A stretch of 64,000 nt of DNA from Brachycybe producta. Its lineage: Eukaryota > Arthropoda > Diplopoda > Playtdesmida > Andrognathidae. Each line of letters begins with the position of its first letter. The first letter of the stretch is position 1. The notes beneath the pieces are model-generated. The model was not told the DNA's origin, did not search any database, and worked only from the letters and a program-made list of their open reading frames with translations. Of the stretch, positions 1 to 64,000 are shown piece after piece. Position numbers and translations under genes: made by a program. The stretch is from positions 185,001 through 249,000 of the forward strand of contig JAUPFP010000022.1 in NCBI GenBank assembly GCA_036925085.1. Direction: 5' to 3'.

Positions 1-493
1 AGAGGGCCCACTTAGCATTCGTTTAAAAATGCTAAGGCTAAATTCTGGTCTTCTTACAGAACATTATTTCTTTTACTCCCTATCATCTGAACATGAATAA
101 ATCACTTTGTAAGCAGCCCAAATGGCCTGTGGTAGAGGGACAAAAGGGGGGTCTGGTGTTTCAAAGGCCTAAATGCGAATGCACTATAAAGAGTTGTGTT
201 TCGTACCGTATTTTTTTTGGACACCGTTTTAAAAGAACCCTTTGACTTGAACCTTGGATTCCAAGGCTTTGAAATCTTTATTGACTTTGATATAATCGGT
301 TGAATATGAAACTTCCAAGAAAGTTTAGCTGCAAGCTTTATTTCCAATAAGTAGAATGGACCACTTTGGTGTATGGAAATTTTGTTCGATTCTTTCATCT
401 AGACATCCTCATTATTAGGGGCTAGAAAACCATGTTTTTTGGTTTAATTTTCTTGTTCAAATCAAACGGGCTGGTTAGAGGCTAGTAAAGACA
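1..493. other. Unassigned AT-rich sequence
   Basis: I see no exon, splice-bounded frame or recognisable repeat here. If the symporter exon at 10427-10540 is the start of a gene running leftward, this could be intron of that gene. That is inference only. Confidence 0.4.
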
Positions 494-768
494 CAGGCAA
501 GTAAAGACAGTAAGATACAGTTGTTTGCTCCGCCCCTTTTATGAGGACTGGCAACTACTGACGTCACATGCCCAATTGGTTGATGTTTGGCCTGACGCTC
601 ATAAAAGGGCGGGGCAAACGACTGTATCTCTCTGTCTTTACATGCCTGTCAGATCTCTAGTTGACGACACAGGCATGTGACGTCAGACCACAAAAACCAA
701 TTAGAAGTTGCCGGTCCTCATAAAAGGGGCGGGGCAAACGACTGTATCTTACTGCCTTTACTTGCCTG
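494..768. mobile_element. Fold-back (MITE-like) element, CAGGCA family
   Basis: The ends are inverted repeats: the left starts CAGGCAAGTAAAG and the right ends CTTTACTTGCCTG, and each continues into a stretch containing GATACAG / CTGTATC. Inside each arm is the core CCGCCCCTTTTATGAG or its complement. A third partial arm (600-655) lies between them, with TGACGTCA beside it. Outer flanks GTTAGAGGC (473) and GCCTCTAAC (778) are also inverted, so the element may be larger or nested. It is non-coding. Related elements are at 1994, 6598, 12491, 62572 and 63603. Confidence 0.65.
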
Positions 769-1993
769 TAGAGTTCTGGCCTCTAACAAGTGTTTTTGAT
801 TATAAAAAAAAGCAATTGTTTGGCTGATCTAAATGGGATTTTTTTTTTTTACTTCAAAATTGCTTCTGGGGTCAACAGATTGAGAAAGATTTTGTTTGAT
901 TTTGCATAAAAATCCGAGTCTCCTACTCATTAGACGCCATTTCCGTTTATGAAATCCAAGTTGATATGTTTCACACGACTGGCTTTTTCTATGTTTTTAG
1001 CCTCTTGAGTACTTTTGAATAATTTGAAAATTATTGTCAGAAATCACTTTTGGAATATATGAATGCGTCATCAAGCAAACAACAAGCTTGAGGTCAGAAG
1101 TAAATAAAAAGACTTAATACAAATGTCCTGAGGTTGAATGTTACATTTACCCCTTGAGGGCTCAGATCAAGCTAATCTTCTATCCTTTCTCGCTTTTTTT
1201 TTCCCATTGGAGTTTTTCTTCTTTTAAAAAGTTGTGGCGCGCGTTTCAGTTGTATGTTGATTTAGGCTGAAATTACAAACACTAAAAACAAAATCGCTCC
1301 AACTACTTTTGTGGTCATATTTTTCTGTGTGTATCTTGGGGTGGGTGAATTTGGGCACATTTCCAATTTACTCAAAGATTTTGTTTCTCGGATAAAATAA
1401 CTTAAATTGAGAAGTTTTTTTTAAGTGGGTTTCTCTCTCTCTCTGAGTTTCTGAGGAGATTGGATTCTTTTGTAAACAAAAAAAAAAACAGATTCCATTT
1501 CCTTTATGGTTGTTACCCCCACCCTACAGTGTTACCAGATAAGCTTCTTTTATCTTAAGGGATATTACGTGAAGAGTAAACGCAAGCTGCGCTTGACAAG
1601 TGTATGGCTTTCATACATGGTGACATCAAAATGACGTAACAGCCAGCGCCTTGTACCACAGTGCAATGCTTGCTGTTAAACAGAGTGACAGGAAATTGCA
1701 GTGATTGCCCTGACCCTGCCACCGGGGCTCCTGTTTATTGTCGCATTTACTTTTTTCCCAATGGCACGGTTCACTCTTGGCGTGTGCAGCCGGTAGAATG
1801 AAAACAACTCACTGAGTGTTTTCCTGGACAAGTGTGGTTTCCAAATTTACCTAGCCGAGACAGGGCCAGACCCGTGGGCATCTTTTCGGCCTGGTTATGT
1901 GTGTGTCCAGACCTTATTGGTGGAGGATATTATTTGGCCGTAGCATTTTTCGACATTAGTCCTTCCTGGACTTGGCAACTCCCGAAATTTTCA
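769..1993. other. Unassigned AT-rich sequence
   Basis: No convincing coding exon or repeat was found. Homopolymer runs and a GC-richer patch around 1640-1800 are present, but no open frame with splice borders could be supported. Confidence 0.35.
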
Positions 1994-2197
1994 CAGGCAG
2001 TTAGAAATAGGTGAAAACTTCAGTTGGCGCCGCCCTTGTTATGACGATCGGCAACTTCTAATTGGCTGGTTATGTAGTCTGACGTCACATGCTCCGCCCT
2101 TTTCAACGTCATACTACATAACCAGCCAATTAGAAGGTGCCAGTCGTCATAACAAGGGCGGAGCCAACTGAAGTTTTCACCTATTTCTAACTACCTG
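1994..2197. mobile_element. Fold-back (MITE-like) element, CAGGCA family
   Basis: This is a nearly perfect palindrome of about 200 bp. The left arm reads CAGGCAGTTAGAAATAGG and the right arm is its near complement ending CTACCTG. Both arms contain a CCGCCCTTGTTATGACG-type core and TGACGTCA. It shares the core with the element at 494-768, but the outer arms differ. It is non-coding. Confidence 0.75.
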
Positions 2198-2634
2198 TCC
2201 AGAGAACATTCTGCAATTTTTTTTATTGAATTAATATGATCTTTGGGTTTTGACAATGCATTTCGCATGCTGTAATTTGGACTCTCTTTGTCCGTCTTCC
2301 ACAGTTTCTTCTCGGCTGCTTGCGGAATAATTTTTAAAATTCAGATTACTGCACAGATTGGCAAATAATCGTGAGCGTTGACTGAAAATTTCGTGGGGAA
2401 TTGACTGAAAATAAAGAAGCGGCTGAAAATCTTACCGGTAGCCAATGCATATTCCGACCTGCTAAAAAGTAACCACTCACACTTCCTTTGGTATTTTTGC
2501 GAGAAGACTGCAATCGAAATGAAAAAAGAAAACAAGAAAATCAAAACAAAATATATATTCAAAAATATATTTTTTATAAAAAAACATAGTAAAAACACAA
2601 AGTATAATCTGTGTTTGTTGTTGGTAAAATGGCA

Positions 2635-3420
2635 AATAAGAATGAAGGAAAATAACATAAGAGAAACAAAGATAGAAGGAAAGTGAGATAGGAACAAAGA
2701 AAACTCAATTAACAATTATAACAAGAAAATTAAACAAAAAAAAAAGCATGTTTTTTTTGTGATACTCGCTTTTATATATATATAAAAAAAAAGGTTCAAA
2801 AAGTAAAACAAGACGTGTAATCGTGTCTTGTGTTGTTGGTGTAGTGTGGTTAGTGTCTTCAGCCCATTGGTTATGTTGGTGAACTGGGTCATGGGTCATG
2901 GGTATTTTCAAATATATTTCAGAAGGTGGCGGTGGACAAAACCAAACAAACAAATTATATGAAGGTTAAATAAAAGCGAGTAATTATAATAAAAAGAAAA
3001 ATTGAGATAGAGAATAGGAAATCTTAAAATATAGGAATACTGAAATTGCAAATGAGAATGAACGAGAAAATGACACAGAAAAAAACATAAAGAGATAGAA
3101 GGAAAAGGAGATAGGAATAAAGAAAACTCAATTAAGAATTAGAACAAGAGAAAATTAAACAAAAAACATGTTTGTTTTTTTGTGATACTCGCTTTTATAA
3201 AAAAAATATCTAAAAAGTAGGAAAAACAAGATCTAATCCCCTCTTGGGTTGTTGGTGTAGTGGGTTAGTATCTTAGCCCATTCATTGGTTATGTAACTTA
3301 TGTTGGTCTAAGTTGGTCATGGGTTCTCAATCCCCCATGTGGATTGTATTTTCAAATATATTTCAGAAGGTGACGGTGGACAAACAAACAAATTATGTGA
3401 AAGTAAATAAAAGCGAGTAA
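2635..3420. repeat. Tandem duplication of a ~350-bp AT-rich unit
   Basis: Two direct copies (about 2635-2975 and 3052-3420) share the blocks GATAGAAGGAAA, AAAACTCAATTAA, TGTGATACTCGCTTTTAT, GGTCATGGGT and AAATATATTTCAGAAGGTG in the same order. I see no coding capacity. Confidence 0.7.
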
Positions 3421-3893
3421 ATTTTGCCTGTTTAGAGTCTATAGTGTATATAGGCTATAACATCTTCACCAGTTTATAGAACTCTAGTCTCTAACCAGGT
3501 TCTCTTCCTGTAAAACGCAATTTTTCAGTTGACGTACTACTGGTAATTATTCTCGAATTTATCAAACAAATCTCCTCCTCCTCCTCCTCCCCTTCTTCTC
3601 CGCTTTTCAAAAATTAAAATCAAATCTAAAAAAAAAGTTTGATCGATCGATGTTTTTAAATTGTGTTTACATTTTTGTTAGAAAATTTGCTGTCCAGTTT
3701 AGATTTTTGTTTGTTTTCTGATTAATTTGATCCGAAGCTGCCCATTTTTTTTTCCTCTTCCTTCTTGTTTTTTTTTACTCTTCCTAGGCTTTTAATGGTT
3801 TTAATCATCAGGAAAAGAGAGTGGGGTGGTTGGGTGCTTTGAGCAATGGGCATTAAATTTTGTTATTCGGTTTAAAAACCAACATGAGATTGA

Positions 3894-3946
3894 GGAGGGG
3901 AGGGGGAGGGGGAGGGGGAGGGGGAGAGGGAGAGGGATACTCGAAA
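3894..3946 (+). repeat. G-rich simple repeat (GGGGGA)n, quadruplex-prone
   Basis: A purine-only stretch has five or more runs of four to five guanines separated by single adenines. This pattern can form a G-quadruplex on the plus strand. The surrounding 3421-4083 sequence shows no gene. Confidence 0.85.
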
Positions 3947-4083
3947 TGAATGGCTTTTCTCTAGATGTTTATTTCGACACTTGCATAATCATAAAAAAAA
4001 ATATTAGTTACCATGTAGTTTTTGAACTGCAAAGTTGCTTAAGGTCCAAATTCAAGATAGAAATTTGGCAGGTTATATAGTTG

Positions 4084-5380
4084 CCTCACCATAGAGGTGG
4101 GAGATTCTTCCAGCGCATCTGCGTCCAGGCGGCCTGCGACCAGACTGGTTTCAATAGTTCTTTTTCTGAGCAGTTCCTTTGATGCGAATGCGACTGGCAA
4201 CCAGAATGTGCGGCCGGCATTTCTAATGTGCGTTTGCATCTATACTGCATACGCAGACGCAGTGTTAAAGGGTCTTTCTGTCAAGTTTCTTTCAGCTTGT
4301 TGTTGTAGTTTTGTTGGTGTGTCTGCGTGTCGGAAAATGCAAGTTGACCCATGACTGATGATACTGCATCAGGACACTCTCCCTGGCCTCAGTCGTGAGT
4401 TGCAAAACCTATAGGTTTTGTCAACCCTACGATTTTTCTGGCGCGTCTGCAGTCTTTTGCGTCCATTGCCGCGTACGCGCCCCGCCGTCATTCTTCTGGT
4501 GCATCTCACGACCAAGGCAAGGGAGAATCTCCTGCAAGGCAAGGAGGTTCATGCAATTAAAAGCAACAAAATATGCCATTGAATATGCACTATAAAAAAA
4601 TGTTATTCAAAATTTCACCCGTCTAAATGGAAGAAAGTGGCAACGAGCAACATTTTTAAATTTTCAAATTCAAAACTTCATCGATTTTTTGTTAAAAAAA
4701 TTTTAATATTTCGAAAAATTTCTCTCAACATCAAAAGATGTACGAGGAGGAGCGTAAGTGGTGCGGAGTATCATTTGTATCAAGTTCATCGTTAATTTCA
4801 TTTATAAGATGAACCTGATTCTATGTTCCCCTTTATAAAGTATATTTCCACAATTTTCATGAAGTCAGAAAAGTTCCGAGACTTATTTTTTTTTTTTTTG
4901 AAAAAATTGCAAAAATTACAATTTATGCACTTTTTTTTGTGCCAATTTTGGCAAAATATGCATGCTTTAAAAAAAAATGACAAAATATGCAAAAACATGC
5001 ATTTTAAAATTCATATATTTAGCTTCAGCATGATATGACTCATGTTCCTATCTCATTTAGCATGAATTCTGAGCCAGAATACTAAACCATGCATTTGCAT
5101 GAACCTCCTTGCCCTGATCGTCAGTCATGATGTAGACTTGCATTTTCCCCCCACACGTAGACACACCAACAAAACAACTACAACAAGCATAAAGAAACTC
5201 GGCAGAAAAGAAGACCCTTTCACCACTGCGTCCGCATCTGCAGTATAGATGTAAACGCACAGTAGAGAGACGCCGGCCGCACATTCTGGTTGCCAGTCGC
5301 ATTCGTACCAAAGGAACGGCTCAGATACAGAACTATTGAAACCAGATCAGTCTGGTGCAAAAGTGTAAATTCGCAATAAA
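4084..5380. repeat. Long inverted repeat, ~290-bp arms
   Basis: Left arm 4090-4395 and right arm 5098-5375 are reverse complements of each other with scattered mismatches (for example AACCAGAATGTGCGGCCGGC on the left and GCCGGCCGCACATTCTGGTT on the right). They enclose a roughly 700-bp AT-rich loop. The arms are clearly GC-richer than their surroundings. No transposase frame is visible. A fold-back transposon or an inverted duplication would both explain this. Confidence 0.75.
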
Positions 5381-5982
5381 CCATGTGTAAACTTCTGAAA
5401 AGATGATTTTTCCTCAAGTCTAGACTCTTTGTTTCAATATGAGAAACTTGATAAGATTTACCCAGGATAACATTTTCTGAAAGTTTGTTGAGGTTTAAAG
5501 CAATTTGGAAGTGTCTTATGACACTTTTCTTATGGGGTTTAAAGTTACTGGGCAGAGGTTTATCTTTGTTCTCTCACTTTCCTGGAAATGTCTCTCCATT
5601 GAGTCGAGAGACATTTTATGTAAATAGTTCCCAGTATTTGGGCATTTGAGGGTGTTGTTTACTGAAGGTGGTTTTCTGGAAGTTTTTTTTTGGGTGTTGT
5701 CATAGAAATATATGAAAGTGACTTCACGCAGCTGAATAAATGGATGAATAACGGGAATGTGCAGGTTTTATGGTGATATTTTCAGTTTTTGAAGTTGTTT
5801 AAAAGTGTTTTTAATGCATTTTCTTGCGAAAAAAAAAAATAGAAGTTGTTTGGAAATGGTTTTATGGAAATTTTTAAAGTTAAAGTTGCTGAGAAAAATT
5901 TTTTTTTAAAGCCCTTATCACACAAGAAACACGTCGAGCAACAGTTCTTTCAATTTTGAGAGCCACTAGTCTTTCAACCTAA
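5381..5982. other. Unassigned sequence
   Basis: No coding exon, RNA gene or clear repeat was seen in this stretch. Confidence 0.35.
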
Positions 5983-6241
5983 GGCCGGGCGCAAATTAGG
6001 GAACCAAATGAGCAAGCAACCACAAGTCTCTGGAGACACTTCACTAGCGCCACCATTTCAACTTTGTAAACCAAAATAGTTGCATTCAACCATAGCTGAA
6101 TCATGTTACCTCTTCTGTTCAGAAAATAGTGAGCAGAGACAACAAGCAACTGTTGTGTGGCAGCAACCACTCTCTTGTCACGTGATCATGATTTGGTTGC
6201 TTGGTTGCTCGCTCATTTGGTTCCCTAATTTGCGCCCGGCC
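5983..6241. mobile_element. Harbinger-like MITE with TAA target duplication
   Basis: Terminal inverted repeats of about 35 bp begin GGCCGGGCGCAAATTAGG on the left and end CCTAATTTGCGCCCGGCC on the right. They are flanked by TAA on both sides (5980-5982 and 6242-6244). A 3-bp TAA duplication with GG-starting inverted repeats fits the PIF/Harbinger superfamily. At 259 bp it is non-coding. Confidence 0.7.
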
Positions 6242-6597
6242 TAAAGTTCAACACATGCGATATGACTGGCAACCACATTTTCAATTAGTTGAAAGCTTGA
6301 GTTGCTTGAAATTCAAAAGGTTTAACTTGTATGGCAACATTTCATTATACTCACGTCAACAACCAATCACAAGACACTGTGTTGTTATGTGACACACCCA
6401 ATATTTCACACTCATTCCAACATGGCGTCCTCTACATTGAATACAGAGATTTGGACCAAGTCTTTATTGATCTCATTATATAAGGAAATCCATTGTTTGT
6501 TGCTTTTGTACTATCATCAGTCAGCTTGTCAACTAGTTGCTTAACAATTTTTCCCAATCATGATAAAGGAATCTTGGCAGTTGTGAAAACAGGCAAG

Positions 6598-6735
6598 TGT
6601 GCTCAGCACTAGCTTTTCGTTTGCCCCGCCCTTTTATGAGCGTCAGACGAAATATGAACCAATTAGAGATTGATGACGCTCATAAAAGGGGCGGGGCAAA
6701 CGAAAAGCTAGTGCTGGGGACACTTTGACTGTGTT
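6598..6735. mobile_element. Fold-back element, CAGGCA family
   Basis: The left arm, AAGTGTGCTCAGCACTAGC followed by a TTTTCGTTTGCC..CCGCCCTTTTATGAGCG core, pairs with the right arm carrying the complementary core, GCTAGTGCTGGGGACACTT. Short and non-coding, it has the same core as 494-768 with different outer arm sequence. Confidence 0.65.
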
Positions 6736-7937
6736 GTGAAAGGCCCTGGTGTCTTGTAAAATTGAATGAAATGTTGCCTAAAATATTTCTCGTGTGATGA
6801 GGCTATTAGGCAATGTTTGTTTTTTTGTAAATTAAAGTTGCTATTAAAAGTTGCCATTGCGCAGATTTTCGAGGGTTTTTTTTTTAAAAAAAAGTTTGCT
6901 GAGAAAAAGGAAGTTTTTTTTTTATGATTATTAAATTTCTTGAAGAAGAGGTTCATAATAACAAAAAACGGTCATTTTCTCTGGACGATCACTTTTGTTT
7001 ACGACTGTTGGTGGGGTGGGGGAGGGGAGAGCTTAACCCATTTGTTTGGCGCCACTTTTTGAGGTCACTTTGCCCTTCCAAACTTATAACAGTTGTGTGA
7101 CTGTATCATCATCATTAAGTTTACAACCTCATTACAGAGAAACCCCTTAATATCCCTTTTATATAACGTCTTATGTTATTGTAGTATGTGTGACCCCTTG
7201 TTGGAAGGCAAACCATAATAACACTAGCCCCGGGGGGGGGGGGGGTGAATGGGGTTTGAGCACTTTAGGTCCAAATTCAAGAAGAAAAACCTGACACGTA
7301 AACTTTGGCTTTAAGATCGGTTTATTATGTTACATTATTCTTATGTTGGAACCTTGCTCTGAGGGTTCAAGTTTGAATTTCAAGTGCCGACTGAGTTTTC
7401 TTCTTGAATTTGAGTTTTAGCTCTGAATTTATTTATAGCTTTTTACATTCTGTCTTCCTTTTGTATGAAAAACAATCTGAATAAGTGTATTATTTTCCTA
7501 ATTGAATAATTGTGACGTCAGATTGACTTGTTTACATCGGAATTTAATCTGATTTCTGGGATCATTTTTTCTTATCCTTGTCTTTATAATTTAATCTCGG
7601 TTTCATTGTTTTCTCAATTGCGAAACAATTTGCAAACAATTGATTTCTTTTCTTTTCTTTTCTTTTACAATGGAAGAAGCTCTCTCTCTATTGTACTTTT
7701 TTTTTATTAGACGTCTTAGCTTTTTTTTTCCAGAAAGCAGATTTAAAACCGAAGGAATTTAAAGTATTTTTAGAAACTAGAATAGTAAATGATTTGTAGC
7801 AGCAATCTTTCAAAATGAACGTTATATGGAATTTTTAATTTTTGTTAAAAATGGAAATTCACATTTTCAATCCTTTCAGATGATTTTATTTTTTAAATAC
7901 GTTCGTATATTTGCATAATTTGTAATGTATTTTTTAA
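6736..7937. other. Unassigned AT-rich sequence
   Basis: No exon was supported. There is a 13-14 base run of G near 7230 and a (TTTTC)n stretch near 7645. Fragments around 7745-7800 (GAAACTAGAATAGTAAATGAT) resemble the fold-back repeat family seen at 11200-11640. Confidence 0.35.
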
Positions 7938-9070
7938 GTTGGCTTTATAGATATTTATTTTGTTTTTGTTCTACTAGATGGCGCGCCTGTCGTGTTCTGT
8001 ATACGACGTCTCTCTCTCTCTCTTCACCTGTTGTTTTGAGAAAGTTTATATTTTTCAAGCGAGCGTTTTTCAGAAGAAACATTACGAAAAAAAAAAAATT
8101 CAAAAGTGTTTTTAGAAACTAGAATAGTTGGTGATTATGCTAAAAGTTTATTCATGATGATTATCTTTCAAAATAAACTTTTTATTACAGTTTTGAAAAA
8201 AAAAATGCCAAATATAGTTTTTTGCATGAAATTTCAATGGAAAAACCAAAAACGTGTCATTTTTCAACAGGCACGTGTACTGGCTACAAAATTCTAGGTC
8301 GGCAATATCCGGCATCGGTGCTTCGTCACCCTTTCCAATGTTCAAATTAGCCAGATTTTTTTTTTTTCGCTATGGTAAATGTAAATTTATATTTCACAGT
8401 TACGAAAGAGACATATGATGAGGTCCATCCAATTTTGAGAAGTTCCTCCGAGGGTTTCACGGTTTCTATATGCTCTGCAGGGAGTTTCTTAGCTTTGAGA
8501 GAGAGAGAGAGGCTCTCGATGACCTTCCAGTTTTAAGAAGTTTTTGGATGCCTCGTAGTTTCAAGTAATACAGTACTGATACCAATATAGTCAGAATTGT
8601 ATATTTTAATGTGCTGTTAACAATCAGCTTAAATTACAAAATTGTAGGTGTTACAGTTTTTAAAATATGTATCTAAACACATATTACGCGCACCACTCAA
8701 CAAGTGTTTAAAAGTCAATGTTTGACGCGCTGGCGCCCGGATGTGGACCGCTGCAGGTAGCATTTGCAAGCCTTACCACCTGGGCCCAGTATACTACGTC
8801 CTTGATTTTTAAACTGAACTATAAAATGTTTTTATTTTTTAAAAATATTGCCATAAAGAAAAAAAAAAAACATTTAACATAATCTTTTACCATTCTAGTT
8901 TTGAAAGCAATTTGAATTTTTTTTTCGTAATGTTTTTTAAAAAGCGTTTTCTGGACGTTTTTTTGAGTTTTCCAAATTTGACAAAAAACGTCTATGAAGC
9001 ATAGCATTAGCCACTGCAGTGTGGCCCGTCCTGAAGGACCAAAAGCAAAATAAATATCTATTCAGCCACC
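7938..9070. mobile_element. Composite copy of the GGTGGCTGAATAG repeat family
   Basis: The left end (TAA then GTTGGCTTTATAGATATTT) and the right end (AAATATCTATTCAGCCACC) form degenerate inverted termini. They match the family found in the introns of the defensin-like genes (17511-17952, 24960/35607, 52834-53402). Inside are the family blocks AGATGGCGCGCCTG (7976) and CATTCTAGTTTTGAAA (8892), plus foreign sequence. No transposase frame was seen. Confidence 0.5.
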
Positions 9071-9239
9071 TTTAAAGCAAATAACTCTTCATTCACTAAT
9101 CATAAAACATATTGCATAACACTCAAGATATACCGCATAACTAAGAGTAAAAGGTTATTTATAGTTTAGTTGACTATTTTTATATTTTAGTCGACTAACA
9201 ATTTTAATGAAGAAATTTAGTTGAATTCTTTTTTTTTTA

Positions 9240-10275
9240 GTTAACTAAGAAATTTAATGAAAATTCTTTTTTTTAGTTAACTGTTAACTAAGAAATTTTG
9301 TCTACTAGTTTTTTTGTTAACTATTAGTTAATTAAAGAAATTTAGTCGACTATTAATTAAGAAATTTAGTCGACTATTAGTTAATTAAGAAATTTAGTCG
9401 ACTATTAGTTAATTAAGAAATTTAGTCGACTATTAGTTAATTAAGAAATTTAGTCGACTATTAATTAATTAAGAAATTTAGTCGACTATTAGTTAATTAA
9501 GAAATTTAGTCGACTATTAATTAATTAAAAAATTTAGTCGACTATTAATTAATTAAGAAATTTAGTCGACTATTAATTAAGAAATTTAGTCGACTATTAA
9601 TTAAGAAATTTAGTCGACTATTAATTAATTAAGAAATTTAGTCGACTATTAATTAATTAAGAAATTTAGTCGACTATTAATTAATTAAGAAATTTAGTCG
9701 ACTATTAATTAATTAAGAAATTTAGTCGACTATTAATTAAGAAATTTAGTCGACTATTAATTAATTAAGAAATTTAGTCGACTATTAATTAATTAAGAAA
9801 TTTAGTCGACTATTAATTAATTAAGAAATTTAGTCGACTATTAATTAATTAAGAAATTTAGTCGACTATTAATTAATTAAAAAATTTAGTCGACTATTAA
9901 TTAATTAAGAAATTTAGTCGACTATTAATTAAGAAATTTAGTCGACTATTAATTAAGAAATTTAGTCGACTATTAATTAATTAAGAAATTTAGTCGACTA
10001 TTAATTAATTAAGAAATTTAGTCGACTATTAATTAATTAAGAAATTTAGTCGACTATTAATTAATTAAGAAATTTAGTCGACTATTAATTAAGAAATTTA
10101 GTCGACTATTAATTAAGAAATTTAGTCGACTATTAATTAATTAAGAAATTTAGTCGACTATTAATTAATTAAGAAATTTAGTCGACTATTAATTAATTAA
10201 GAAATTTAGTCGACTATTAATTAATTAAGAAATTTAGTCGACTATTAATTAATTAATTAAGAAATTTAGTTGACT
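9240..10275. repeat. ~1-kb minisatellite, 24/28-bp unit
   Basis: About 35-40 tandem units contain AAGAAATTTAGTCGACTA followed by TTAATTAA or TTAATTAATT. Unit length alternates between 24 and 28 bp through loss or gain of one AATT. Units near both edges are more degenerate, and the interior shows a repeating higher-order order of long and short units. Each unit contains the palindromes TAGTCGACTA and TTAATTAA. Confidence 0.92.
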
Positions 10276-10426
10276 ATTAGTTAACTGATAAATTTAGTCG
10301 ACTAATATTTTTAGTTAACTATTAATAAGAAATTTCGTTTACTACATTTTTAGTTAACTATTAGTTAACTAAAAAAAATGATTAAGTGACACACGGCTCT
10401 ACAGACACACACCGAAACACACTTAC

Positions 10427-10540
10427 CCATATTCCGACAGCCAGAACGATGCCAAAATAAGCTCCAATGACAGAAATATCGGCCCAGTTAAGTTTGGCCG
10501 ATGTTTCCCCGACACTGTTTTTATCATTAACGGTATCCAT
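10427..10540 (-). CDS. First coding exon of an SLC5-type sodium/solute symporter
   Basis: Read on the minus strand, an ATG at 10540 opens a 38-codon frame that ends at 10427 in ...GGAATATGG followed by the consensus donor GTAAGTG, leaving a phase-0 intron. The peptide has a polar N-terminus (MDTVNDKNSVGETSAK) and then LNWADISVIGAYFGIVLAVG, which matches in character the cytosolic N-terminus and first membrane helix of SLC5 sodium/glucose-type cotransporters (the ADIxVIxxYF...AVGxW pattern). These are plasma-membrane proteins that couple solute uptake to sodium. Later exons should lie at lower coordinates or beyond the window; I could not find them. A short exon makes the family call probable, not certain. 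Confidence 0.72.
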
Positions 10541-11199
10541 GTGGATCTTATTTTTTCGTCAATTAGCGTATAGCGAGGGGGGGGGGGTGGCTCTCTCAAG
10601 TTATATTTTAAATTAACAGATTAAAAGCACTCCTTCTCCTTCGTCTGCTTATTCCGCCACTTAACTTATTCACATACACAATACACCACGCGCCCGCGTT
10701 CCACACATAAACACAACGCGGTGCTCTCTCAACGTGCACAAAAATCAAATAGAAAATGATGCTTTTCTTACTTTTTGCATCTTTTGATTTTATATATATT
10801 TTTGTGTGGCTTGTGATCTGATATGAGTAAGAGATTTACTGTGATGCGATTCGTTACGAATTGTAAGGTTCGGTTTCGTTACGTCACTAAACTCCTCCTC
10901 CTCCTCCTCCTCCTCCATTCTCCGTCTTGTTACGTTTTTTTCTCTCATAGATAAAAAAAAATAGCAGGTAAAAAAAATACCATTTCATTGCTTCTATTGT
11001 TTGTTAATTGGTTGTAATTGTATTCATGGAATTAGTTTGAATTTAAGGCATAAATTCAAGAATTGAAATTTGTATTTTGAGCTCGAACTTTGTCCCTCTG
11101 ACACAGGATACTACTGTTCTGGAAGAAACTCTTTAGTTTTTCTTCAAGTTGGGTTTTAAAGTGTAACTGCCTCTCAAAAATCTGATTATTCTGTTTTTC
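10541..11199 (-). other. Upstream region of the symporter exon
   Basis: The first ~200 bp upstream (minus-strand sense) are GC-richer than average and could hold the 5' UTR and promoter. There are an 11-base G run at 10577 and a (CTC)n repeat near 10892. I see no well-placed TATA box that I would defend. The rest is AT-rich and featureless. Confidence 0.35.
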
Positions 11200-11640
11200 A
11201 GAAGCTAAAATTAAGAGAAAATTGAAAGTGGTTTTTATTTAGAAACTAGAAGGGTATATTTCATGTTGATATATTTCAAATGACCCAAAAATGTATGTGT
11301 TTTGGAAAATGAGCCAACTTTTATGTTGGTCTTAAGGATTAAACGCCTCTCAAACTGGCAATTATTCTGTCTTTTTCAGGAGCAACATGAAAGGAAACTT
11401 GAATGTGTTTTAGAAACTAGAAGGGTAGCTCAATCACTTAAGGATATTTTTCATGTTGATATCTTTCAAAATAACTTTCTAAAGGTTGAAAATAACCCAA
11501 TTTTAAGCCGATGACGTCTGGCAAGTCAGAAGACATTTTTTTAAAAAAATTTTTGTCTATAAAAAAGTTTATTTTGAAAGATATCAACATGAAAATACCC
11601 TTCAAGTGATTCACTTACCATTCTCTAGTTTCTAACCCAC
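11200..11640. mobile_element. Fold-back repeat (GTTGATATCTTTCAAAATAA family)
   Basis: The left half carries AACTAGAAGGGTAGCTCAA and CATGTTGATATCTTTCAAA. The right half (from about 11560) carries the complements TTTGAAAGATATCAACATG and TGATTCACTTACCATTC, so the element folds into a hairpin. A partial direct duplicate of the left half is at 11225-11300. Relatives are at 37590-37960, 45545-45640, 51340-51520 and 58200-58400. It is non-coding. Confidence 0.55.
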
Positions 11641-12490
11641 TTTCAATTTCGAATTTACTGTTTTTTCACATTTTGAACCTTGTACAGAAGTTTCAAGTGC
11701 CAAGTGCTAAGCTTGAGTTTGCAGTTCCTATGCGTGTGAATATTGCACTTGATGAATAAATAAGCTTGAAAAGTTTTTTTTGTACTTTGAGGCTTTCTGA
11801 CCCCTGTTTTTTGTTGTTAGAGAGGCCTTGTAAAATTAATCACCAGTTTTAAGATAACAATAGGGAACAATAGGGATGTTTTTTTATTTGCCTGAGGATC
11901 TAGAAAAAAGAACGAAGAGATTTTTTTATTGGAAGTGAAATTAATGAGTACAAATGAGCGAACACGTGTTTGTGGTTTAAATTCGCGTGTCCAGATGAAT
12001 TTTAGCCTCGAAAACACCTGAAGGACGCCTGAGGAGCAAAAGGTCTTTTTTTCTTGTTTTTAATTTTCGTCATTTATTTAATGTTAGGTAGAATTTTTGC
12101 ATTAGGCAGGCAGTGTGACGTGATTGAAATTGATAGAAGGATGAAGGGACGAATGATTAAGCGCCAAACTGAGCGAGTGCCAAGTTTTTTTTGGCGGTTT
12201 TTTTTTTCAGTTTCACACTTGTTCAGTTTTCTAAGGACGAGGTTCACGTCAAGCTGACAAAAGTGCAACATGAGTTTGAGAGAAAAACACAACAGAAATG
12301 ACAGAAAAAGAGCAGATCTTGTTTCAGATCTTGTTTGTTTCTATAGCTGTCCCTATGTAAACTACGCAACTGAGTTGACAAAATGTTGTGTATTACGGTA
12401 GTACCCGAGACAAACCACAAACCTTTTGAGTTGAGTTTCTGTTTTGTTTGTATTTTGTCAGCTTGATATGTATCCGGCATAATAAGGGAT
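11641..12490. other. Unassigned sequence
   Basis: No exon or RNA gene was supported. Several small frames here lack splice signals or recognisable motifs. Confidence 0.35.
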
Positions 12491-12696
12491 CAGGCAATTA
12501 GAAATCGGGACAAACAGAAGTTGGCTCCCCGCCCTTTTTTATGACGACCGGCAACTTCTAATTGGTTGCTTATGTAGTCTGACGTCACATGCTCCGCCCT
12601 TTTCAACGTCAAACCACACAACAAACCAATTAGAAGTTGCCAGCGTCATAAAAAGGGCGGAGCCAACTTCTGTTTGTCCCGATTTCTAATTGCCTG
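12491..12696. mobile_element. Fold-back (MITE-like) element, CAGGCA family
   Basis: This 206-bp near-palindrome has left arm CAGGCAATTAGAAATCGGG and right arm CCCGATTTCTAATTGCCTG. Both arms carry a CGCCCTTTT(TTA)TGACG core and TTCTAATTGGTT, with TGACGTCACATGC in the middle. It is most like the element at 1994-2197. Confidence 0.78.
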
Positions 12697-12947
12697 TAAT
12701 AAAGGATAAGTGGAAATTTTGAACATGTATATTTTATTTTGTAGTTAACAACTAGCTTAAATTAGAAAAGTCTAGGTGTTTTTGTTTTCCAAATACTTTT
12801 AAACAAAAAAACGCTTGTTACGTGCACCACTCGGTAGTTCACCGGCACACTGGCATTTGCCGCCTTGCCACCTGGGTCAGTATGTGCTTGCTCATGGCAC
12901 TTGTAACCTGGTGTGTCAGTGTTTTTAAATCAACGTTCTGCTGCAGA

Positions 12948-14266
12948 CAGGGTGGCTGATTCTTTTGATTTTATTTAAAAAAAATCAAATAAATCGATTT
13001 TTTTTTATTTAAATCAGATTTTTTTGATTTTTTTCATTTATATGAAATATTAAAATTTTTTTTTATGACGATGTTTGCAAAAATGAGTAATAATAACATC
13101 GTTAATTGTTAAGTTGTTAGTAAAATAATTGCAAAATAAGAAAAAAAAAATGTCAAGAAATATTCAAATTTGAAAATAATAAGTTTCAAGCACTTTTAAT
13201 TTACCATTCTAAACGTAAACACGAGCTTTGCAGCCTTTTCAGTTCCCAAAGCAAATCAGTACCTCAGAGGTAAACTGTGTTAAGTCACTTCAAAAAAAAA
13301 AAACACCACGATTTTACATCTTCATAAGATGTAAAATTTGTGTTTTTTTAAACAGTTTGTCAAGTTCTATCAGTGGTAAACAGTGGTAAGTCTACAGTTT
13401 TACACATTGTCTGCTAGATGTTGGTATACCATGTTAAGTCCTATTCCTTCAATGAAGAGAAAAACTTTCAAATGACTCCACTGTAAAATTTAGGTTCTTA
13501 AATACATGTAGATTACTATTACTATTTATATCTACAGTATTTGTCCCTGATTTCCACCAGTCAATTGGGGGATACTTCCTCAAGTATATCTTCCAAAAAA
13601 AAAAATAATGCATTAATGAAAGGACTACCACCGGACTTTATTTTATAAACAGAGAGAAAAATGCTGGGAACTGTTTTATTTTTATTGTGTAATTTTAATG
13701 TTTAAATAAATGTAATTTTTTTCAAAAAAATCATTTAATTTTTTTCAAAAAAATCATTTAATTTTTTTCAAAAAAATCATTTAATTTTTTTCAAAAAAAT
13801 CATTTAATTTTTTTCAAAAAAATCATTTAATTTTTTTTCAAAAAAGTCATTTAAATTTTTTTCAAAAAAAGCATTTAATTTTTTTTCAAAAAAAGCATTT
13901 AATTTTTTTTCAAAAAAAGCATTTAATTTTTTTCAAAAAAATCATTTAATTTTTTTCAAAAAAATCATTTAATTTTTTTCAAAAAAATCATTTAATTTTT
14001 TTCAAAAAAATCATTTAATTTTTTTCAAAAAAATCATTTAATTTTTTTCAAAAAAATCATTTAATTTTTTTCAAAAAAATCATTTAATTTTTTTCAAAAA
14101 AATCATTTAATTTTTTTCAAAAAAATCATTTAATTTTTTTCAAAAAAATCATTTAATTTTTTTCAAAAAAATCATTTAATTTTTTTCAAAAAAATCATTT
14201 AATTTTTTTCAAAAAAAGGTATTTGATTTAAATCAAATGTGATTTAAATCACTGGCACCCTCGCTG
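12948..14266. mobile_element. Possible hAT-type element carrying a minisatellite
   Basis: The left end (CAGGGTGGCTGATTC, then TTTGATTT and AAATCAAATAAATCGAT) and the right end (GATTTAAATCACTGGCACCCTCGCTG, split here as TGATTTAAATCAC then GGCACCCTCGCTG) are degenerate inverted repeats of the CAGGGTG type. I could not identify an 8-bp target duplication, so the boundaries are approximate. The interior is AT-rich with no transposase frame and contains the minisatellite at 13722-14218. Confidence 0.45.
13722..14218. repeat. Minisatellite, 22-bp unit
   Basis: About 22 tandem copies of TTTTTTTCAAAAAAATCATTTAA-type units (22-23 bp) lie here, with two or three variant units carrying GCATTT instead of TCATTT near 13860-13920. 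The T-run/A-run pair makes each unit a small inverted repeat. Confidence 0.92.
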
Positions 14267-14337
14267 CAAATCGAAACAAAGCCGAGTCTAGAAGGATGTT
14301 AGAATTATCTATGATGCCTATAGAGCGAAGCGAGTTT

Positions 14338-14493
14338 TAGCTGCCAGTGAGGTTTGTTGGAGGATGTTTAGTACCAGTGACTTCTGACTAATGCCACGTT
14401 CTAGTGCGATTGCTGGTCTACTTGTATGAGGGTTGTTTGGAATTGCAGGAGTCACTGGTACTAAACATCCTTCAACAAACCTCACTGGCAGCT
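14338..14493. mobile_element. Fold-back MITE, ~45-bp terminal inverted repeats
   Basis: AGCTGCCAGTGAGGTTTGTT at the left pairs with AACAAACCTCACTGGCAGCT at the right. The pairing continues through AGGATGTTTAGTACCAGTGAC. The loop is about 60 bp and there is no coding capacity. Confidence 0.78.
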
Positions 14494-14639
14494 TTAATGA
14501 TGATGATAATTACTTCACAATTGGCACTTGGGGCACAAATTGATAAACACAAATAGAAAAAAAAAACAGTTGCTTGATATTGCATATAAATCTGAGCCCT
14601 TATTGTAGTACCTTTCAGGTGATTTATAATAAAGTTATC

Positions 14640-14916
14640 TTAGGCTGTTCGCCCACCGGAATTAAATGTAACAAGTAACTTATGACATATGACGCTTACC
14701 AAAGTGACAAAATCCTTCTTCCAGTCACCATGGTGTGAAGCTCAAAGCATCTACAAATATCGTAATGCAAAATGGAGCAGGTGGCATTCGTCTAGCACTG
14801 GCGTGGCAAAACATGAGTCGTGCCAGGTCGGTTTTTGCACTCTGACCTGTTTAATTGGGTTACATTTGAAAAATGGCAGATCGTGTTTTGCCATTCTGGT
14901 GGGCGCTCAGCCTTAA
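14640..14916. mobile_element. MITE copy (CCCACCGGAAT family)
   Basis: The left end (TTAGGCTGTTCGCCCACCGG) and the right end (CTGGTGGGCGCTCAGCCTTA) are inverted. The interior shares TAACAAGTAACTT, ACCATGGTG.GAAGCTCAAAGC, CATTCGTCTAGCACT and GACCTGTTTAAT with a second copy at 22228-22555. The related interiors and both inverted ends support one mobile family. No transposase was seen. Confidence 0.65.
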
Positions 14917-15630
14917 ATTAATTTGTTTAAAATTAATTTGTTTTCCCCCGCCCTTTTTTGTGACGTCATTTCAAATAAACTCACAAGAAAGGGCTAAAAA
15001 TAATATAACTTATATGCTCTAATTGATGTTTTTAAAAATTTGGATGCAAAAATGTCAAGCCAATTTTATTTTTTAACAAAATTCAAATTGTTTTCGAAAC
15101 TAGAATGGTAAAAGATTAGGCCCCTGTGTTAAGTTTTTTCATGGCAATTTCTAAAGAAATACACATTTTAATGGCATTTTGAAAATGCCCAGTTTTATGA
15201 AGAAAAACAAAACAACATATATATTCAAAAATATAAATTTTCTCAAAACCACAGGTGGGAACAATTGAAATTAAAGAGAGATTTATTTGAAATTGTTAGA
15301 ATTACATTTTTATTCATATTTCTTCATTTTGTGTAGATTATAAATGTCCCAGTGTGCAATTCGGTTAATTAATTTTCGTCAACATTAACTTAACTTGATT
15401 AGGGTGCGTTAAAATAAACGACGTATTTATTAGGTGTGGTTTGTGTGTCCTTTCCAATGTGCATCAATCAGTCCAACTTTTCAAACAGTTTTTGTTGTTC
15501 TACTTCCTGTGTTATCAGTTGACAAAACGTTGTCAGATAAAAAAAAATTAAAAGAAAGTTAATTAAAATGCCATTTAAAATATAATTTTAATCATGCTTA
15601 CTGTTGGCTCCATTGTGAAACGAAATTCAT

Positions 15631-18167
15631 TCACTCGTTAGAACACATGCAATGATATCTACGTCTATGATGCCTAGTCCTCCTCTTACATCCAAACTTG
15701 TAACCATTGCTATGACAGTCGTTTGTACAGTCTTCCGGGTGGCTCACCCCAGGACGGTGACAACCTATGATTGGAAACTATTAGTGATTGGCGTTTCTTT
15801 CTTCTAGAGCAGTGGTCGCCAAACCGTCGATCGCGAGCTACTGGTAGCTCACGGGGAAATTTTAGGTAGATCGCGGTCGCGGTCACGCTTAGGTTGGCTA
15901 ACATGAGATGCACTAGTGACTAGTGACTAATCACTAGTGCATATCAGATTAGTGAGAGTGAGGTTATGTCTGTCATGTTTTTCACACGTACATCATAGTG
16001 AGGAGGTTGTCATTATTATTTATAAGTATATCAGACTGTTATTTTATTTGTTAAGAGCCTAGGTACACCGCCATCTTGTTGTTTTGAGCAGACGACAACG
16101 AGACAAATGAGTGTTATTATATGGTGTTACTAAAACTGCAAGAAATCGCCTCACAATCGCTCAATTAAAATACAGTAAAGCGCAAAATGCAATAAAAAGT
16201 ATTGTTCTTTAATTGCTCGATTTATATAATTTTTGAAAAGGTCCTTCTATTTTTAAACAAGGTTCAAAGTCGTTCGTTTTTTCAACCCCATGTTAAATTC
16301 CATAGGATCAAAAACCGTCCCACAAACATTTGAAAAACTCTCGTTAAAACTGATTTAGAACAATAACAAAATAATTAGCACATATATTCATGTATTGGCT
16401 TCACGATGTTTCCTTTTTATAAATTTTAAAAAGGTCCTTCTATTTTTTAATAACGTTTAAAATAGTACGTTTTTTAACTCCATGTTAAGTCCCATAGGAG
16501 CAAAACACCGTCCCACAAACGTTAAAGAACTCCCATTAAAATGATTTAGAACAACCAAAAAAAATTAGCACGTACTTACACGTGTTTATTGATTTCAGGA
16601 TTATTCCTTTTTTCTAAATTTTAAAAGGGCTTTCTATTTTTAAATAACATTTAAAATCTTACGTTTTTTTGACTCCATGTTAATTCCCATAGGACCAAAA
16701 AAACCGTCACCCAAACATTTGAAGAACTCCCATTAAAAACGACTTAGAACAATCACACAAAAATTAGCACGTGCATTAATCTACTGGCTTCACGATGTTT
16801 CCTTTTTATAAGATTAGCACGCGAAATTAGTTTTCTATTAATTATTATGTGACTTCGAACCGGGAGAAAAAACGTTAAAAAACCGTTTTTCAATCAACAA
16901 CGATCGCAGCGCCTACATTCGGAGAAATTTCGAATTAAACGATGTATCTAGCCTCTTAATGTGAATAGTTATGCTAAATGTATGTTTGTAGGCAATAAAT
17001 TTTCAATGTGTGATTTATAAAAAAAACTGATTTTTTTCCTGGTTTCTTTTGGTAGCTCACAGTAAGATTTAGGAGCAGTACGGTTGCTCATTGGTTTCAA
17101 AGTTTGGCGACCACTGTTCCTAGAGACTAGAAGAGTAAATGAATCACTTAAGGGCAAGTGCAGACGACAGATGTCTAAGGCCCACAAACCACAAGTGCAT
17201 GTGACTGTCAGTTTGTTGGTGGTTATGCTTGTGCGTGGATGCCTGCCAGCATATGTAAACACTAAACCGCCCGACTACTTAGTCGTTCGTGTCTGCGTCC
17301 ATGTCAGCCAACGATTGGCTGTCGTCTGCATGGCGTTACGCGACTATGTACTTCGATTCAGTTTTGGTTATTTTGTTTTTGAAAAGCATACAGGAGGAAA
17401 CTAGAAGGTGTTTGAGAAACTAAGAATAGCTCAATCTTTTGAAAGGTAAGTGCTCCCTTTTGCCAATACATGTGGGCGCGCATGAGTCACTTAAACTCGA
17501 CTTATTCTGTGGTGGCTCAATAGATATTTATTTTGCTTTCACCCCAGATGGCGTGCCTGTGTGGCTATTAAGTTCTATAAGAGATCTCTTCGCCCCACCT
17601 GGAGTTTCGTGAAAATTTATATTTTGAAGCGACTGTTTTTCAGGAGAAACATTTCGAAAAAAAATTCAAAAAGTATTTTAGAAACTAGAATAGTTGGTGA
17701 TGGATGTTAAAAGTTTCTTCATGATATCTTTAGAAATAAACTTTTTTATGAGTTTGAAAAAGAAAGTTTTTCATGAAACGTCAATAGCATAATCTTCTAT
17801 CATTCTAAGTCCAATTTTTTCATAATGTTGTTTTTAAAAAAAATATTTGCTTGCCTTTTTTTTGTGCAAAAAACGACCTATGGAGCATAGTGTTAGCCAC
17901 TGCAGTGGCATGTTCCAGAAGGACAAAAATAAAGTAATTTTTATTAAGCCACGTACTTAAGCACAGTATACCAGAGAACATAATAGTTAATTATTATACT
18001 AGTACTTAAATAAGTAACTTAAATTAAAGTTTAGCTTACATCTGAAAACAAGTTCATTTTTACTTACTATGAGTAGTATGCACAGCTTCACAATGCTCTA
18101 CGTTTGTTGATAGGATGAACAGGAAGCCAATGAGAAACAGGAGAGAAATTGATGTCAAACTTTTCAT
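15631..18167 (-). CDS. Gene A: secreted six-cysteine CSalpha-beta defensin-like peptide
   Basis: Spliced gene with coding segments 18167-18068 and 15764-15631. Exon 2 begins after TTTATTTTAG (18193-18202). Its ATG opens a signal peptide starting MKSLTSIS, hydrophobic to about residue 20, ending ...VEHCEA, then a short VHTTH tail. The donor is GTAAGTA and the intron is phase 1. Exon 3 follows CCAATCATAG and codes for a 43-residue cationic peptide, C-x10-C-x3-C-x8-C-x12-C-x-C, rich in Arg and His, ending at TGA. The predicted precursor is 77 residues. The CxxxC and CxC spacing is that of invertebrate defensins, which are secreted antimicrobials; the activity is inferred. The intron contains the hAT element 15810-17116. 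A possible ATTAAA poly(A) signal is at 15592-15587. Promoter and non-coding exon 1 are near 18961-19047. Confidence 0.72.
15810..17116. mobile_element. Non-autonomous hAT element in intron 2 of gene A
   Basis: The ends CAGTGGTCGCCAAAC and GTTTGGCGACCACTG are inverted, typical of the hAT superfamily. Flanks TTCTAGAG (15802-15809) and TTCCTAGAG (17117-17125) fit an 8-bp target duplication with one extra base. The uninterrupted sequence TTCTAGAGACTAG occurs at the same place in genes B (24714) and D (52574). Inside are three direct repeats of about 190 bp (about 16215-16810) that share AAAGGTCCTTCTATTTTT, CCATGTTAA, CCGTCCCACAAAC and CACGATGTTTCC. No transposase frame was seen. Confidence 0.8.
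17511..17952. mobile_element. GGTGGCTGAATAG-family element in gene A intron
   Basis: The left end GGTGGCTCAATAGATATTTA and the right end (AATTTTTATTAAGCCACGT, degenerate) are inverted. Interior blocks are shared with the copies in genes B and D (AGATGGCGTGCC, CATTCTA, GGAGCATAGTGTTAGCCACT). It is non-coding and was probably already present before the gene units duplicated. Confidence 0.55.
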
Positions 18168-18960
18168 CTTAATTTATTTAATTGTACTTTACCTAAAATA
18201 AATTTAAAAAAAAACGTAACACAGTTATGTAACACTAAACCAATATGCCACTTATTTTAAACAAACACAATTCACTTTCTAAATTAAAGGGGATTCGATA
18301 TTTAGCTAATATTAATGGTCGACGTTAGACGTCATTGAAACCAATCTTTATTTCTTAAATCTGAATAGAGATGTCAGTGGTTTAGAACTGGTAGAACCGG
18401 TTTGCCAATTACTGGAACTGATAAAACGAGTTTGCCAGTATAAGTCAAACAGATAAGATTTGGTTCTGAACGGAGTAAATTCCGTTCGGTTCTACCCTTT
18501 GCCACCTCTAACTAATGTGCTTCACAAATCTAATGCATCTTGGGAATCACTTTGAACTGATTAAACCAGTTTGGAACCAAGTAGAAATGTTTTGGTTCTA
18601 CCCGTGGCCACTTCTAGATTTGGGACTATAATGGGACCGAAATTTTATTTATGAATTGATAGAGCTCGGCTCGACTTCTGCCACATTATGCACCAAGAAG
18701 CATTGTAACACCGTTTGCAAAACTTGAAAACTTGAATTCTAAGGGAATAACCACCCCTACATGGAATGTTTCCAATTGAATTAAGTATAAAAAGTACAGA
18801 GAACAATAAAGATTAACAAATTTGTTTAGCAGCAAAAAAAAAAAAAGTACCACTCAATTTCAAGAAGTGGCTCAATGGCTGAAAGCCACCTGGTATAATT
18901 ATATGAAATGTGAATTTTTGTGATTTTATAGAAAGTTTGTGCATAAATTAAATTTCTTAC

Positions 18961-19088
18961 CAATATGAGTCGAACTACGTTTTCATATACGTGTGTCACT
19001 GTGTGTGTGTGTGTGGTCGATAGTTGCTGAAACTACTGCTTTATATACTTCTGAAAGAAATACAACGGAATACAGAAATAGACACGTG
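18961..19088 (-). promoter_or_regulatory. Gene A promoter and non-coding exon 1
   Basis: On the minus strand, CACGTG (19088-19083) precedes TATATAAAG (19047-19039) by 35 bp. Transcription should start about 30 bp further on, near 19015. The 5' UTR then runs through TCGACTCATATTG to a donor GTAAGAAA at 18960. The same arrangement occurs in genes B, C and D. A (TG)n tract inside exon 1 is unique to this copy. Confidence 0.65.
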
Positions 19089-19199
19089 ATGAACATTAGT
19101 AGAAAAATAATATTTGCATTTTGAAATGTTTTTATTAATGGTGCTATATTTGTTTGAAGTCTGCTACTTTTTTTTCTGCAGGCAAACAATACTGTCATG

Positions 19200-20932
19200 T
19201 ACTTAGTGTATGAGAAAGGGTTGTAAAAGTTTTTGTCATTAGTAGTATTTGCATTGTTTTATTTTTGTAGTTAAACCCCTAATTTCATTCCCTAAATTTA
19301 TGCAGTTTAAGAAAAACTAAAAATTTTGTGAGCGCAATGGCGACTTTGACCTTTAAATCGGTAGCTCGTCTCTTCCCTCGATTGTGTGGTAGCCACACGA
19401 GGAAGATTGGAAGTACCAAAGTAGGCAGATGGTGATGAATTGTAGACATCCTCCTGAGTGAGTAGGGGTGAAATCTCTCAGAAGGATGATTACCATCCAC
19501 TTCTGATTGCTGTGTACTTCTTCCTTTGAAGACTTGCTCTGTAAAAAGGATCCATATGTCTTTTTGCCCTATGGTGTCTCTGGCCTGTTCAGAGAAGGGT
19601 TAGTTTTTAAACATAAGGACAACACAGTTTCTCATTATAAACACTTTATTCATTCTTGTTCAGAAACATCAAGAGATACTAGAATGAACATTTAGAATCA
19701 AAGGTGATTCACACCCCAAGGCCAGCATTCTGGGAGGATCATGACTCACTGGGTATTACAATTTGTAGTGTGAAACCAAAGCTTTTATTAAATACATTTT
19801 GACAAACTTGTTTCTTGGGCTAATAGTATACTAATTTCGAATTTGGAGTCTGGGTCGAGTGATTACGAATCACTTGCTTAATTTATTCAGTTAATTTCAA
19901 AAATAAATCGACTTTCATTTAATATTTTCTTTTAAAACTACATAATTGCACCAATATCTGAGTACACGAGGTATTTTAGGGTCAAGGTATGTTAAAATAT
20001 ACTTTTTAATGGGATTTTTTCTTAAAAAACTTTTTCATGGTGTTTTTATTAATACAAAAAAGGATTACACCAAAAATGGTCGGAGTTCACTTTTGGTGAA
20101 AAAAGTCATAGTCTTTATGAAAATAAGGTGTTCATTTCTCACAATTGTTGGTCAACTCTGCAGCAAAGGGGATGTTTTACCCATTCATGATTTATCCTAA
20201 ACTTTGTTTTAACCTTTTTTGTTCATTAAATACAGTAGTTTTCAAGAATGAATATGCAATTTATTACTTTACTTCTTATTTGTTAAAAAATTATTGTTCT
20301 GAAAAATGAACAACAAAGAACTGATCAATTTTAGCCGTACCCATTTATTTGTAATGTGTAAGCTAGGAGCAAGCTGTGTCTCAATATTTTTACAAAGTAT
20401 GTCACTGTATCAAGTTTGAACGTTAAGTAAACTTCACTTGAACATCAACAGTCGACTTTTACTGTATGTCTCTCGAGTAATTATTATTTGTTAAGTAATA
20501 AAAACCGAGTAAACAATTCTTAAAAACTTATGTGAAATACATTGTAAAAAATACTATTAGAATATTAGAGGAGCTTTTTTATAACCTCAAGATGCCCAGT
20601 TTAGAAATGTCAGTAGTTTGAAACTGGTAAAACTGGTTTACCAATTACTGGAACTGATAGATCAGTTCATTAGTATAATGATTAGGCACCATTGATGTTT
20701 TGACGGGAAGTTAAATAGGAAGTCACTTCATTTTAACCGGTTACAACTTCCGTTCTGACATGTGGAGTATTCAAATTGAGCAATTGAGAAACATTTGCTT
20801 GATATTGTATATAAATCCAAGCCCTAATTGTTAGTATCCTTTCAAGTGGCATTTATTTTGTTTTGTTTCTATTTTCTTATTCAGTTGTTACATGCTACAA
20901 ACATGCAACATGTATCTTATTACTATTAATAA
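19200..20932. other. Upstream part of duplicated unit A
   Basis: No exon was found. The segment 20180-20590 (ATCCTAAACTTTGTTTT, GCAAGCTGTGTCTCAATAT, AACGTTAAGTAAACTT) recurs upstream of genes B (38040-38340) and D (59300-59770), showing that the duplicated unit extends well beyond the promoter. A simple-repeat-like direct echo of the GGTTCTACC motif lies before gene A at 18370-18600 and before gene C at 45980-46220. Confidence 0.5.
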
Positions 20933-21428
20933 CTAGTGGGGTAACCCATCATAAATGACGGGTGCAAAATTCACAGGCAATTGTGCCCAGCATTAGAATT
21001 TCTTTTCCTAAGACCTTTTATGCTGTCAGACCAAGTAACAAACCCAACAACCGAATTCATAAAAGGGCGGAGCAGAAAAAAATCTAGTTTAATTTTGCTA
21101 CTATTATCTCCTCCCCTTCTTTATATTTGAAAGAGAAAATGAGCGTTTCAGTTTCTCTGGTGTGCGCATGTGCATCGTTTTTTTTCCTTTTTTTACTCCT
21201 TTCATTTCAATTTCCATCACCCCCTCCCACTTTTCTCTCTCCCCCTCTACACTTTCAAACCTTTTTCCCCTTTCTAATTTAATATCATGGGGTTCTTGGA
21301 TGGGAAGGGTGCAACATATAGTTGACCTTGAGAAAAAAAACGGTTCATTTATTCATTTAAATTTATATAAATTCCGACGTTTGTTCAAGAGTTAAAACGT
21401 TACTCACATGAAAAGGACAGACCTCGCC
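20933..21428 (-). mobile_element. Helitron-like non-autonomous element (copy 1)
   Basis: In minus-strand sense the 3' end is a hairpin (near-perfect CCCGTCATTTATGATGGG) followed after 8 bases by CTAG and a T, the Helitron terminus. The other end reads GGCGAGGTCTGTC and adjoins a TA-rich microsatellite. A CAGGCAATTGTGCCCAGC fold-back lies next to the hairpin. Copies are at 62531-63073 and 63561-64000, with a partial one at 50451. Confidence 0.65.
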
Positions 21429-21430
21429 TA

Positions 21431-22227
21431 ATATATATATAATATTACAATTACTAATCTAACATTTGATAGTGTTTATTATTGAAATTGTAGGTCTTTT
21501 CAATTATGAAATAGGCCTATAACATAAAAAGAAGACGCATAAGAGGGTGGTGGAAAATAGTATGTTTTTTTTACGTACAAAAGTTTTTTCAATAAGATGT
21601 GGTGGTGGGTTTTTAAATATCTTATATTTTTTGTAGTTTTGTTTTGTTAGGCTTAAGTCTCTTCCCTCTTTTTAATCCCCTACCAACATAAAAGGACAGT
21701 AGAACAAAGATAGATGTATATCTGACTTAAATAGGGAACTAAATAATGTTGCCCACCCCAAATTCAGTAAAAAATGCCCAACTTGTTCCACTGGTACTAC
21801 TTATGGAAAATAGGACTAGAGACCAAAATACATTTGTTTTTTTATTGTTAAATACTTAACATTCACCTCACACAATAAAATAAGCCAATCAGCAGTAGAG
21901 CAGTGGGTTCCAGTGAAAGTGAAAATGGTATAAATAAGCTGAATTGTTAACTTAACTTTCACTGAGATTTTGGCTTTTGAAAACCACAGGAAACCACTGA
22001 AGCTCTGCTAGGTTGGTATGCCTGAAATTGTTGATGTCATCTGGTCATTCCTACACTAACCGAACAATGGAAAACCACTGTTTAGTTATGCTGCTTTCAG
22101 TGGCTATAACAGTGAACAAACCTAGGATATAAGCCTATGTGTTTACTTACTCCTCCTTATAATAAAGCCTTTGGTCACTCAAGGAGAAGTAACTGTTTAC
22201 CCTGAGGTGATATATAACAAGGGAATC
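21431..22227. other. Unassigned AT-rich sequence
   Basis: No coding exon, RNA gene or known repeat was supported here. Confidence 0.35.
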
Positions 22228-22555
22228 TTAGGCCTAGCTCCCACTGGAATGACATGTAACAAGTAACTTGTGACATTTGATGTGGCAGTGATATAACTCA
22301 ATGCCCACCACAATTTCATCAAGACGACACCATGGTGAGTGAAGCTCAAAGCAACTACAAATCGCGAGTACCATGTAATGCAGAATGGAGCATGCATCAT
22401 TCGTCTAGCACTAGCGTAGCAAAACACAAGTCATGCCAGGTCAGTAGGTGCATTGTGACCTGTTTAATGGGTTACATTTGAAAAATGTCACGTCACATGT
22501 ATCTTGCTATGCGTTACGTGTTACTTGCCAATCCGGTGGGTGCTCAGCTTTTATT
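22228..22555. mobile_element. MITE copy (CCCACCGGAAT family)
   Basis: This is the second copy of the element at 14640-14916. Inverted ends CTTAGGCCTAGCTCCCACTGG and CCGGTGGGTGCTCAGC bracket related interior sequence, here with extra paired arms TGACATGTAACAAGTAAC / GTTACTTGCCA. Confidence 0.62.
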
Positions 22556-22619
22556 TCTTTCTTTTGCTTTCTCTTCTTTTTTGACATCATTAGAAATACG
22601 CTTACGTGATAGGGGCCAA

Positions 22620-23193
22620 AAATTAGAATTTATATCCTCAAAACTAGAATGTTGAATAATTAAGTTATTTCATGGCAATATCTTAAAAAATAAACATGTT
22701 GTAGTTCAGTTTGTGAAAGGACCCGTTTTTTTGTGGTTTTTCCATTGACATTTCATTAAAAACTATTTTAAACTCATAAAAAGTTTATTTTGAAAGATTA
22801 CATCATGTAAATGCTAAAAGCATTATCGCCAACAATTCTAGTTTCTAAAATACTTCGTAATGTTTCTCCTGAAAAATGTTTGCTTAAAAAATATAAATTT
22901 TCTCAAAATATGAGTGGGGAAGTTACACCTCCTATAGAACATAATCACGATTCTAGTGGGGCCATCTGGTTCATGGGGAGACGAAAACAAGCCACCTTAG
23001 TAGTAATCAGATGCGGTATTCCAGCCATAGTAAAGAACGCCACTTTCAATCTGGTTTTCACGATTTGTTAGTTAAGGGCGATATTGGTGAAAATAAACCA
23101 CGTAATTAATTATATTCCTTTTCAATGTCACACGGTAAATTTCAGTTTATTTGTGTTTTTAGCTGAAGTGCAGCCTTAAAAGCGATTAGAAAA
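22620..23193. other. Relics of intron-type repeats
   Basis: Blocks seen in the GGTGGCTGAATAG family (CATTCTAG-type core, GGTGGCTTGTTTTCG at 22990-23004 in reverse, GTTCTATAGGAGG) indicate a degenerate reverse-oriented copy. No gene is evident. Confidence 0.4.
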
Positions 23194-23203
23194 TGGGGAA
23201 AAT

Positions 23204-24250
23204 CATCATCATCATCATCATTTCCTGTACCTTATCCCGCAAGCAGCAGGGTCGGCCTTGCTGGTTCTAACTCTCCACTCATTCCGATTTTGCACCAAGC
23301 CCCCAGTGACCCCACATGCCACCATATCCCGTTTTACTACCACATCCCAGGTTTGCTTGGGTCGACACCAGGGGACCTCCTGCCTCACCCTTGCCAGTAA
23401 CTCATCCAGGACCAAAATAAATAGATATGGACTAAGTGCTGAGCCCTGGTGCACACCAATCCTAACACGAAAACTGTCAGAGAACCCCCAGGCAGTCTTA
23501 ACGCTTGTTCGTGCATCCCTATACATGTCCCTCACCATATCTATATAACTCTCACCCACCCCCTTCTTCTGTAAGACCTCCCACAATAACGTCCGTGGTA
23601 CTCTGTCATAGGCTTTCTCTAGATCTATAAATACCATGTGTAACTCTTTCTTGGCAGCCCGAAACTTCTCAATAACTTGCCTTACGGCAAAAATAGGGTG
23701 CATTGTGGATTTTCCTGGCATAAACCCAAACTGACTTCCCCCAATTGCAGTTTTATCCTGTAGTCGAGCTTCAATTACTCTCTCCCAAAGCTTCATCGTA
23801 TGACTCATCAATTTAATACCTCTATAGTTCCCACATTCCTGAACATCACCCTTCCCTTTGAAAATAGGCACTAACCAGCTGTCCCGCCATGCACCTGGCA
23901 TTCTATCCCCCATAGCCAATCTATTGAATAACTTTGTGATCCAGGAAATGGCAACATTCCCCAAGACCTTCCACACGTCTACTGGTATCCCATCTGGCCC
24001 TAAAGCCTTCCCTAGCTTCATTTTTCGCAATGCCTGAACAAGTGGGGTAGCCGTCCACTGTGGGGTAGCCCTTGCCAATTTGTCACAGCCACCGGGCGTT
24101 GCAGCTGCGCATCGCTTATGGCGGGGGATGCCCTAGCCATACTCGGAATACTATTTCGAACCAACATCATATGTTTTGGCAAATCTTTACAACCGGCTGC
24201 CAACCTGACGTCGACCCTCCACTTTTGCACCCGGGCTGGGGAACCGGCAT
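23204..24250 (-). pseudogene. Internally deleted RTE-type LINE copy
   Basis: It is a close relative of the full-length LINE at 41410-44660, in the opposite orientation. It keeps the 5' leader (about residues 1-60), loses the whole endonuclease and linker, resumes at the VQALRKMKLGKA region of reverse transcriptase, and loses everything from just before the FADD catalytic box to the C-terminal 50 residues. A 286-codon frame remains open across both joints but has no ATG and no catalytic aspartates. It ends in an (ATG)n tail (23206-23220). Flanking TGGGGAAAAT at 23194-23203 and 24251-24260 is the target duplication, and the 5' end is truncated relative to the full element. Confidence 0.88.
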
Positions 24251-25187
24251 TGGGGAAAATGAGATCAATTTAAATTAAAAAATAAATATATTGAAATTCT
24301 AACCATTTCAATATATTTATTTTTTAATTTAAATCAGTTACAATGTTGAAATTTTTAAACATTTGTGTAGATTATATTAAAGTTCCCAATGTGCAGTTCG
24401 GGTAATTAATTAGTGTCAACATTGACTTAACTTCATTACAGTGCATTAAAATAAACAACTTATTTATTAGGTGTGGTTGGTGCCATTTCCAATTTGCATC
24501 AATCAGTCCAACTTTTCCAACTTTTTTTCTTCTACTTTCTGTGTTGTGTTATCAGTTGAAAAAATGTTACCAGAAAAAAATTAAAAGAAAATTAATTAAA
24601 ATATAATTTAAAACAATATTTCATACTTACTATTGGCTCCATTGTGAAACGAATTTCACTCACTGGTTAGCACCTAGGATTGGAAACTATTAGTGACGGT
24701 GTTTCTTCTAGAGACTAGAAGTCAAGGAATCACTTAAGGGCGAGTGCAGACGACAGACAGTCGATGATTGACTAGATTGTAGTAAGAGGTCAGCACACAC
24801 GACCGACCAACAGTCTGTCAGATGTCTGAGGCCAACAAACCACAGGCGCACGCGACTGTTAGTTTGTCTGATGTTGTGCACGTGTGTGTGATGGCTGCCA
24901 TCATATGAAGAACCCCCAGAACCAAGGGGTCACTTAAACCAGACTTATTCTTTACTTAAGGTGGCTGAATAGATATGGTTTGTTTTTCGCCCCCTTCCTC
25001 TCCAGTGGCTCCACTGCATGGCTATTGTGTTCTACATAAGGGATTTTCTCCGTGGCAATACTAAAAGTTGTTTTTAATGATAATTTCTTTCAAAATAAAC
25101 GTTTTACGATGGTTTGAAAATGATAAAACGAAAAAAAGGTGTCATTTTCAAACAGCTGTAAAACGTTTATTTTTTTAAGATACATTG

Positions 25188-25875
25188 TGTAACACCCTGT
25201 AAATCGTGATCCCGCCAAAACCATAGCCTGGGGGGTAAACAACTCTCAACCGTCCCTCCCTCCTCTCTGACTCACCTTTCTGACTCATGCCCAAGTGGCG
25301 GATTGATACGTAAAGGACCATGGTCACTTGGACCTGGTTACACCTCGCAGGTGTACACAGGTCCAAGGTATAAAAGGACCATGTTCCTCTTTGTTCCTCA
25401 GTTCTTTCCTTTGCCTGTTTTTGCGATACATTCCAAATCATGGGCCTGAGGATTTCCAGTTAGTATTTTACTATTCACCCTTGTATCTGTACTTCTTACA
25501 AGGAATGAATAAAAGTGTTGTAATAAGAAGTAGCGTTGTCTCTATGTCTTTATGCTAATAACTTCTCTTCAGAGGCCGGAGGTTTCATAGGGCAGGAGCT
25601 ATACGATTCTCAGCAGCTACAACATCTTCTCTAGTCGGAATACCGATGGAGAAGATGTATATCAGCATCAACCGGAAGAGAGAGAGATGGCCGCCACTCT
25701 CCTGCATTGATTTCACCCCCATGCAGAAGAGTGACTTCAATCTATCTCCATCCAGCTCTCTCTACAGCTCGGATCTTCTCTGTGCAGGTGTCATACTGCT
25801 CAGAGAAGAAACGAAAAGTAGAAAATGTCATCTAAAGGTTGGTAATAAAATATTGGTTGATGTCAAAAGCTCACA
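25188..25875 (+). repeat. 5' LTR
   Basis: 688 bp, TG...CA. It contains a strong hairpin (25327-25367: CTTGGACCTG paired with CAGGTCCAAG, inner stem TACACCT/AGGTGTA) that abuts the TATA box TATAAAAG (25369-25376). There is an AATAAA at 25508-25513 and another at 25844-25849. Confidence 0.93.
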
Positions 25876-25877
25876 TT

Positions 25878-25895
25878 TGGTGGAGGTGCGGGGTA
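25878..25895 (+). promoter_or_regulatory. Primer-binding site, tRNA-Ala-like
   Basis: Two bases after the 5' LTR, TGGTGGAGGTGCGGGG is complementary to a tRNA 3' end of the form CCCCGCACCTCCA-CCA. This most resembles tRNA-Ala, whose acceptor 3' strand is typically CACCTCC/CATCTCC. The position is exactly where reverse transcription is primed. Confidence 0.75.
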
Positions 25896-25991
25896 TAGCT
25901 CCATCTGCCTTCTCCGACCTGTAAACAGAAGCCGTCCTTTGTCCTAAGTCTCGTGATTGTGCCTCACGAGGCTTCGTCCGTCCTTTCTATG

Positions 25992-26345
25992 TTGGAGCCA
26001 CGTATGGAGACCCTCGATAGCGTCAAAGTCAACCGCGTGGCGCCTGTCTGTAAAACCGCGTATGGAGACCCTCGATCACGTCAAAGTCAACCGCGCGGCG
26101 TCCTTTGTGTTGGAACCACGTGTGGAGACCCTCGATAGCGTCAAAGTCGACCACGTGGCGCCTTTGTAAAACCGCGTATGGAGGCCCTCGATCACGTCAA
26201 AGCCAACCGCGCGGCGTCCTTTGTGTTGGAACCACGTATGGAGGCCCTCGATAGCGTCAAAGCCAACCGCGTGGCGCCTTTTTATGTTGGGACCATGTAT
26301 GGAGGCCCTCGATCACGTCAAAGCCAACCGCATGGTACCGTTTTT
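25992..26345 (+). repeat. Six ~60-bp tandem repeats in the retroelement leader
   Basis: Units share TATGGAG(A/G)CCCTCGAT and CGTCAAAG(T/C)CAACCGCG. Two versions alternate: GATAGCGTCAAAG ending in GTGGCG, and GATCACGTCAAAG ending in GCGGCG. The array is therefore three copies of a ~119-bp dimer. Units begin near 25998, 26056, 26117, 26175, 26235 and 26296. It lies between the PBS and gag, where packaging or regulatory signals usually sit. No frame stays open through it. Confidence 0.85.
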
Positions 26346-28313
26346 GTGGAATCGCGAAAGAGACTTGTGGCTACACACACCACGTGTCGACCGCGCGATT
26401 CTGTGTCCTGTCCTTAGAGACACGTGGGAACGAACTTTTCTCTGCTGACCGCTTAGCACTCGGAAAGTGGACAACCGTTTGGACACACGTGTTTCCGTCC
26501 GTGTTTTTGTATTTCATGTTTCCATTACAATCACCCACTGTCACCTTCACTCTTCTTTAATTTTCAAAGTGAAACCCACACCACGTGGGCAACACTTTAA
26601 ACAAATTCTTCTTACTCTCCGAGAGGAGTTTGCAGTCTCATTATGAGATGAGCAAACAAATCTCATCTACTAATCTATTCATCTATTAATAGGCTTTTAA
26701 AGGACGTGTGTGTCTTTTAAAATGTCCTATTATCTTCACTCTTCATCTTTAATTTTCAAGCAAGATTCTCCCTAGCTCTATTTCATTGTTAGGGGGCTTA
26801 CAAGCTTAAAACACACTTTTTCTAGCCACGTGGGACTTTCTTGTCCCCCCTTTTCTTTGTTCTTTGTTTTTACACTTGTGTTTCCCTTGGGACCCTCTAT
26901 GTCCCAAGTCATGTTCTTCAATTTCTTCATCATCATCACCTCAATGCATCATCACATGAACTTTCTCCATTGGACAACACTGAAGCCCGGCCGCCATCTT
27001 GGATCGACCGGACACTCTTCAAAAAGCGCCAACGGAGCGGTTTTTCGCTCCATGTGACTCATTGTTGTACCTTCTCTCATCTTTTTGTGTTCTCTTCTCT
27101 TCTCTTCTCTTCCAGAGGGTTGCACTCACGCGCCCCCTGGCGGAGTTCCTCTTGTTAGAGAAAACTTCTCTTTTTCTTTGAATTTTCTCTCTTTTTGTGT
27201 CTTTCTCCTGGCCACCATAAAAACGTGCCCCGGAGGAACTTTTCAATCATCAATTTTTGGACATTGCAATAAACTGAACCGGAAGTGGCCACCTCAGCGC
27301 CACCTACGGACTTCTTCCTTCTACTCAACATAGTCCCTCACTGGGCACTGACTCTGTCTTTTCATCCAGAGCCATCCAGCAGTGAGGACTCAAAATTTCT
27401 CCAGTCTGAACATTTCTTCTGGTTCACCAAGTATTTATCTTGTTGAACACACTTCAATTTCTACACTGTTTTACTGTTTTAATAAAACTAAATTGAAACT
27501 TTTGATGTGCGGGCACCGCACCTAAGTTTTAAACTTTCAAAGTAAAACAGCTTTCTTTTCTTGCTTCTTTGGAGAGTTCAGCCATCTTGAACTTCTCCTT
27601 TGTTTGTGCATTTAAAAAGTTCAGCCATCTTGAACTTTTTGTTCTTTGTGTGTTCTTCACACACACACTCTTCATTCTTGTTTCTAAGTAAAACTAAAAG
27701 TGCGGGCACCGCGCTCTAGCTTTACTCTTCGTATTGCTTTCCTCTTCTTCAGGCAACTGCAATACACTTCCATTTCTAATTCACTTTCCGCAGTGCAATC
27801 TTGATTGGGTGGTGTACCACGCTCGAGGTTGTATTGTACATCTGCTGTTTCTTTATTGAGGTTTTTGGAATTCTCGTAACCTCCACGCGGTCGCCAAATA
27901 CCACGTGTTGAGAGAGATCCTTCCAAAATCTGACGCTCAATAGAGAACTCACGACGCTACACCAGTTGGGAACCAAAACTCATCACACGCCCAACTGAGA
28001 ACACGATCAACACGATACAACCATCACCACACTAACGGAGTGAACGGCCACTTCGTTATACACGTCACAAGCTTAGGTAATCTATCGTTACTCAGTGTAT
28101 AAGAGTACGATAGTGTCGGTTGCCGACAAGCACTAAGTTACCGATGCACAGTGACGACACCGACCTACAAACTGAACGAGTCCCATCATACTGGAACCGA
28201 AAAGTATAGCTCAGAGTGTACTCGAGAACCCTCGGAGCTGCACACAACGACTTGGACTTCGCCGGACTCGTTCATCACCGCACATTCACATTACACAAGC
28301 CACTTCATTAATC

Positions 28314-30695
28314 ATGGCTACCTCACACGACAATACGGGGTCCCTGTCTGATCACCAGGGTTCGCACGAAGATCTGTTGGAAGTACCCGTGACTACTGAT
28401 GTGACACCACCGCCGCGGCCGACTGGGGCCGAGTTTGACCACCTGTCACAACAAGTGGCTGCACTCTCGACTCGTATGTCTCAGTTCATAGACGACCGAT
28501 TCACGCCGAATCGACCGACTACACCACGGCGGACAACACGCACACACCGACTTCGCGACGATGACTCGGACGCCTCTTCAGCCCCCTATGTTGGCTACAG
28601 AGAGCGTCACGATCGTTACGAAAGACATTACACACCGCACACACGTCATCTACCGCGTAACCCTGACTGGCAACAACAAGGGCAGTCAGATGATCCGCGT
28701 CACAGAGATGAGCGTGCGGAAATACCGATCACGACACGTGCTGATTCTCCTCACTCGCTTGTCCGGGTTGCACGTAGCGGTCGCCGCTCGACACCCCCGG
28801 AACAACAGCCTAGCCAAGGAGCGACACAAGGCACTTCAGTTTACGCGCCACGTTTTCCACCGCAAGGGGTAGGTCTGATGCCGGCTGGAATGTCAAACGT
28901 CCAGGATGGCATCTATCGACCAACCCCCAGAGAACCCTCCGTGGAAGAATTCAATAAGAAATACAGCGGTCGCCACCCAGCCGACTCAATCCAAAAATTC
29001 AACGGATTGACAGGTTTCCGTCCCTTCCTGGAAGAATTCGAGGAAGTAGCACACCTGTACGGTTGGAAAGACCACCACAAGGAGGAATACATCACGGGGT
29101 GTTTCACTGGGGCCGCCCGCACGTGGCTGAGTAAACTGAGGTATGAGCTTCAGGACATTCCTTGGCCAGCACTGAGAGTACAGATGGTAGATACGTTCGG
29201 GAAGCCGAACGAACTGGCCATCTTGGAGAAAAAGTATACAGAGATGCTCCAGAAGGAAGGTGAGAGTACACAAGCTTTCATCTGGGAGTTTATGATACTC
29301 GGCGACCGAGTTTACCCGCAACTTGACGATCAGCTGCGTATAAGCCAGTTGCGCCGCGCTCTACATCCCACCATACAGAACGCCGCGCACCACGCATCTA
29401 CGACGTCGTTCAAGGACTTCGCAAACGCCGTCCTCAATATGGAGGTGGTCTTGCTGTCCTTGGATAAATGGCCGACGGAACCAAAACCCGCAGCTGATTC
29501 ACAGTCGGGTAAAGGAGCATCGAAGACCGACCAGGAGCCGGCGGCAGCCGCCAGCCCTAAAGACAAACCACACCGGTCTAGGCATGATAAAAAGCCTAGT
29601 CAGACTGCTGCCACCAATTCAAACCGACACTCTGCAGCGGACACCCAACCAGAGACCACTCGCACGTTCGACAAGAGTAAGTCGACGTGTTATAATTGTG
29701 GCAAATTGGGGCATTTCGTCCGTGAGTGTCGGCAACCAAAGAAGAAGGTTGCAATCAAGCAGTTTGGAGAGCCGGTTACCGACTATGACATCAAAGGAGA
29801 GGTGCCTGAAACGGATATCATCACCGAAGACGGCGTTGAGTTTGCTCTAATAAGAGTGGCGGGACAAATCCGCCGGATTCCTCTTCCAGCAGCAGACTCA
29901 GCCGCCGGAGCGCCTACTCCTGATAAACCCGACAACGACAGTTCTGACGACTCTGAGGATATACCAGTCAAGGTGCTCGACCGGGCTCCTGCACATAAAT
30001 GGACCCCGGACGATCTAATCGTTTGGCAGGACACGCTCGACGTCCTTAAACAATCCGTCAAGGAGATTGGGTGCCGTGAAAATAAAACAATAGCCATCAT
30101 GGCTCCCGGAACCCAATCGCCGACGAAGGGCCACTCCTGCTGCCGAAGACTAATGACAACGGTGTATGAGCAGCTGGTAAGCAGCTGTTCACCTCAAGAA
30201 GTCGGAGACTATGATGCCAGCGACAAGAACCCGCGCATCGCCGTCACGATCAACGGAAAGAGTATACGGATGCTCGCGGACACCGGAGCTACGGGCAGCG
30301 TTATCACCATTGAACTCGCGCAGGAACACAAGTTCGAAATCGAGCCTGTGTTAATCCCACCCAACATTCAGGGTGTGGGAGGCCAAAGGATCACCGTGGT
30401 GGGGCGACTCGCCGCGACGGTCCAGCTAGGCCCCCACGCTGTGCGAGGGCACTTACTAGTGATTACCGGCCGGCACGAAGCCATCTTAGGCCGAGATCTA
30501 GGCCGGGCTCTGCACTTAGCTGTGTCCATGACAACAAACAAAGTATACGTGGAGGACGATCTCTTCGAATCCACACTCCGACAAAAATGCATTGAAGCAC
30601 ACATCGGATGGGCTCTGGGAGAAACTTCCGTAGAGGCCCCTGGCAAATCTGCCAGCACCTCTAAGGAAAACCTCGAAACTCCACCCCGTAAGTGA
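28314..30695 (+). CDS. Gag-protease polyprotein of the LTR element
   Basis: 793 codons from ATG to TGA. Residues 1-200 are polar, rich in Pro, Arg, His and Thr. Residues about 210-360 resemble the gag region of Ty3/gypsy-type elements (FNGLTGFRPFLEEFEEVA, then a tract around AARTWLSKL and a Q.F.WEF region). A CCHC zinc knuckle, CYNCGKLGHFVREC, lies near residues 460-473. A retropepsin domain follows at about 640-735, with the catalytic triplet in LADTGATGSVI and the C-terminal motif AILGRDLG. The protein would form the capsid and mature it. The frame stops about 60 residues after the protease; no polymerase follows in any frame. The 2.4-kb leader before the ATG is unusually long. Confidence 0.9.
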   Translation: MATSHDNTGSLSDHQGSHEDLLEVPVTTDVTPPPRPTGAEFDHLSQQVAALSTRMSQFIDDRFTPNRPTTPRRTTRTHRLRDDDSDASSAPYVGYRERHDRYERHYTPHTRHLPRNPDWQQQGQSDDPRHRDERAEIPITTRADSPHSLVRVARSGRRSTPPEQQPSQGATQGTSVYAPRFPPQGVGLMPAGMSNVQDGIYRPTPREPSVEEFNKKYSGRHPADSIQKFNGLTGFRPFLEEFEEVAHLYGWKDHHKEEYITGCFTGAARTWLSKLRYELQDIPWPALRVQMVDTFGKPNELAILEKKYTEMLQKEGESTQAFIWEFMILGDRVYPQLDDQLRISQLRRALHPTIQNAAHHASTTSFKDFANAVLNMEVVLLSLDKWPTEPKPAADSQSGKGASKTDQEPAAAASPKDKPHRSRHDKKPSQTAATNSNRHSAADTQPETTRTFDKSKSTCYNCGKLGHFVRECRQPKKKVAIKQFGEPVTDYDIKGEVPETDIITEDGVEFALIRVAGQIRRIPLPAADSAAGAPTPDKPDNDSSDDSEDIPVKVLDRAPAHKWTPDDLIVWQDTLDVLKQSVKEIGCRENKTIAIMAPGTQSPTKGHSCCRRLMTTVYEQLVSSCSPQEVGDYDASDKNPRIAVTINGKSIRMLADTGATGSVITIELAQEHKFEIEPVLIPPNIQGVGGQRITVVGRLAATVQLGPHAVRGHLLVITGRHEAILGRDLGRALHLAVSMTTNKVYVEDDLFESTLRQKCIEAHIGWALGETSVEAPGKSASTSKENLETPPRK

Positions 30696-32171
30696 CGACG
30701 AAAGCAACGGCCACCCACGCTGTCAAGAAACCAAACGCGACGAAAATAAAACAATAATTCACCAGTGTTTATTTCATGACTATGGAAATAAACACCAGCA
30801 ACCATCAAATATCAACAATAGAAGAGCGGGAGGAATTTAAGAAACAACTGAGGACAGTTGTCAAGAGGTGGGGGAGGGGATAAAAGGAACCCCCCAACGA
30901 ATAAACAACCCCACAGCATCAACAACCCCTCTAAACACTCTCAAATAACTCCCAAAACTCTACAAAATTCACACAACTTTAATTTTTGAAACACTTCTAA
31001 ACTTTTCAACATGGCCGCCAATATTTACATATTGGCAACCATTTCAAACATGCAATAAACTACACCGGAACCACGTGGCCTTCACAAACAACTGTCAACC
31101 ACGTGGTACACCTGGGAAAAACGCCGAAGGCTAGTCAAGGACGTTCAGAAGAAAAATCAAGAGCCATAAAAGGGTCAGCAAAAGAAAAACACCGTGCTCC
31201 CCTTTATTATGGACGAACGTCATTGACCATGCTGTTGACAGTAGAAGGATAGAAACTTCAAAGAGACAATTGCTCTGGGGGCCAGACCAATGCACTGGGA
31301 CTTCAAAGAAAAAAAAAACGAACAACAAAAACTGCTGGCCATAAACAAATAAAAAAGGAAGAAAATCAGTTTTGAAGATTTTGTGAGAGCGGACACCTTC
31401 AATTAAAAAATAAAATTGAAGAACCTGTCACCCTCTCAATTAAGATCGAATTGTGGGACACCAACTCCTGCCCCACTCCCCCCTAAAAATAATAACAAAC
31501 AGCAAGGTACATTAGTAACCTTGCTGACCTATTCTTTCCAAAAAAGGCATTAAGGAAAAGAAGGGGAGAAAGTTAATGGGCAACTTCACACCTCGGTGTG
31601 AAATAAAATAACGGCCCTTCCCCCACGAGATTCCTTAGTCCTTTTGTTTATCTAAAAATAATAAACAGGACCGACTCTGATAAGAATTAGATCAACACCT
31701 CTCACATCTAATATCGGTGGGACAACCCCCACCCCCAATAAATAAAGTCGTGAAGAAACCAATTAGAGTAAGGTGTCTTATTCTAAAAGGGGCCGGCCCT
31801 TCTAACTTTTAAAATTAAATAAGAAAGTGACCAAACTTGGTCAATTACCACTCGATTTGCTCTCTTCAAAGAAGCACTCGTTTTTGTTCATCTCTTTATG
31901 CTCGATCTTCTTCAATCATCAAATCTTCAATCTACTTCTGTGCCAAGTTCCAAATTTTAATTTCGAACTTCTTCAGTTTTGTTGTCAATCCAAAGCTTGA
32001 GTACCACCTTCAAGCCTTTGAACTCACGTGCAGTGCATCAGGCCTTCAGAACTCTTTGGACCTCTTGAAATAATAACAGAGTGATCGGGGACCGATTTCT
32101 GTTATTATTTGGAAGTAACCACCAGCAGCGGGACTTTTGAAAAAGTAAGAACTTTCTAACTCTTAAGAAAT
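30696..32171 (+). other. Non-coding spacer of the LTR element
   Basis: 1.5 kb where pol would be expected. It has stops in all frames and no reverse-transcriptase or integrase motif. A purine-rich tract followed by GATAAAAGG (about 30867-30886) could be an internal TATA-like promoter for the second ORF. Two CACGTG boxes lie at about 31070-31105. Confidence 0.6.
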
Positions 32172-34349
32172 ATGCCAGGTAGAGGCTCATGGAGAGGAGG
32201 CAGAATGATGTCTGCCTCTTCTAGTGAAGATGAGACGGAGAGTGGAACGGCGGGGACCGCTGAACCCCTCTCTCAATCTACCTGCCAGCTACAAAGGGCG
32301 GGCGCCGCCAGTGCGCCAATAACAAGAAGAGAGTCGCCAAACACAATAGATAGGCGCCGCACCTCCTCCGAACCGGAGAATTTTCACCGGCGTGGGGAGA
32401 AGCGCCTAAAAGCAAGCTTCAAGCGACCTGCCAATGTCGGGCGCGAAGGGAAGCCTGCTGCTCCAAGCAGCATCGTCCCCTTCGACGTCACGACATCAAA
32501 ACACTACTGGGAGGAGCGGGAAGACCGCATCGATATTAATACAATGGCATGGGGGGTTAACCAGGCGTTCCGCGATAGCATCGCGCCTGGTCAACCCATT
32601 CCGGGTGGAGCTGAAGCAAGAGGGAAGCGTGGGGGAGGTGGATCTGTGCCCTCCCCCCTCGAAGACCTCCACTTGGAGATGCAGAGGGAGGCTGCCCTTC
32701 GCCAGGCAGCCAGAGATAAAAAGGAAGGGGAGGACAATCTGGCGTACCTCCGTGCGGTTTGCGCCCGCCTTGTCGAGCTGGGCTTACCATGTACGGCGCA
32801 ACTCCCGAAGGAGGAGCTCCTGCAAATCGAGGCCCGACTCCAAGAAGCCGCCCAAGTTACGTCATCGGCCACGTCATCACCTCCATCCTCAAACTCGCCA
32901 GCAACCCTGACAACTGGCCTCTCCACATCTCCTTCTCCACCCATAACGCCACCAGAGCCTTTCCAACACTGCTCACCGGTGCCGTCAATCACTCCGCCGC
33001 CTCCTCCTCATACACCATTATCGTCACCACCAACCTCCCGATGTGCCACGCCTCCACGCAGCGAGGCCGCCACACCAACTCCGACTCCAAAGCTACCTTC
33101 CATAGTGGTGGTTCCCCAACCTGTTCGTGTTCAGGTTCCCACTGGGGCTCGCCCCAAGGAGCCTCAACAGTCCTACAGGGGCCACCACTCTTCTCGAGAC
33201 TCTCTTCAACGGCCACAACCACGTCGCTCTTCGCCACGTGGTTCCCATCTTTCGCCCCGACGCCGACCCGACGGAAGAAGTCAGCAGGAACAACGTGGTT
33301 CCTCTGGACGCGGCCCTCCGCCGCGTAATAACTTCGACCCAAGGGTCAGGCAAGACCTACAGGATCACCGAGTCCAACTGGACCGCGACCATCGCTATGA
33401 AACTCGGGGCCCTCCTACTTGGGTCCCGCGTCGCTCTCCTCCTCCGCCACCTCCGGGCCGCCCTTCTGGACAACCTACGCCTACACCTTTGATGCCGCCA
33501 CCTTCCGCAGAGCGTGCCGCGTTCTTGAAAAAACAGAAGGCCATCACAAACCTTCTGCAAGACGTCATGCGACAGGGAGGTGACCCCATGGAAGCACTGG
33601 GCCGTGCACCAGGAAGTGCCAAGCCACTGGAGGCGCTGAGCAGGAAGTCGGCATCGAAGCGACTACGTCAGCGGGCCCGCGATATGGCCCGGTCCGCCTT
33701 GCGCCATGCCAGGCCTATCACGGGCGCATCAGTTTCTTTGGAACCTGCGGCTCCAACACCAGCCCGACCAGCCGCACCGCCCACTGTACCCCATGCCGGG
33801 GCTACTCTGGGGCGGTTACCGCTGGATCATCCGTTCCGTGCAGCCACCTCCGGCGAGAGGTTGCTCAACAATCGGTGGGTCACTTGGCAGCGCGAAGTGC
33901 GCTCTGCCAACACCCTTTACATAGGACACTTCTCTTTGGAGGAAGGGTTTCCCCGTCTGGACCTCCCTCCCCGGGAGCGATATGTCGTGGGACTCTCCCG
34001 CCTAACAAGTGTCCTCATCACCATCGTCTTCCCAAGAAGACGGATTGTTGAAACCACCAGTTTCACCGGAGATGCCATCGATGAAGCCACGGAAGCCCTT
34101 TTGGGAGCTTTCGTCAACTCCGTCTTTAGACTGCCAGCTGGACAGACGTTCCGTACCAGCCGTCACTACATTCCGGAACCGGATCCTCGTTACCGAATCG
34201 CCGTCTTATGGGACGCCGCTTGGGCTACACTGTACAACAAGCGGTCCTCCCGCAAGATTATCGGGGACCGGGACATCTTCAATATCTTCCACCGGGATCT
34301 ACCTGACGACCAGGGACAATGGCTGTCTGCCGCATCCAGCTACCGATGA
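32172..34349 (+). CDS. ORF2 of the LTR element, 725 residues, function unknown
   Basis: An open frame from ATG to TGA occupies the place where an env or accessory gene would lie. Residues 1-90 are Ser/Arg-rich and low in complexity. Residues about 150-225 are Glu/Ala/Leu-rich and probably helical. Residues about 230-450 are a Pro/Ser/Thr/Arg-rich disordered stretch. Residues about 465-525 form a basic helical segment (FLKKQKAITNLLQDVMRQGG ... SASKRLRQRARDMAR). The last ~170 residues look globular (NNRWVTWQREVRSANTLYIG; VVGLSRLTSVLITIVFPRRR; AVLWDAAWATLYNKRSSRK). I see no signal peptide, membrane anchor, zinc knuckle or catalytic motif. GC-rich, Pro-rich codons unlike the surroundings support real coding. 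I do not recognise the family; it may be a captured gene or a second structural protein. Confidence 0.75.
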   Translation: MPGRGSWRGGRMMSASSSEDETESGTAGTAEPLSQSTCQLQRAGAASAPITRRESPNTIDRRRTSSEPENFHRRGEKRLKASFKRPANVGREGKPAAPSSIVPFDVTTSKHYWEEREDRIDINTMAWGVNQAFRDSIAPGQPIPGGAEARGKRGGGGSVPSPLEDLHLEMQREAALRQAARDKKEGEDNLAYLRAVCARLVELGLPCTAQLPKEELLQIEARLQEAAQVTSSATSSPPSSNSPATLTTGLSTSPSPPITPPEPFQHCSPVPSITPPPPPHTPLSSPPTSRCATPPRSEAATPTPTPKLPSIVVVPQPVRVQVPTGARPKEPQQSYRGHHSSRDSLQRPQPRRSSPRGSHLSPRRRPDGRSQQEQRGSSGRGPPPRNNFDPRVRQDLQDHRVQLDRDHRYETRGPPTWVPRRSPPPPPPGRPSGQPTPTPLMPPPSAERAAFLKKQKAITNLLQDVMRQGGDPMEALGRAPGSAKPLEALSRKSASKRLRQRARDMARSALRHARPITGASVSLEPAAPTPARPAAPPTVPHAGATLGRLPLDHPFRAATSGERLLNNRWVTWQREVRSANTLYIGHFSLEEGFPRLDLPPRERYVVGLSRLTSVLITIVFPRRRIVETTSFTGDAIDEATEALLGAFVNSVFRLPAGQTFRTSRHYIPEPDPRYRIAVLWDAAWATLYNKRSSRKIIGDRDIFNIFHRDLPDDQGQWLSAASSYR

Positions 34350-34731
34350 GGCCAGGTCCGGCGGGATTACCCCCCCGTACGGTTCATGGACCCAGGATCC
34401 TCCCCACCCTCCGCAGCAGGGATAGCTGCGCGCCACATGTACTCATGTGGTTGCCACCCATCCGGGTGGCATTATCGAAAAATTTATAAAAAAATAAAAT
34501 ACGTTGCAACTGTTCTTTTCTTTTTAGATTTCAATAGCGGCTCGCCACTCAGCGAGCATTAATTATCTTTGTTTTATGTTTTCAGCCTTTTCCAATTTTT
34601 AAGGGCGCTGACACTTCGGTGCCAGTGCCTTTCCATAACCACCTCTGTACACGGTAAGTCCTCAGCCACCCATGTCTCCCCGCTGCGTAACTTGAAAACC
34701 TTCCACCCTTGGCTGGAGTACGAGGACGTAC

Positions 34732-34752
34732 TCCAAGCAAAGTTGGAGGGTA
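34732..34752 (+). promoter_or_regulatory. Candidate polypurine tract
   Basis: AAAGTTGGAGGG ends two bases before the 3' LTR. It is purine-rich and correctly placed for plus-strand priming, although interrupted by two Ts. Confidence 0.45.
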
Positions 34753-35440
34753 TGTAACACCCTGTAAATCGTGATCCCGCCAAAACCATAGCCTGGGGGG
34801 TAAACAACTCTCAACCGTCCCTCCCTCCTCTCTGACTCACCTTTCTGACTCATGCCCAAGTGGCGGATTGATACGTAAAGGACCATGGTCACTTGGACCT
34901 GGTTACACCTCGCAGGTGTACACAGGTCCAAGGTATAAAAGGACCATGTTCCTCTTTGTTCCTCAGTTCTTTCCTTTGCCTGTTTTTGCGATACATTCCA
35001 AATCATGGGCCTGAGGATTTCCAGTTAGTATTTTACTATTCACCCTTGTATCTGTACTTCTTACAAGGAATGAATAAAAGTGTTGTAATAAGAAGTAGCG
35101 TTGTCTCTATGTCTTTATGCTAATAACTTCTCTTCAGAGGCCGGAGGTTTCATAGGGCAGGAGCTATACGATTCTCAGCAGCTACAACATCTTCTCTAGT
35201 CGGAATACCGATGGAGAAGATGTATATCAGCATCAACCGGAAGAGAGAGAGATGGCCGCCACTCTCCTGCATTGATTTCACCCCCATGCAGAAGAGTGAC
35301 TTCAATCTATCTCCATCCAGCTCTCTCTACAGCTCGGATCTTCTCTGTGCAGGTGTCATACTGCTCAGAGAAGAAACGAAAAGTAGAAAATGTCATCTAA
35401 AGGTTGGTAATAAAATATTGGTTGATGTCAAAAGCTCACA
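34753..35440 (+). repeat. 3' LTR
   Basis: 688 bp. On reading both copies I found no difference from the 5' LTR. The hairpin is at 34892-34932 and TATAAAAG at 34934-34941. It is followed by the ATTG target duplication. Confidence 0.93.
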
Positions 35441-35937
35441 ATTGCCATGAAAAAACTTTTAACATAATTTTTACCATTCTAGTTTTGAAAATTCCATTTT
35501 TTTCGTAATGTTTCTAAAAAAAAAACGGTTTATGGAGCATAGCGTTATCAACTGCAGTGACGCATTCCGGTAGGACAAAAACAAAATAAAATTTCTATTC
35601 AGCCACCTAAAGCACAATTGCAGAGAACATGCTAATTACTTCTTATAGTATTAATTATTATATAAGTAACTTAAAATCAAAGTTTAGCTAACATCTCTGA
35701 AAGTAAGTTAATTTTTACTTACTAGGAGGCGGATTAACCCCGATGACGGTGCACATGGTGATGACTGTGCGTAACTTGACGACGGGGTGGATGGTGACGA
35801 TGGTGCGGATTGTGGTGATGCACCGTATGGTAGTGATGCCGCACATGGCGCCCACGAGCTTCACAATGGTCTACGTTCTAAGATATGATGAACAGGAAGC
35901 CAATGAGAACCACGACGGCAATTGATGTCAAATTTTT

Positions 35938-35972
35938 GTAACATCCCCGTTTCCGTCGGGTTAGTAGATATA
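35938..35972 (-). mobile_element. LTR end remnant at the start codon of pseudogene B
   Basis: TGTAACATCCCCGTTTCCGT matches, in reverse, the terminal sequence of the solo LTR ending at 61839 (ACGGGAATGTTACA). Only about 35 bp survive before the (TA)n tract. Confidence 0.55.
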
Positions 35973-36195
<223 letters not shown>

Positions 36196-36363
36196 TGTGT
36201 GATTAATGCTGTACAAACTTGTTTTATATATAAGTTAATGCTGTAGAGTAAATTGTGATATTTTAAAAAGTTGTTTGATGGTTCGAAGCCACCTGGTATA
36301 ATTATATGAAATGTGAATTTTTGTGATTTTAAAGAAAATTTGTGCATAAATTAAGTTTCTTAC

Positions 36364-36480
36364 CAAAATGAGTCGAACTACTTTTTCGTATACGAAAGTG
36401 TGTTGTGGTCGATAGTTGCTGAAACTACTGCTTTATATACTCCTGAAAGAAATACAACGGAATACAGAAATAGACACGTG
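36364..36480 (-). promoter_or_regulatory. Gene B promoter and non-coding exon 1
   Basis: CACGTG (36480-36475), 35 bp, then TATATAAAG (36439-36431), a 5' UTR running through CGTATACGAAAAAGTAG to CTCATTTTG, and the donor GTAAGAAAC at 36363. It looks intact although the downstream gene is broken. Confidence 0.6.
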
Positions 36481-37029
36481 ATGAACATTAGTAGAATTGT
36501 ATTGACAATGCAATTTTTGTTTGAATTCTGCTACTTTTTGCTGGCAAACAAAACGGTTATGTACTTAGTATGAGACAAGAGTTGTGAAAGTTATTGCCAT
36601 TAGTAGTAATCTATCTTTTTCTATGTTTGCAGTTAAACGTAGACTGGCAGAAAATAATGTTTCATACCTTATTTCCCTTAGTTTATGCAATTAAGAAGAA
36701 AAAAAACTTACACACTTGTAATGTGTAAAACCCAAACTTTTATTAATTTATCATTCATTTTTGACAAAGTTCTCATTTAGGCTAATATTGGTATGCTAAT
36801 CTTTGTCATTATGTGTTGGTCTTTGGACAGAATGACAGTAGCCTAGCCAAGGTTTCTGGCTGATTATGCATATACTGTATGTATGCACGTTTAGCTTTTT
36901 AGTTATTTACCGGCATTGACCTAACTCAAATTAGTGGTTTTACAATTTATTCAATTCTAAGAAATGAGCAAGGTAAAAAACGACCCATGTTTAAATAAGT
37001 TTAAATAAAAAGCATTTGCATCATGCATT

Positions 37030-37275
37030 TTCAAAACGTTATATGTGCCAAACTTTAAATTTTTCAGGAGATAGAAAAAACAAATTTTCTACTAAACCAA
37101 ATTACATTAAAGGCATAAAATATTGTAATACAATTTTACAGAAAGCTAAGAAATGAAGAGAATTTATTAAAAATTATTAATCAGTATTAGAATATTTTTT
37201 AAAAATTTTTAAACTTCACACTTTAGTTCCAAAAATGTTGTTAAGTGCCAACGTGCAACATATGCTGACAAGTTG
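37030..37275. repeat. Dispersed repeat, inverted copy at 62220-62455
   Basis: CAGGAGATAGAAAAAACAAA, CTACTAAACCAAATTACATT and CAACATATGCTGACAAGTTG recur in reverse complement at 62220-62455. It is non-coding. Confidence 0.6.
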
Positions 37276-38427
37276 TCACTATAGTGACATTGTTGGCATT
37301 TACAACGTGACTGTGGTCACTAAGTGACACAGGTTGACTGGCCATGGTTCCCACTCGAATTTCTATTGGCTGTTACAACGTTATGACTTGCACAACAATT
37401 CCAACTTCAGTTTTTTACCGCTAGGAACAGCAATTTCGTTACAACCCATTTTCTATTGAAAACGTGTTTCACCCTTATGTGGCATTTATAATGTTATAGA
37501 AATGCCAGCCTCATATTAATGATTTGGCAATCTTTAGGGCAGACTTGACAAAATTTTGGCTTGAACTTTCTGGAGGTAATGGTCTCTCTAAGGATATTTT
37601 TTATGTTGACATTTTTGAAAATCAACTTTTTATGCCTTTTAGCTTCTAAAACAATCAAGTTTCTTTTAATTTTTGCTCCTATAAGACAGGTTAATTGGAG
37701 TTTGAGAGGCATATTTACACTTCTAAACCACCTTAGGTTTAAAATTATTTCCGAATTATATTTATTAATTTTACAAGTAGCTATGATCTATTGTATGTCT
37801 AAGTGCAAGAGGTATTTTGGGATGATGTTTTTTAAAAATAAGCATTTTATGGGATTTTTTTCTTAAAAATCAGTCACTTTTTGACATTTTAGTACAAGAA
37901 ATGTCCAATTTGAACATTTTCAAACTGCCATAAAAAGTGTATTTTAAAAGATTTGGAATTTCTGTTTAAGCATTTGAAGGGTTATGACAAAAAACGATAG
38001 TTCACTTTCGGTGAAAAGTTGGCTGAACAACAAAGGACTGATCATTTTTAGCCGTACCCGTTCATTTGTAATGTTTTGCTAGGAACAAGCTGTGTCTCAA
38101 TATATTTACGAAATGTCACTGTATCAAGTTTGAATGTTAAGTAAACTTTACTTGAACTTCAAGAGTCGACTTTTATTGTTTATCTCTCGAGTAACAATTA
38201 ATATTTGTTAAATACTAAAAACTGAGTGAAGACAATGTTCATTAGGACAGAAAAAAGTATATGACAACCTCGAATTTGACTTACATTATAATCTGAAATA
38301 TATTGTAAAAAAATACTATCAGAATATTAGATTTTTTTTTCTAAACTCAAGAAACCAGTTTGAGAAACACTTCTATGGGGAAATGCAAAAATTAAGTTAA
38401 TGTTTGTGAAAAATGATAAATTTTGTG

Positions 38428-41390
38428 ACACCAACTGCACGTGTATGGCGTATACATGTGTGAGCGGTATCACTTACCGCACCTCCTAAACAAGTGTCAC
38501 AAAGAGAAAAGGGTTTTGCCGCCTGCGACACATGTAAGCAATTACATGTGACGGTGACACCAAATAAATCAAGATGATTTCTCCAAAATCATTTACATAA
38601 TTTTGGGTCAATTCTGGTCAGTCCGACCTGTGGGCGACCCCTGGTCACCAGTGGCCTCTCCCAAGGGCCAGAGTGAGAAAACAGGCACGCGAGGTACTCT
38701 CGAGAGAACAGAAGGCAGAGTTTTGCAGAAAAGCGTTTTCCTCCTCATTAGTCAATGATTAAGAGAGTGACATTCTAAAGCTCCAAAGTAGTTTTTGGAT
38801 TTAGAATCTCACAAGTCAGTAATGTTGAATGTTCGCTATTTTTATATCACTATTCATGTATCATTCTAAGTATTTGCTTGTAAAATAAATCAGATATATT
38901 TTTAAATGGTTCGTCTTTTTTCGGGGATATCTCTGGGAGATAATAATCATCACTTTCCCTTTAAATTGTGGGAACAGGGAGACCTGTAAAACGGAAACAA
39001 AGTAGCAACATGCCAGGAAGCCCGGAACCCCTAAAACCGGAGGCACGACAAGAGGCTGCGCATCCAGGTCTACGAGCAGACCTGGATCACCCGGCAGGTC
39101 GCAAGACCCTTCTGAGGAACGTACAGAGCACTATACAAACCCCTCCGAAAAGGCTGGCAGAGGTCCAGCCATTTTACAGTTTGATAAAATGAAAGTTTTT
39201 AATGAAATTAGAAGTTAATTAAAGAATAAAAAGTGTGGGAAAATACTATATAGTGCAATAGATAAAGGAATAAAGTGGTCAATTAATATTACAAAGGCTA
39301 ATTGCCTGATTAAAACAAGAAAGGAGAGGAAACTATATAAATAAATGAAACAGTTGGAAATTAGTTTTAAAAAGGAAAGAACATATGGTTTGTATTTTGC
39401 ATTCACACAGTAGAAGACCACCTGTTTTACAAAATTTTGACTTCACTATAGAAGAAGAATAAAAAGAAGAAACTGATGGTAGAAAAGTGTAACAAGATTC
39501 TTTTTACCATATGCTCTCTTGTATATTAAAAAATAACAAAAGTAATAAAAAACTTTAGAGAAAAAGTAAAGCACATACACCAGGTTCTCAACATATAGAG
39601 AAAAGGGCTGCTAAATAAATGTAAAAAATATTAGACAAATAAAAAAGAAACTTTTGAATGAGTATACTAAAATGAATGAAACAGTGGTTGAAATCAAATG
39701 TCACCCAAAAAGAGGTACTGCAGAAGTACCGAAAGAGTTGTATGATGTTAGGGTTCTCAACACTAAAAGTAAAAGGACCAAAATCGTATTTTGATGGAAA
39801 TACCTTTCAGAGGCCAGGGAAATCAAATAAACGAATGAGAATGTTTACTGTTTAAAAGAAATGTTATGAGTTGCTGAAAACTAAAACTTTAGATTAAAAG
39901 TTAAAGGGTAACCATACTAATTCAAAGAAAACGATAGTTAGTGAAATTAATATGTATCTGTGATCGTAAAACATTATAAAGAAGTTAAATTATAATTTTA
40001 ATGCCGGATGCATGTTTGAAAGATGTTTGTAAAAGACGATGAATAGCAAGTTGACCGATTGGTTATTTTAATTTTAGAAAATTGTTTTTAACCAATCAGG
40101 TTACTTAAAATTCATTTTTGGACTAAAGAATATTCAAGGAACATCGTGTTCTTGAGTCTGAAATTGGAGGTTAAGGATAATTTAACAGATGTAAAAAGGT
40201 TTTGTCTAACTGATAAAGAATGTTCAGAATAGAAAAGTAGAGAGGAGTTATGACAGAAAAAATTTCTGAAAGAGAGATAGATATCACACATGATTTTGGA
40301 TTTAACAGTGAACAATTTTGGTATTATAACTTGTATGTGGAGATATGTGATATTGATGTAACCAGCACAAATGTAAATAACCATATATGGTGATATATGG
40401 TGATTGTGCTTTGGTGAATTTCTATCTATATAGAACTACTGGAGGAAATACAACAAGCTCTCTGGGCTTTACCAATTCTGCCAGAAAAAAATCTGGACAT
40501 CACAGGAGAAAAAGACACCCTACATCAAGGTAAGGTTGGAGTATTTTATTTTTATTTGGCCAAATTTGCATGGAAAGTTAAAGTTGTCCAATGCCAGAAA
40601 TAAGCCCACACAACTGATTAAAAGCTTTAAAACCCATTCCCTAGATAAGCCTTCAGTGGCTGGGAGGGTCGAACCCCTAACCCATGATGAGATGCTTTCC
40701 GACTGAATGGGGAATCACAGTACACCACTGTGATAGCCGTGAATATGGGACTAACATTTTTCCTGAAAAAACGTGTGCTTTGAAGAATGCAAATTTTCTC
40801 AAAACTACAGGTGGCAGAGAAGCCGAGGTTAGTAAATTGGGAAGGTGCGCTGATAACTAGGAGGTTTTCCACCCACCCAAGCTGTTGCTAGAAATAGGGA
40901 TGTACTATGCTATAGCAACATTCTTCAGCCTTTTTGCACCTGCAGACCGGCGAAAATAGGAGAAATATTTCGTGGACTGGCTGACAGGCAAACGAAAACT
41001 TAGTGCTGCGCACAACTGCCTGTGATGCAATACAGGCATTTGGCGGTGGTGCACTTCCATACTTGTCGCATGCATTGTCCCGTTCGCCTCGCAAGAGTAG
41101 CAATCCATTCCGGCATTGGAGTGGTGTGGGAGCGGTGCAGGAGTGGATTGCAATTAGCAAATTTGGAAGTCAATTGCCGGTCCGCAGACCACAGGTTGAA
41201 GAACACTGTGCTATAGTACATAATGGCCACTGCAGTATAGTTGGCACCATCTGGATGAACAAAAACTAAATATCTGTTCTGCCACCTTAACAGCAGTTAT
41301 CACAGATTCATTTGTTGCTGTAGAAATGATAGTCTAAATCTGTAAATCGATTTGAAAATCGACAAATTGAAATTAAAGAAATAAATTTAT
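38428..41390. other. Mostly unassigned region with a GC-richer island
   Basis: 38428-38720 and 38960-39190 are GC-richer than average. The sequence starts TGTGACACC, which resembles the LTR starts elsewhere in the window, but I found no matching second end. A 60-codon frame (ATG 39010 to TGA 39192) is Pro/Arg-rich and unrecognised. 39200-40440 is AT-rich with nothing supported. 40740-41290 contains repeat fragments of the intron families (CACTGCAGT, GCCACCTTAA). Confidence 0.4.
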
Positions 41391-41409
41391 TGAAATGATT
41401 AGAAATTTC

Positions 41410-44400
41410 CCGTGGGGGTAGTTGGTCCCCTATCGGGTGCCTCCCCAGGTGGCGGATAGGGGAATGCCCGCCAGATATGGAGGGTACTGAGGGCATAAAA
41501 TACTCAGGGCAGACCAAAACCAAACCACGCCATTGCCGGTCCCCCAGCCCGGGTGCAAAAGTGGAGGGTCGACGTCAGGTTGGCAGCCGGTTGTAAAGAT
41601 TTGCCAAAACATATGATGTTGGTTCGAAATAGTATTCCGAATATGGCTAGGGCGTCCCCCGCCATAAGCGACGCGCAGCTGCAACGCCCGGTGGCTGTGA
41701 CAAATTGGCAAGGGCTACCCCACAGTGGACGGGTGGGGCTAAAGAAGCGAGTCCAGCACCAACAACAAGGAGGGCTTGGAAGTAGTGGTAGAAGTGGAGG
41801 TACTAAACTTAGGTTTGGCACCTGGAATATAGGGAGTTTGACAGGGAAGACTAGGGAGTTATCTAGGGTGCTAAAGGCTAGGAGGGTAAATGTTGCATGT
41901 CTGCAGGAGACAAGATGGAAAGGGGATAAATCCAGGGACATTGGGGATGGGTATAAATTAATTTATGCAAGTAGTGAGGAGGGTAGAAATGGAGTGGGAA
42001 TTGTCCTAGATCAGGAACTCAGACATAGTGTGGTTGAGGTTAGGCGGATAAATAGTAGGCTGTTAGTAGTAAAGGTAGTTTGGGGTGGCATTGTTATAAA
42101 TGTAGTTAGTGCATATGGCCCCCAGGTTGGATTAGATACAGCCAGGAAGCTAGCATTCTGGGAACAGTTTGATGACCTAATGTTGGGCATGAGTAGGAAG
42201 GAACGGGTCATAATTGGTGGGGACTTTAATGGACATGTAGGTAGAAATAGGGAAGGGTATGAAGAGGTACATGGTGGGTGGGGCTATGGAGAGCGAAATA
42301 AAGAAGGGGAGAGTATCCTGGAGGCAGCAGTGGCACATAAGTTAATTTTAGCAAACACACTATTCCAGAAGCGAGAGGAACATTTGATTACTTTTAAGAG
42401 CAGGGCAGGAGAATCCCAGATTGATCTCTTCATGATTCGGAGTGAGGATAGAAACGAGTGCAAGGATTGTAAAGTGATACCGAGTGAAAACTTAGCGGGA
42501 CAACATAGGCTAGTAGTGTTAGACCTAAAACCTAGGGGTGCAAAACAGGTGGTCAGACATAGAGGACAGACAGCAATTAGGTGGTGGGCATTACCAGACA
42601 AGGTGGAAGAGTTTAAGAAAATGGCAGGTAAGATAGCATGGGATTTAGATGGCACTGCAGGAGAGCTGTGGACAAGGGTAGCACAACAGATCCGTGATTG
42701 TGGAAACGAGGTACTAGGGACAGTACGAGTAGGGGGGTCTCGATTAGACAGAGAAACTTGGTGGTGGGATGAGGAGGTACAGATGGCAGTTAAAAAGAAG
42801 AAAGATGCTTTCAAGACTTGGTGGCACGATGGAAGCAGGGAGGCCCAGATAGAATACAAGCGTGCCAAGATAGAGGCCAAACAGCAGGTAGCCTTAGCAA
42901 AGCATAAGAAATATGCGGACATGTATGCCAAGTTAGGTACCAGAGCAGGAGAAATGGCAGTATATAGAATAGCTAGGGCTCGGGAGAATAAAGGCAGAGA
43001 TATTGAAAAGGTGGTGAGTGTTAAGGATAATGGGGGCAAAGTATTGTGGGGTAGGGAGCCAGTACGGAACAGGTGGGGGGAATATTTTAGTAAGCTTATG
43101 AATGAGGGGGTAGAGCAGGAGCCTTCCACTGGAAGAAATAATGATAGAAAAGAAGTGGAGCAGGTTAGGGCTGAGGAAATTGTTCAGGCATTGCAAAAAA
43201 TGAAGCTAGGGAAGGCTTTAGGGCCAGATGGGATACCAGTAGAGGTGTGGAAGGTCTTGGGTAATGTTGCCATTTCCTGGCTCACAAAGTTATTCAATAG
43301 ATTGGCTATGGGGGATAGAATGCCAGGCGCATGGCGGGACAGCTGGTTAGTGCCTATTTTCAAAGGGAAGGGTGACGTTCAGGAATGTGGGAACTATAGA
43401 GGTATTAAATTGATGAGTCATACGATGAAGCTTTGGGAGAGAGTAATCGAAGCTCGACTACGGGGTAAAACTGCAATTGGGGGAAGTCAGTTTGGGTTTA
43501 TGCCAGGAAAATCCACAATGCACCCTATTTTTGCCATAAGGCAAGTTATTGAGAAGTTTCGGGCTGCCAAGAAAGAGTTACACATGGTATTTATAGATCT
43601 AGAGAAAGCCTATGACAGAGTACCACGGACGTTATTGTGGGAGGTCTTACAGAAGAAGGGGGTGGGTGAGAGTTATATAGATATGGTGAGGGACATGTAT
43701 AGGGATGCACGGACAAGCGTTAAGACTGCCTGGGGGTTCTCTGACAGTTTTCGTGTTAGGATGGGTGTGCACCAGGGCTCAGCACTTAGTCCATATCTAT
43801 TTATTTTGGTCCTGGATGAGTTACTGGCAGGGGTGAGGCAGGAGGTCCCCTGGTGTATGCTGTTTGCAGATGACATAGTCTTAGTTGGGGAATCCAAATT
43901 AGAACTCGAGATAAGGTTAGAGGAGACTAGGAATGCCTTGGAATCAAAGGGGTTGAAAATAAGTAGGGCAAAAACGGAGTACATGAAATTCCAGTGGGAT
44001 GGGAAAGAACAGTTGAATGAGGGGATTAGACTTGGGGACAGTTTAATGCAGCAGGTGCATGACTTCAAATATTTAGGATCTGTGCTGCAAGATGATGGGA
44101 GCTTAGACTTAGACATCACAAACCGGATAAAAGCAGGTTGGCATAGGTGGAGGCAGGCTAGTGGGGTTTTATGTGACAGGAAGTTACCTATAAAATTGAA
44201 GGGAAAGTTTTATAGAACAGTAGTCAGACCAGCTATGTTGTATGGGTCAGAATGTTGGGCAATCAAGAAGGTGCATGAGGATAGAATGCAGGTAGCTGAG
44301 ATGAGAATGCTAAGGTTTATGAGTGGGGTGACCAGAAGGGATAGGATCAGAAATGATTTTATTAGGGGTAGTGTAGGGGTAACAAATATAGTAGAAAAGA

Positions 44401-44660
44401 TGCAGGAAAATAGGCTGCGGTGGTTTGGGCATGTCCTCAGGAGTGGAGAAGATGGGCTGCTGAGACAGGCAATGAACTTAGACCTGGGAATAAAACGGGG
44501 TAGAGGAAGACCCAAGCAAACCTGGGATGTGGTAGTAAAACGGGACATGGTGGCATGTGGGGTCACTGGGGGCTTGGTGCAAAATCGGAACGAGTGGAGA
44601 GTTAGAACCAGCAAGGCCGACCCTGCTGCTTGCAGGATAAGGTACAGGAAATGATGATGA
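41410..44660 (+). mobile_element. Full-length RTE-type LINE
   Basis: A 19-bp perfect target duplication, TGAAATGATTAGAAATTTC, flanks the element (41391-41409 and 44661-44679). It has a short GC-rich 5' leader, one long ORF, essentially no 3' UTR and a (ATG)n-type tail, all typical of RTE-clade LINEs. It is inserted in the 3' flanking repeat of gene C; the uninterrupted sequence is visible near 52080-52130. Confidence 0.93.
41613..44654 (+). CDS. LINE endonuclease/reverse transcriptase
   Basis: The first ATG in frame is 41613 (about 1013 residues). An in-frame open stretch begins further upstream, with GTG at 41553. Order of domains: an APE-type endonuclease at about residues 65-310 (GTWNIGSLTG, QETRWKGD, SAYGP, GGDFNGHVG, QHRLVVLDL), which nicks target DNA; a linker; reverse transcriptase at about 520-800 (LGKALGPDGIP, VPIFKGKG, GFMPGKST, FIDLEKAYDRVP, HQGSALSPYLF, and the catalytic MLFADDIVL); then a thumb and C-terminal region (LRWFGHVLR). 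All catalytic boxes I can check are present and the frame is unbroken, so this copy may be active. Length fits RTE ORF2; no separate ORF1 is seen. Confidence 0.93.
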   Translation: MMLVRNSIPNMARASPAISDAQLQRPVAVTNWQGLPHSGRVGLKKRVQHQQQGGLGSSGRSGGTKLRFGTWNIGSLTGKTRELSRVLKARRVNVACLQETRWKGDKSRDIGDGYKLIYASSEEGRNGVGIVLDQELRHSVVEVRRINSRLLVVKVVWGGIVINVVSAYGPQVGLDTARKLAFWEQFDDLMLGMSRKERVIIGGDFNGHVGRNREGYEEVHGGWGYGERNKEGESILEAAVAHKLILANTLFQKREEHLITFKSRAGESQIDLFMIRSEDRNECKDCKVIPSENLAGQHRLVVLDLKPRGAKQVVRHRGQTAIRWWALPDKVEEFKKMAGKIAWDLDGTAGELWTRVAQQIRDCGNEVLGTVRVGGSRLDRETWWWDEEVQMAVKKKKDAFKTWWHDGSREAQIEYKRAKIEAKQQVALAKHKKYADMYAKLGTRAGEMAVYRIARARENKGRDIEKVVSVKDNGGKVLWGREPVRNRWGEYFSKLMNEGVEQEPSTGRNNDRKEVEQVRAEEIVQALQKMKLGKALGPDGIPVEVWKVLGNVAISWLTKLFNRLAMGDRMPGAWRDSWLVPIFKGKGDVQECGNYRGIKLMSHTMKLWERVIEARLRGKTAIGGSQFGFMPGKSTMHPIFAIRQVIEKFRAAKKELHMVFIDLEKAYDRVPRTLLWEVLQKKGVGESYIDMVRDMYRDARTSVKTAWGFSDSFRVRMGVHQGSALSPYLFILVLDELLAGVRQEVPWCMLFADDIVLVGESKLELEIRLEETRNALESKGLKISRAKTEYMKFQWDGKEQLNEGIRLGDSLMQQVHDFKYLGSVLQDDGSLDLDITNRIKAGWHRWRQASGVLCDRKLPIKLKGKFYRTVVRPAMLYGSECWAIKKVHEDRMQVAEMRMLRFMSGVTRRDRIRNDFIRGSVGVTNIVEKMQENRLRWFGHVLRSGEDGLLRQAMNLDLGIKRGRGRPKQTWDVVVKRDMVACGVTGGLVQNRNEWRVRTSKADPAACRIRYRK

Positions 44661-44910
44661 TGAAATGATTAGAAATTTCAATTTTATTGGTATTTCTTCA
44701 AGTTACAATGTTGACATTTTTAAACATTTGTTTACATTATGAAGTTCCAAATGTGCAATTTTGGTTAATTAATTAGTGTCATCAATGTCTTAAACTGATT
44801 ACAGTGCGTTAAAATAAACAGCTCATTTATTATAAAGTTAATTAAAATGCCATTTAAAACATAACTTTATTTCATACTTACTATTGGCTCCATTGTGAAA
44901 CGAATTTCAC

Positions 44911-45823
44911 TCAATTGCTAGCACATGTGCAATGTCTACCTTGATGCCTATGCTGAATAGCCGTCTCACATCCATTCTTGAATCCACGAAGATGACATTG
45001 TTTTCGACAGTATCTCACAATAGAGTCACGACGACTTTGACAACCTATGATTGGAAACTATTCGTGACGATGTTTCTTTCTTTTAGGGACTATAGAAGAG
45101 TAAATGAATAGCTTAAGGGCGAGTGCAGACGACAGACAGTCGGTGACGGACTAGAGTGTAGTAAGGCCAGCACACACGACCGGCAGTCTGTCAGTTGTCT
45201 GAGGCCGACAAACCGCAAGTGCACACGACCGTCTGGTTTGTCAGTGGTTGTGTTTGTGCATAGTTTCTGTGCACGTCCACGGCCGTGTACAGGTGCTCCA
45301 TCCCACCGCCGACAATAAGGTTTGTGGGAAAAAATAAAAAATGTCTCATCTTTTGCCCCGGAAAGTCTAATTACTTATAAGTAATTAGACTTTCCGAGAC
45401 AAAAGATGAGACATTTTCTAGTCGGGCTTCTTAAAGAAGCCGTACTGTTCGTTCTGGCAATAACTGCCACTGATTCTGTCGTCTGCACTCGCCCTAAGGT
45501 TTTTTTTTTTTAAAGTGTAGTCAAAGTGTGTCATTAGCAAAATGTAGAGAAACTAGAAATTGTTTTCGAAAGTAGAAGGGTTGCTCAATCACTTCAGGTT
45601 ATTTTCTTGTTGATATATTTGAAAATAAGCTTTTTATGTGAGCTATTCAGCCTCCTTAAGCACAATTTCAGAGAACGTGATAAGTAACTTTTAAAGTGCA
45701 GCTTATATCTGAAAAACAAGTTAATTTTTACTTACTAACAGCTTGACAATCGTCTACATTCGTTGATAGGATGATCAAAAAGCCAACGAGAAGCACAACA
45801 GAAAATTTTGTCAAATTTTTCAT
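44911..45823 (-). CDS. Gene C: secreted six-cysteine CSalpha-beta defensin-like peptide
   Basis: Spliced gene with coding segments 45823-45736 and 45044-44911. Exon 2 follows the acceptor TTTATTTTTTAG (exon starts 45848). The ATG opens a signal peptide MKNLTKFSVVLLVGFLIILS ending ...VDDCQA, then V and a phase-1 donor GTAAGTAAA. Exon 3 follows CCAATCATAG and codes for 43 residues, C-x10-C-x3-C-x8-C-x12-C-x-C, with HLRGFKNGC and a His/Arg-rich loop, ending at TGA. The precursor is 73 residues with no His-rich propeptide. AATAAA lies 40 bp downstream (44871-44866). The 691-bp intron holds a Harbinger-like MITE. Exon 1 and promoter are near 50114-50230, so intron 1 is about 4.3 kb, enlarged by two solo LTRs and a palindromic element. 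Antimicrobial function is inferred from the fold signature. Confidence 0.76.
45117..45494. mobile_element. Harbinger-like MITE with nested palindrome, in gene C intron
   Basis: Inverted ends GGGCGAGTGCAGACGAC and GTCGTCTGCACTCGCCC are flanked by TAA on both sides (45114-45116 and 45495-45497). The left-end sequence also occurs in the introns of genes A (17150), B (24740) and D (degenerate, 52615), so the insertion may predate duplication. A perfect-looking ~80-bp palindrome is nested at 45337-45418. Confidence 0.72.
45337..45418. repeat. Long palindrome inside the MITE
   Basis: AAAATGTCTCATCTTTTG at the left pairs with CAAAAGATGAGACATTTT at the right, and AAAGTCTAATTACTTATAAG continues to the centre of symmetry at TTATAA. 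Only the short CCCCGG/CCGAGA segments are mispaired. Confidence 0.85.
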
Positions 45824-46388
45824 CTTAAATTTATTTAATGTACTTTATCTAAAAAATAAATTAAAAAATAGAAGACATGAGTCATGTGACTCCAAACCAA
45901 ATCTGCCACTTCTTTTAAACAAATACAATTCAGTTTTTATTAAAGGGGGGGGATTCAATATTTAGCTACTATTGATTGATTACTGGAACTGATGGAACCG
46001 GTTTGCCCAGTATAGGCCGAACTAATAAGAACGGGTTCCAAACAGAAGATTCGGTTCGGTTCTACCCGTTGCCACTTATTACTCATGTGCTATGCAAATC
46101 TGCTAATGCATTTTGGGAAGCGGTTTGTCAAGATGGATAAACTGATCAGAACCGGTTTTTCAAAAATAGAGAACTAATTAAACCGGTTCCGAACCATGTA
46201 GAAATGGTTCGGTTCTACCCATTGAAATCTCTAAATGTGACTGAACTCGGCTTTTGTTTGGTTCTTTTTCACCAAACCAATTATGTTTAACTCGGAAAAG
46301 GCGCTCATAAATTGTCTAAAATGCAATCCAATACACTAGCCCACTGGGCTGCTAGATTTAGCTCAAGTTTTTCATTAAATATATCCTA

Positions 46389-47688
46389 CTAGAAAGAAAG
46401 CCCGTCTTCGACGGGTGTGATAGCGTTTCAGCGACCCCAGACAAATTATAACTCAAGTTACACTTGATTGATTCGCAATTAATAAAGACGCAATAATAAA
46501 CTTTTCACTTTTATTTCAGTGACAAAATAAAATACTGAACACAACAGTAACATTAAAATTAATGAAGTATACAACTGTCCTGAAGTTTTATAACTGAAAA
46601 CATTTTTTTCTACATACTGCAAATTTTTCTGCTCTACTAATGTATTATTATCATGGCAATCTGCTTAATCATCACATATGGTGATGTACCAAATGTTCTT
46701 TATAGGATTTAAGTTGAGGGAACATTTCGGTCGTTCGAAAGTGGTGATATTTTGTGATATTATCTTCGTTATCTTACTGGAGCAAACTGGTGCATTTTCT
46801 TGCTGGAATACTAAGCTAATGCTAGGGAATCGATGTTTTTTAAGGCAGTGCATGTCCTCCCAACATTGTCTGATAAATGATGATTTTTGATTTGGTTGAA
46901 ATGAATCCTAAGCTATGCATTTTAAAAACTATGCTCCTCACCCACTGCCAAAATTTTGATTAGAAAAATATTGTTTTCCTCACATCCTTCCAATATGAAG
47001 AAAAGAAAGGAAAAAACACTTCAAGATCATCAAGATTGAATTTTTCCCTCAGAAAGTTTGGTGGTGAGAGCCTAACAATATGAGAAGTGTTTAGTGTCCC
47101 TTGTATTGAGTAGATTTTCCTTCATTTCAACCAAAAAATAATGTTTATTATCAGACAACATTATGAGAGTGTTTACTAACAGACTAAAGTGTTAGCTTAG
47201 TATTCGAGCAAGAAAATGCACCAGTTTACTACAGTAACATAAGGAATGAATGGTTAATAAACCGAAATATCACCACTCTCGAATGGCCGGCGTGTTAAGC
47301 AGATTGCCATGATTATACTACATCAGTAGAGCTGAAAAGTGCCATTTTAGCTGCTTCTGGGCAGAGTTTTTGTAAATTTGCTTATAAATATTGTTTAAAG
47401 TATGTAGAAATCAATATTTTAAGTTATAAAACATTAGGACAGTCGTATACTTTGTTATTTTTAATGTTATTGTTGTGTTCAGTATGTGATTTTGTCACAA
47501 TAATTAATAAAAGTGAAAAGGTCATTAGTTCGTTTATAATTATAAAGCGGTTTTTAATTTTCTAAATTTTTAACTTTTTAAGAAAAAAATTTCTGCCTAG
47601 CAGAACGTTTTTAATATAGGATGCTCTCTATGTTAAAAATTTCAGGAAAATCTATTGAGTGTAGCCCGAGTTATAAACAATTTCTGGA

Positions 47689-47695
<7 letters not shown>
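46389..47695 (-). mobile_element. Helitron/Helentron-like element containing an inverted Tc1 relic
   Basis: In minus-strand sense the 3' end is the hairpin CCCGTCGAAGACGGG (46415-46401), eight bases, then CTAG-T (46392-46389), a Helitron terminus. The other end (TTTATAACTCGGGCTACACT, 47680-47655) adjoins a (TA)n microsatellite. Most of the body is a large imperfect palindrome (arms about 46500-47010 and 47020-47530). Boundaries at the microsatellite side are uncertain. Confidence 0.5.
46665..46853 (-). pseudogene. Tc1/mariner transposase C-terminal fragment
   Basis: The minus-strand frame contains FQQENAPVCSSKITKIISQN and then CSLNLNPIKNIW. It aligns with the catalytic region of Tc1 transposases, which carry an FQQDNAPxH block and a SPDLNPIENxW block. 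The expected second Asp is Glu here and the NPIE Glu is Lys, so it is inactive. A second, inverted copy lies at about 47170-47330 on the plus strand. Confidence 0.7.
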
Positions 47696-47748
<53 letters not shown>

Positions 47749-47777
47749 TGTATATATATACTGTATATATACTGTAT
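47696..47777. repeat. (TA)n microsatellite
   Basis: About 50 bp of pure TA followed by TATATATACTG repeats, next to the Helentron-like element. Confidence 0.93.
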
Positions 47778-47812
47778 AGCATCTCAGATTGAGAACATTT
47801 CCAGATATACAT

Positions 47813-48365
47813 TGTAGAGCTATTGTTACAGTGCTCAGGTTTTAAACTCTTGACTAGAGTGGATACCGCTTTTCGTTAAGAGAGGGTTTGTGATATACCA
47901 CCTGAGTTCTACTGGTGCCGGGGTCGTTCTCTCAGATATTCTGTGGAATCTTTGCTGCTGGAAAAGAATATATAGACAGGCGAGACGGATGCAGGTTCGA
48001 TGTTATACTTATTTTATTATGACAAACTATGAATACATAATAAGGCAGAGAATAGTTACTGTGGCGTGCTTTCGCCACTGGAACATTATATGAGTAGTTT
48101 CATAGTTTCGATAATCAGAGAATGAACCATGAGTGTCTCGAAGCATGGTCTTTTATACCTAGGGCCTGTGTACACCCTTGTAGATGTACCCATGCCCTAG
48201 GGACCAGGCTTCGGCATGTAGCCATCTGCCAATACCGGAACCAGTATGTGTCTGTGAGCTTTGGGGTCTTCCAGAGGGAGGGAAGGGACGGAAGTATGTC
48301 CCTTATATCCCCAGGGGACCCCCATGCTATGGGAGGGACGGAAAGGCAAAATACAGGGTGTTACA
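47813..48365 (-). mobile_element. Solo LTR, 553 bp
   Basis: In minus-strand sense it begins TGTAACACCCTGTATTTTG and ends CTCTACA. ACAT flanks both sides (47809-47812 and 48366-48369). It has TATAAAAG (minus) at about 48157-48150 with an immediately upstream hairpin (CCTAGGGC 48158-48165 with GCCCTAGG 48194-48201). The opening bases match the 10-kb element's LTR, but the rest differs, so it is a related family. Confidence 0.8.
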
Positions 48366-49153
48366 ACATTTTGAGTAAATACTTTTCTTGATCCTCATAT
48401 AAGCCTGTTTTGTGTTGAAAAAATGAAAGTACAAAAACTCTGGCCAGGACTTGAACCAACGCACCTCTCACTTCTCTCCTAAAGACAATACCAAATTTGC
48501 TACCAATGTAAATTGTGAAATCAAAGGTGACCTTTACCATGACCCACGTGGGTTAATTTATTCTTTGAAAAAAACGTGATGCAATAAAGCCTGCTTTCCT
48601 GGCTGCCAACTTTTATATGTTCAGGTTTTTTTAAATTTGATGATTTTTCACAAAAATAAGGTAAACGGAACAAAATTGAAAATTCTAATGTAACCTACCA
48701 AAAAGCCTATCAAAAGATGTGTATACTGGTTAATTTTCACGATTCTAGTGTGTAGTTTCCGAGAACATTCGTGCACAAAGGGAGGGAGGGAGTGAGAGAG
48801 GGAGAGTCAGCCCTTAGCAAATTATGATAATAGATATGCTCATAGATCAATAAGTGGGAATGGAGAACATGGGTGAAATTTGTCTGTCTGTCAATAAGGA
48901 TGGATACCGAAATTTCTTTCCCCACTAATGAATGAATTATGTTTAATTTTTCATGAAATTCTGAAATTTATTTCTGGGCTATATAACTCGGAAATGGGAC
49001 CACCTATGTAATACTTATCTTCTGGAAGGTCCTACACTTTTCAAGGATAATTTCGTATGAAACAAAATAAACGTTTATGCACAGAAGCATTGTAACACTA
49101 TTTGTGAAACTTGAAAACGACCCTCTAAGTGGAAGTTTTCCAATTGAATTAAA
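48366..49153. other. Unassigned; possible tRNA-derived relic
   Basis: On the minus strand near 48452-48462, GGTTCAAGTCC matches the RNA polymerase III B box, with an A-box-like TAGCAAATTTGG about 45 bases upstream. No cloverleaf can be closed, so this is at best a decayed tRNA or SINE fragment. Nothing else was supported. Confidence 0.3.
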
Positions 49154-49675
49154 TGTAACACACCGAGAATCTAATTCTGGGTGGGTCGCATCAAATGGGA
49201 TGCCTGAACCCGCACTTACTCGATTTAACCCTGAAGTAAGGTCAGACGAAGGCGATGGAAAGAATAAAAACAAACTTTATTACATAAACAATGAAGATAA
49301 ACACTTTGATATAAGAAAAAAACCTCAAGAGGCTTAATAGTTGTTTCCTTCTCAGACCAGCAAAATGACGATGCGTCCAGATTGATGATCAGCTGAGAAA
49401 GAACAGCTGATATTCGAATTTGCCTCTTAATTTCATAGTGATCATTCACGCCCACTTTGTGATGTGTGGATCACATGATTGGCAAATTCGCCTGTCAGCT
49501 GTGACAGGTCGAACTTCATCAACCTGGCCACGTGGACGCCAGCTGACTTCGCAAAGAGAAAGAGAGGAAAGAAGGGAGATCGATATGAATATAGATCTCT
49601 ACTTATAGGTTAGACGGCTATGGTACAGATGACCCCCTTAAAACAAAACACCCAAAACACAGGGTGTCACATAAG
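49154..49675 (-). mobile_element. Solo LTR, ~522 bp
   Basis: In minus-strand sense it begins TGTGACACCCTGTGTTTTGG and ends GTGTTACA. The flanks TAAA (left) and TAAG (right) fit a 4-bp duplication with one change. The uninterrupted paralogous site is at 18778-18800 (CCAATTGAATTAAGTATA). A CCTATAAG TATA-like box and an AATAAA are present on the minus strand. Confidence 0.7.
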
Positions 49676-50113
49676 TATATAATAAATACAACGAACAATA
49701 AAGGTTAACAAATTTATGAACAGCAGCTATTGGTAACAAAAAGGACCATGCAAAATCGCTGTATAAGGTGAACGTTTTCATTTTTTTTTTTTGGTTATTG
49801 TGAGTTGCTTCACAAACTTGAGAAGTATGAAATCGGAACAAAAAGAATATTACTTAATCTAAATACATGTATATAAATTTCGTTAAATTCAATTCCGTAC
49901 TAAGTTTCGCCAAGTCCTTATTATACGTTACATATTAGTGTGTTCAACGCATAATATGTGTTATTTAAGTTGATATCTAACCAAAAAATGATGTAGAATA
50001 AATTATGGTGCTTTAAAAAGTGGCTCGATGGTTCAAAGCCACACGGTATAATTACATGAAAAGTGAGTTTTTGTGATTGCAATCGAAGTTTGTGCATAAA
50101 TGAAATTTCTTAC

Positions 50114-50230
50114 CAAAATGAGTCGAACTACTTTTTCATATACGAAAGTGTGTTGTGGTCCATAATTGCTGAAACTACTGCTATATATACTCATGGAAGA
50201 AATACAATGGAATACAGAAATAGACACGTG
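50114..50230 (-). promoter_or_regulatory. Gene C promoter and non-coding exon 1
   Basis: CACGTG (50230-50225), 35 bp, TATATATAG (50189-50181), then a 5' UTR running to CTCATTTTG and the donor GTAAGAAAT at 50113. Assignment to gene C rests on order along the array. Confidence 0.55.
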
Positions 50231-50450
50231 ATGAACATTAGTAGAAAAATAATATTGCATTTTGAATGTGTTTATATTAACAGTGCAATTTTTGTTTGAA
50301 TGCTGCTACTTTTTTTTTCTGCATGCAAACAAAACAATTATGTACTTATGAGAAAGGGTTGCAAACGTTTTCGTCATTAGTAGTATTTATCTTGTCTCAT
50401 TTTTGTAGTTAAACCCAGGCTGCCAAAAAAAAAATATTATATATATAATA

Positions 50451-50935
50451 TCCCAGGTCTGTGTATGTGTGTGTGTGTGTGTGGAGTAACAAAAACCATT
50501 GAAGCACGTCGGAATTTATATAAATTTGAATAAATGAACCATTTTTTTTTCTCAAGGTCAACTATATGTTGAACTCTTCCTTTGGAAACTGTAGAAGGGG
50601 GAGAGAGAGAAAAGTGGGAGGGGTGAGGGGAAAAGGTTGGAAAGTGTAGAAGGGGGAGAGAGAGAGGAAAGTGGGAGGGGTGACTGAAATTGAAATGAAA
50701 GGAGTAAAAAAAGGAAAAAACGACGCTCATGCGCACAATTGCCTATGAACTCTTCCTTTGGAAAGTGTAGAAAGGGAGAGAGAGAGAAAAGTGGGAGGGG
50801 GTGAGGGGAAAAGGTTGGAAAGTGTAGAAGGGGAGAGAGAGAGAGAAAAGTGGGAGGTTGTGACTGAAATTGAAATGAAAGGAGTAAAAAAAGGAAAAAA
50901 CGACGCGCATGTTCACAGTGTTTCTCAAAAAATAG
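50451..50935 (+). mobile_element. Partial Helitron-like element with internal duplication
   Basis: Following a TA-rich tract it starts TCCCAGGTCTGTG, the complement of the end seen at 63073. It contains the family blocks CTCAAGGTCAACTATATGTTG and GGAGTAAAAAAAGGAAAAAACGACG. A purine-rich GGGGGAGAGAGAGA segment is repeated four times, in two duplicated halves (50573-50735 and 50750-50910). The hairpin-CTAG end is missing. Confidence 0.55.
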
Positions 50936-52380
50936 TTTGCTTGACAAAAACGGTCTGTGGAGCATAGCGTCAGCCACTCCAGTGGCATGTTCCAGAAGGA
51001 CAAAAAGGGGAATAAATTTCTATTCAAGCCACCTTAAGCACAATTCCAGAGGACATGATAATTATTATACTAGTACTTAAGTAACTTAAATTGATGTTTA
51101 TCTTACATCTGTAATTTTTGACACTCGCATCGAGCTGGCTGATCTGAGGTACTGTGCATGCGTGAAAAGGCTGGCCTGGTAGTAAACCTCGTTTTAACAA
51201 GAGTTCCAAAAACGTTTTTATTGAATACTCTTGAATGGGCTTGCTGTTTTGGAACTTTTTACATGGTTTAAAGTTAAAGTGACAAGTTTTCTTTTGTATT
51301 TGCACGTGAATCTGTATTCTGAAGTAGTGCTAATTAAAAATGGAAATTATATTAGGAACTAGAAATATACTTGAATCACATATTGCTATTTTCATGTTGA
51401 TTGATATCTTTCAAAATCAGCTTTTTATTTCAGTTTGAAGAATGACCAAGCTTAAAGCAGGTGATTTTTTTTTTGTCTATAAAAAGTTTATTTTGAACAT
51501 GTAAATACCCTTCTAGTTTGTACAAACACTAGCTTTACTTAACTTTGCTCCAGAAAAACAATATATCAGCTGTTCATAAACCAACTACAGATTCTGCATT
51601 TTCTCATAGAATTTAACTATTCAGCCACCATAATGATTCTTAACAAAAAGCTGAAAAAACCATAAAGAAACGGTTCACACGTGCAGAAATACAAACAAAA
51701 AATATAAATGACAATAATAACAAAATCCGAATTATGAAAAGAACTTTTATTGTCAACTATTCTAGTTTCTTAAAACACTTCGAATTTTTTTTTTTCTCCT
51801 GAAAAACGTTCGCTTTGAAAAATACAAATTTTCTCAAAACCACAGGTTGGGAGAAGCCAAGGTTAGTAAATTGAGGTGTGCTGATAACTAAAGGGGGGGT
51901 TCCTCTCATCCAAACTGTTGTTAGAAATTAATACTGATATAGTAGTCACTGCAAGTGGCGCCATCCTGAGGGACAAAAAAACAAAATAAATATCTGTTCC
52001 GCCACCGTAACAGCGTTGTTGCTGTAGACATGATAGTCTAAATCTGTAAAGCGATTCGAAAATCGGGAAATTGAAATCTATTGAAATGGTTAGAATTTAA
52101 TTTTTATTCATATTTCTTCAGTTACAATGTTGGAATTTTTAAGCGTTTGTGTAGATTATATTAAAGTTTCCAATGTGCAATTCGGTTAATTAGTGTCAAC
52201 ATTGTCTTAACTTGATTACAGTGCGATAAATTAAACAACTTGTTTATTAGGTGTGGTTTATGTCGTTTCCAGTTTGCATCAATCAGTCCAACTTTCCATA
52301 CAGTTTTTTTTTTTACTTCCTGTGTTGTCTTATGAGAGTTTAAAAGAAAATTAATTAAAATTGTGTACCATTTAAAACAG
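50936..52380. other. Duplicated-unit flank with repeat relics
   Basis: No exon is evident. It holds GGTGGCTGAATAG-family relics (50950-51040 and 51940-52010), a fold-back relic (51340-51520) and the downstream flank of gene D (52080-52380), which is shared with genes A, B and C. Confidence 0.45.
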
Positions 52381-52422
52381 CTTTATTTCATACTTACTAT
52401 TGGCTCCATTGTGAAACAAATT

Positions 52423-53670
52423 TCACTGCTTGTTTGAACATCTGCAAAACCTAGGATGTGGCTTACATCCCATCTTGAATCCACGTTTATGACATTTGGT
52501 TTGACAGTGTGGCGTTTTCGGCAAACCACGACAACCTACGATTGGAAACTTATTAGTGACGGTTTTTTCTTCTTCTAGAGACTAGATGAGTAAATGAATT
52601 GTGGATGGCACGGATAGGCGAGCGCGGATGACACAGAGTTGGAGGCAGACTAGACTGTAGTAAGGTCAGCACACATGACCAACAATCTTTCAGATTTCAG
52701 AGCCCAAAAAACCACAAGAGCACGCGACTGTTGGTTTGTAGGTGGTTGTGCATCTGCGTGGATGCCTGTCAATCATATGCGCGCCCCACCCAGAACATAT
52801 GAGTCACTTAAACTCGACTTATTTTTTACTTAAGGTGGCTGAATAGATATATATATTTTGTTTTTGCCCACAGATGTCTCCATTGCATGGCTATTATGTC
52901 CTAAAGGAGGTCTCTTCTCGGGAATCTGCTTTTATATTTTTCAATTGAACTTTTTGAGAAATAGAAACATTACTAAAAAATTAAAAATGTTTTATCAACC
53001 GGAATAGTTGGTGGCAATACTAAGTTTTTTTGATGATGATATCTTTCAAAATAAACTTTTTATGAAAGTTTGAAAATGGCAAAAATAGTTTTCCATTAAA
53101 ATATTGATGGAAATACCCCCCCCCCCCCAAAAAAAAAGTGTCATTTTCAAACTGAACTAACTATAAAGTTGTTTATTTGTTTAAATATTGCTATGAAAAC
53201 ACTTTTAACATAGCCTTTTACCATTCTAGTTTTGAAAACAATTTGAATTTTTTCAGAATGTTTTTTTAAAAAATAGCTTGCTTGACGTTTTTACGTTCCA
53301 ATTTGACAAAAAACGGTCTACATGTGTACGGAGCATAGTGTTAGTCATTGCAGTGGTGCGTTCCGGAATGACAAAAACAAAATAAATTTCTATTCAGCCG
53401 CCATAAGCACAAATCTCGAGGACATAATTAATTAGTATACTAGTACTTAAGTAAGTTAAATTAAAGTGTAGCTAACATCTCTGAAAACAATTTTAATTTT
53501 TATCTACCATGAGACCGATGGTGTCCATGGTGATGGTGATGGGGATGGGGATGGGGATGGTGATGGTGATGGTGATGTCCTGGAAAAGCTTCACAATCGT
53601 CTACGTCCGTAGTTATGATCAGCAGGCAAACGATGAGACACACGACAGAAATGGATGTCAAACTTTTCAT
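52423..53670 (-). CDS. Gene D: defensin-like peptide with a histidine-rich propeptide
   Basis: Spliced gene with coding segments 53670-53508 and 52535-52423. Exon 2 follows TTTCTTTTAG (exon starts 53698). The ATG opens a signal peptide (MKSLTSISVVCLIVCLLII) ending ...VDDCEA. A tail FPG follows, then seven His, three Pro-His steps, five more His and GHHRSH, and exon 2 ends in phase 1. The donor is GTAGATAA, weaker than the GTAAGT of A and C; without splicing the frame would stop two codons on (Gly-Arg-stop). Exon 3 follows CCAATCGTAG and codes for 36 residues, C-x8-C-x3-C-x8-C-x6-C-x-C, ending at TGA. The precursor is 91 residues. AATAAA is at 52387-52382. The His tract could bind metal ions; this is inference. 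Confidence 0.73.
52834..53402. mobile_element. GGTGGCTGAATAG-family element in gene D intron
   Basis: The left end GGTGGCTGAATAGATAT (preceded by TAA) and the right end AAATTTCTATTCAGCCGCC are inverted. The interior has the shared blocks AACATAGCCTTTTACCATTC and GGAGCATAGTGTTAGTCA. It preserves the uninterrupted ATTGCTATGAAAA site that is occupied by the LTR retrotransposon in gene B. Confidence 0.65.
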
Positions 53671-55929
53671 TTTAATTTATTTAATGTACTTTATTTATCT
53701 AAAAGAAATTTAAAAAACAAACAAACAAGACGTAGGACCAATCAGTCACTTCTTTTAAAAACAATTGTTTCTATTAAATGGGATTTAATATTTAGCTATT
53801 ATTAATGGTTGACATTAAATGGCGTTGAAACTAATCCTTTTTTTTTCTTAAATTTGACTGAACTCGGCTTTTGTTTAGTCTTTTTTCACCAAACAAATGA
53901 AACTCAAGAAAAAAATGTTGTTCATTAAGTTAACCCTATTTACATTATATAATTAGACAATTATTGCTCGTAGAGCAATAAGTGGGAATGGAGAAAACAG
54001 GGCGAAATTTGTCGGTCAATAAGAATGGATTCCAAACGTTCTTTCCCCACTAGTTAATTTAATTATGATTAATTTGTCATCAGATTTTGAAATTTATTTC
54101 TGGGTGGTTCGACACGTATCAAGGATTCTACTCATTTAATTTAGTTTTTTTTTTTTAGAAAATGGCAACTATTTTTTTATCATTTTTTTAAAAAAAAATT
54201 CACTTTACTGTTTAGAATTTGAGTATTTCTTATATGAGCAGCTACTCAAATACGTCAGATGAAAGTGAGAAGCCACGAAAAACGAAGTAGAATGAAAAAA
54301 ACTTTTCCTGCGATTAGTGATGTGTCATGGAAATATTTCACGTGAAATGTATTTGAAATATTTCATTTCATCGAAATATTTCATATGACATGAGTTTAAA
54401 ATATTTTTAAGAAATGTGATATTTATTTAAAAGCTTGTTTCCAACTACTGAAACCATCAACGAAGAAATGGTGATTGTAATTGGTTCATAAGAGTATTTT
54501 AATCATGTTTTCAAACATAAACATGGCATGATACTTATGTGGCTGGCACCCTCAAATTACATCTTAATTGAAATGAAATTTGAAAAAAAAATAATAATTC
54601 TTACACCTTGTTTCTATTGGAGTGAAAAGATGAACTTTTTAAAAATTTCAACTGGTGAAAAATACAAGAAACGTGGCCCCACCTATTCACTGTCATAGGT
54701 GAGGAATTATCCACATAGTGGAAGCAAGGGAAAAGTTGCGAGTAGTTGTAAATCAAACGAACCTAAAGTGGCCGTGCAGCACGGATAGCTTCTTAAGTAC
54801 AAAACTACTGGATAATTTTAAAACCTTCTGTAAGGAAATCTTCGCAAATGACGAATAAGAAATAAAGGAGAAGAGCTATTGGATTTTTAGGCTTAGGCTT
54901 TTCCCAATTAAAGGGTCTTCTTAGGGGCTTGCTACTGGGTGGGTCCAGGCTGAACCAACCATACCTTGATGCAGGTAACAAGAGAGTAAGCTGTGAAGAA
55001 TGCCCTTATACCCTCTGGGTGGGTGGGGCATATAATCATTCCTGTCATAGGCAAGGACCAGGTTTGCTCAACTTTTCACCAATTAACATTTTCAAGAAGT
55101 TCAAATGTTCTTCCCAATGGAAACATGGCCTTATTAGACAAATACGAATATAAAAAAAATCCAGGATGCAGTAACTTTACAAGTGTAATTTCATTCAAAA
55201 ACTATGTCTAATTATTCTACGATTCTATTTCATGGATTTCAATTAATTTTACAACTTTTCAATATATTATATAAATTGCTTGAAATATTTCTACAAAATA
55301 AATGTCATGAAATTGCCCATCACTCACTAGCTGCAATAAAAGAAAGTTTTCTATTTTGCACACTTTTGTTTTCACACAATATTAAGTAAGGGACTCCACT
55401 GACAATCACAGCCTTGCTTTCTGTTGGGTGCAAGACAACCAAGTGATTCTGACTAGTTTTTTTTTCCAAAAGGGTTGCTTCCTATATGTAAAGTGATGTG
55501 CATTGTGAACATAGTTATTGTACGTAACGAAACGCAACGGAGCAAGAAAAATAAATAATTTGCAATACAATAACGATATTGATTCTTCGCTTAGCTTTGT
55601 TATAGTAACGTTTTGCGAAGTATAAACCAAGCCTTAGAAAAATTTCGTAGATAATTTCGTATGAAACGAAGTATAAGTGCGCATGCACAGAAGCGAAATT
55701 ATCTTAAAAAAGCAATCTTAAATTTTTGCAGCAATATAGACATCTATGTGATGCAATGAATTTCGATAGTGTTTCTCGAATCCCTTGTTTTATATTTAGT
55801 TAACAATGTAGAATAAGTTATGGTATTTAAAAAAGTGGTTTCATGATTCGAAACCAACTGGTATAATTTACATGAAATGTGAATTTTTGTGATTTTAAAG
55901 AAAGTTTGTGCATAAATTAAGTTTCTTAC

Positions 55930-56045
55930 CAAAATGAGTCCAACTACTTTTTCGTATACGCAAGTGTGTGTGGTCCATAATTGCTGAAACTACTGCTATA
56001 TATACTCATGGAAGAAATACAATGGAATACAGAAATAGACACGTG
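55930..56045 (-). promoter_or_regulatory. Gene D promoter and non-coding exon 1
   Basis: CACGTG (56045-56040), 35 bp, TATATATAG (56004-55996), then a 5' UTR with CGTATACGAAAAAGTAG ending CTCATTTTG and the donor GTAAGAAAC at 55929. Intron 1 is about 2.2 kb with no other exon seen. Confidence 0.62.
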
Positions 56046-56870
56046 ATGAACATTAGTAGACAAATAATATTACATTTTGAAATGTTTGTATTGACTGTGC
56101 AATTATTGTTTGAATTCTGCTACTTTTTTTTCTGCAGGCAAACAAAACAAGTTGTGTACTTAGTATGGGGAAGGCTTGCAAACATGTTTGTCGTTAGTAG
56201 TATTTAACTTTTTTTTATTTTTGTAGTTAAACCCAGTCTTGCAAAAAAATAATTGTTCATATTTCTTTTCCTTCATTTTCACAGTTAAGAAACCTTAATA
56301 ATTTGTAAAGAAACCCAATTTGTAAATTATCATTCATTTTTGACAAAATTGTCTTTTGGACTAATACCGGCAGTATACTAATTTCGAACTGTTGTGTTGG
56401 TCTTTGGACAGAATGACAGTAGCACAACCAAAGTTTCTAGCTGATTATGCATGGCCGTATGCAGCTTTATTATTGGGATTATGTAAAAACCATGTTGGTT
56501 TCTTACATGTGTTTACGATGCATGGCGATTACAACGCAAAAAAAAAGTCTATTAGGATACCGATTACCGAAAACGGCAAACTTTTGAAGTAATAAATTCA
56601 TAATAAAAAATGCGTTTCAGGAAATATAATATTCCTGAATTCAGACAGAAACATGCTAGAAATTGCTTTTGTTTTTCGTTTAGCAAATTAACTATGGAAA
56701 AAAATGGAATAAATGAAGAAATATTTTTAAGGATAATTAATTATCTAATTAAATTTAATTTTTTTTTTTTCAAATTAATTTCAGTTTTGTGGATAACCCT
56801 TAATGTAAAAGACCTATACTGGAAGCAGTGTTTGGAAGCTGGGACCGACACAAATTAATATTAATGCACA

Positions 56871-57556
56871 TGTAACACCCTGTAAATCGTGATCCCGCCA
56901 AAACCATAGCCTGGGGGGTAAACAACTCTCAACCGTCCCTCCCTCCTCTCTGACTCACCTTTCTGACTCATGCCCAAGCGGCGGATTGATACATAAAGGA
57001 CCATGGTCACTTGGACCTGGTTACACCTCGCAGGTGTACACAGGTCCAAGGTATAAAAGGACCATGTTCCTCTTTGTTCCTCAGTTCTTTCCTTTGCCTG
57101 TTTTTGAGATAAATTCCAAATCATGGGCCTGAGGATTCACCGTTAGTATTTTACTATTCACCCTTGTATCTGTACTTCTTACAAGGAATGAATAAAAGTG
57201 TTGTAACAAGAAGTAGCGTTGTCTTCATGTTTATGTAAATAACTTCTCTTCAGAGGCCGGAGGTTTCATAGGGCAGGAGCTATACGATTCTCAGCAGCTA
57301 CAACATCTTCTCTGGTCGGAATACCGATGGAGAAGATGTATATCAGCATCAACCGGAAGAGAGAGAGATGGCCGCCACTCTCCTGCATCGATTTCACCCC
57401 CATGCAGAAGAGTGACTACAATCTATCTCCATCCAGCTCTCTCTACAGCTCGGATCTTCTCTGTGCAGGTGTCATACTGCTCAGAGAAGAAACGAAAAGT
57501 AGAAAATGTCATCTAAAGGTTGGTAATAAAATATTGGTTGATGTCAAAAGCTCACA
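56871..57556 (+). mobile_element. Solo LTR of the 10-kb element family
   Basis: 686 bp, close to the LTRs at 25188 and 34753 but with scattered substitutions and a 2-bp length difference, so it is older. CACA flanks both sides (56867-56870 and 57557-57560). The hairpin (57010-57050) and TATA box are conserved. Confidence 0.9.
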
Positions 57557-57767
57557 CACACATCTAAACAGTAAGTGAAATATTTATTATGTATTCTATA
57601 ATAAAGCTCTACAGCACATTCAGAACTAAAAAGTGTTCATGAAATAAAGAATTAATTGATGTATATTTTAATTATTTGGTCATTGTTGGGGAAGTCTTGA
57701 CAATATTTTAACAAGAACGTTCTGGATGTTATGGCCTCTTTAAGGGTATTTTCATGATATAGAGACA

Positions 57768-58212
57768 CTTGCCCTAAAGGGACATTTGCCCTAAAAGGAC
57801 ATTTGCCCTAAAACCACTTTTTGGTTCTCTTTTCATATGGTTTAGTCTTTCAGTGGAGTATGTTAAATAGGTTCTGCTTGCTGCAGGTGCACAAAAAATG
57901 CCAAAGGATGTAAATTTACACTACTGATTAAGGCAAATGTAGTTTTAGGTCAAGTGGTTTTAGGGCAAATATTCCTTAAGGGCAAATGTCTCTAGGGCAA
58001 ATAGTTGTGGGACAAATGTCCATTTAGGGCAAATGGTTTTAGGGCAAATGTCTGTTTATGGCAAGTGGTTTTAGGGCAAATGTCTCTTTAGGGCAAATAG
58101 TTTTAGGGCAAATGATTTTATGACAAGTTCAATAGAGCACATGTCCCTTTAAGGCAAATGACTTTAGGGTAAATGTCCATTTAGGGCAAATGTCTTTAGG
58201 GCAAATGTATCC
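57768..58212. repeat. Degenerate (TTTAGGGCAAATGTC)n array with inverted halves
   Basis: The left part has CCCTAAA-GGACATTTG units (57772-57812). The right part (57928-58212) has a dozen or more TTTAGGGCAAATG units on the opposite strand. The two parts can therefore pair across a ~110-bp loop. It is non-coding. Confidence 0.75.
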
Positions 58213-60842
58213 ATTTTCATGTTGATATTTTTGAAAATCAACTTTTTATAGACCAAAAATTAAAAAAATATTATCTGCTTAAAGTTGGGCCATTTTCAGA
58301 CTCACATAAAAAGCTTATTTTGAAAGATATCAACCTGAAAAATACCGTAAATGATTTAACTACCCTTCAAGTTTCTAAAACAATCAAGTTTATATTTAAT
58401 TTTGCTTCTGTAAGACAGGTTAATTAGAGTCTGAGAGGCATATTTACACTTCTAAACCACCTTATTGGCCAAAAAGTAGCTATGATCTATATCTGAGTGC
58501 AAAAGATATTTTAGGATATTTTAAAAAATAAATCTTTTGTGAGATTTTTTTTCAAGAGAAGTCACTGTCTTTTCACGTTTTTATAATACAAAAAAGGATC
58601 AGAGCCAACTTTTGTTGAAAAGTTGGCTGGTAGCACCATCTTGTAGATTACATACAGATTCAAATTGTGATTCATAACTTTGAAAAAAGTCATGGCCTTT
58701 ATAAATATAAGTGTGAAAGAATACAGGTGTCGCCTAAGAATGATCATGGTCTATGCGAAAACGTGCAAAATGTTCTCATGTCAGTTGTAAAACATTAGGC
58801 TGTGAAATATTTGCTTTTTTAATGGAGTGTGCTATTTTGATGAATCGTAGAACGGTCAGTACAATTTAGAACAATAGTAGGAACAGTTGAAACAGTTGGA
58901 AGTTTAGATTTAGTTAAATTAGGCTTGTTGCAAGGGGTTCATCAATGTTGTCCATTGTTTTGAATGTTCCTTTCGTTGACCAATAGCTGGGGGCAGTACC
59001 CGCAGTCTTCCTACATCAAGCTTAATCTAACTAAACCTAATCTTCAGACTTCCTACTGTTCCACTGTTCTTCAAAATAACACTCTGCCCTCTTTTTGTGT
59101 TCATTTTGCACAATTTTTGTCAACCCAAGGTCAAGGATATTTTACCCATTCCCAACAACTTAAAACCTGGAAACCAAGAAAGTGATGAAAAGTTTTTGGG
59201 CAACTCAATTATTGTTGCTGTTTCAGTAAAAATAACGGGGTAAAATGATCAAGGTGCATGTCTTTTTTTAATAAAAAAAATAATATTAAATATTCATTAT
59301 TAATCCTAAACTTTGTTTTGACATTTTGTTTTGTTCAGTAAGTAGTTCTCAAGCAGGAATATGCAATTTATTACATTATCCCTTATTTGTAAATCCTATG
59401 GACCGACTTTAAACTTTAACATTTTTATTCTGAAAAATGAACAAGGGCACTAATCGTTAGCCGTGTTTAAACTGGGAACAGGCTGCATCTCAATATGTTT
59501 ACAAAATGTGTTTCTGTATCAAGTTTGAATGTTAAGTAAACTTGACTTGAACTTCAACCGTCGACTTTTGCTGTACGTCTCTTGAGTAATTATTAATATT
59601 TGTTAAATAATAAAGAAAGCCGAGTAAAGGCCACGTTTATTAGGACAAAAAGTATGCGACAACTTCTGTAATTTGACAGAACAATTGTTGAAAAGTGCAT
59701 GTGAAATGCAGTGTAAAACCCCATTTAAAATATTAGAGGAGCTTTTTTTTTTTCAAAACTCAAGAAGTGGAGTTAGCAAATTTGGCAGGAAATGCAAAAA
59801 CCGGAATCATTTAAAAGATATAATTAATTATTCTTGAAAAAAAGTCAAAATATGTATATTTTAGGAATAAAAACAATATAACAATGCTTCAATGCACTAA
59901 AATAATTTAATAGTGACTGATGAAGCCAATGTTTCGACTCAATTTGAAATCATCATCAGAACTGATAATAAAAACAAGGGATTCAAGGAACCCTATAGAA
60001 CTTTGTTGCATCGTATTAGGGGGAGGTTCAACTATGATAGCTGATTTACTATCTCTTTTACTTTATATTTAATTCAATTTGTTATTCTAGTTTTTAATTA
60101 ATTAAGATTACTGTTCTAAGTTTTATTTAATTTTTTTACTCTTCTAGTTTTTATTTAATTAAAATTTATTTGTCTATTTTTTATTAATTTTTTCTTTTAC
60201 TTTTTATTTAACTCAATTTGCTATTCTAGTTTTAATTCATTAACATTATTTTTCAATTTGTTACAAAACTAGAATATTAAGAAGCATATGTATAAATATA
60301 TTTAATTTATATTTTTAACTGTACTGGTACAATGTTAAGCTATGAGAATCATAACACATGACGTGTATAGTACTGGATGAGAGGGCAAAGGGGGTCTTTT
60401 TGTTTTAGATTGAGGATTAGAATATGACAATAGTGTGTTAAGTAAATATCTGATGTGACTCACAACATAAAATGAATTTATATCTACTTTTCTTCTATAG
60501 GAGAAGAAAAATAGATTTAAATTCATTTTATTATTTATATTAAATGATTAAAATAGTTCCAGTTAATTTAAAATTATGAAAATAAATAGGTAGCATCCTT
60601 GCAGAGTGTAGATTCATATAAAAGTTAGTTGATTATTCTACATGGCTCCGTTTTTGAGTTATATCGCCCTGACCGTTTTGTCAAAAATTAATCATAATTA
60701 ATAAACTACTGTATGAATTGATTTGATTTTGTAGTATGTTCATCAGCACATACCAACGTGCATAATGCAAAAAACTGCATTAAAATATATCTGTTCTGGA
60801 GAAATAACACCCAGAAGCACACACACACACACATACACATAG

Positions 60843-60886
<44 letters not shown>

Positions 60887-60985
60887 CCTTTTTGCACGAT
60901 CCTATAGTCCCTTTGTGCTCTGCTTTGCAGAGCAACAAAGGTCCAATGACGATTTAAATTTGACAAAACGAATTTTTTTCAATGG
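58213..60985. other. Unassigned, with duplicated-unit flank D
   Basis: 58200-58400 is a fold-back relic. 59300-59770 matches the upstream flank of gene A (20180-20590). (AC)n tracts lie at about 60820-60880. No exon was supported. Confidence 0.4.
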
Positions 60986-61839
60986 TGTGATGAATTCATT
61001 GTTTGTTATTCATCGTTTCTTTGAATCACCCTGTAGATTTCAAGTTATCCTTATAGGATGGGTTTCACCTCATGCTTGGGGGTGGTTGGGTGATATCCAG
61101 TCGATACCTCCCTACCCCCAGGATGAGTAAAAAACAGCAGAAGAATTGTATAGTCAATTCTTATAGGATAGTTCCTAGAAGAATTGACAATATAGAACTT
61201 TTTGCCAGTGAAACTCCGGTCAAGTGTAACGAAAAGGATGAAGAAGTCCTTTTTAAGATTCTTAATTGGATTTTATTGTTATATTTTGTTACATCTTATA
61301 GATGTTTTCGTTTTTAGATTGTTAATTAATTGAAGGTCCTGGTTGTGTCCAAGAGACTTTTACACACCTGGCACCTTTGTTTAACCATCATATGATTGTA
61401 TTGTATTAAGAGTATATAAGCAGGACCACTTGGATTAAGAATCAGACTGGCTAAATCTACAAAACTAGACACACCACTGATATCTCAATCCACGGCGTCT
61501 CGCTGTTTATTGAATAAATATCGTTGTAAATATATAAATCTATGTGTGGTCAGACATCAGACGTCAGACATCATGAGAGTCAGACTTAGATTTCAGCCGC
61601 CACTCAGCCAATGATTCGACCAGCAGAGAAGGAAGCCTCCAGCATCCACGTGTAAGAAGACATCTTAACGCTATTTTCTACCTCTGGGCTCCTGAGGTAC
61701 CGACCCTTGTGTTCCTGGTGGTTAAGTATACAACACAGGAGCCAATCGACCGAAAGACTTAATCATCAACATTCACTCGACACTTTCGAATGGCAAACAG
61801 AGATCTCTCTGCTAACCGTACGAAAACGGGAATGTTACA
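60986..61839 (+). mobile_element. Probable solo LTR, ~854 bp
   Basis: It begins TGTGATGAATTC and ends GGGAATGTTACA. ATGG flanks both sides (60982-60985 and 61840-61843). A TATA box (TATATAAG, 61413) is followed about 100 bp later by AATAAA (61513-61518), as expected for U3-R. No internal coding region is attached. Confidence 0.62.
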
Positions 61840-61843
61840 ATGG

Positions 61844-62530
61844 GATATAAAATTTAACAAAATATACAGCCAACCTCAAAAGGGACACAAAAACAGATAA
61901 ACTTTAAAATTGCACATAATTAAAAATATTTTTTTATTTAATATAATTTAATATAATTGTCAGTTTAAGACTGCATTGTCAAATAAGAGGAATTGAAAAA
62001 CAAATAGATGATTTAACTAAAATTTGCATAGGCAGCACTAAGGCCCTCAACATCAGACCTTTTATTTACAGTTTTATGACATCAGACCAACTAACAAACC
62101 AATTAGAAACTGATGACGCTCATAAAAGGGCAGGGCAAACGAAAAATTAGTGCTGGGCAGAGATGTCTGTTTTTCCTAGTGGTAAACAAAATGAAATAAA
62201 ATCGTTGTTCAAGTCAAAGAGTGACAACTTGTCAACATATGTTGCGTGTTGCCATTTACGTTTTAAAATTTTTTTTTAAAATATTCTAATATTTGATCAA
62301 TAGTTTTTAATGGATCTCTTCATTTTTTAGCTTCCTCTAAATTGTATTACCATATTTTATGCCTTTAATTTAATGTAATTGGTTTAGTAGAAAATTTGTT
62401 TTTTTTCTATCTCCTGAAAAATTTTAATTTTGGCAAATACAACGTTTTTGAAATCTCTGCACGCTTCAATTATTATAATCATATTCTGCCCATTTCCTAA
62501 AATAATCATTTTAGACTTTTATTAAATAAA
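61844..62530. other. Fold-back relic and dispersed repeat
   Basis: 62035-62158 is a decayed CAGGCA-family fold-back (GGCAGCACTAAG at the left, TTAGTGCTGGGCAG at the right). 62220-62455 is the inverted copy of 37030-37275. No gene is evident. Confidence 0.5.
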
Positions 62531-63073
62531 CTAGTGGGGTAACCCGTCATAAATGACGGGAGCAAAATTCACAGGCAATTGTGCCCAGCATTAGAATTTC
62601 TTTTCCTCCGCCCTTTAATGACGTCAGACCAAATAACAAACCAATTAGAAATTGATGACGTTCATAAAAGGGTGGAGCAAAAGAAATTCTAATGCTGGGC
62701 GCAATTGCCCGTGATAAACTGTAGTTTAATTTTGCTACTATTATCCCCTCCCTTTTTTATATTTGAAAGAGAAAATGAGTTTTTCATTTTCTCTGGTGTG
62801 CGCATGCGCGTCGTTTGTTCCTTTTTTACTCTTTTCATTTCAATTTCAGTCACCCCTCCACCTTTTTTCCTCCCTCCACGTTTCTCTCTCCCCCTCTACA
62901 CTTTATAAACCTTTTCCCCTTTCCAATTTAATATCATGGGGTTCTTGGATGGGAAGCCTGCAACATATAGTTGACCTTGAGAAAAAAAAGCAGTTCATTT
63001 ATTCAAATTTATATAAATTTTGACAAAGGTGTTTCTCCAGCGTTAGAGGAAAGACACCCATCCAGACCTCGGA
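62531..63073 (-). mobile_element. Helitron-like non-autonomous element (copy 2)
   Basis: In minus-strand sense it starts TCCGAGGTCTGG (63073) beside an AT-rich microsatellite. It ends with the perfect hairpin CCCGTCATTTATGACGGG, eight bases and CTAG-T (62531). A CAGGCAATTGTGCCCAGC fold-back (62572-62712) sits next to the hairpin. Confidence 0.72.
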
Positions 63074-63560
63074 TATTATATATAATAATTATTTGGACTC
63101 CACAACAAGATAAGAAATAATGAAATTGATTTTTATTTGAACTTTTATTTACATAATATATAATTTATATAAAAAAGTAATGCAAAAAAAGAAGTAAGAA
63201 ATATATTTATAGATTATAATGTCTTAATTATAATTAAGATGAACGATTTGAAAGTGCGGATTTAAGAAATATATTAATATTATTACAGTATAAACAAATT
63301 AGAAAAGGGAATAAGAAAACAAACGAAACCAAGATATATGGCACATTTTAAAACAAGAGAAGTTCTAATTAATTAATTGAAAGACAGATTAATTAATTAG
63401 CTTAATATTCATAAATAATAATAAAATAAATGTGCCACTCTCTCCATCAATCATCGAATTGATTGTCTCAACAAAAAACTAGAATTACAGAGAAGTAAAT
63501 GTTTATAAATTGAATCATCATTTATATATATTTATTATTATGAAGAGTTTTATTAAATTA
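63074..63560. other. Very AT-rich spacer
   Basis: Long runs of A and T and TA-rich words, with no exon or repeat family that I recognise. Confidence 0.4.
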
Positions 63561-64000
63561 CTAGTGGGGGTAACCCGTCATAAATGATGGGAGCCAAATT
63601 CACAGACAATTGTGCCCAGCATTAGAATTTCTTTTCCTCCACCCTTTTATGACGTCAGACCAAGTAACAAACCAACTAGAAATTGATGACGTTCATAAAA
63701 GGGCTGAGCAAAAGAAATTCTAATGCTGAGCACAGTTGCCTGTGATAAACTGTAGTTTAATTTTGCTACTATTATCCCCTCCCCTTTTTATATTTGAAAG
63801 AGAAAACGAGTTTTTCATTTTCTCTGGTGTGCGCATGCGTGTTGTTTGTTCCTTTTTTTACTCCTTTCAATTTCAGTTTCCCCCTCCCCCTTTTTTCCCC
63901 ATCCACGTTTCTCTCTCTCTCCCCTCTACACTTTCCAACCTTTTCCGCTCTCCAATTTAATATCATGGGGTTCTTGGATGGGAAGAGTGCAACATACCGT
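63561..64000 (-). mobile_element. Helitron-like element (copy 3), cut by the window end
   Basis: It has the same CTAG (63561-63564) and hairpin end as copy 2, the same internal fold-back (63603-63742) and pyrimidine-rich body. It continues past 64000. Confidence 0.7.

Follow-up and report, generated by a model that had tools for sequence, protein, structure and literature searches.

The gene cluster described here probably represents a lineage-specific tandem family of small secreted CS-alpha-beta host-defence peptides. Four of its units lie in the window, the 64,000-nucleotide stretch of DNA that was analysed (C22:185001-249000), and two lie beyond it (Table 1). Units A, C, and D, all on the minus strand, each consist of a TATA-box promoter, an exon 1, a signal-peptide exon 2, a phase-1 intron, and a six-cysteine exon 3 with a stop codon. 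When spliced in silico, A encodes 77 residues, C 73, and D 91 in an open frame, with phase-1 junctions and TAG acceptors, which agrees with the three different six-cysteine peptides of the preliminary description.

That description had proposed an array of four genes with common anatomy, one of which, B, had lost its six-cysteine part. Each of A, B, C, and D does have a promoter and exon-1 copy upstream, and the loss in B is confirmed, as its exon 3 lacks the cysteine-coding part and its signal exon has no in-frame start and carries a stop. The decayed exons 2 and 3 of B lie ∼11 kb apart with inserted elements between them. The number of units has also been revised to six. Only A, C, and D look fully intact. 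Unit E appears broken, like B: its TATA element is interrupted by a gap and its acceptor lacks the AG, and use of the next AG (1 base later) would lead to truncation at 43 residues. Unit F is uncertain; its frame and splice sites are intact, and no promoter/exon-1 copy was found between F and C22:297000.

Table 1. Features of the cluster and of its relatives (window numbering unless a contig is given as prefix)
Feature	Position	Strand	Remarks
Unit A, core promoter (TATA) and putative non-coding exon 1 with donor	18941..19083	-	Homology to four other promoter copies
Unit A, exon 2 coding part	18068..18167	-	Signal peptide and VHTTH; donor GTAAGT, phase 1
Unit A, exon 3	15631..15764	-	Six-cysteine mature peptide, spacing 10/3/8/12/1, stop
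Unit B, core promoter and exon 1 copy	36344..36475	-	93% identity to D core
Unit B, decayed exon 2 (approximate limits)	35720..35937	-	No in-frame start; stop in signal region; His-rich remnant
Unit B, exon 3 remnant	24640..24686	-	Cysteine-coding part deleted
Unit C, core promoter and exon 1	50094..50225	-	95% identity to D core
Unit C, exon 2 coding part	45736..45823	-	Signal peptide; donor GTAAGT, phase 1
Unit C, exon 3	44911..45044	-	Six-cysteine mature peptide, spacing 10/3/8/12/1
Unit D, core promoter and exon 1	55910..56040	-	Core promoter TATATATA
Unit D, exon 2 coding part	53508..53670	-	Signal peptide and His-rich segment; donor GTAGAT, phase 1
Unit D, exon 3	52423..52535	-	Six-cysteine mature peptide, spacing 8/3/8/6/1
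Unit E	C22:255553-254382		Beyond window; spacing 8/3/8/6/1
Unit F	C22:265448-264322		Beyond window; spacing 8/3/8/6/1
Six-cysteine exon (L039)	C25:3453509-3453631		Spacing 10/3/8/7/1
Six-cysteine exon (L041)	C25:3448474-3448593		Spacing 10/3/8/7/1
Gene G (L022/L023)	C22:285343-287314	+	Spacing 11/3/11/7/1; acidic, CS-alpha-beta-like, more distant

An ATG is present in exon 1 of C, D, and E and absent in A and B. A conserved upstream frame is thus unlikely, and we infer that exon 1 is non-coding. In A, C, D, E, and F, the frame reaches a stop just inside the intron; therefore, a retained intron would yield a short N-terminal peptide alone.

The six-cysteine pattern occurred three times in the window, in A, C, and D, with no others. 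Chance origin of the pattern was rejected: in 60 block-wise Markov shuffles it appeared on average 0.017 times in its strict form and 0.033 times in its loose form, and never more than once. Genome-wide searches covered the whole assembly (442 contigs, 295.3 Mb). At the DNA level, the exon-2 region of C retrieved six matches and the exon-3 region seven (E ≤ 0.001), all within the cluster and among them those that revealed units E and F, right of the window; these searches ignore very common words, and more diverged copies may escape them. Fragment 51140-51020, considered as a further gene, matches intron only. Genome matches to A on C4, C17, and C57 contain three to four stops each, and the C4 match (L033) resembles the reverse strand of a gag-like frame in the window.

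The surrounding DNA holds other features. An open LINE-like frame of 1051 residues with endonuclease and reverse transcriptase kin (41499-44654, plus strand) lies directly downstream of unit C; its protein search gave 40 to 53% identity among the best 120 of 1210 matches, and a truncated relative lies at 23218-24132 (minus strand). Two large open frames on the plus strand (28176-30695 and 32160-34349) are situated between the decayed exons of unit B, and the former is gag-like with a zinc knuckle, as judged by eye. Tandem arrays occupy 9320-10304 (a 28-base unit that contains GTCGAC, repeated 36 times) and 13713-14217 (a T-rich unit of 23 bases, 22 copies). Spliced genes and elements mark the window as eukaryotic. 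An SGLT gene, joined by eye, lies 12 to 18 kb left of the window. In a midpoint-rooted tree of 41 rows, this SGLT and the database proteins lgn1-3 form a group (99/86) that falls with the pancrustaceans at an 88/92 split, below the starred level, together with ostracod, Artemia, Daphnia, barnacle, springtail, and malacostracan sequences; Notodromas and Artemia are unplaced beside the query. This one gene suggests a crustacean-grade pancrustacean as host. Notodromas was also top among the SGLT search matches listed, where repeated segments in its record probably inflate the score.

Divergence of the promoter and of the mature exon

The core promoter and exon 1 differ by 2.3 to 13.3% between units, compared with 16 to 33% for the surrounding DNA, and the core value was the lower one in every pair (10/10). 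For unit A, the core differs by 8 to 13% from the other copies and the flanks by 30 to 32%. Conservation so far beyond that of the flanks shows that the core promoter and exon 1 are under constraint. When ∼1.5 kb upstream of exon 1 was scanned in A to E with a kB-like motif, four matches were retrieved (two in A and one each in B and E), none at a common distance. Acute NF-kB induction is thus unsupported, because no kB-like site is common in position.

The mature exon is accelerated. It differs at 29/111 (D/E), 25/111 (D/F), and 24/111 (E/F) positions (22 to 26%), compared with 102/1385, 126/1307, and 110/1335 positions, respectively, in noncoding DNA (7 to 10%; Fisher p = 1.2e-8, 1.5e-4, and 4.3e-5). 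The excess was also seen against flanks within 150 bases (p = 5.9e-4, 1.3e-3, and 1e-7), although gene conversion of the flanks could mimic it. This test was limited to the D, E, and F pairs, with the A and C pairs too diverged for noncoding comparison, and E (perhaps also F) may be dead. In the signal peptide, 2/87 (D/E), 7/87 (D/F), and 7/87 (E/F) positions differ. The first 60 bases past the stop differ at 12/57 positions in both D/E and D/F and at 0/60 in E/F; post-stop divergence in the first two pairs is thus nearly that of the mature exon, and the excess is not wholly confined to the coding part. A second divergence peak, of 23 per 100 columns, falls on the histidine-coding end of exon 2 in D/F and E/F.

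Within the accelerated exon, all six cysteines are invariant, compared with 2/30 of the other ungapped columns (p = 1.4e-5 for 36 columns). Taken together, these results bear out the earlier view of a diversifying family with conserved promoters and a mature exon that varies between its cysteines. The comparison of dN/dS between exon 3 and exon 2 proposed at that stage gave a mixed outcome. By the Nei-Gojobori method, the signal region has ratios of 0.30 to 0.78 in 9/10 pairs, and the tenth (1.97) rests on a single synonymous change. For the mature exon, with its few synonymous sites, the ratios range from 0.78 to 3.22 and exceed 1 in 7/10 pairs, but in only 3/6 once E is excluded.

Exon 2 ends variably: C has just VS there, D a run of histidines, and F a run of Arg and His; the B remnant is likewise His-rich. 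The predicted mature peptides hold 20 (D, 17 of them before the cysteine domain), 8 (A), 7 (F), and 4 (C) histidines. A tandem repeat of 6 bases, read as ATGGTG on the plus strand and present in 8.5 copies, overlaps the His-rich segment of D (53527-53577), whose length could therefore change by slippage.

Predicted fold and relatives in the genome

The cysteine array of the peptides fits the CS-alpha-beta superfamily, as does the fold predicted for D. An array of six cysteines with CxxxC and CxC is present in A, C, D, E, F, both C25 exons, and gene G. The disulfide pairing of CS-alpha-beta peptides is 1-4, 2-5, and 3-6. AlphaFold predicts a helix (9-18) and two strands (23-26 and 31-34) for the mature peptide of D (pLDDT 76.9), and the A model has the same helix-strand-strand order (pLDDT 67.1). 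Both models were searched against the PDB only. Scorpion toxins or drosomycin made up 14/16 of the matches listed for D, all of them weak (E of 2.4 or worse), and A had no matches. Thus, the spacing of the cysteines and the elements predicted for D agree with the CS-alpha-beta assignment made previously; the low-confidence model of A, with no PDB match, counts against it.

The gap between the third and fourth cysteines is 8 residues in A, C to F, and both C25 exons. These peptides have a Gly directly before the fourth cysteine (xGC), one residue shorter than the GXC signature of the gamma-core, which they lack. According to Tarr 2016 (PMC5116183), the C of GXC is "generally" the fourth of six cysteines, a general wording that does not define the superfamily.

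A search of the spliced A, C, and D peptides against defensin profiles had been suggested as a check, and no Pfam family scored above cut-off. PF01097 (Defensin_2) was absent among the matches of the three peptides at E values up to 10 (HMMER filters drop most of those >0.1), and PF25052 (AtDEF-like) matched A at 19.9 bits (E = 9.4e-4), below its 25-bit cut-off, with C and D unlisted. A genome-wide profile search with PF01097 retrieved no matches, and its control likewise matched nowhere. Among the 13 candidates from a protein search with the cluster alignment, none was a homologue. Because none of these peptides reaches the Pfam cut-off, profile-based annotation would miss such peptides. Crustacean repertoires of them may be undercounted.

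Relatives of the cluster were found elsewhere in the genome. A protein search with A retrieved a weak match to an exon on C25 (E = 0.096), which as a query retrieved the second C25 exon 5 kb off; both are repeated on C128, possibly as an uncollapsed haplotype. For the first of these exons (L039), the upstream DNA contains a signal exon (MKSFKAFSIMVLIGILL...) that resembles the cluster signal peptide and has a phase-1 donor; none was found for the second in the 1.5 kb examined. The C25 peptides are acidic (-4), and positive charge is therefore no trait of the wider family. Gene G possesses a TATA-like element, a signal exon, and a phase-1 intron, and would sit among kinase exons (CaMKK-type by eye; C22:278911-290449, minus strand) on the opposite strand. 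A weak relative of gene G (L045; E = 0.068) occurs 240 kb away at C22:45340-45438 (minus strand). On C14 (3661694-3663600; L004, L005), long open frames join cysteine domains of a CS-alpha-beta-like CxxxC...CCC pattern to extended serine-rich stretches and carry a second cysteine domain further along in frame, a build that is unusual for a defensin-like protein.

Candidate functions and known systems

Under a host-defence role, each gene would be driven by its own TATA promoter and transcribed with an untranslated exon 1. Exon 2 would supply the signal peptide for secretion and a variable, often His-rich N-terminal stretch, and exon 3 a disulfide-rich cationic domain that, if it adopts the predicted fold in the cell, most likely attaches to the surface of microbes and damages them. 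Change would be driven at the positions that separate the cysteines. In D, and partly in A and F, the histidines would add pH-dependent charge and metal binding. A further elaboration is doubtful: the genes may encode two-part animal defensins, in which a fast-changing histidine tag from the signal exon, a phase-1 intron, and a fast-changing CS-alpha-beta domain form a metal- or pH-gated antimicrobial, and intron retention would release the histatin-like histidine part alone.

Host-defence families and venom families alike combine secreted cationic peptides rich in disulfides with genes that arise and decay in tandem, a promoter that hardly changes, and a mature exon that changes fast. The main rival, which we consider unlikely, is accordingly a gland or venom role in which this fold has been turned on the ion channels of prey, hosts, or enemies. 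Scorpion channel toxins account for 13/16 of the fold matches listed for D, although such matches reflect which CS-alpha-beta structures are solved. In known toxin families, the mature exon evolves faster than introns; the rate of the mature exon above noncoding DNA is consistent with this. The lack of a kB-like site common to the units also speaks for a venom role. Histidine runs are unusual for toxins and count against it. Xibalbins 4 and 5, putative CS-alpha-beta peptides, are described from remipede venom glands (PMC5577568). The KCXN toxicity motif cited in Tarr 2016 (PMC5116183), which in channel-blocking toxins sits at the gamma-core cysteine together with a short n-loop, is absent here: with Gly before the fourth cysteine, the units read GCKR (A), GCET (C), GCKP (D), GCKL (E), and GCNP (F). 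Host defence is favoured because this motif is absent and the charge is high, a preference tempered by the lack of a common kB-like site.

Non-immune secreted peptides on the same scaffold, with metal-handling, gut, reproductive, or signalling roles, are an improbable explanation. The 20 histidines of D and the existence of acidic relatives point in this direction, and the four plant histidine-rich defensins tested all bound metal, with 2/4 antifungal (PMC7557933). However, C has only 4 histidines and yet the same promoter, which makes metal binding an unlikely common function. It is very improbable that the array is a decaying relic with no expressed gene, its frames persisting through recent descent. 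In favour of decay, two units (B and E) are damaged, and the DNA up to C22:297000 contains no promoter copy for F. Against it, A, C, and D retain an intact promoter, donor, acceptor, frame, and set of cysteines, and conservation of the core promoter greatly exceeds that of its flanks.

In gene architecture, the units can be likened to the nasonins of Nasonia vitripennis, CS-alpha-beta peptides without a propeptide that have a phase-1 intron after the signal peptide and occur as tandem duplicates (PMC2853521). Nasonin-1 acts on two Gram-negative bacteria. In contrast to the present cluster, no positive selection was detected in the nasonins, and no histidine-rich segment is mentioned in the available part of that paper. 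Invertebrate six-cysteine CS-alpha-beta peptides, with crustacean members mentioned among them, share the array, and the n-loop of 8 to 10 residues here falls inside their 4-16 range (PMC5116183). The cluster differs from those with GXC in the Gly directly before the fourth cysteine and in matching no Defensin_2 profile. Few crustacean CS-alpha-beta peptides were present in the literature among the matches listed. One of comparable kind is PpRcys1 of the barnacle Pollicipes, which is antibacterial and, as predicted here, secreted and cysteine-rich with a predicted CS-alpha-beta fold, but has 12 cysteines and an 85-residue mature peptide (PMC12195476). Remipede xibalbin 4 is also a putative CS-alpha-beta peptide; it differs by its Cx12Cx3Cx5Cx5Cx5CxCxC spacing and its venom gland source (PMC5577568).

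The locus is a compact natural experiment, with paralogues of graded age, a frozen promoter, a racing mature exon, and acidic relatives elsewhere. Among the literature matches listed, which are not exhaustive, there was no animal CS-alpha-beta peptide with a histidine-run N-terminus. The nearest likeness in this respect is to plant histidine-rich defensins, which have a CS-alpha-beta domain with at least 6 histidines, as do A, D, and F. The plant peptides have eight cysteines, and the histidines of two main clusters lie mainly in loop 5 (PMC7557933), whereas the peptides here have six cysteines and the histidines of D are mostly N-terminal, from the signal exon. If the histidine tail does bind metal, the cluster would provide an animal parallel to the plant histidine-rich defensins.
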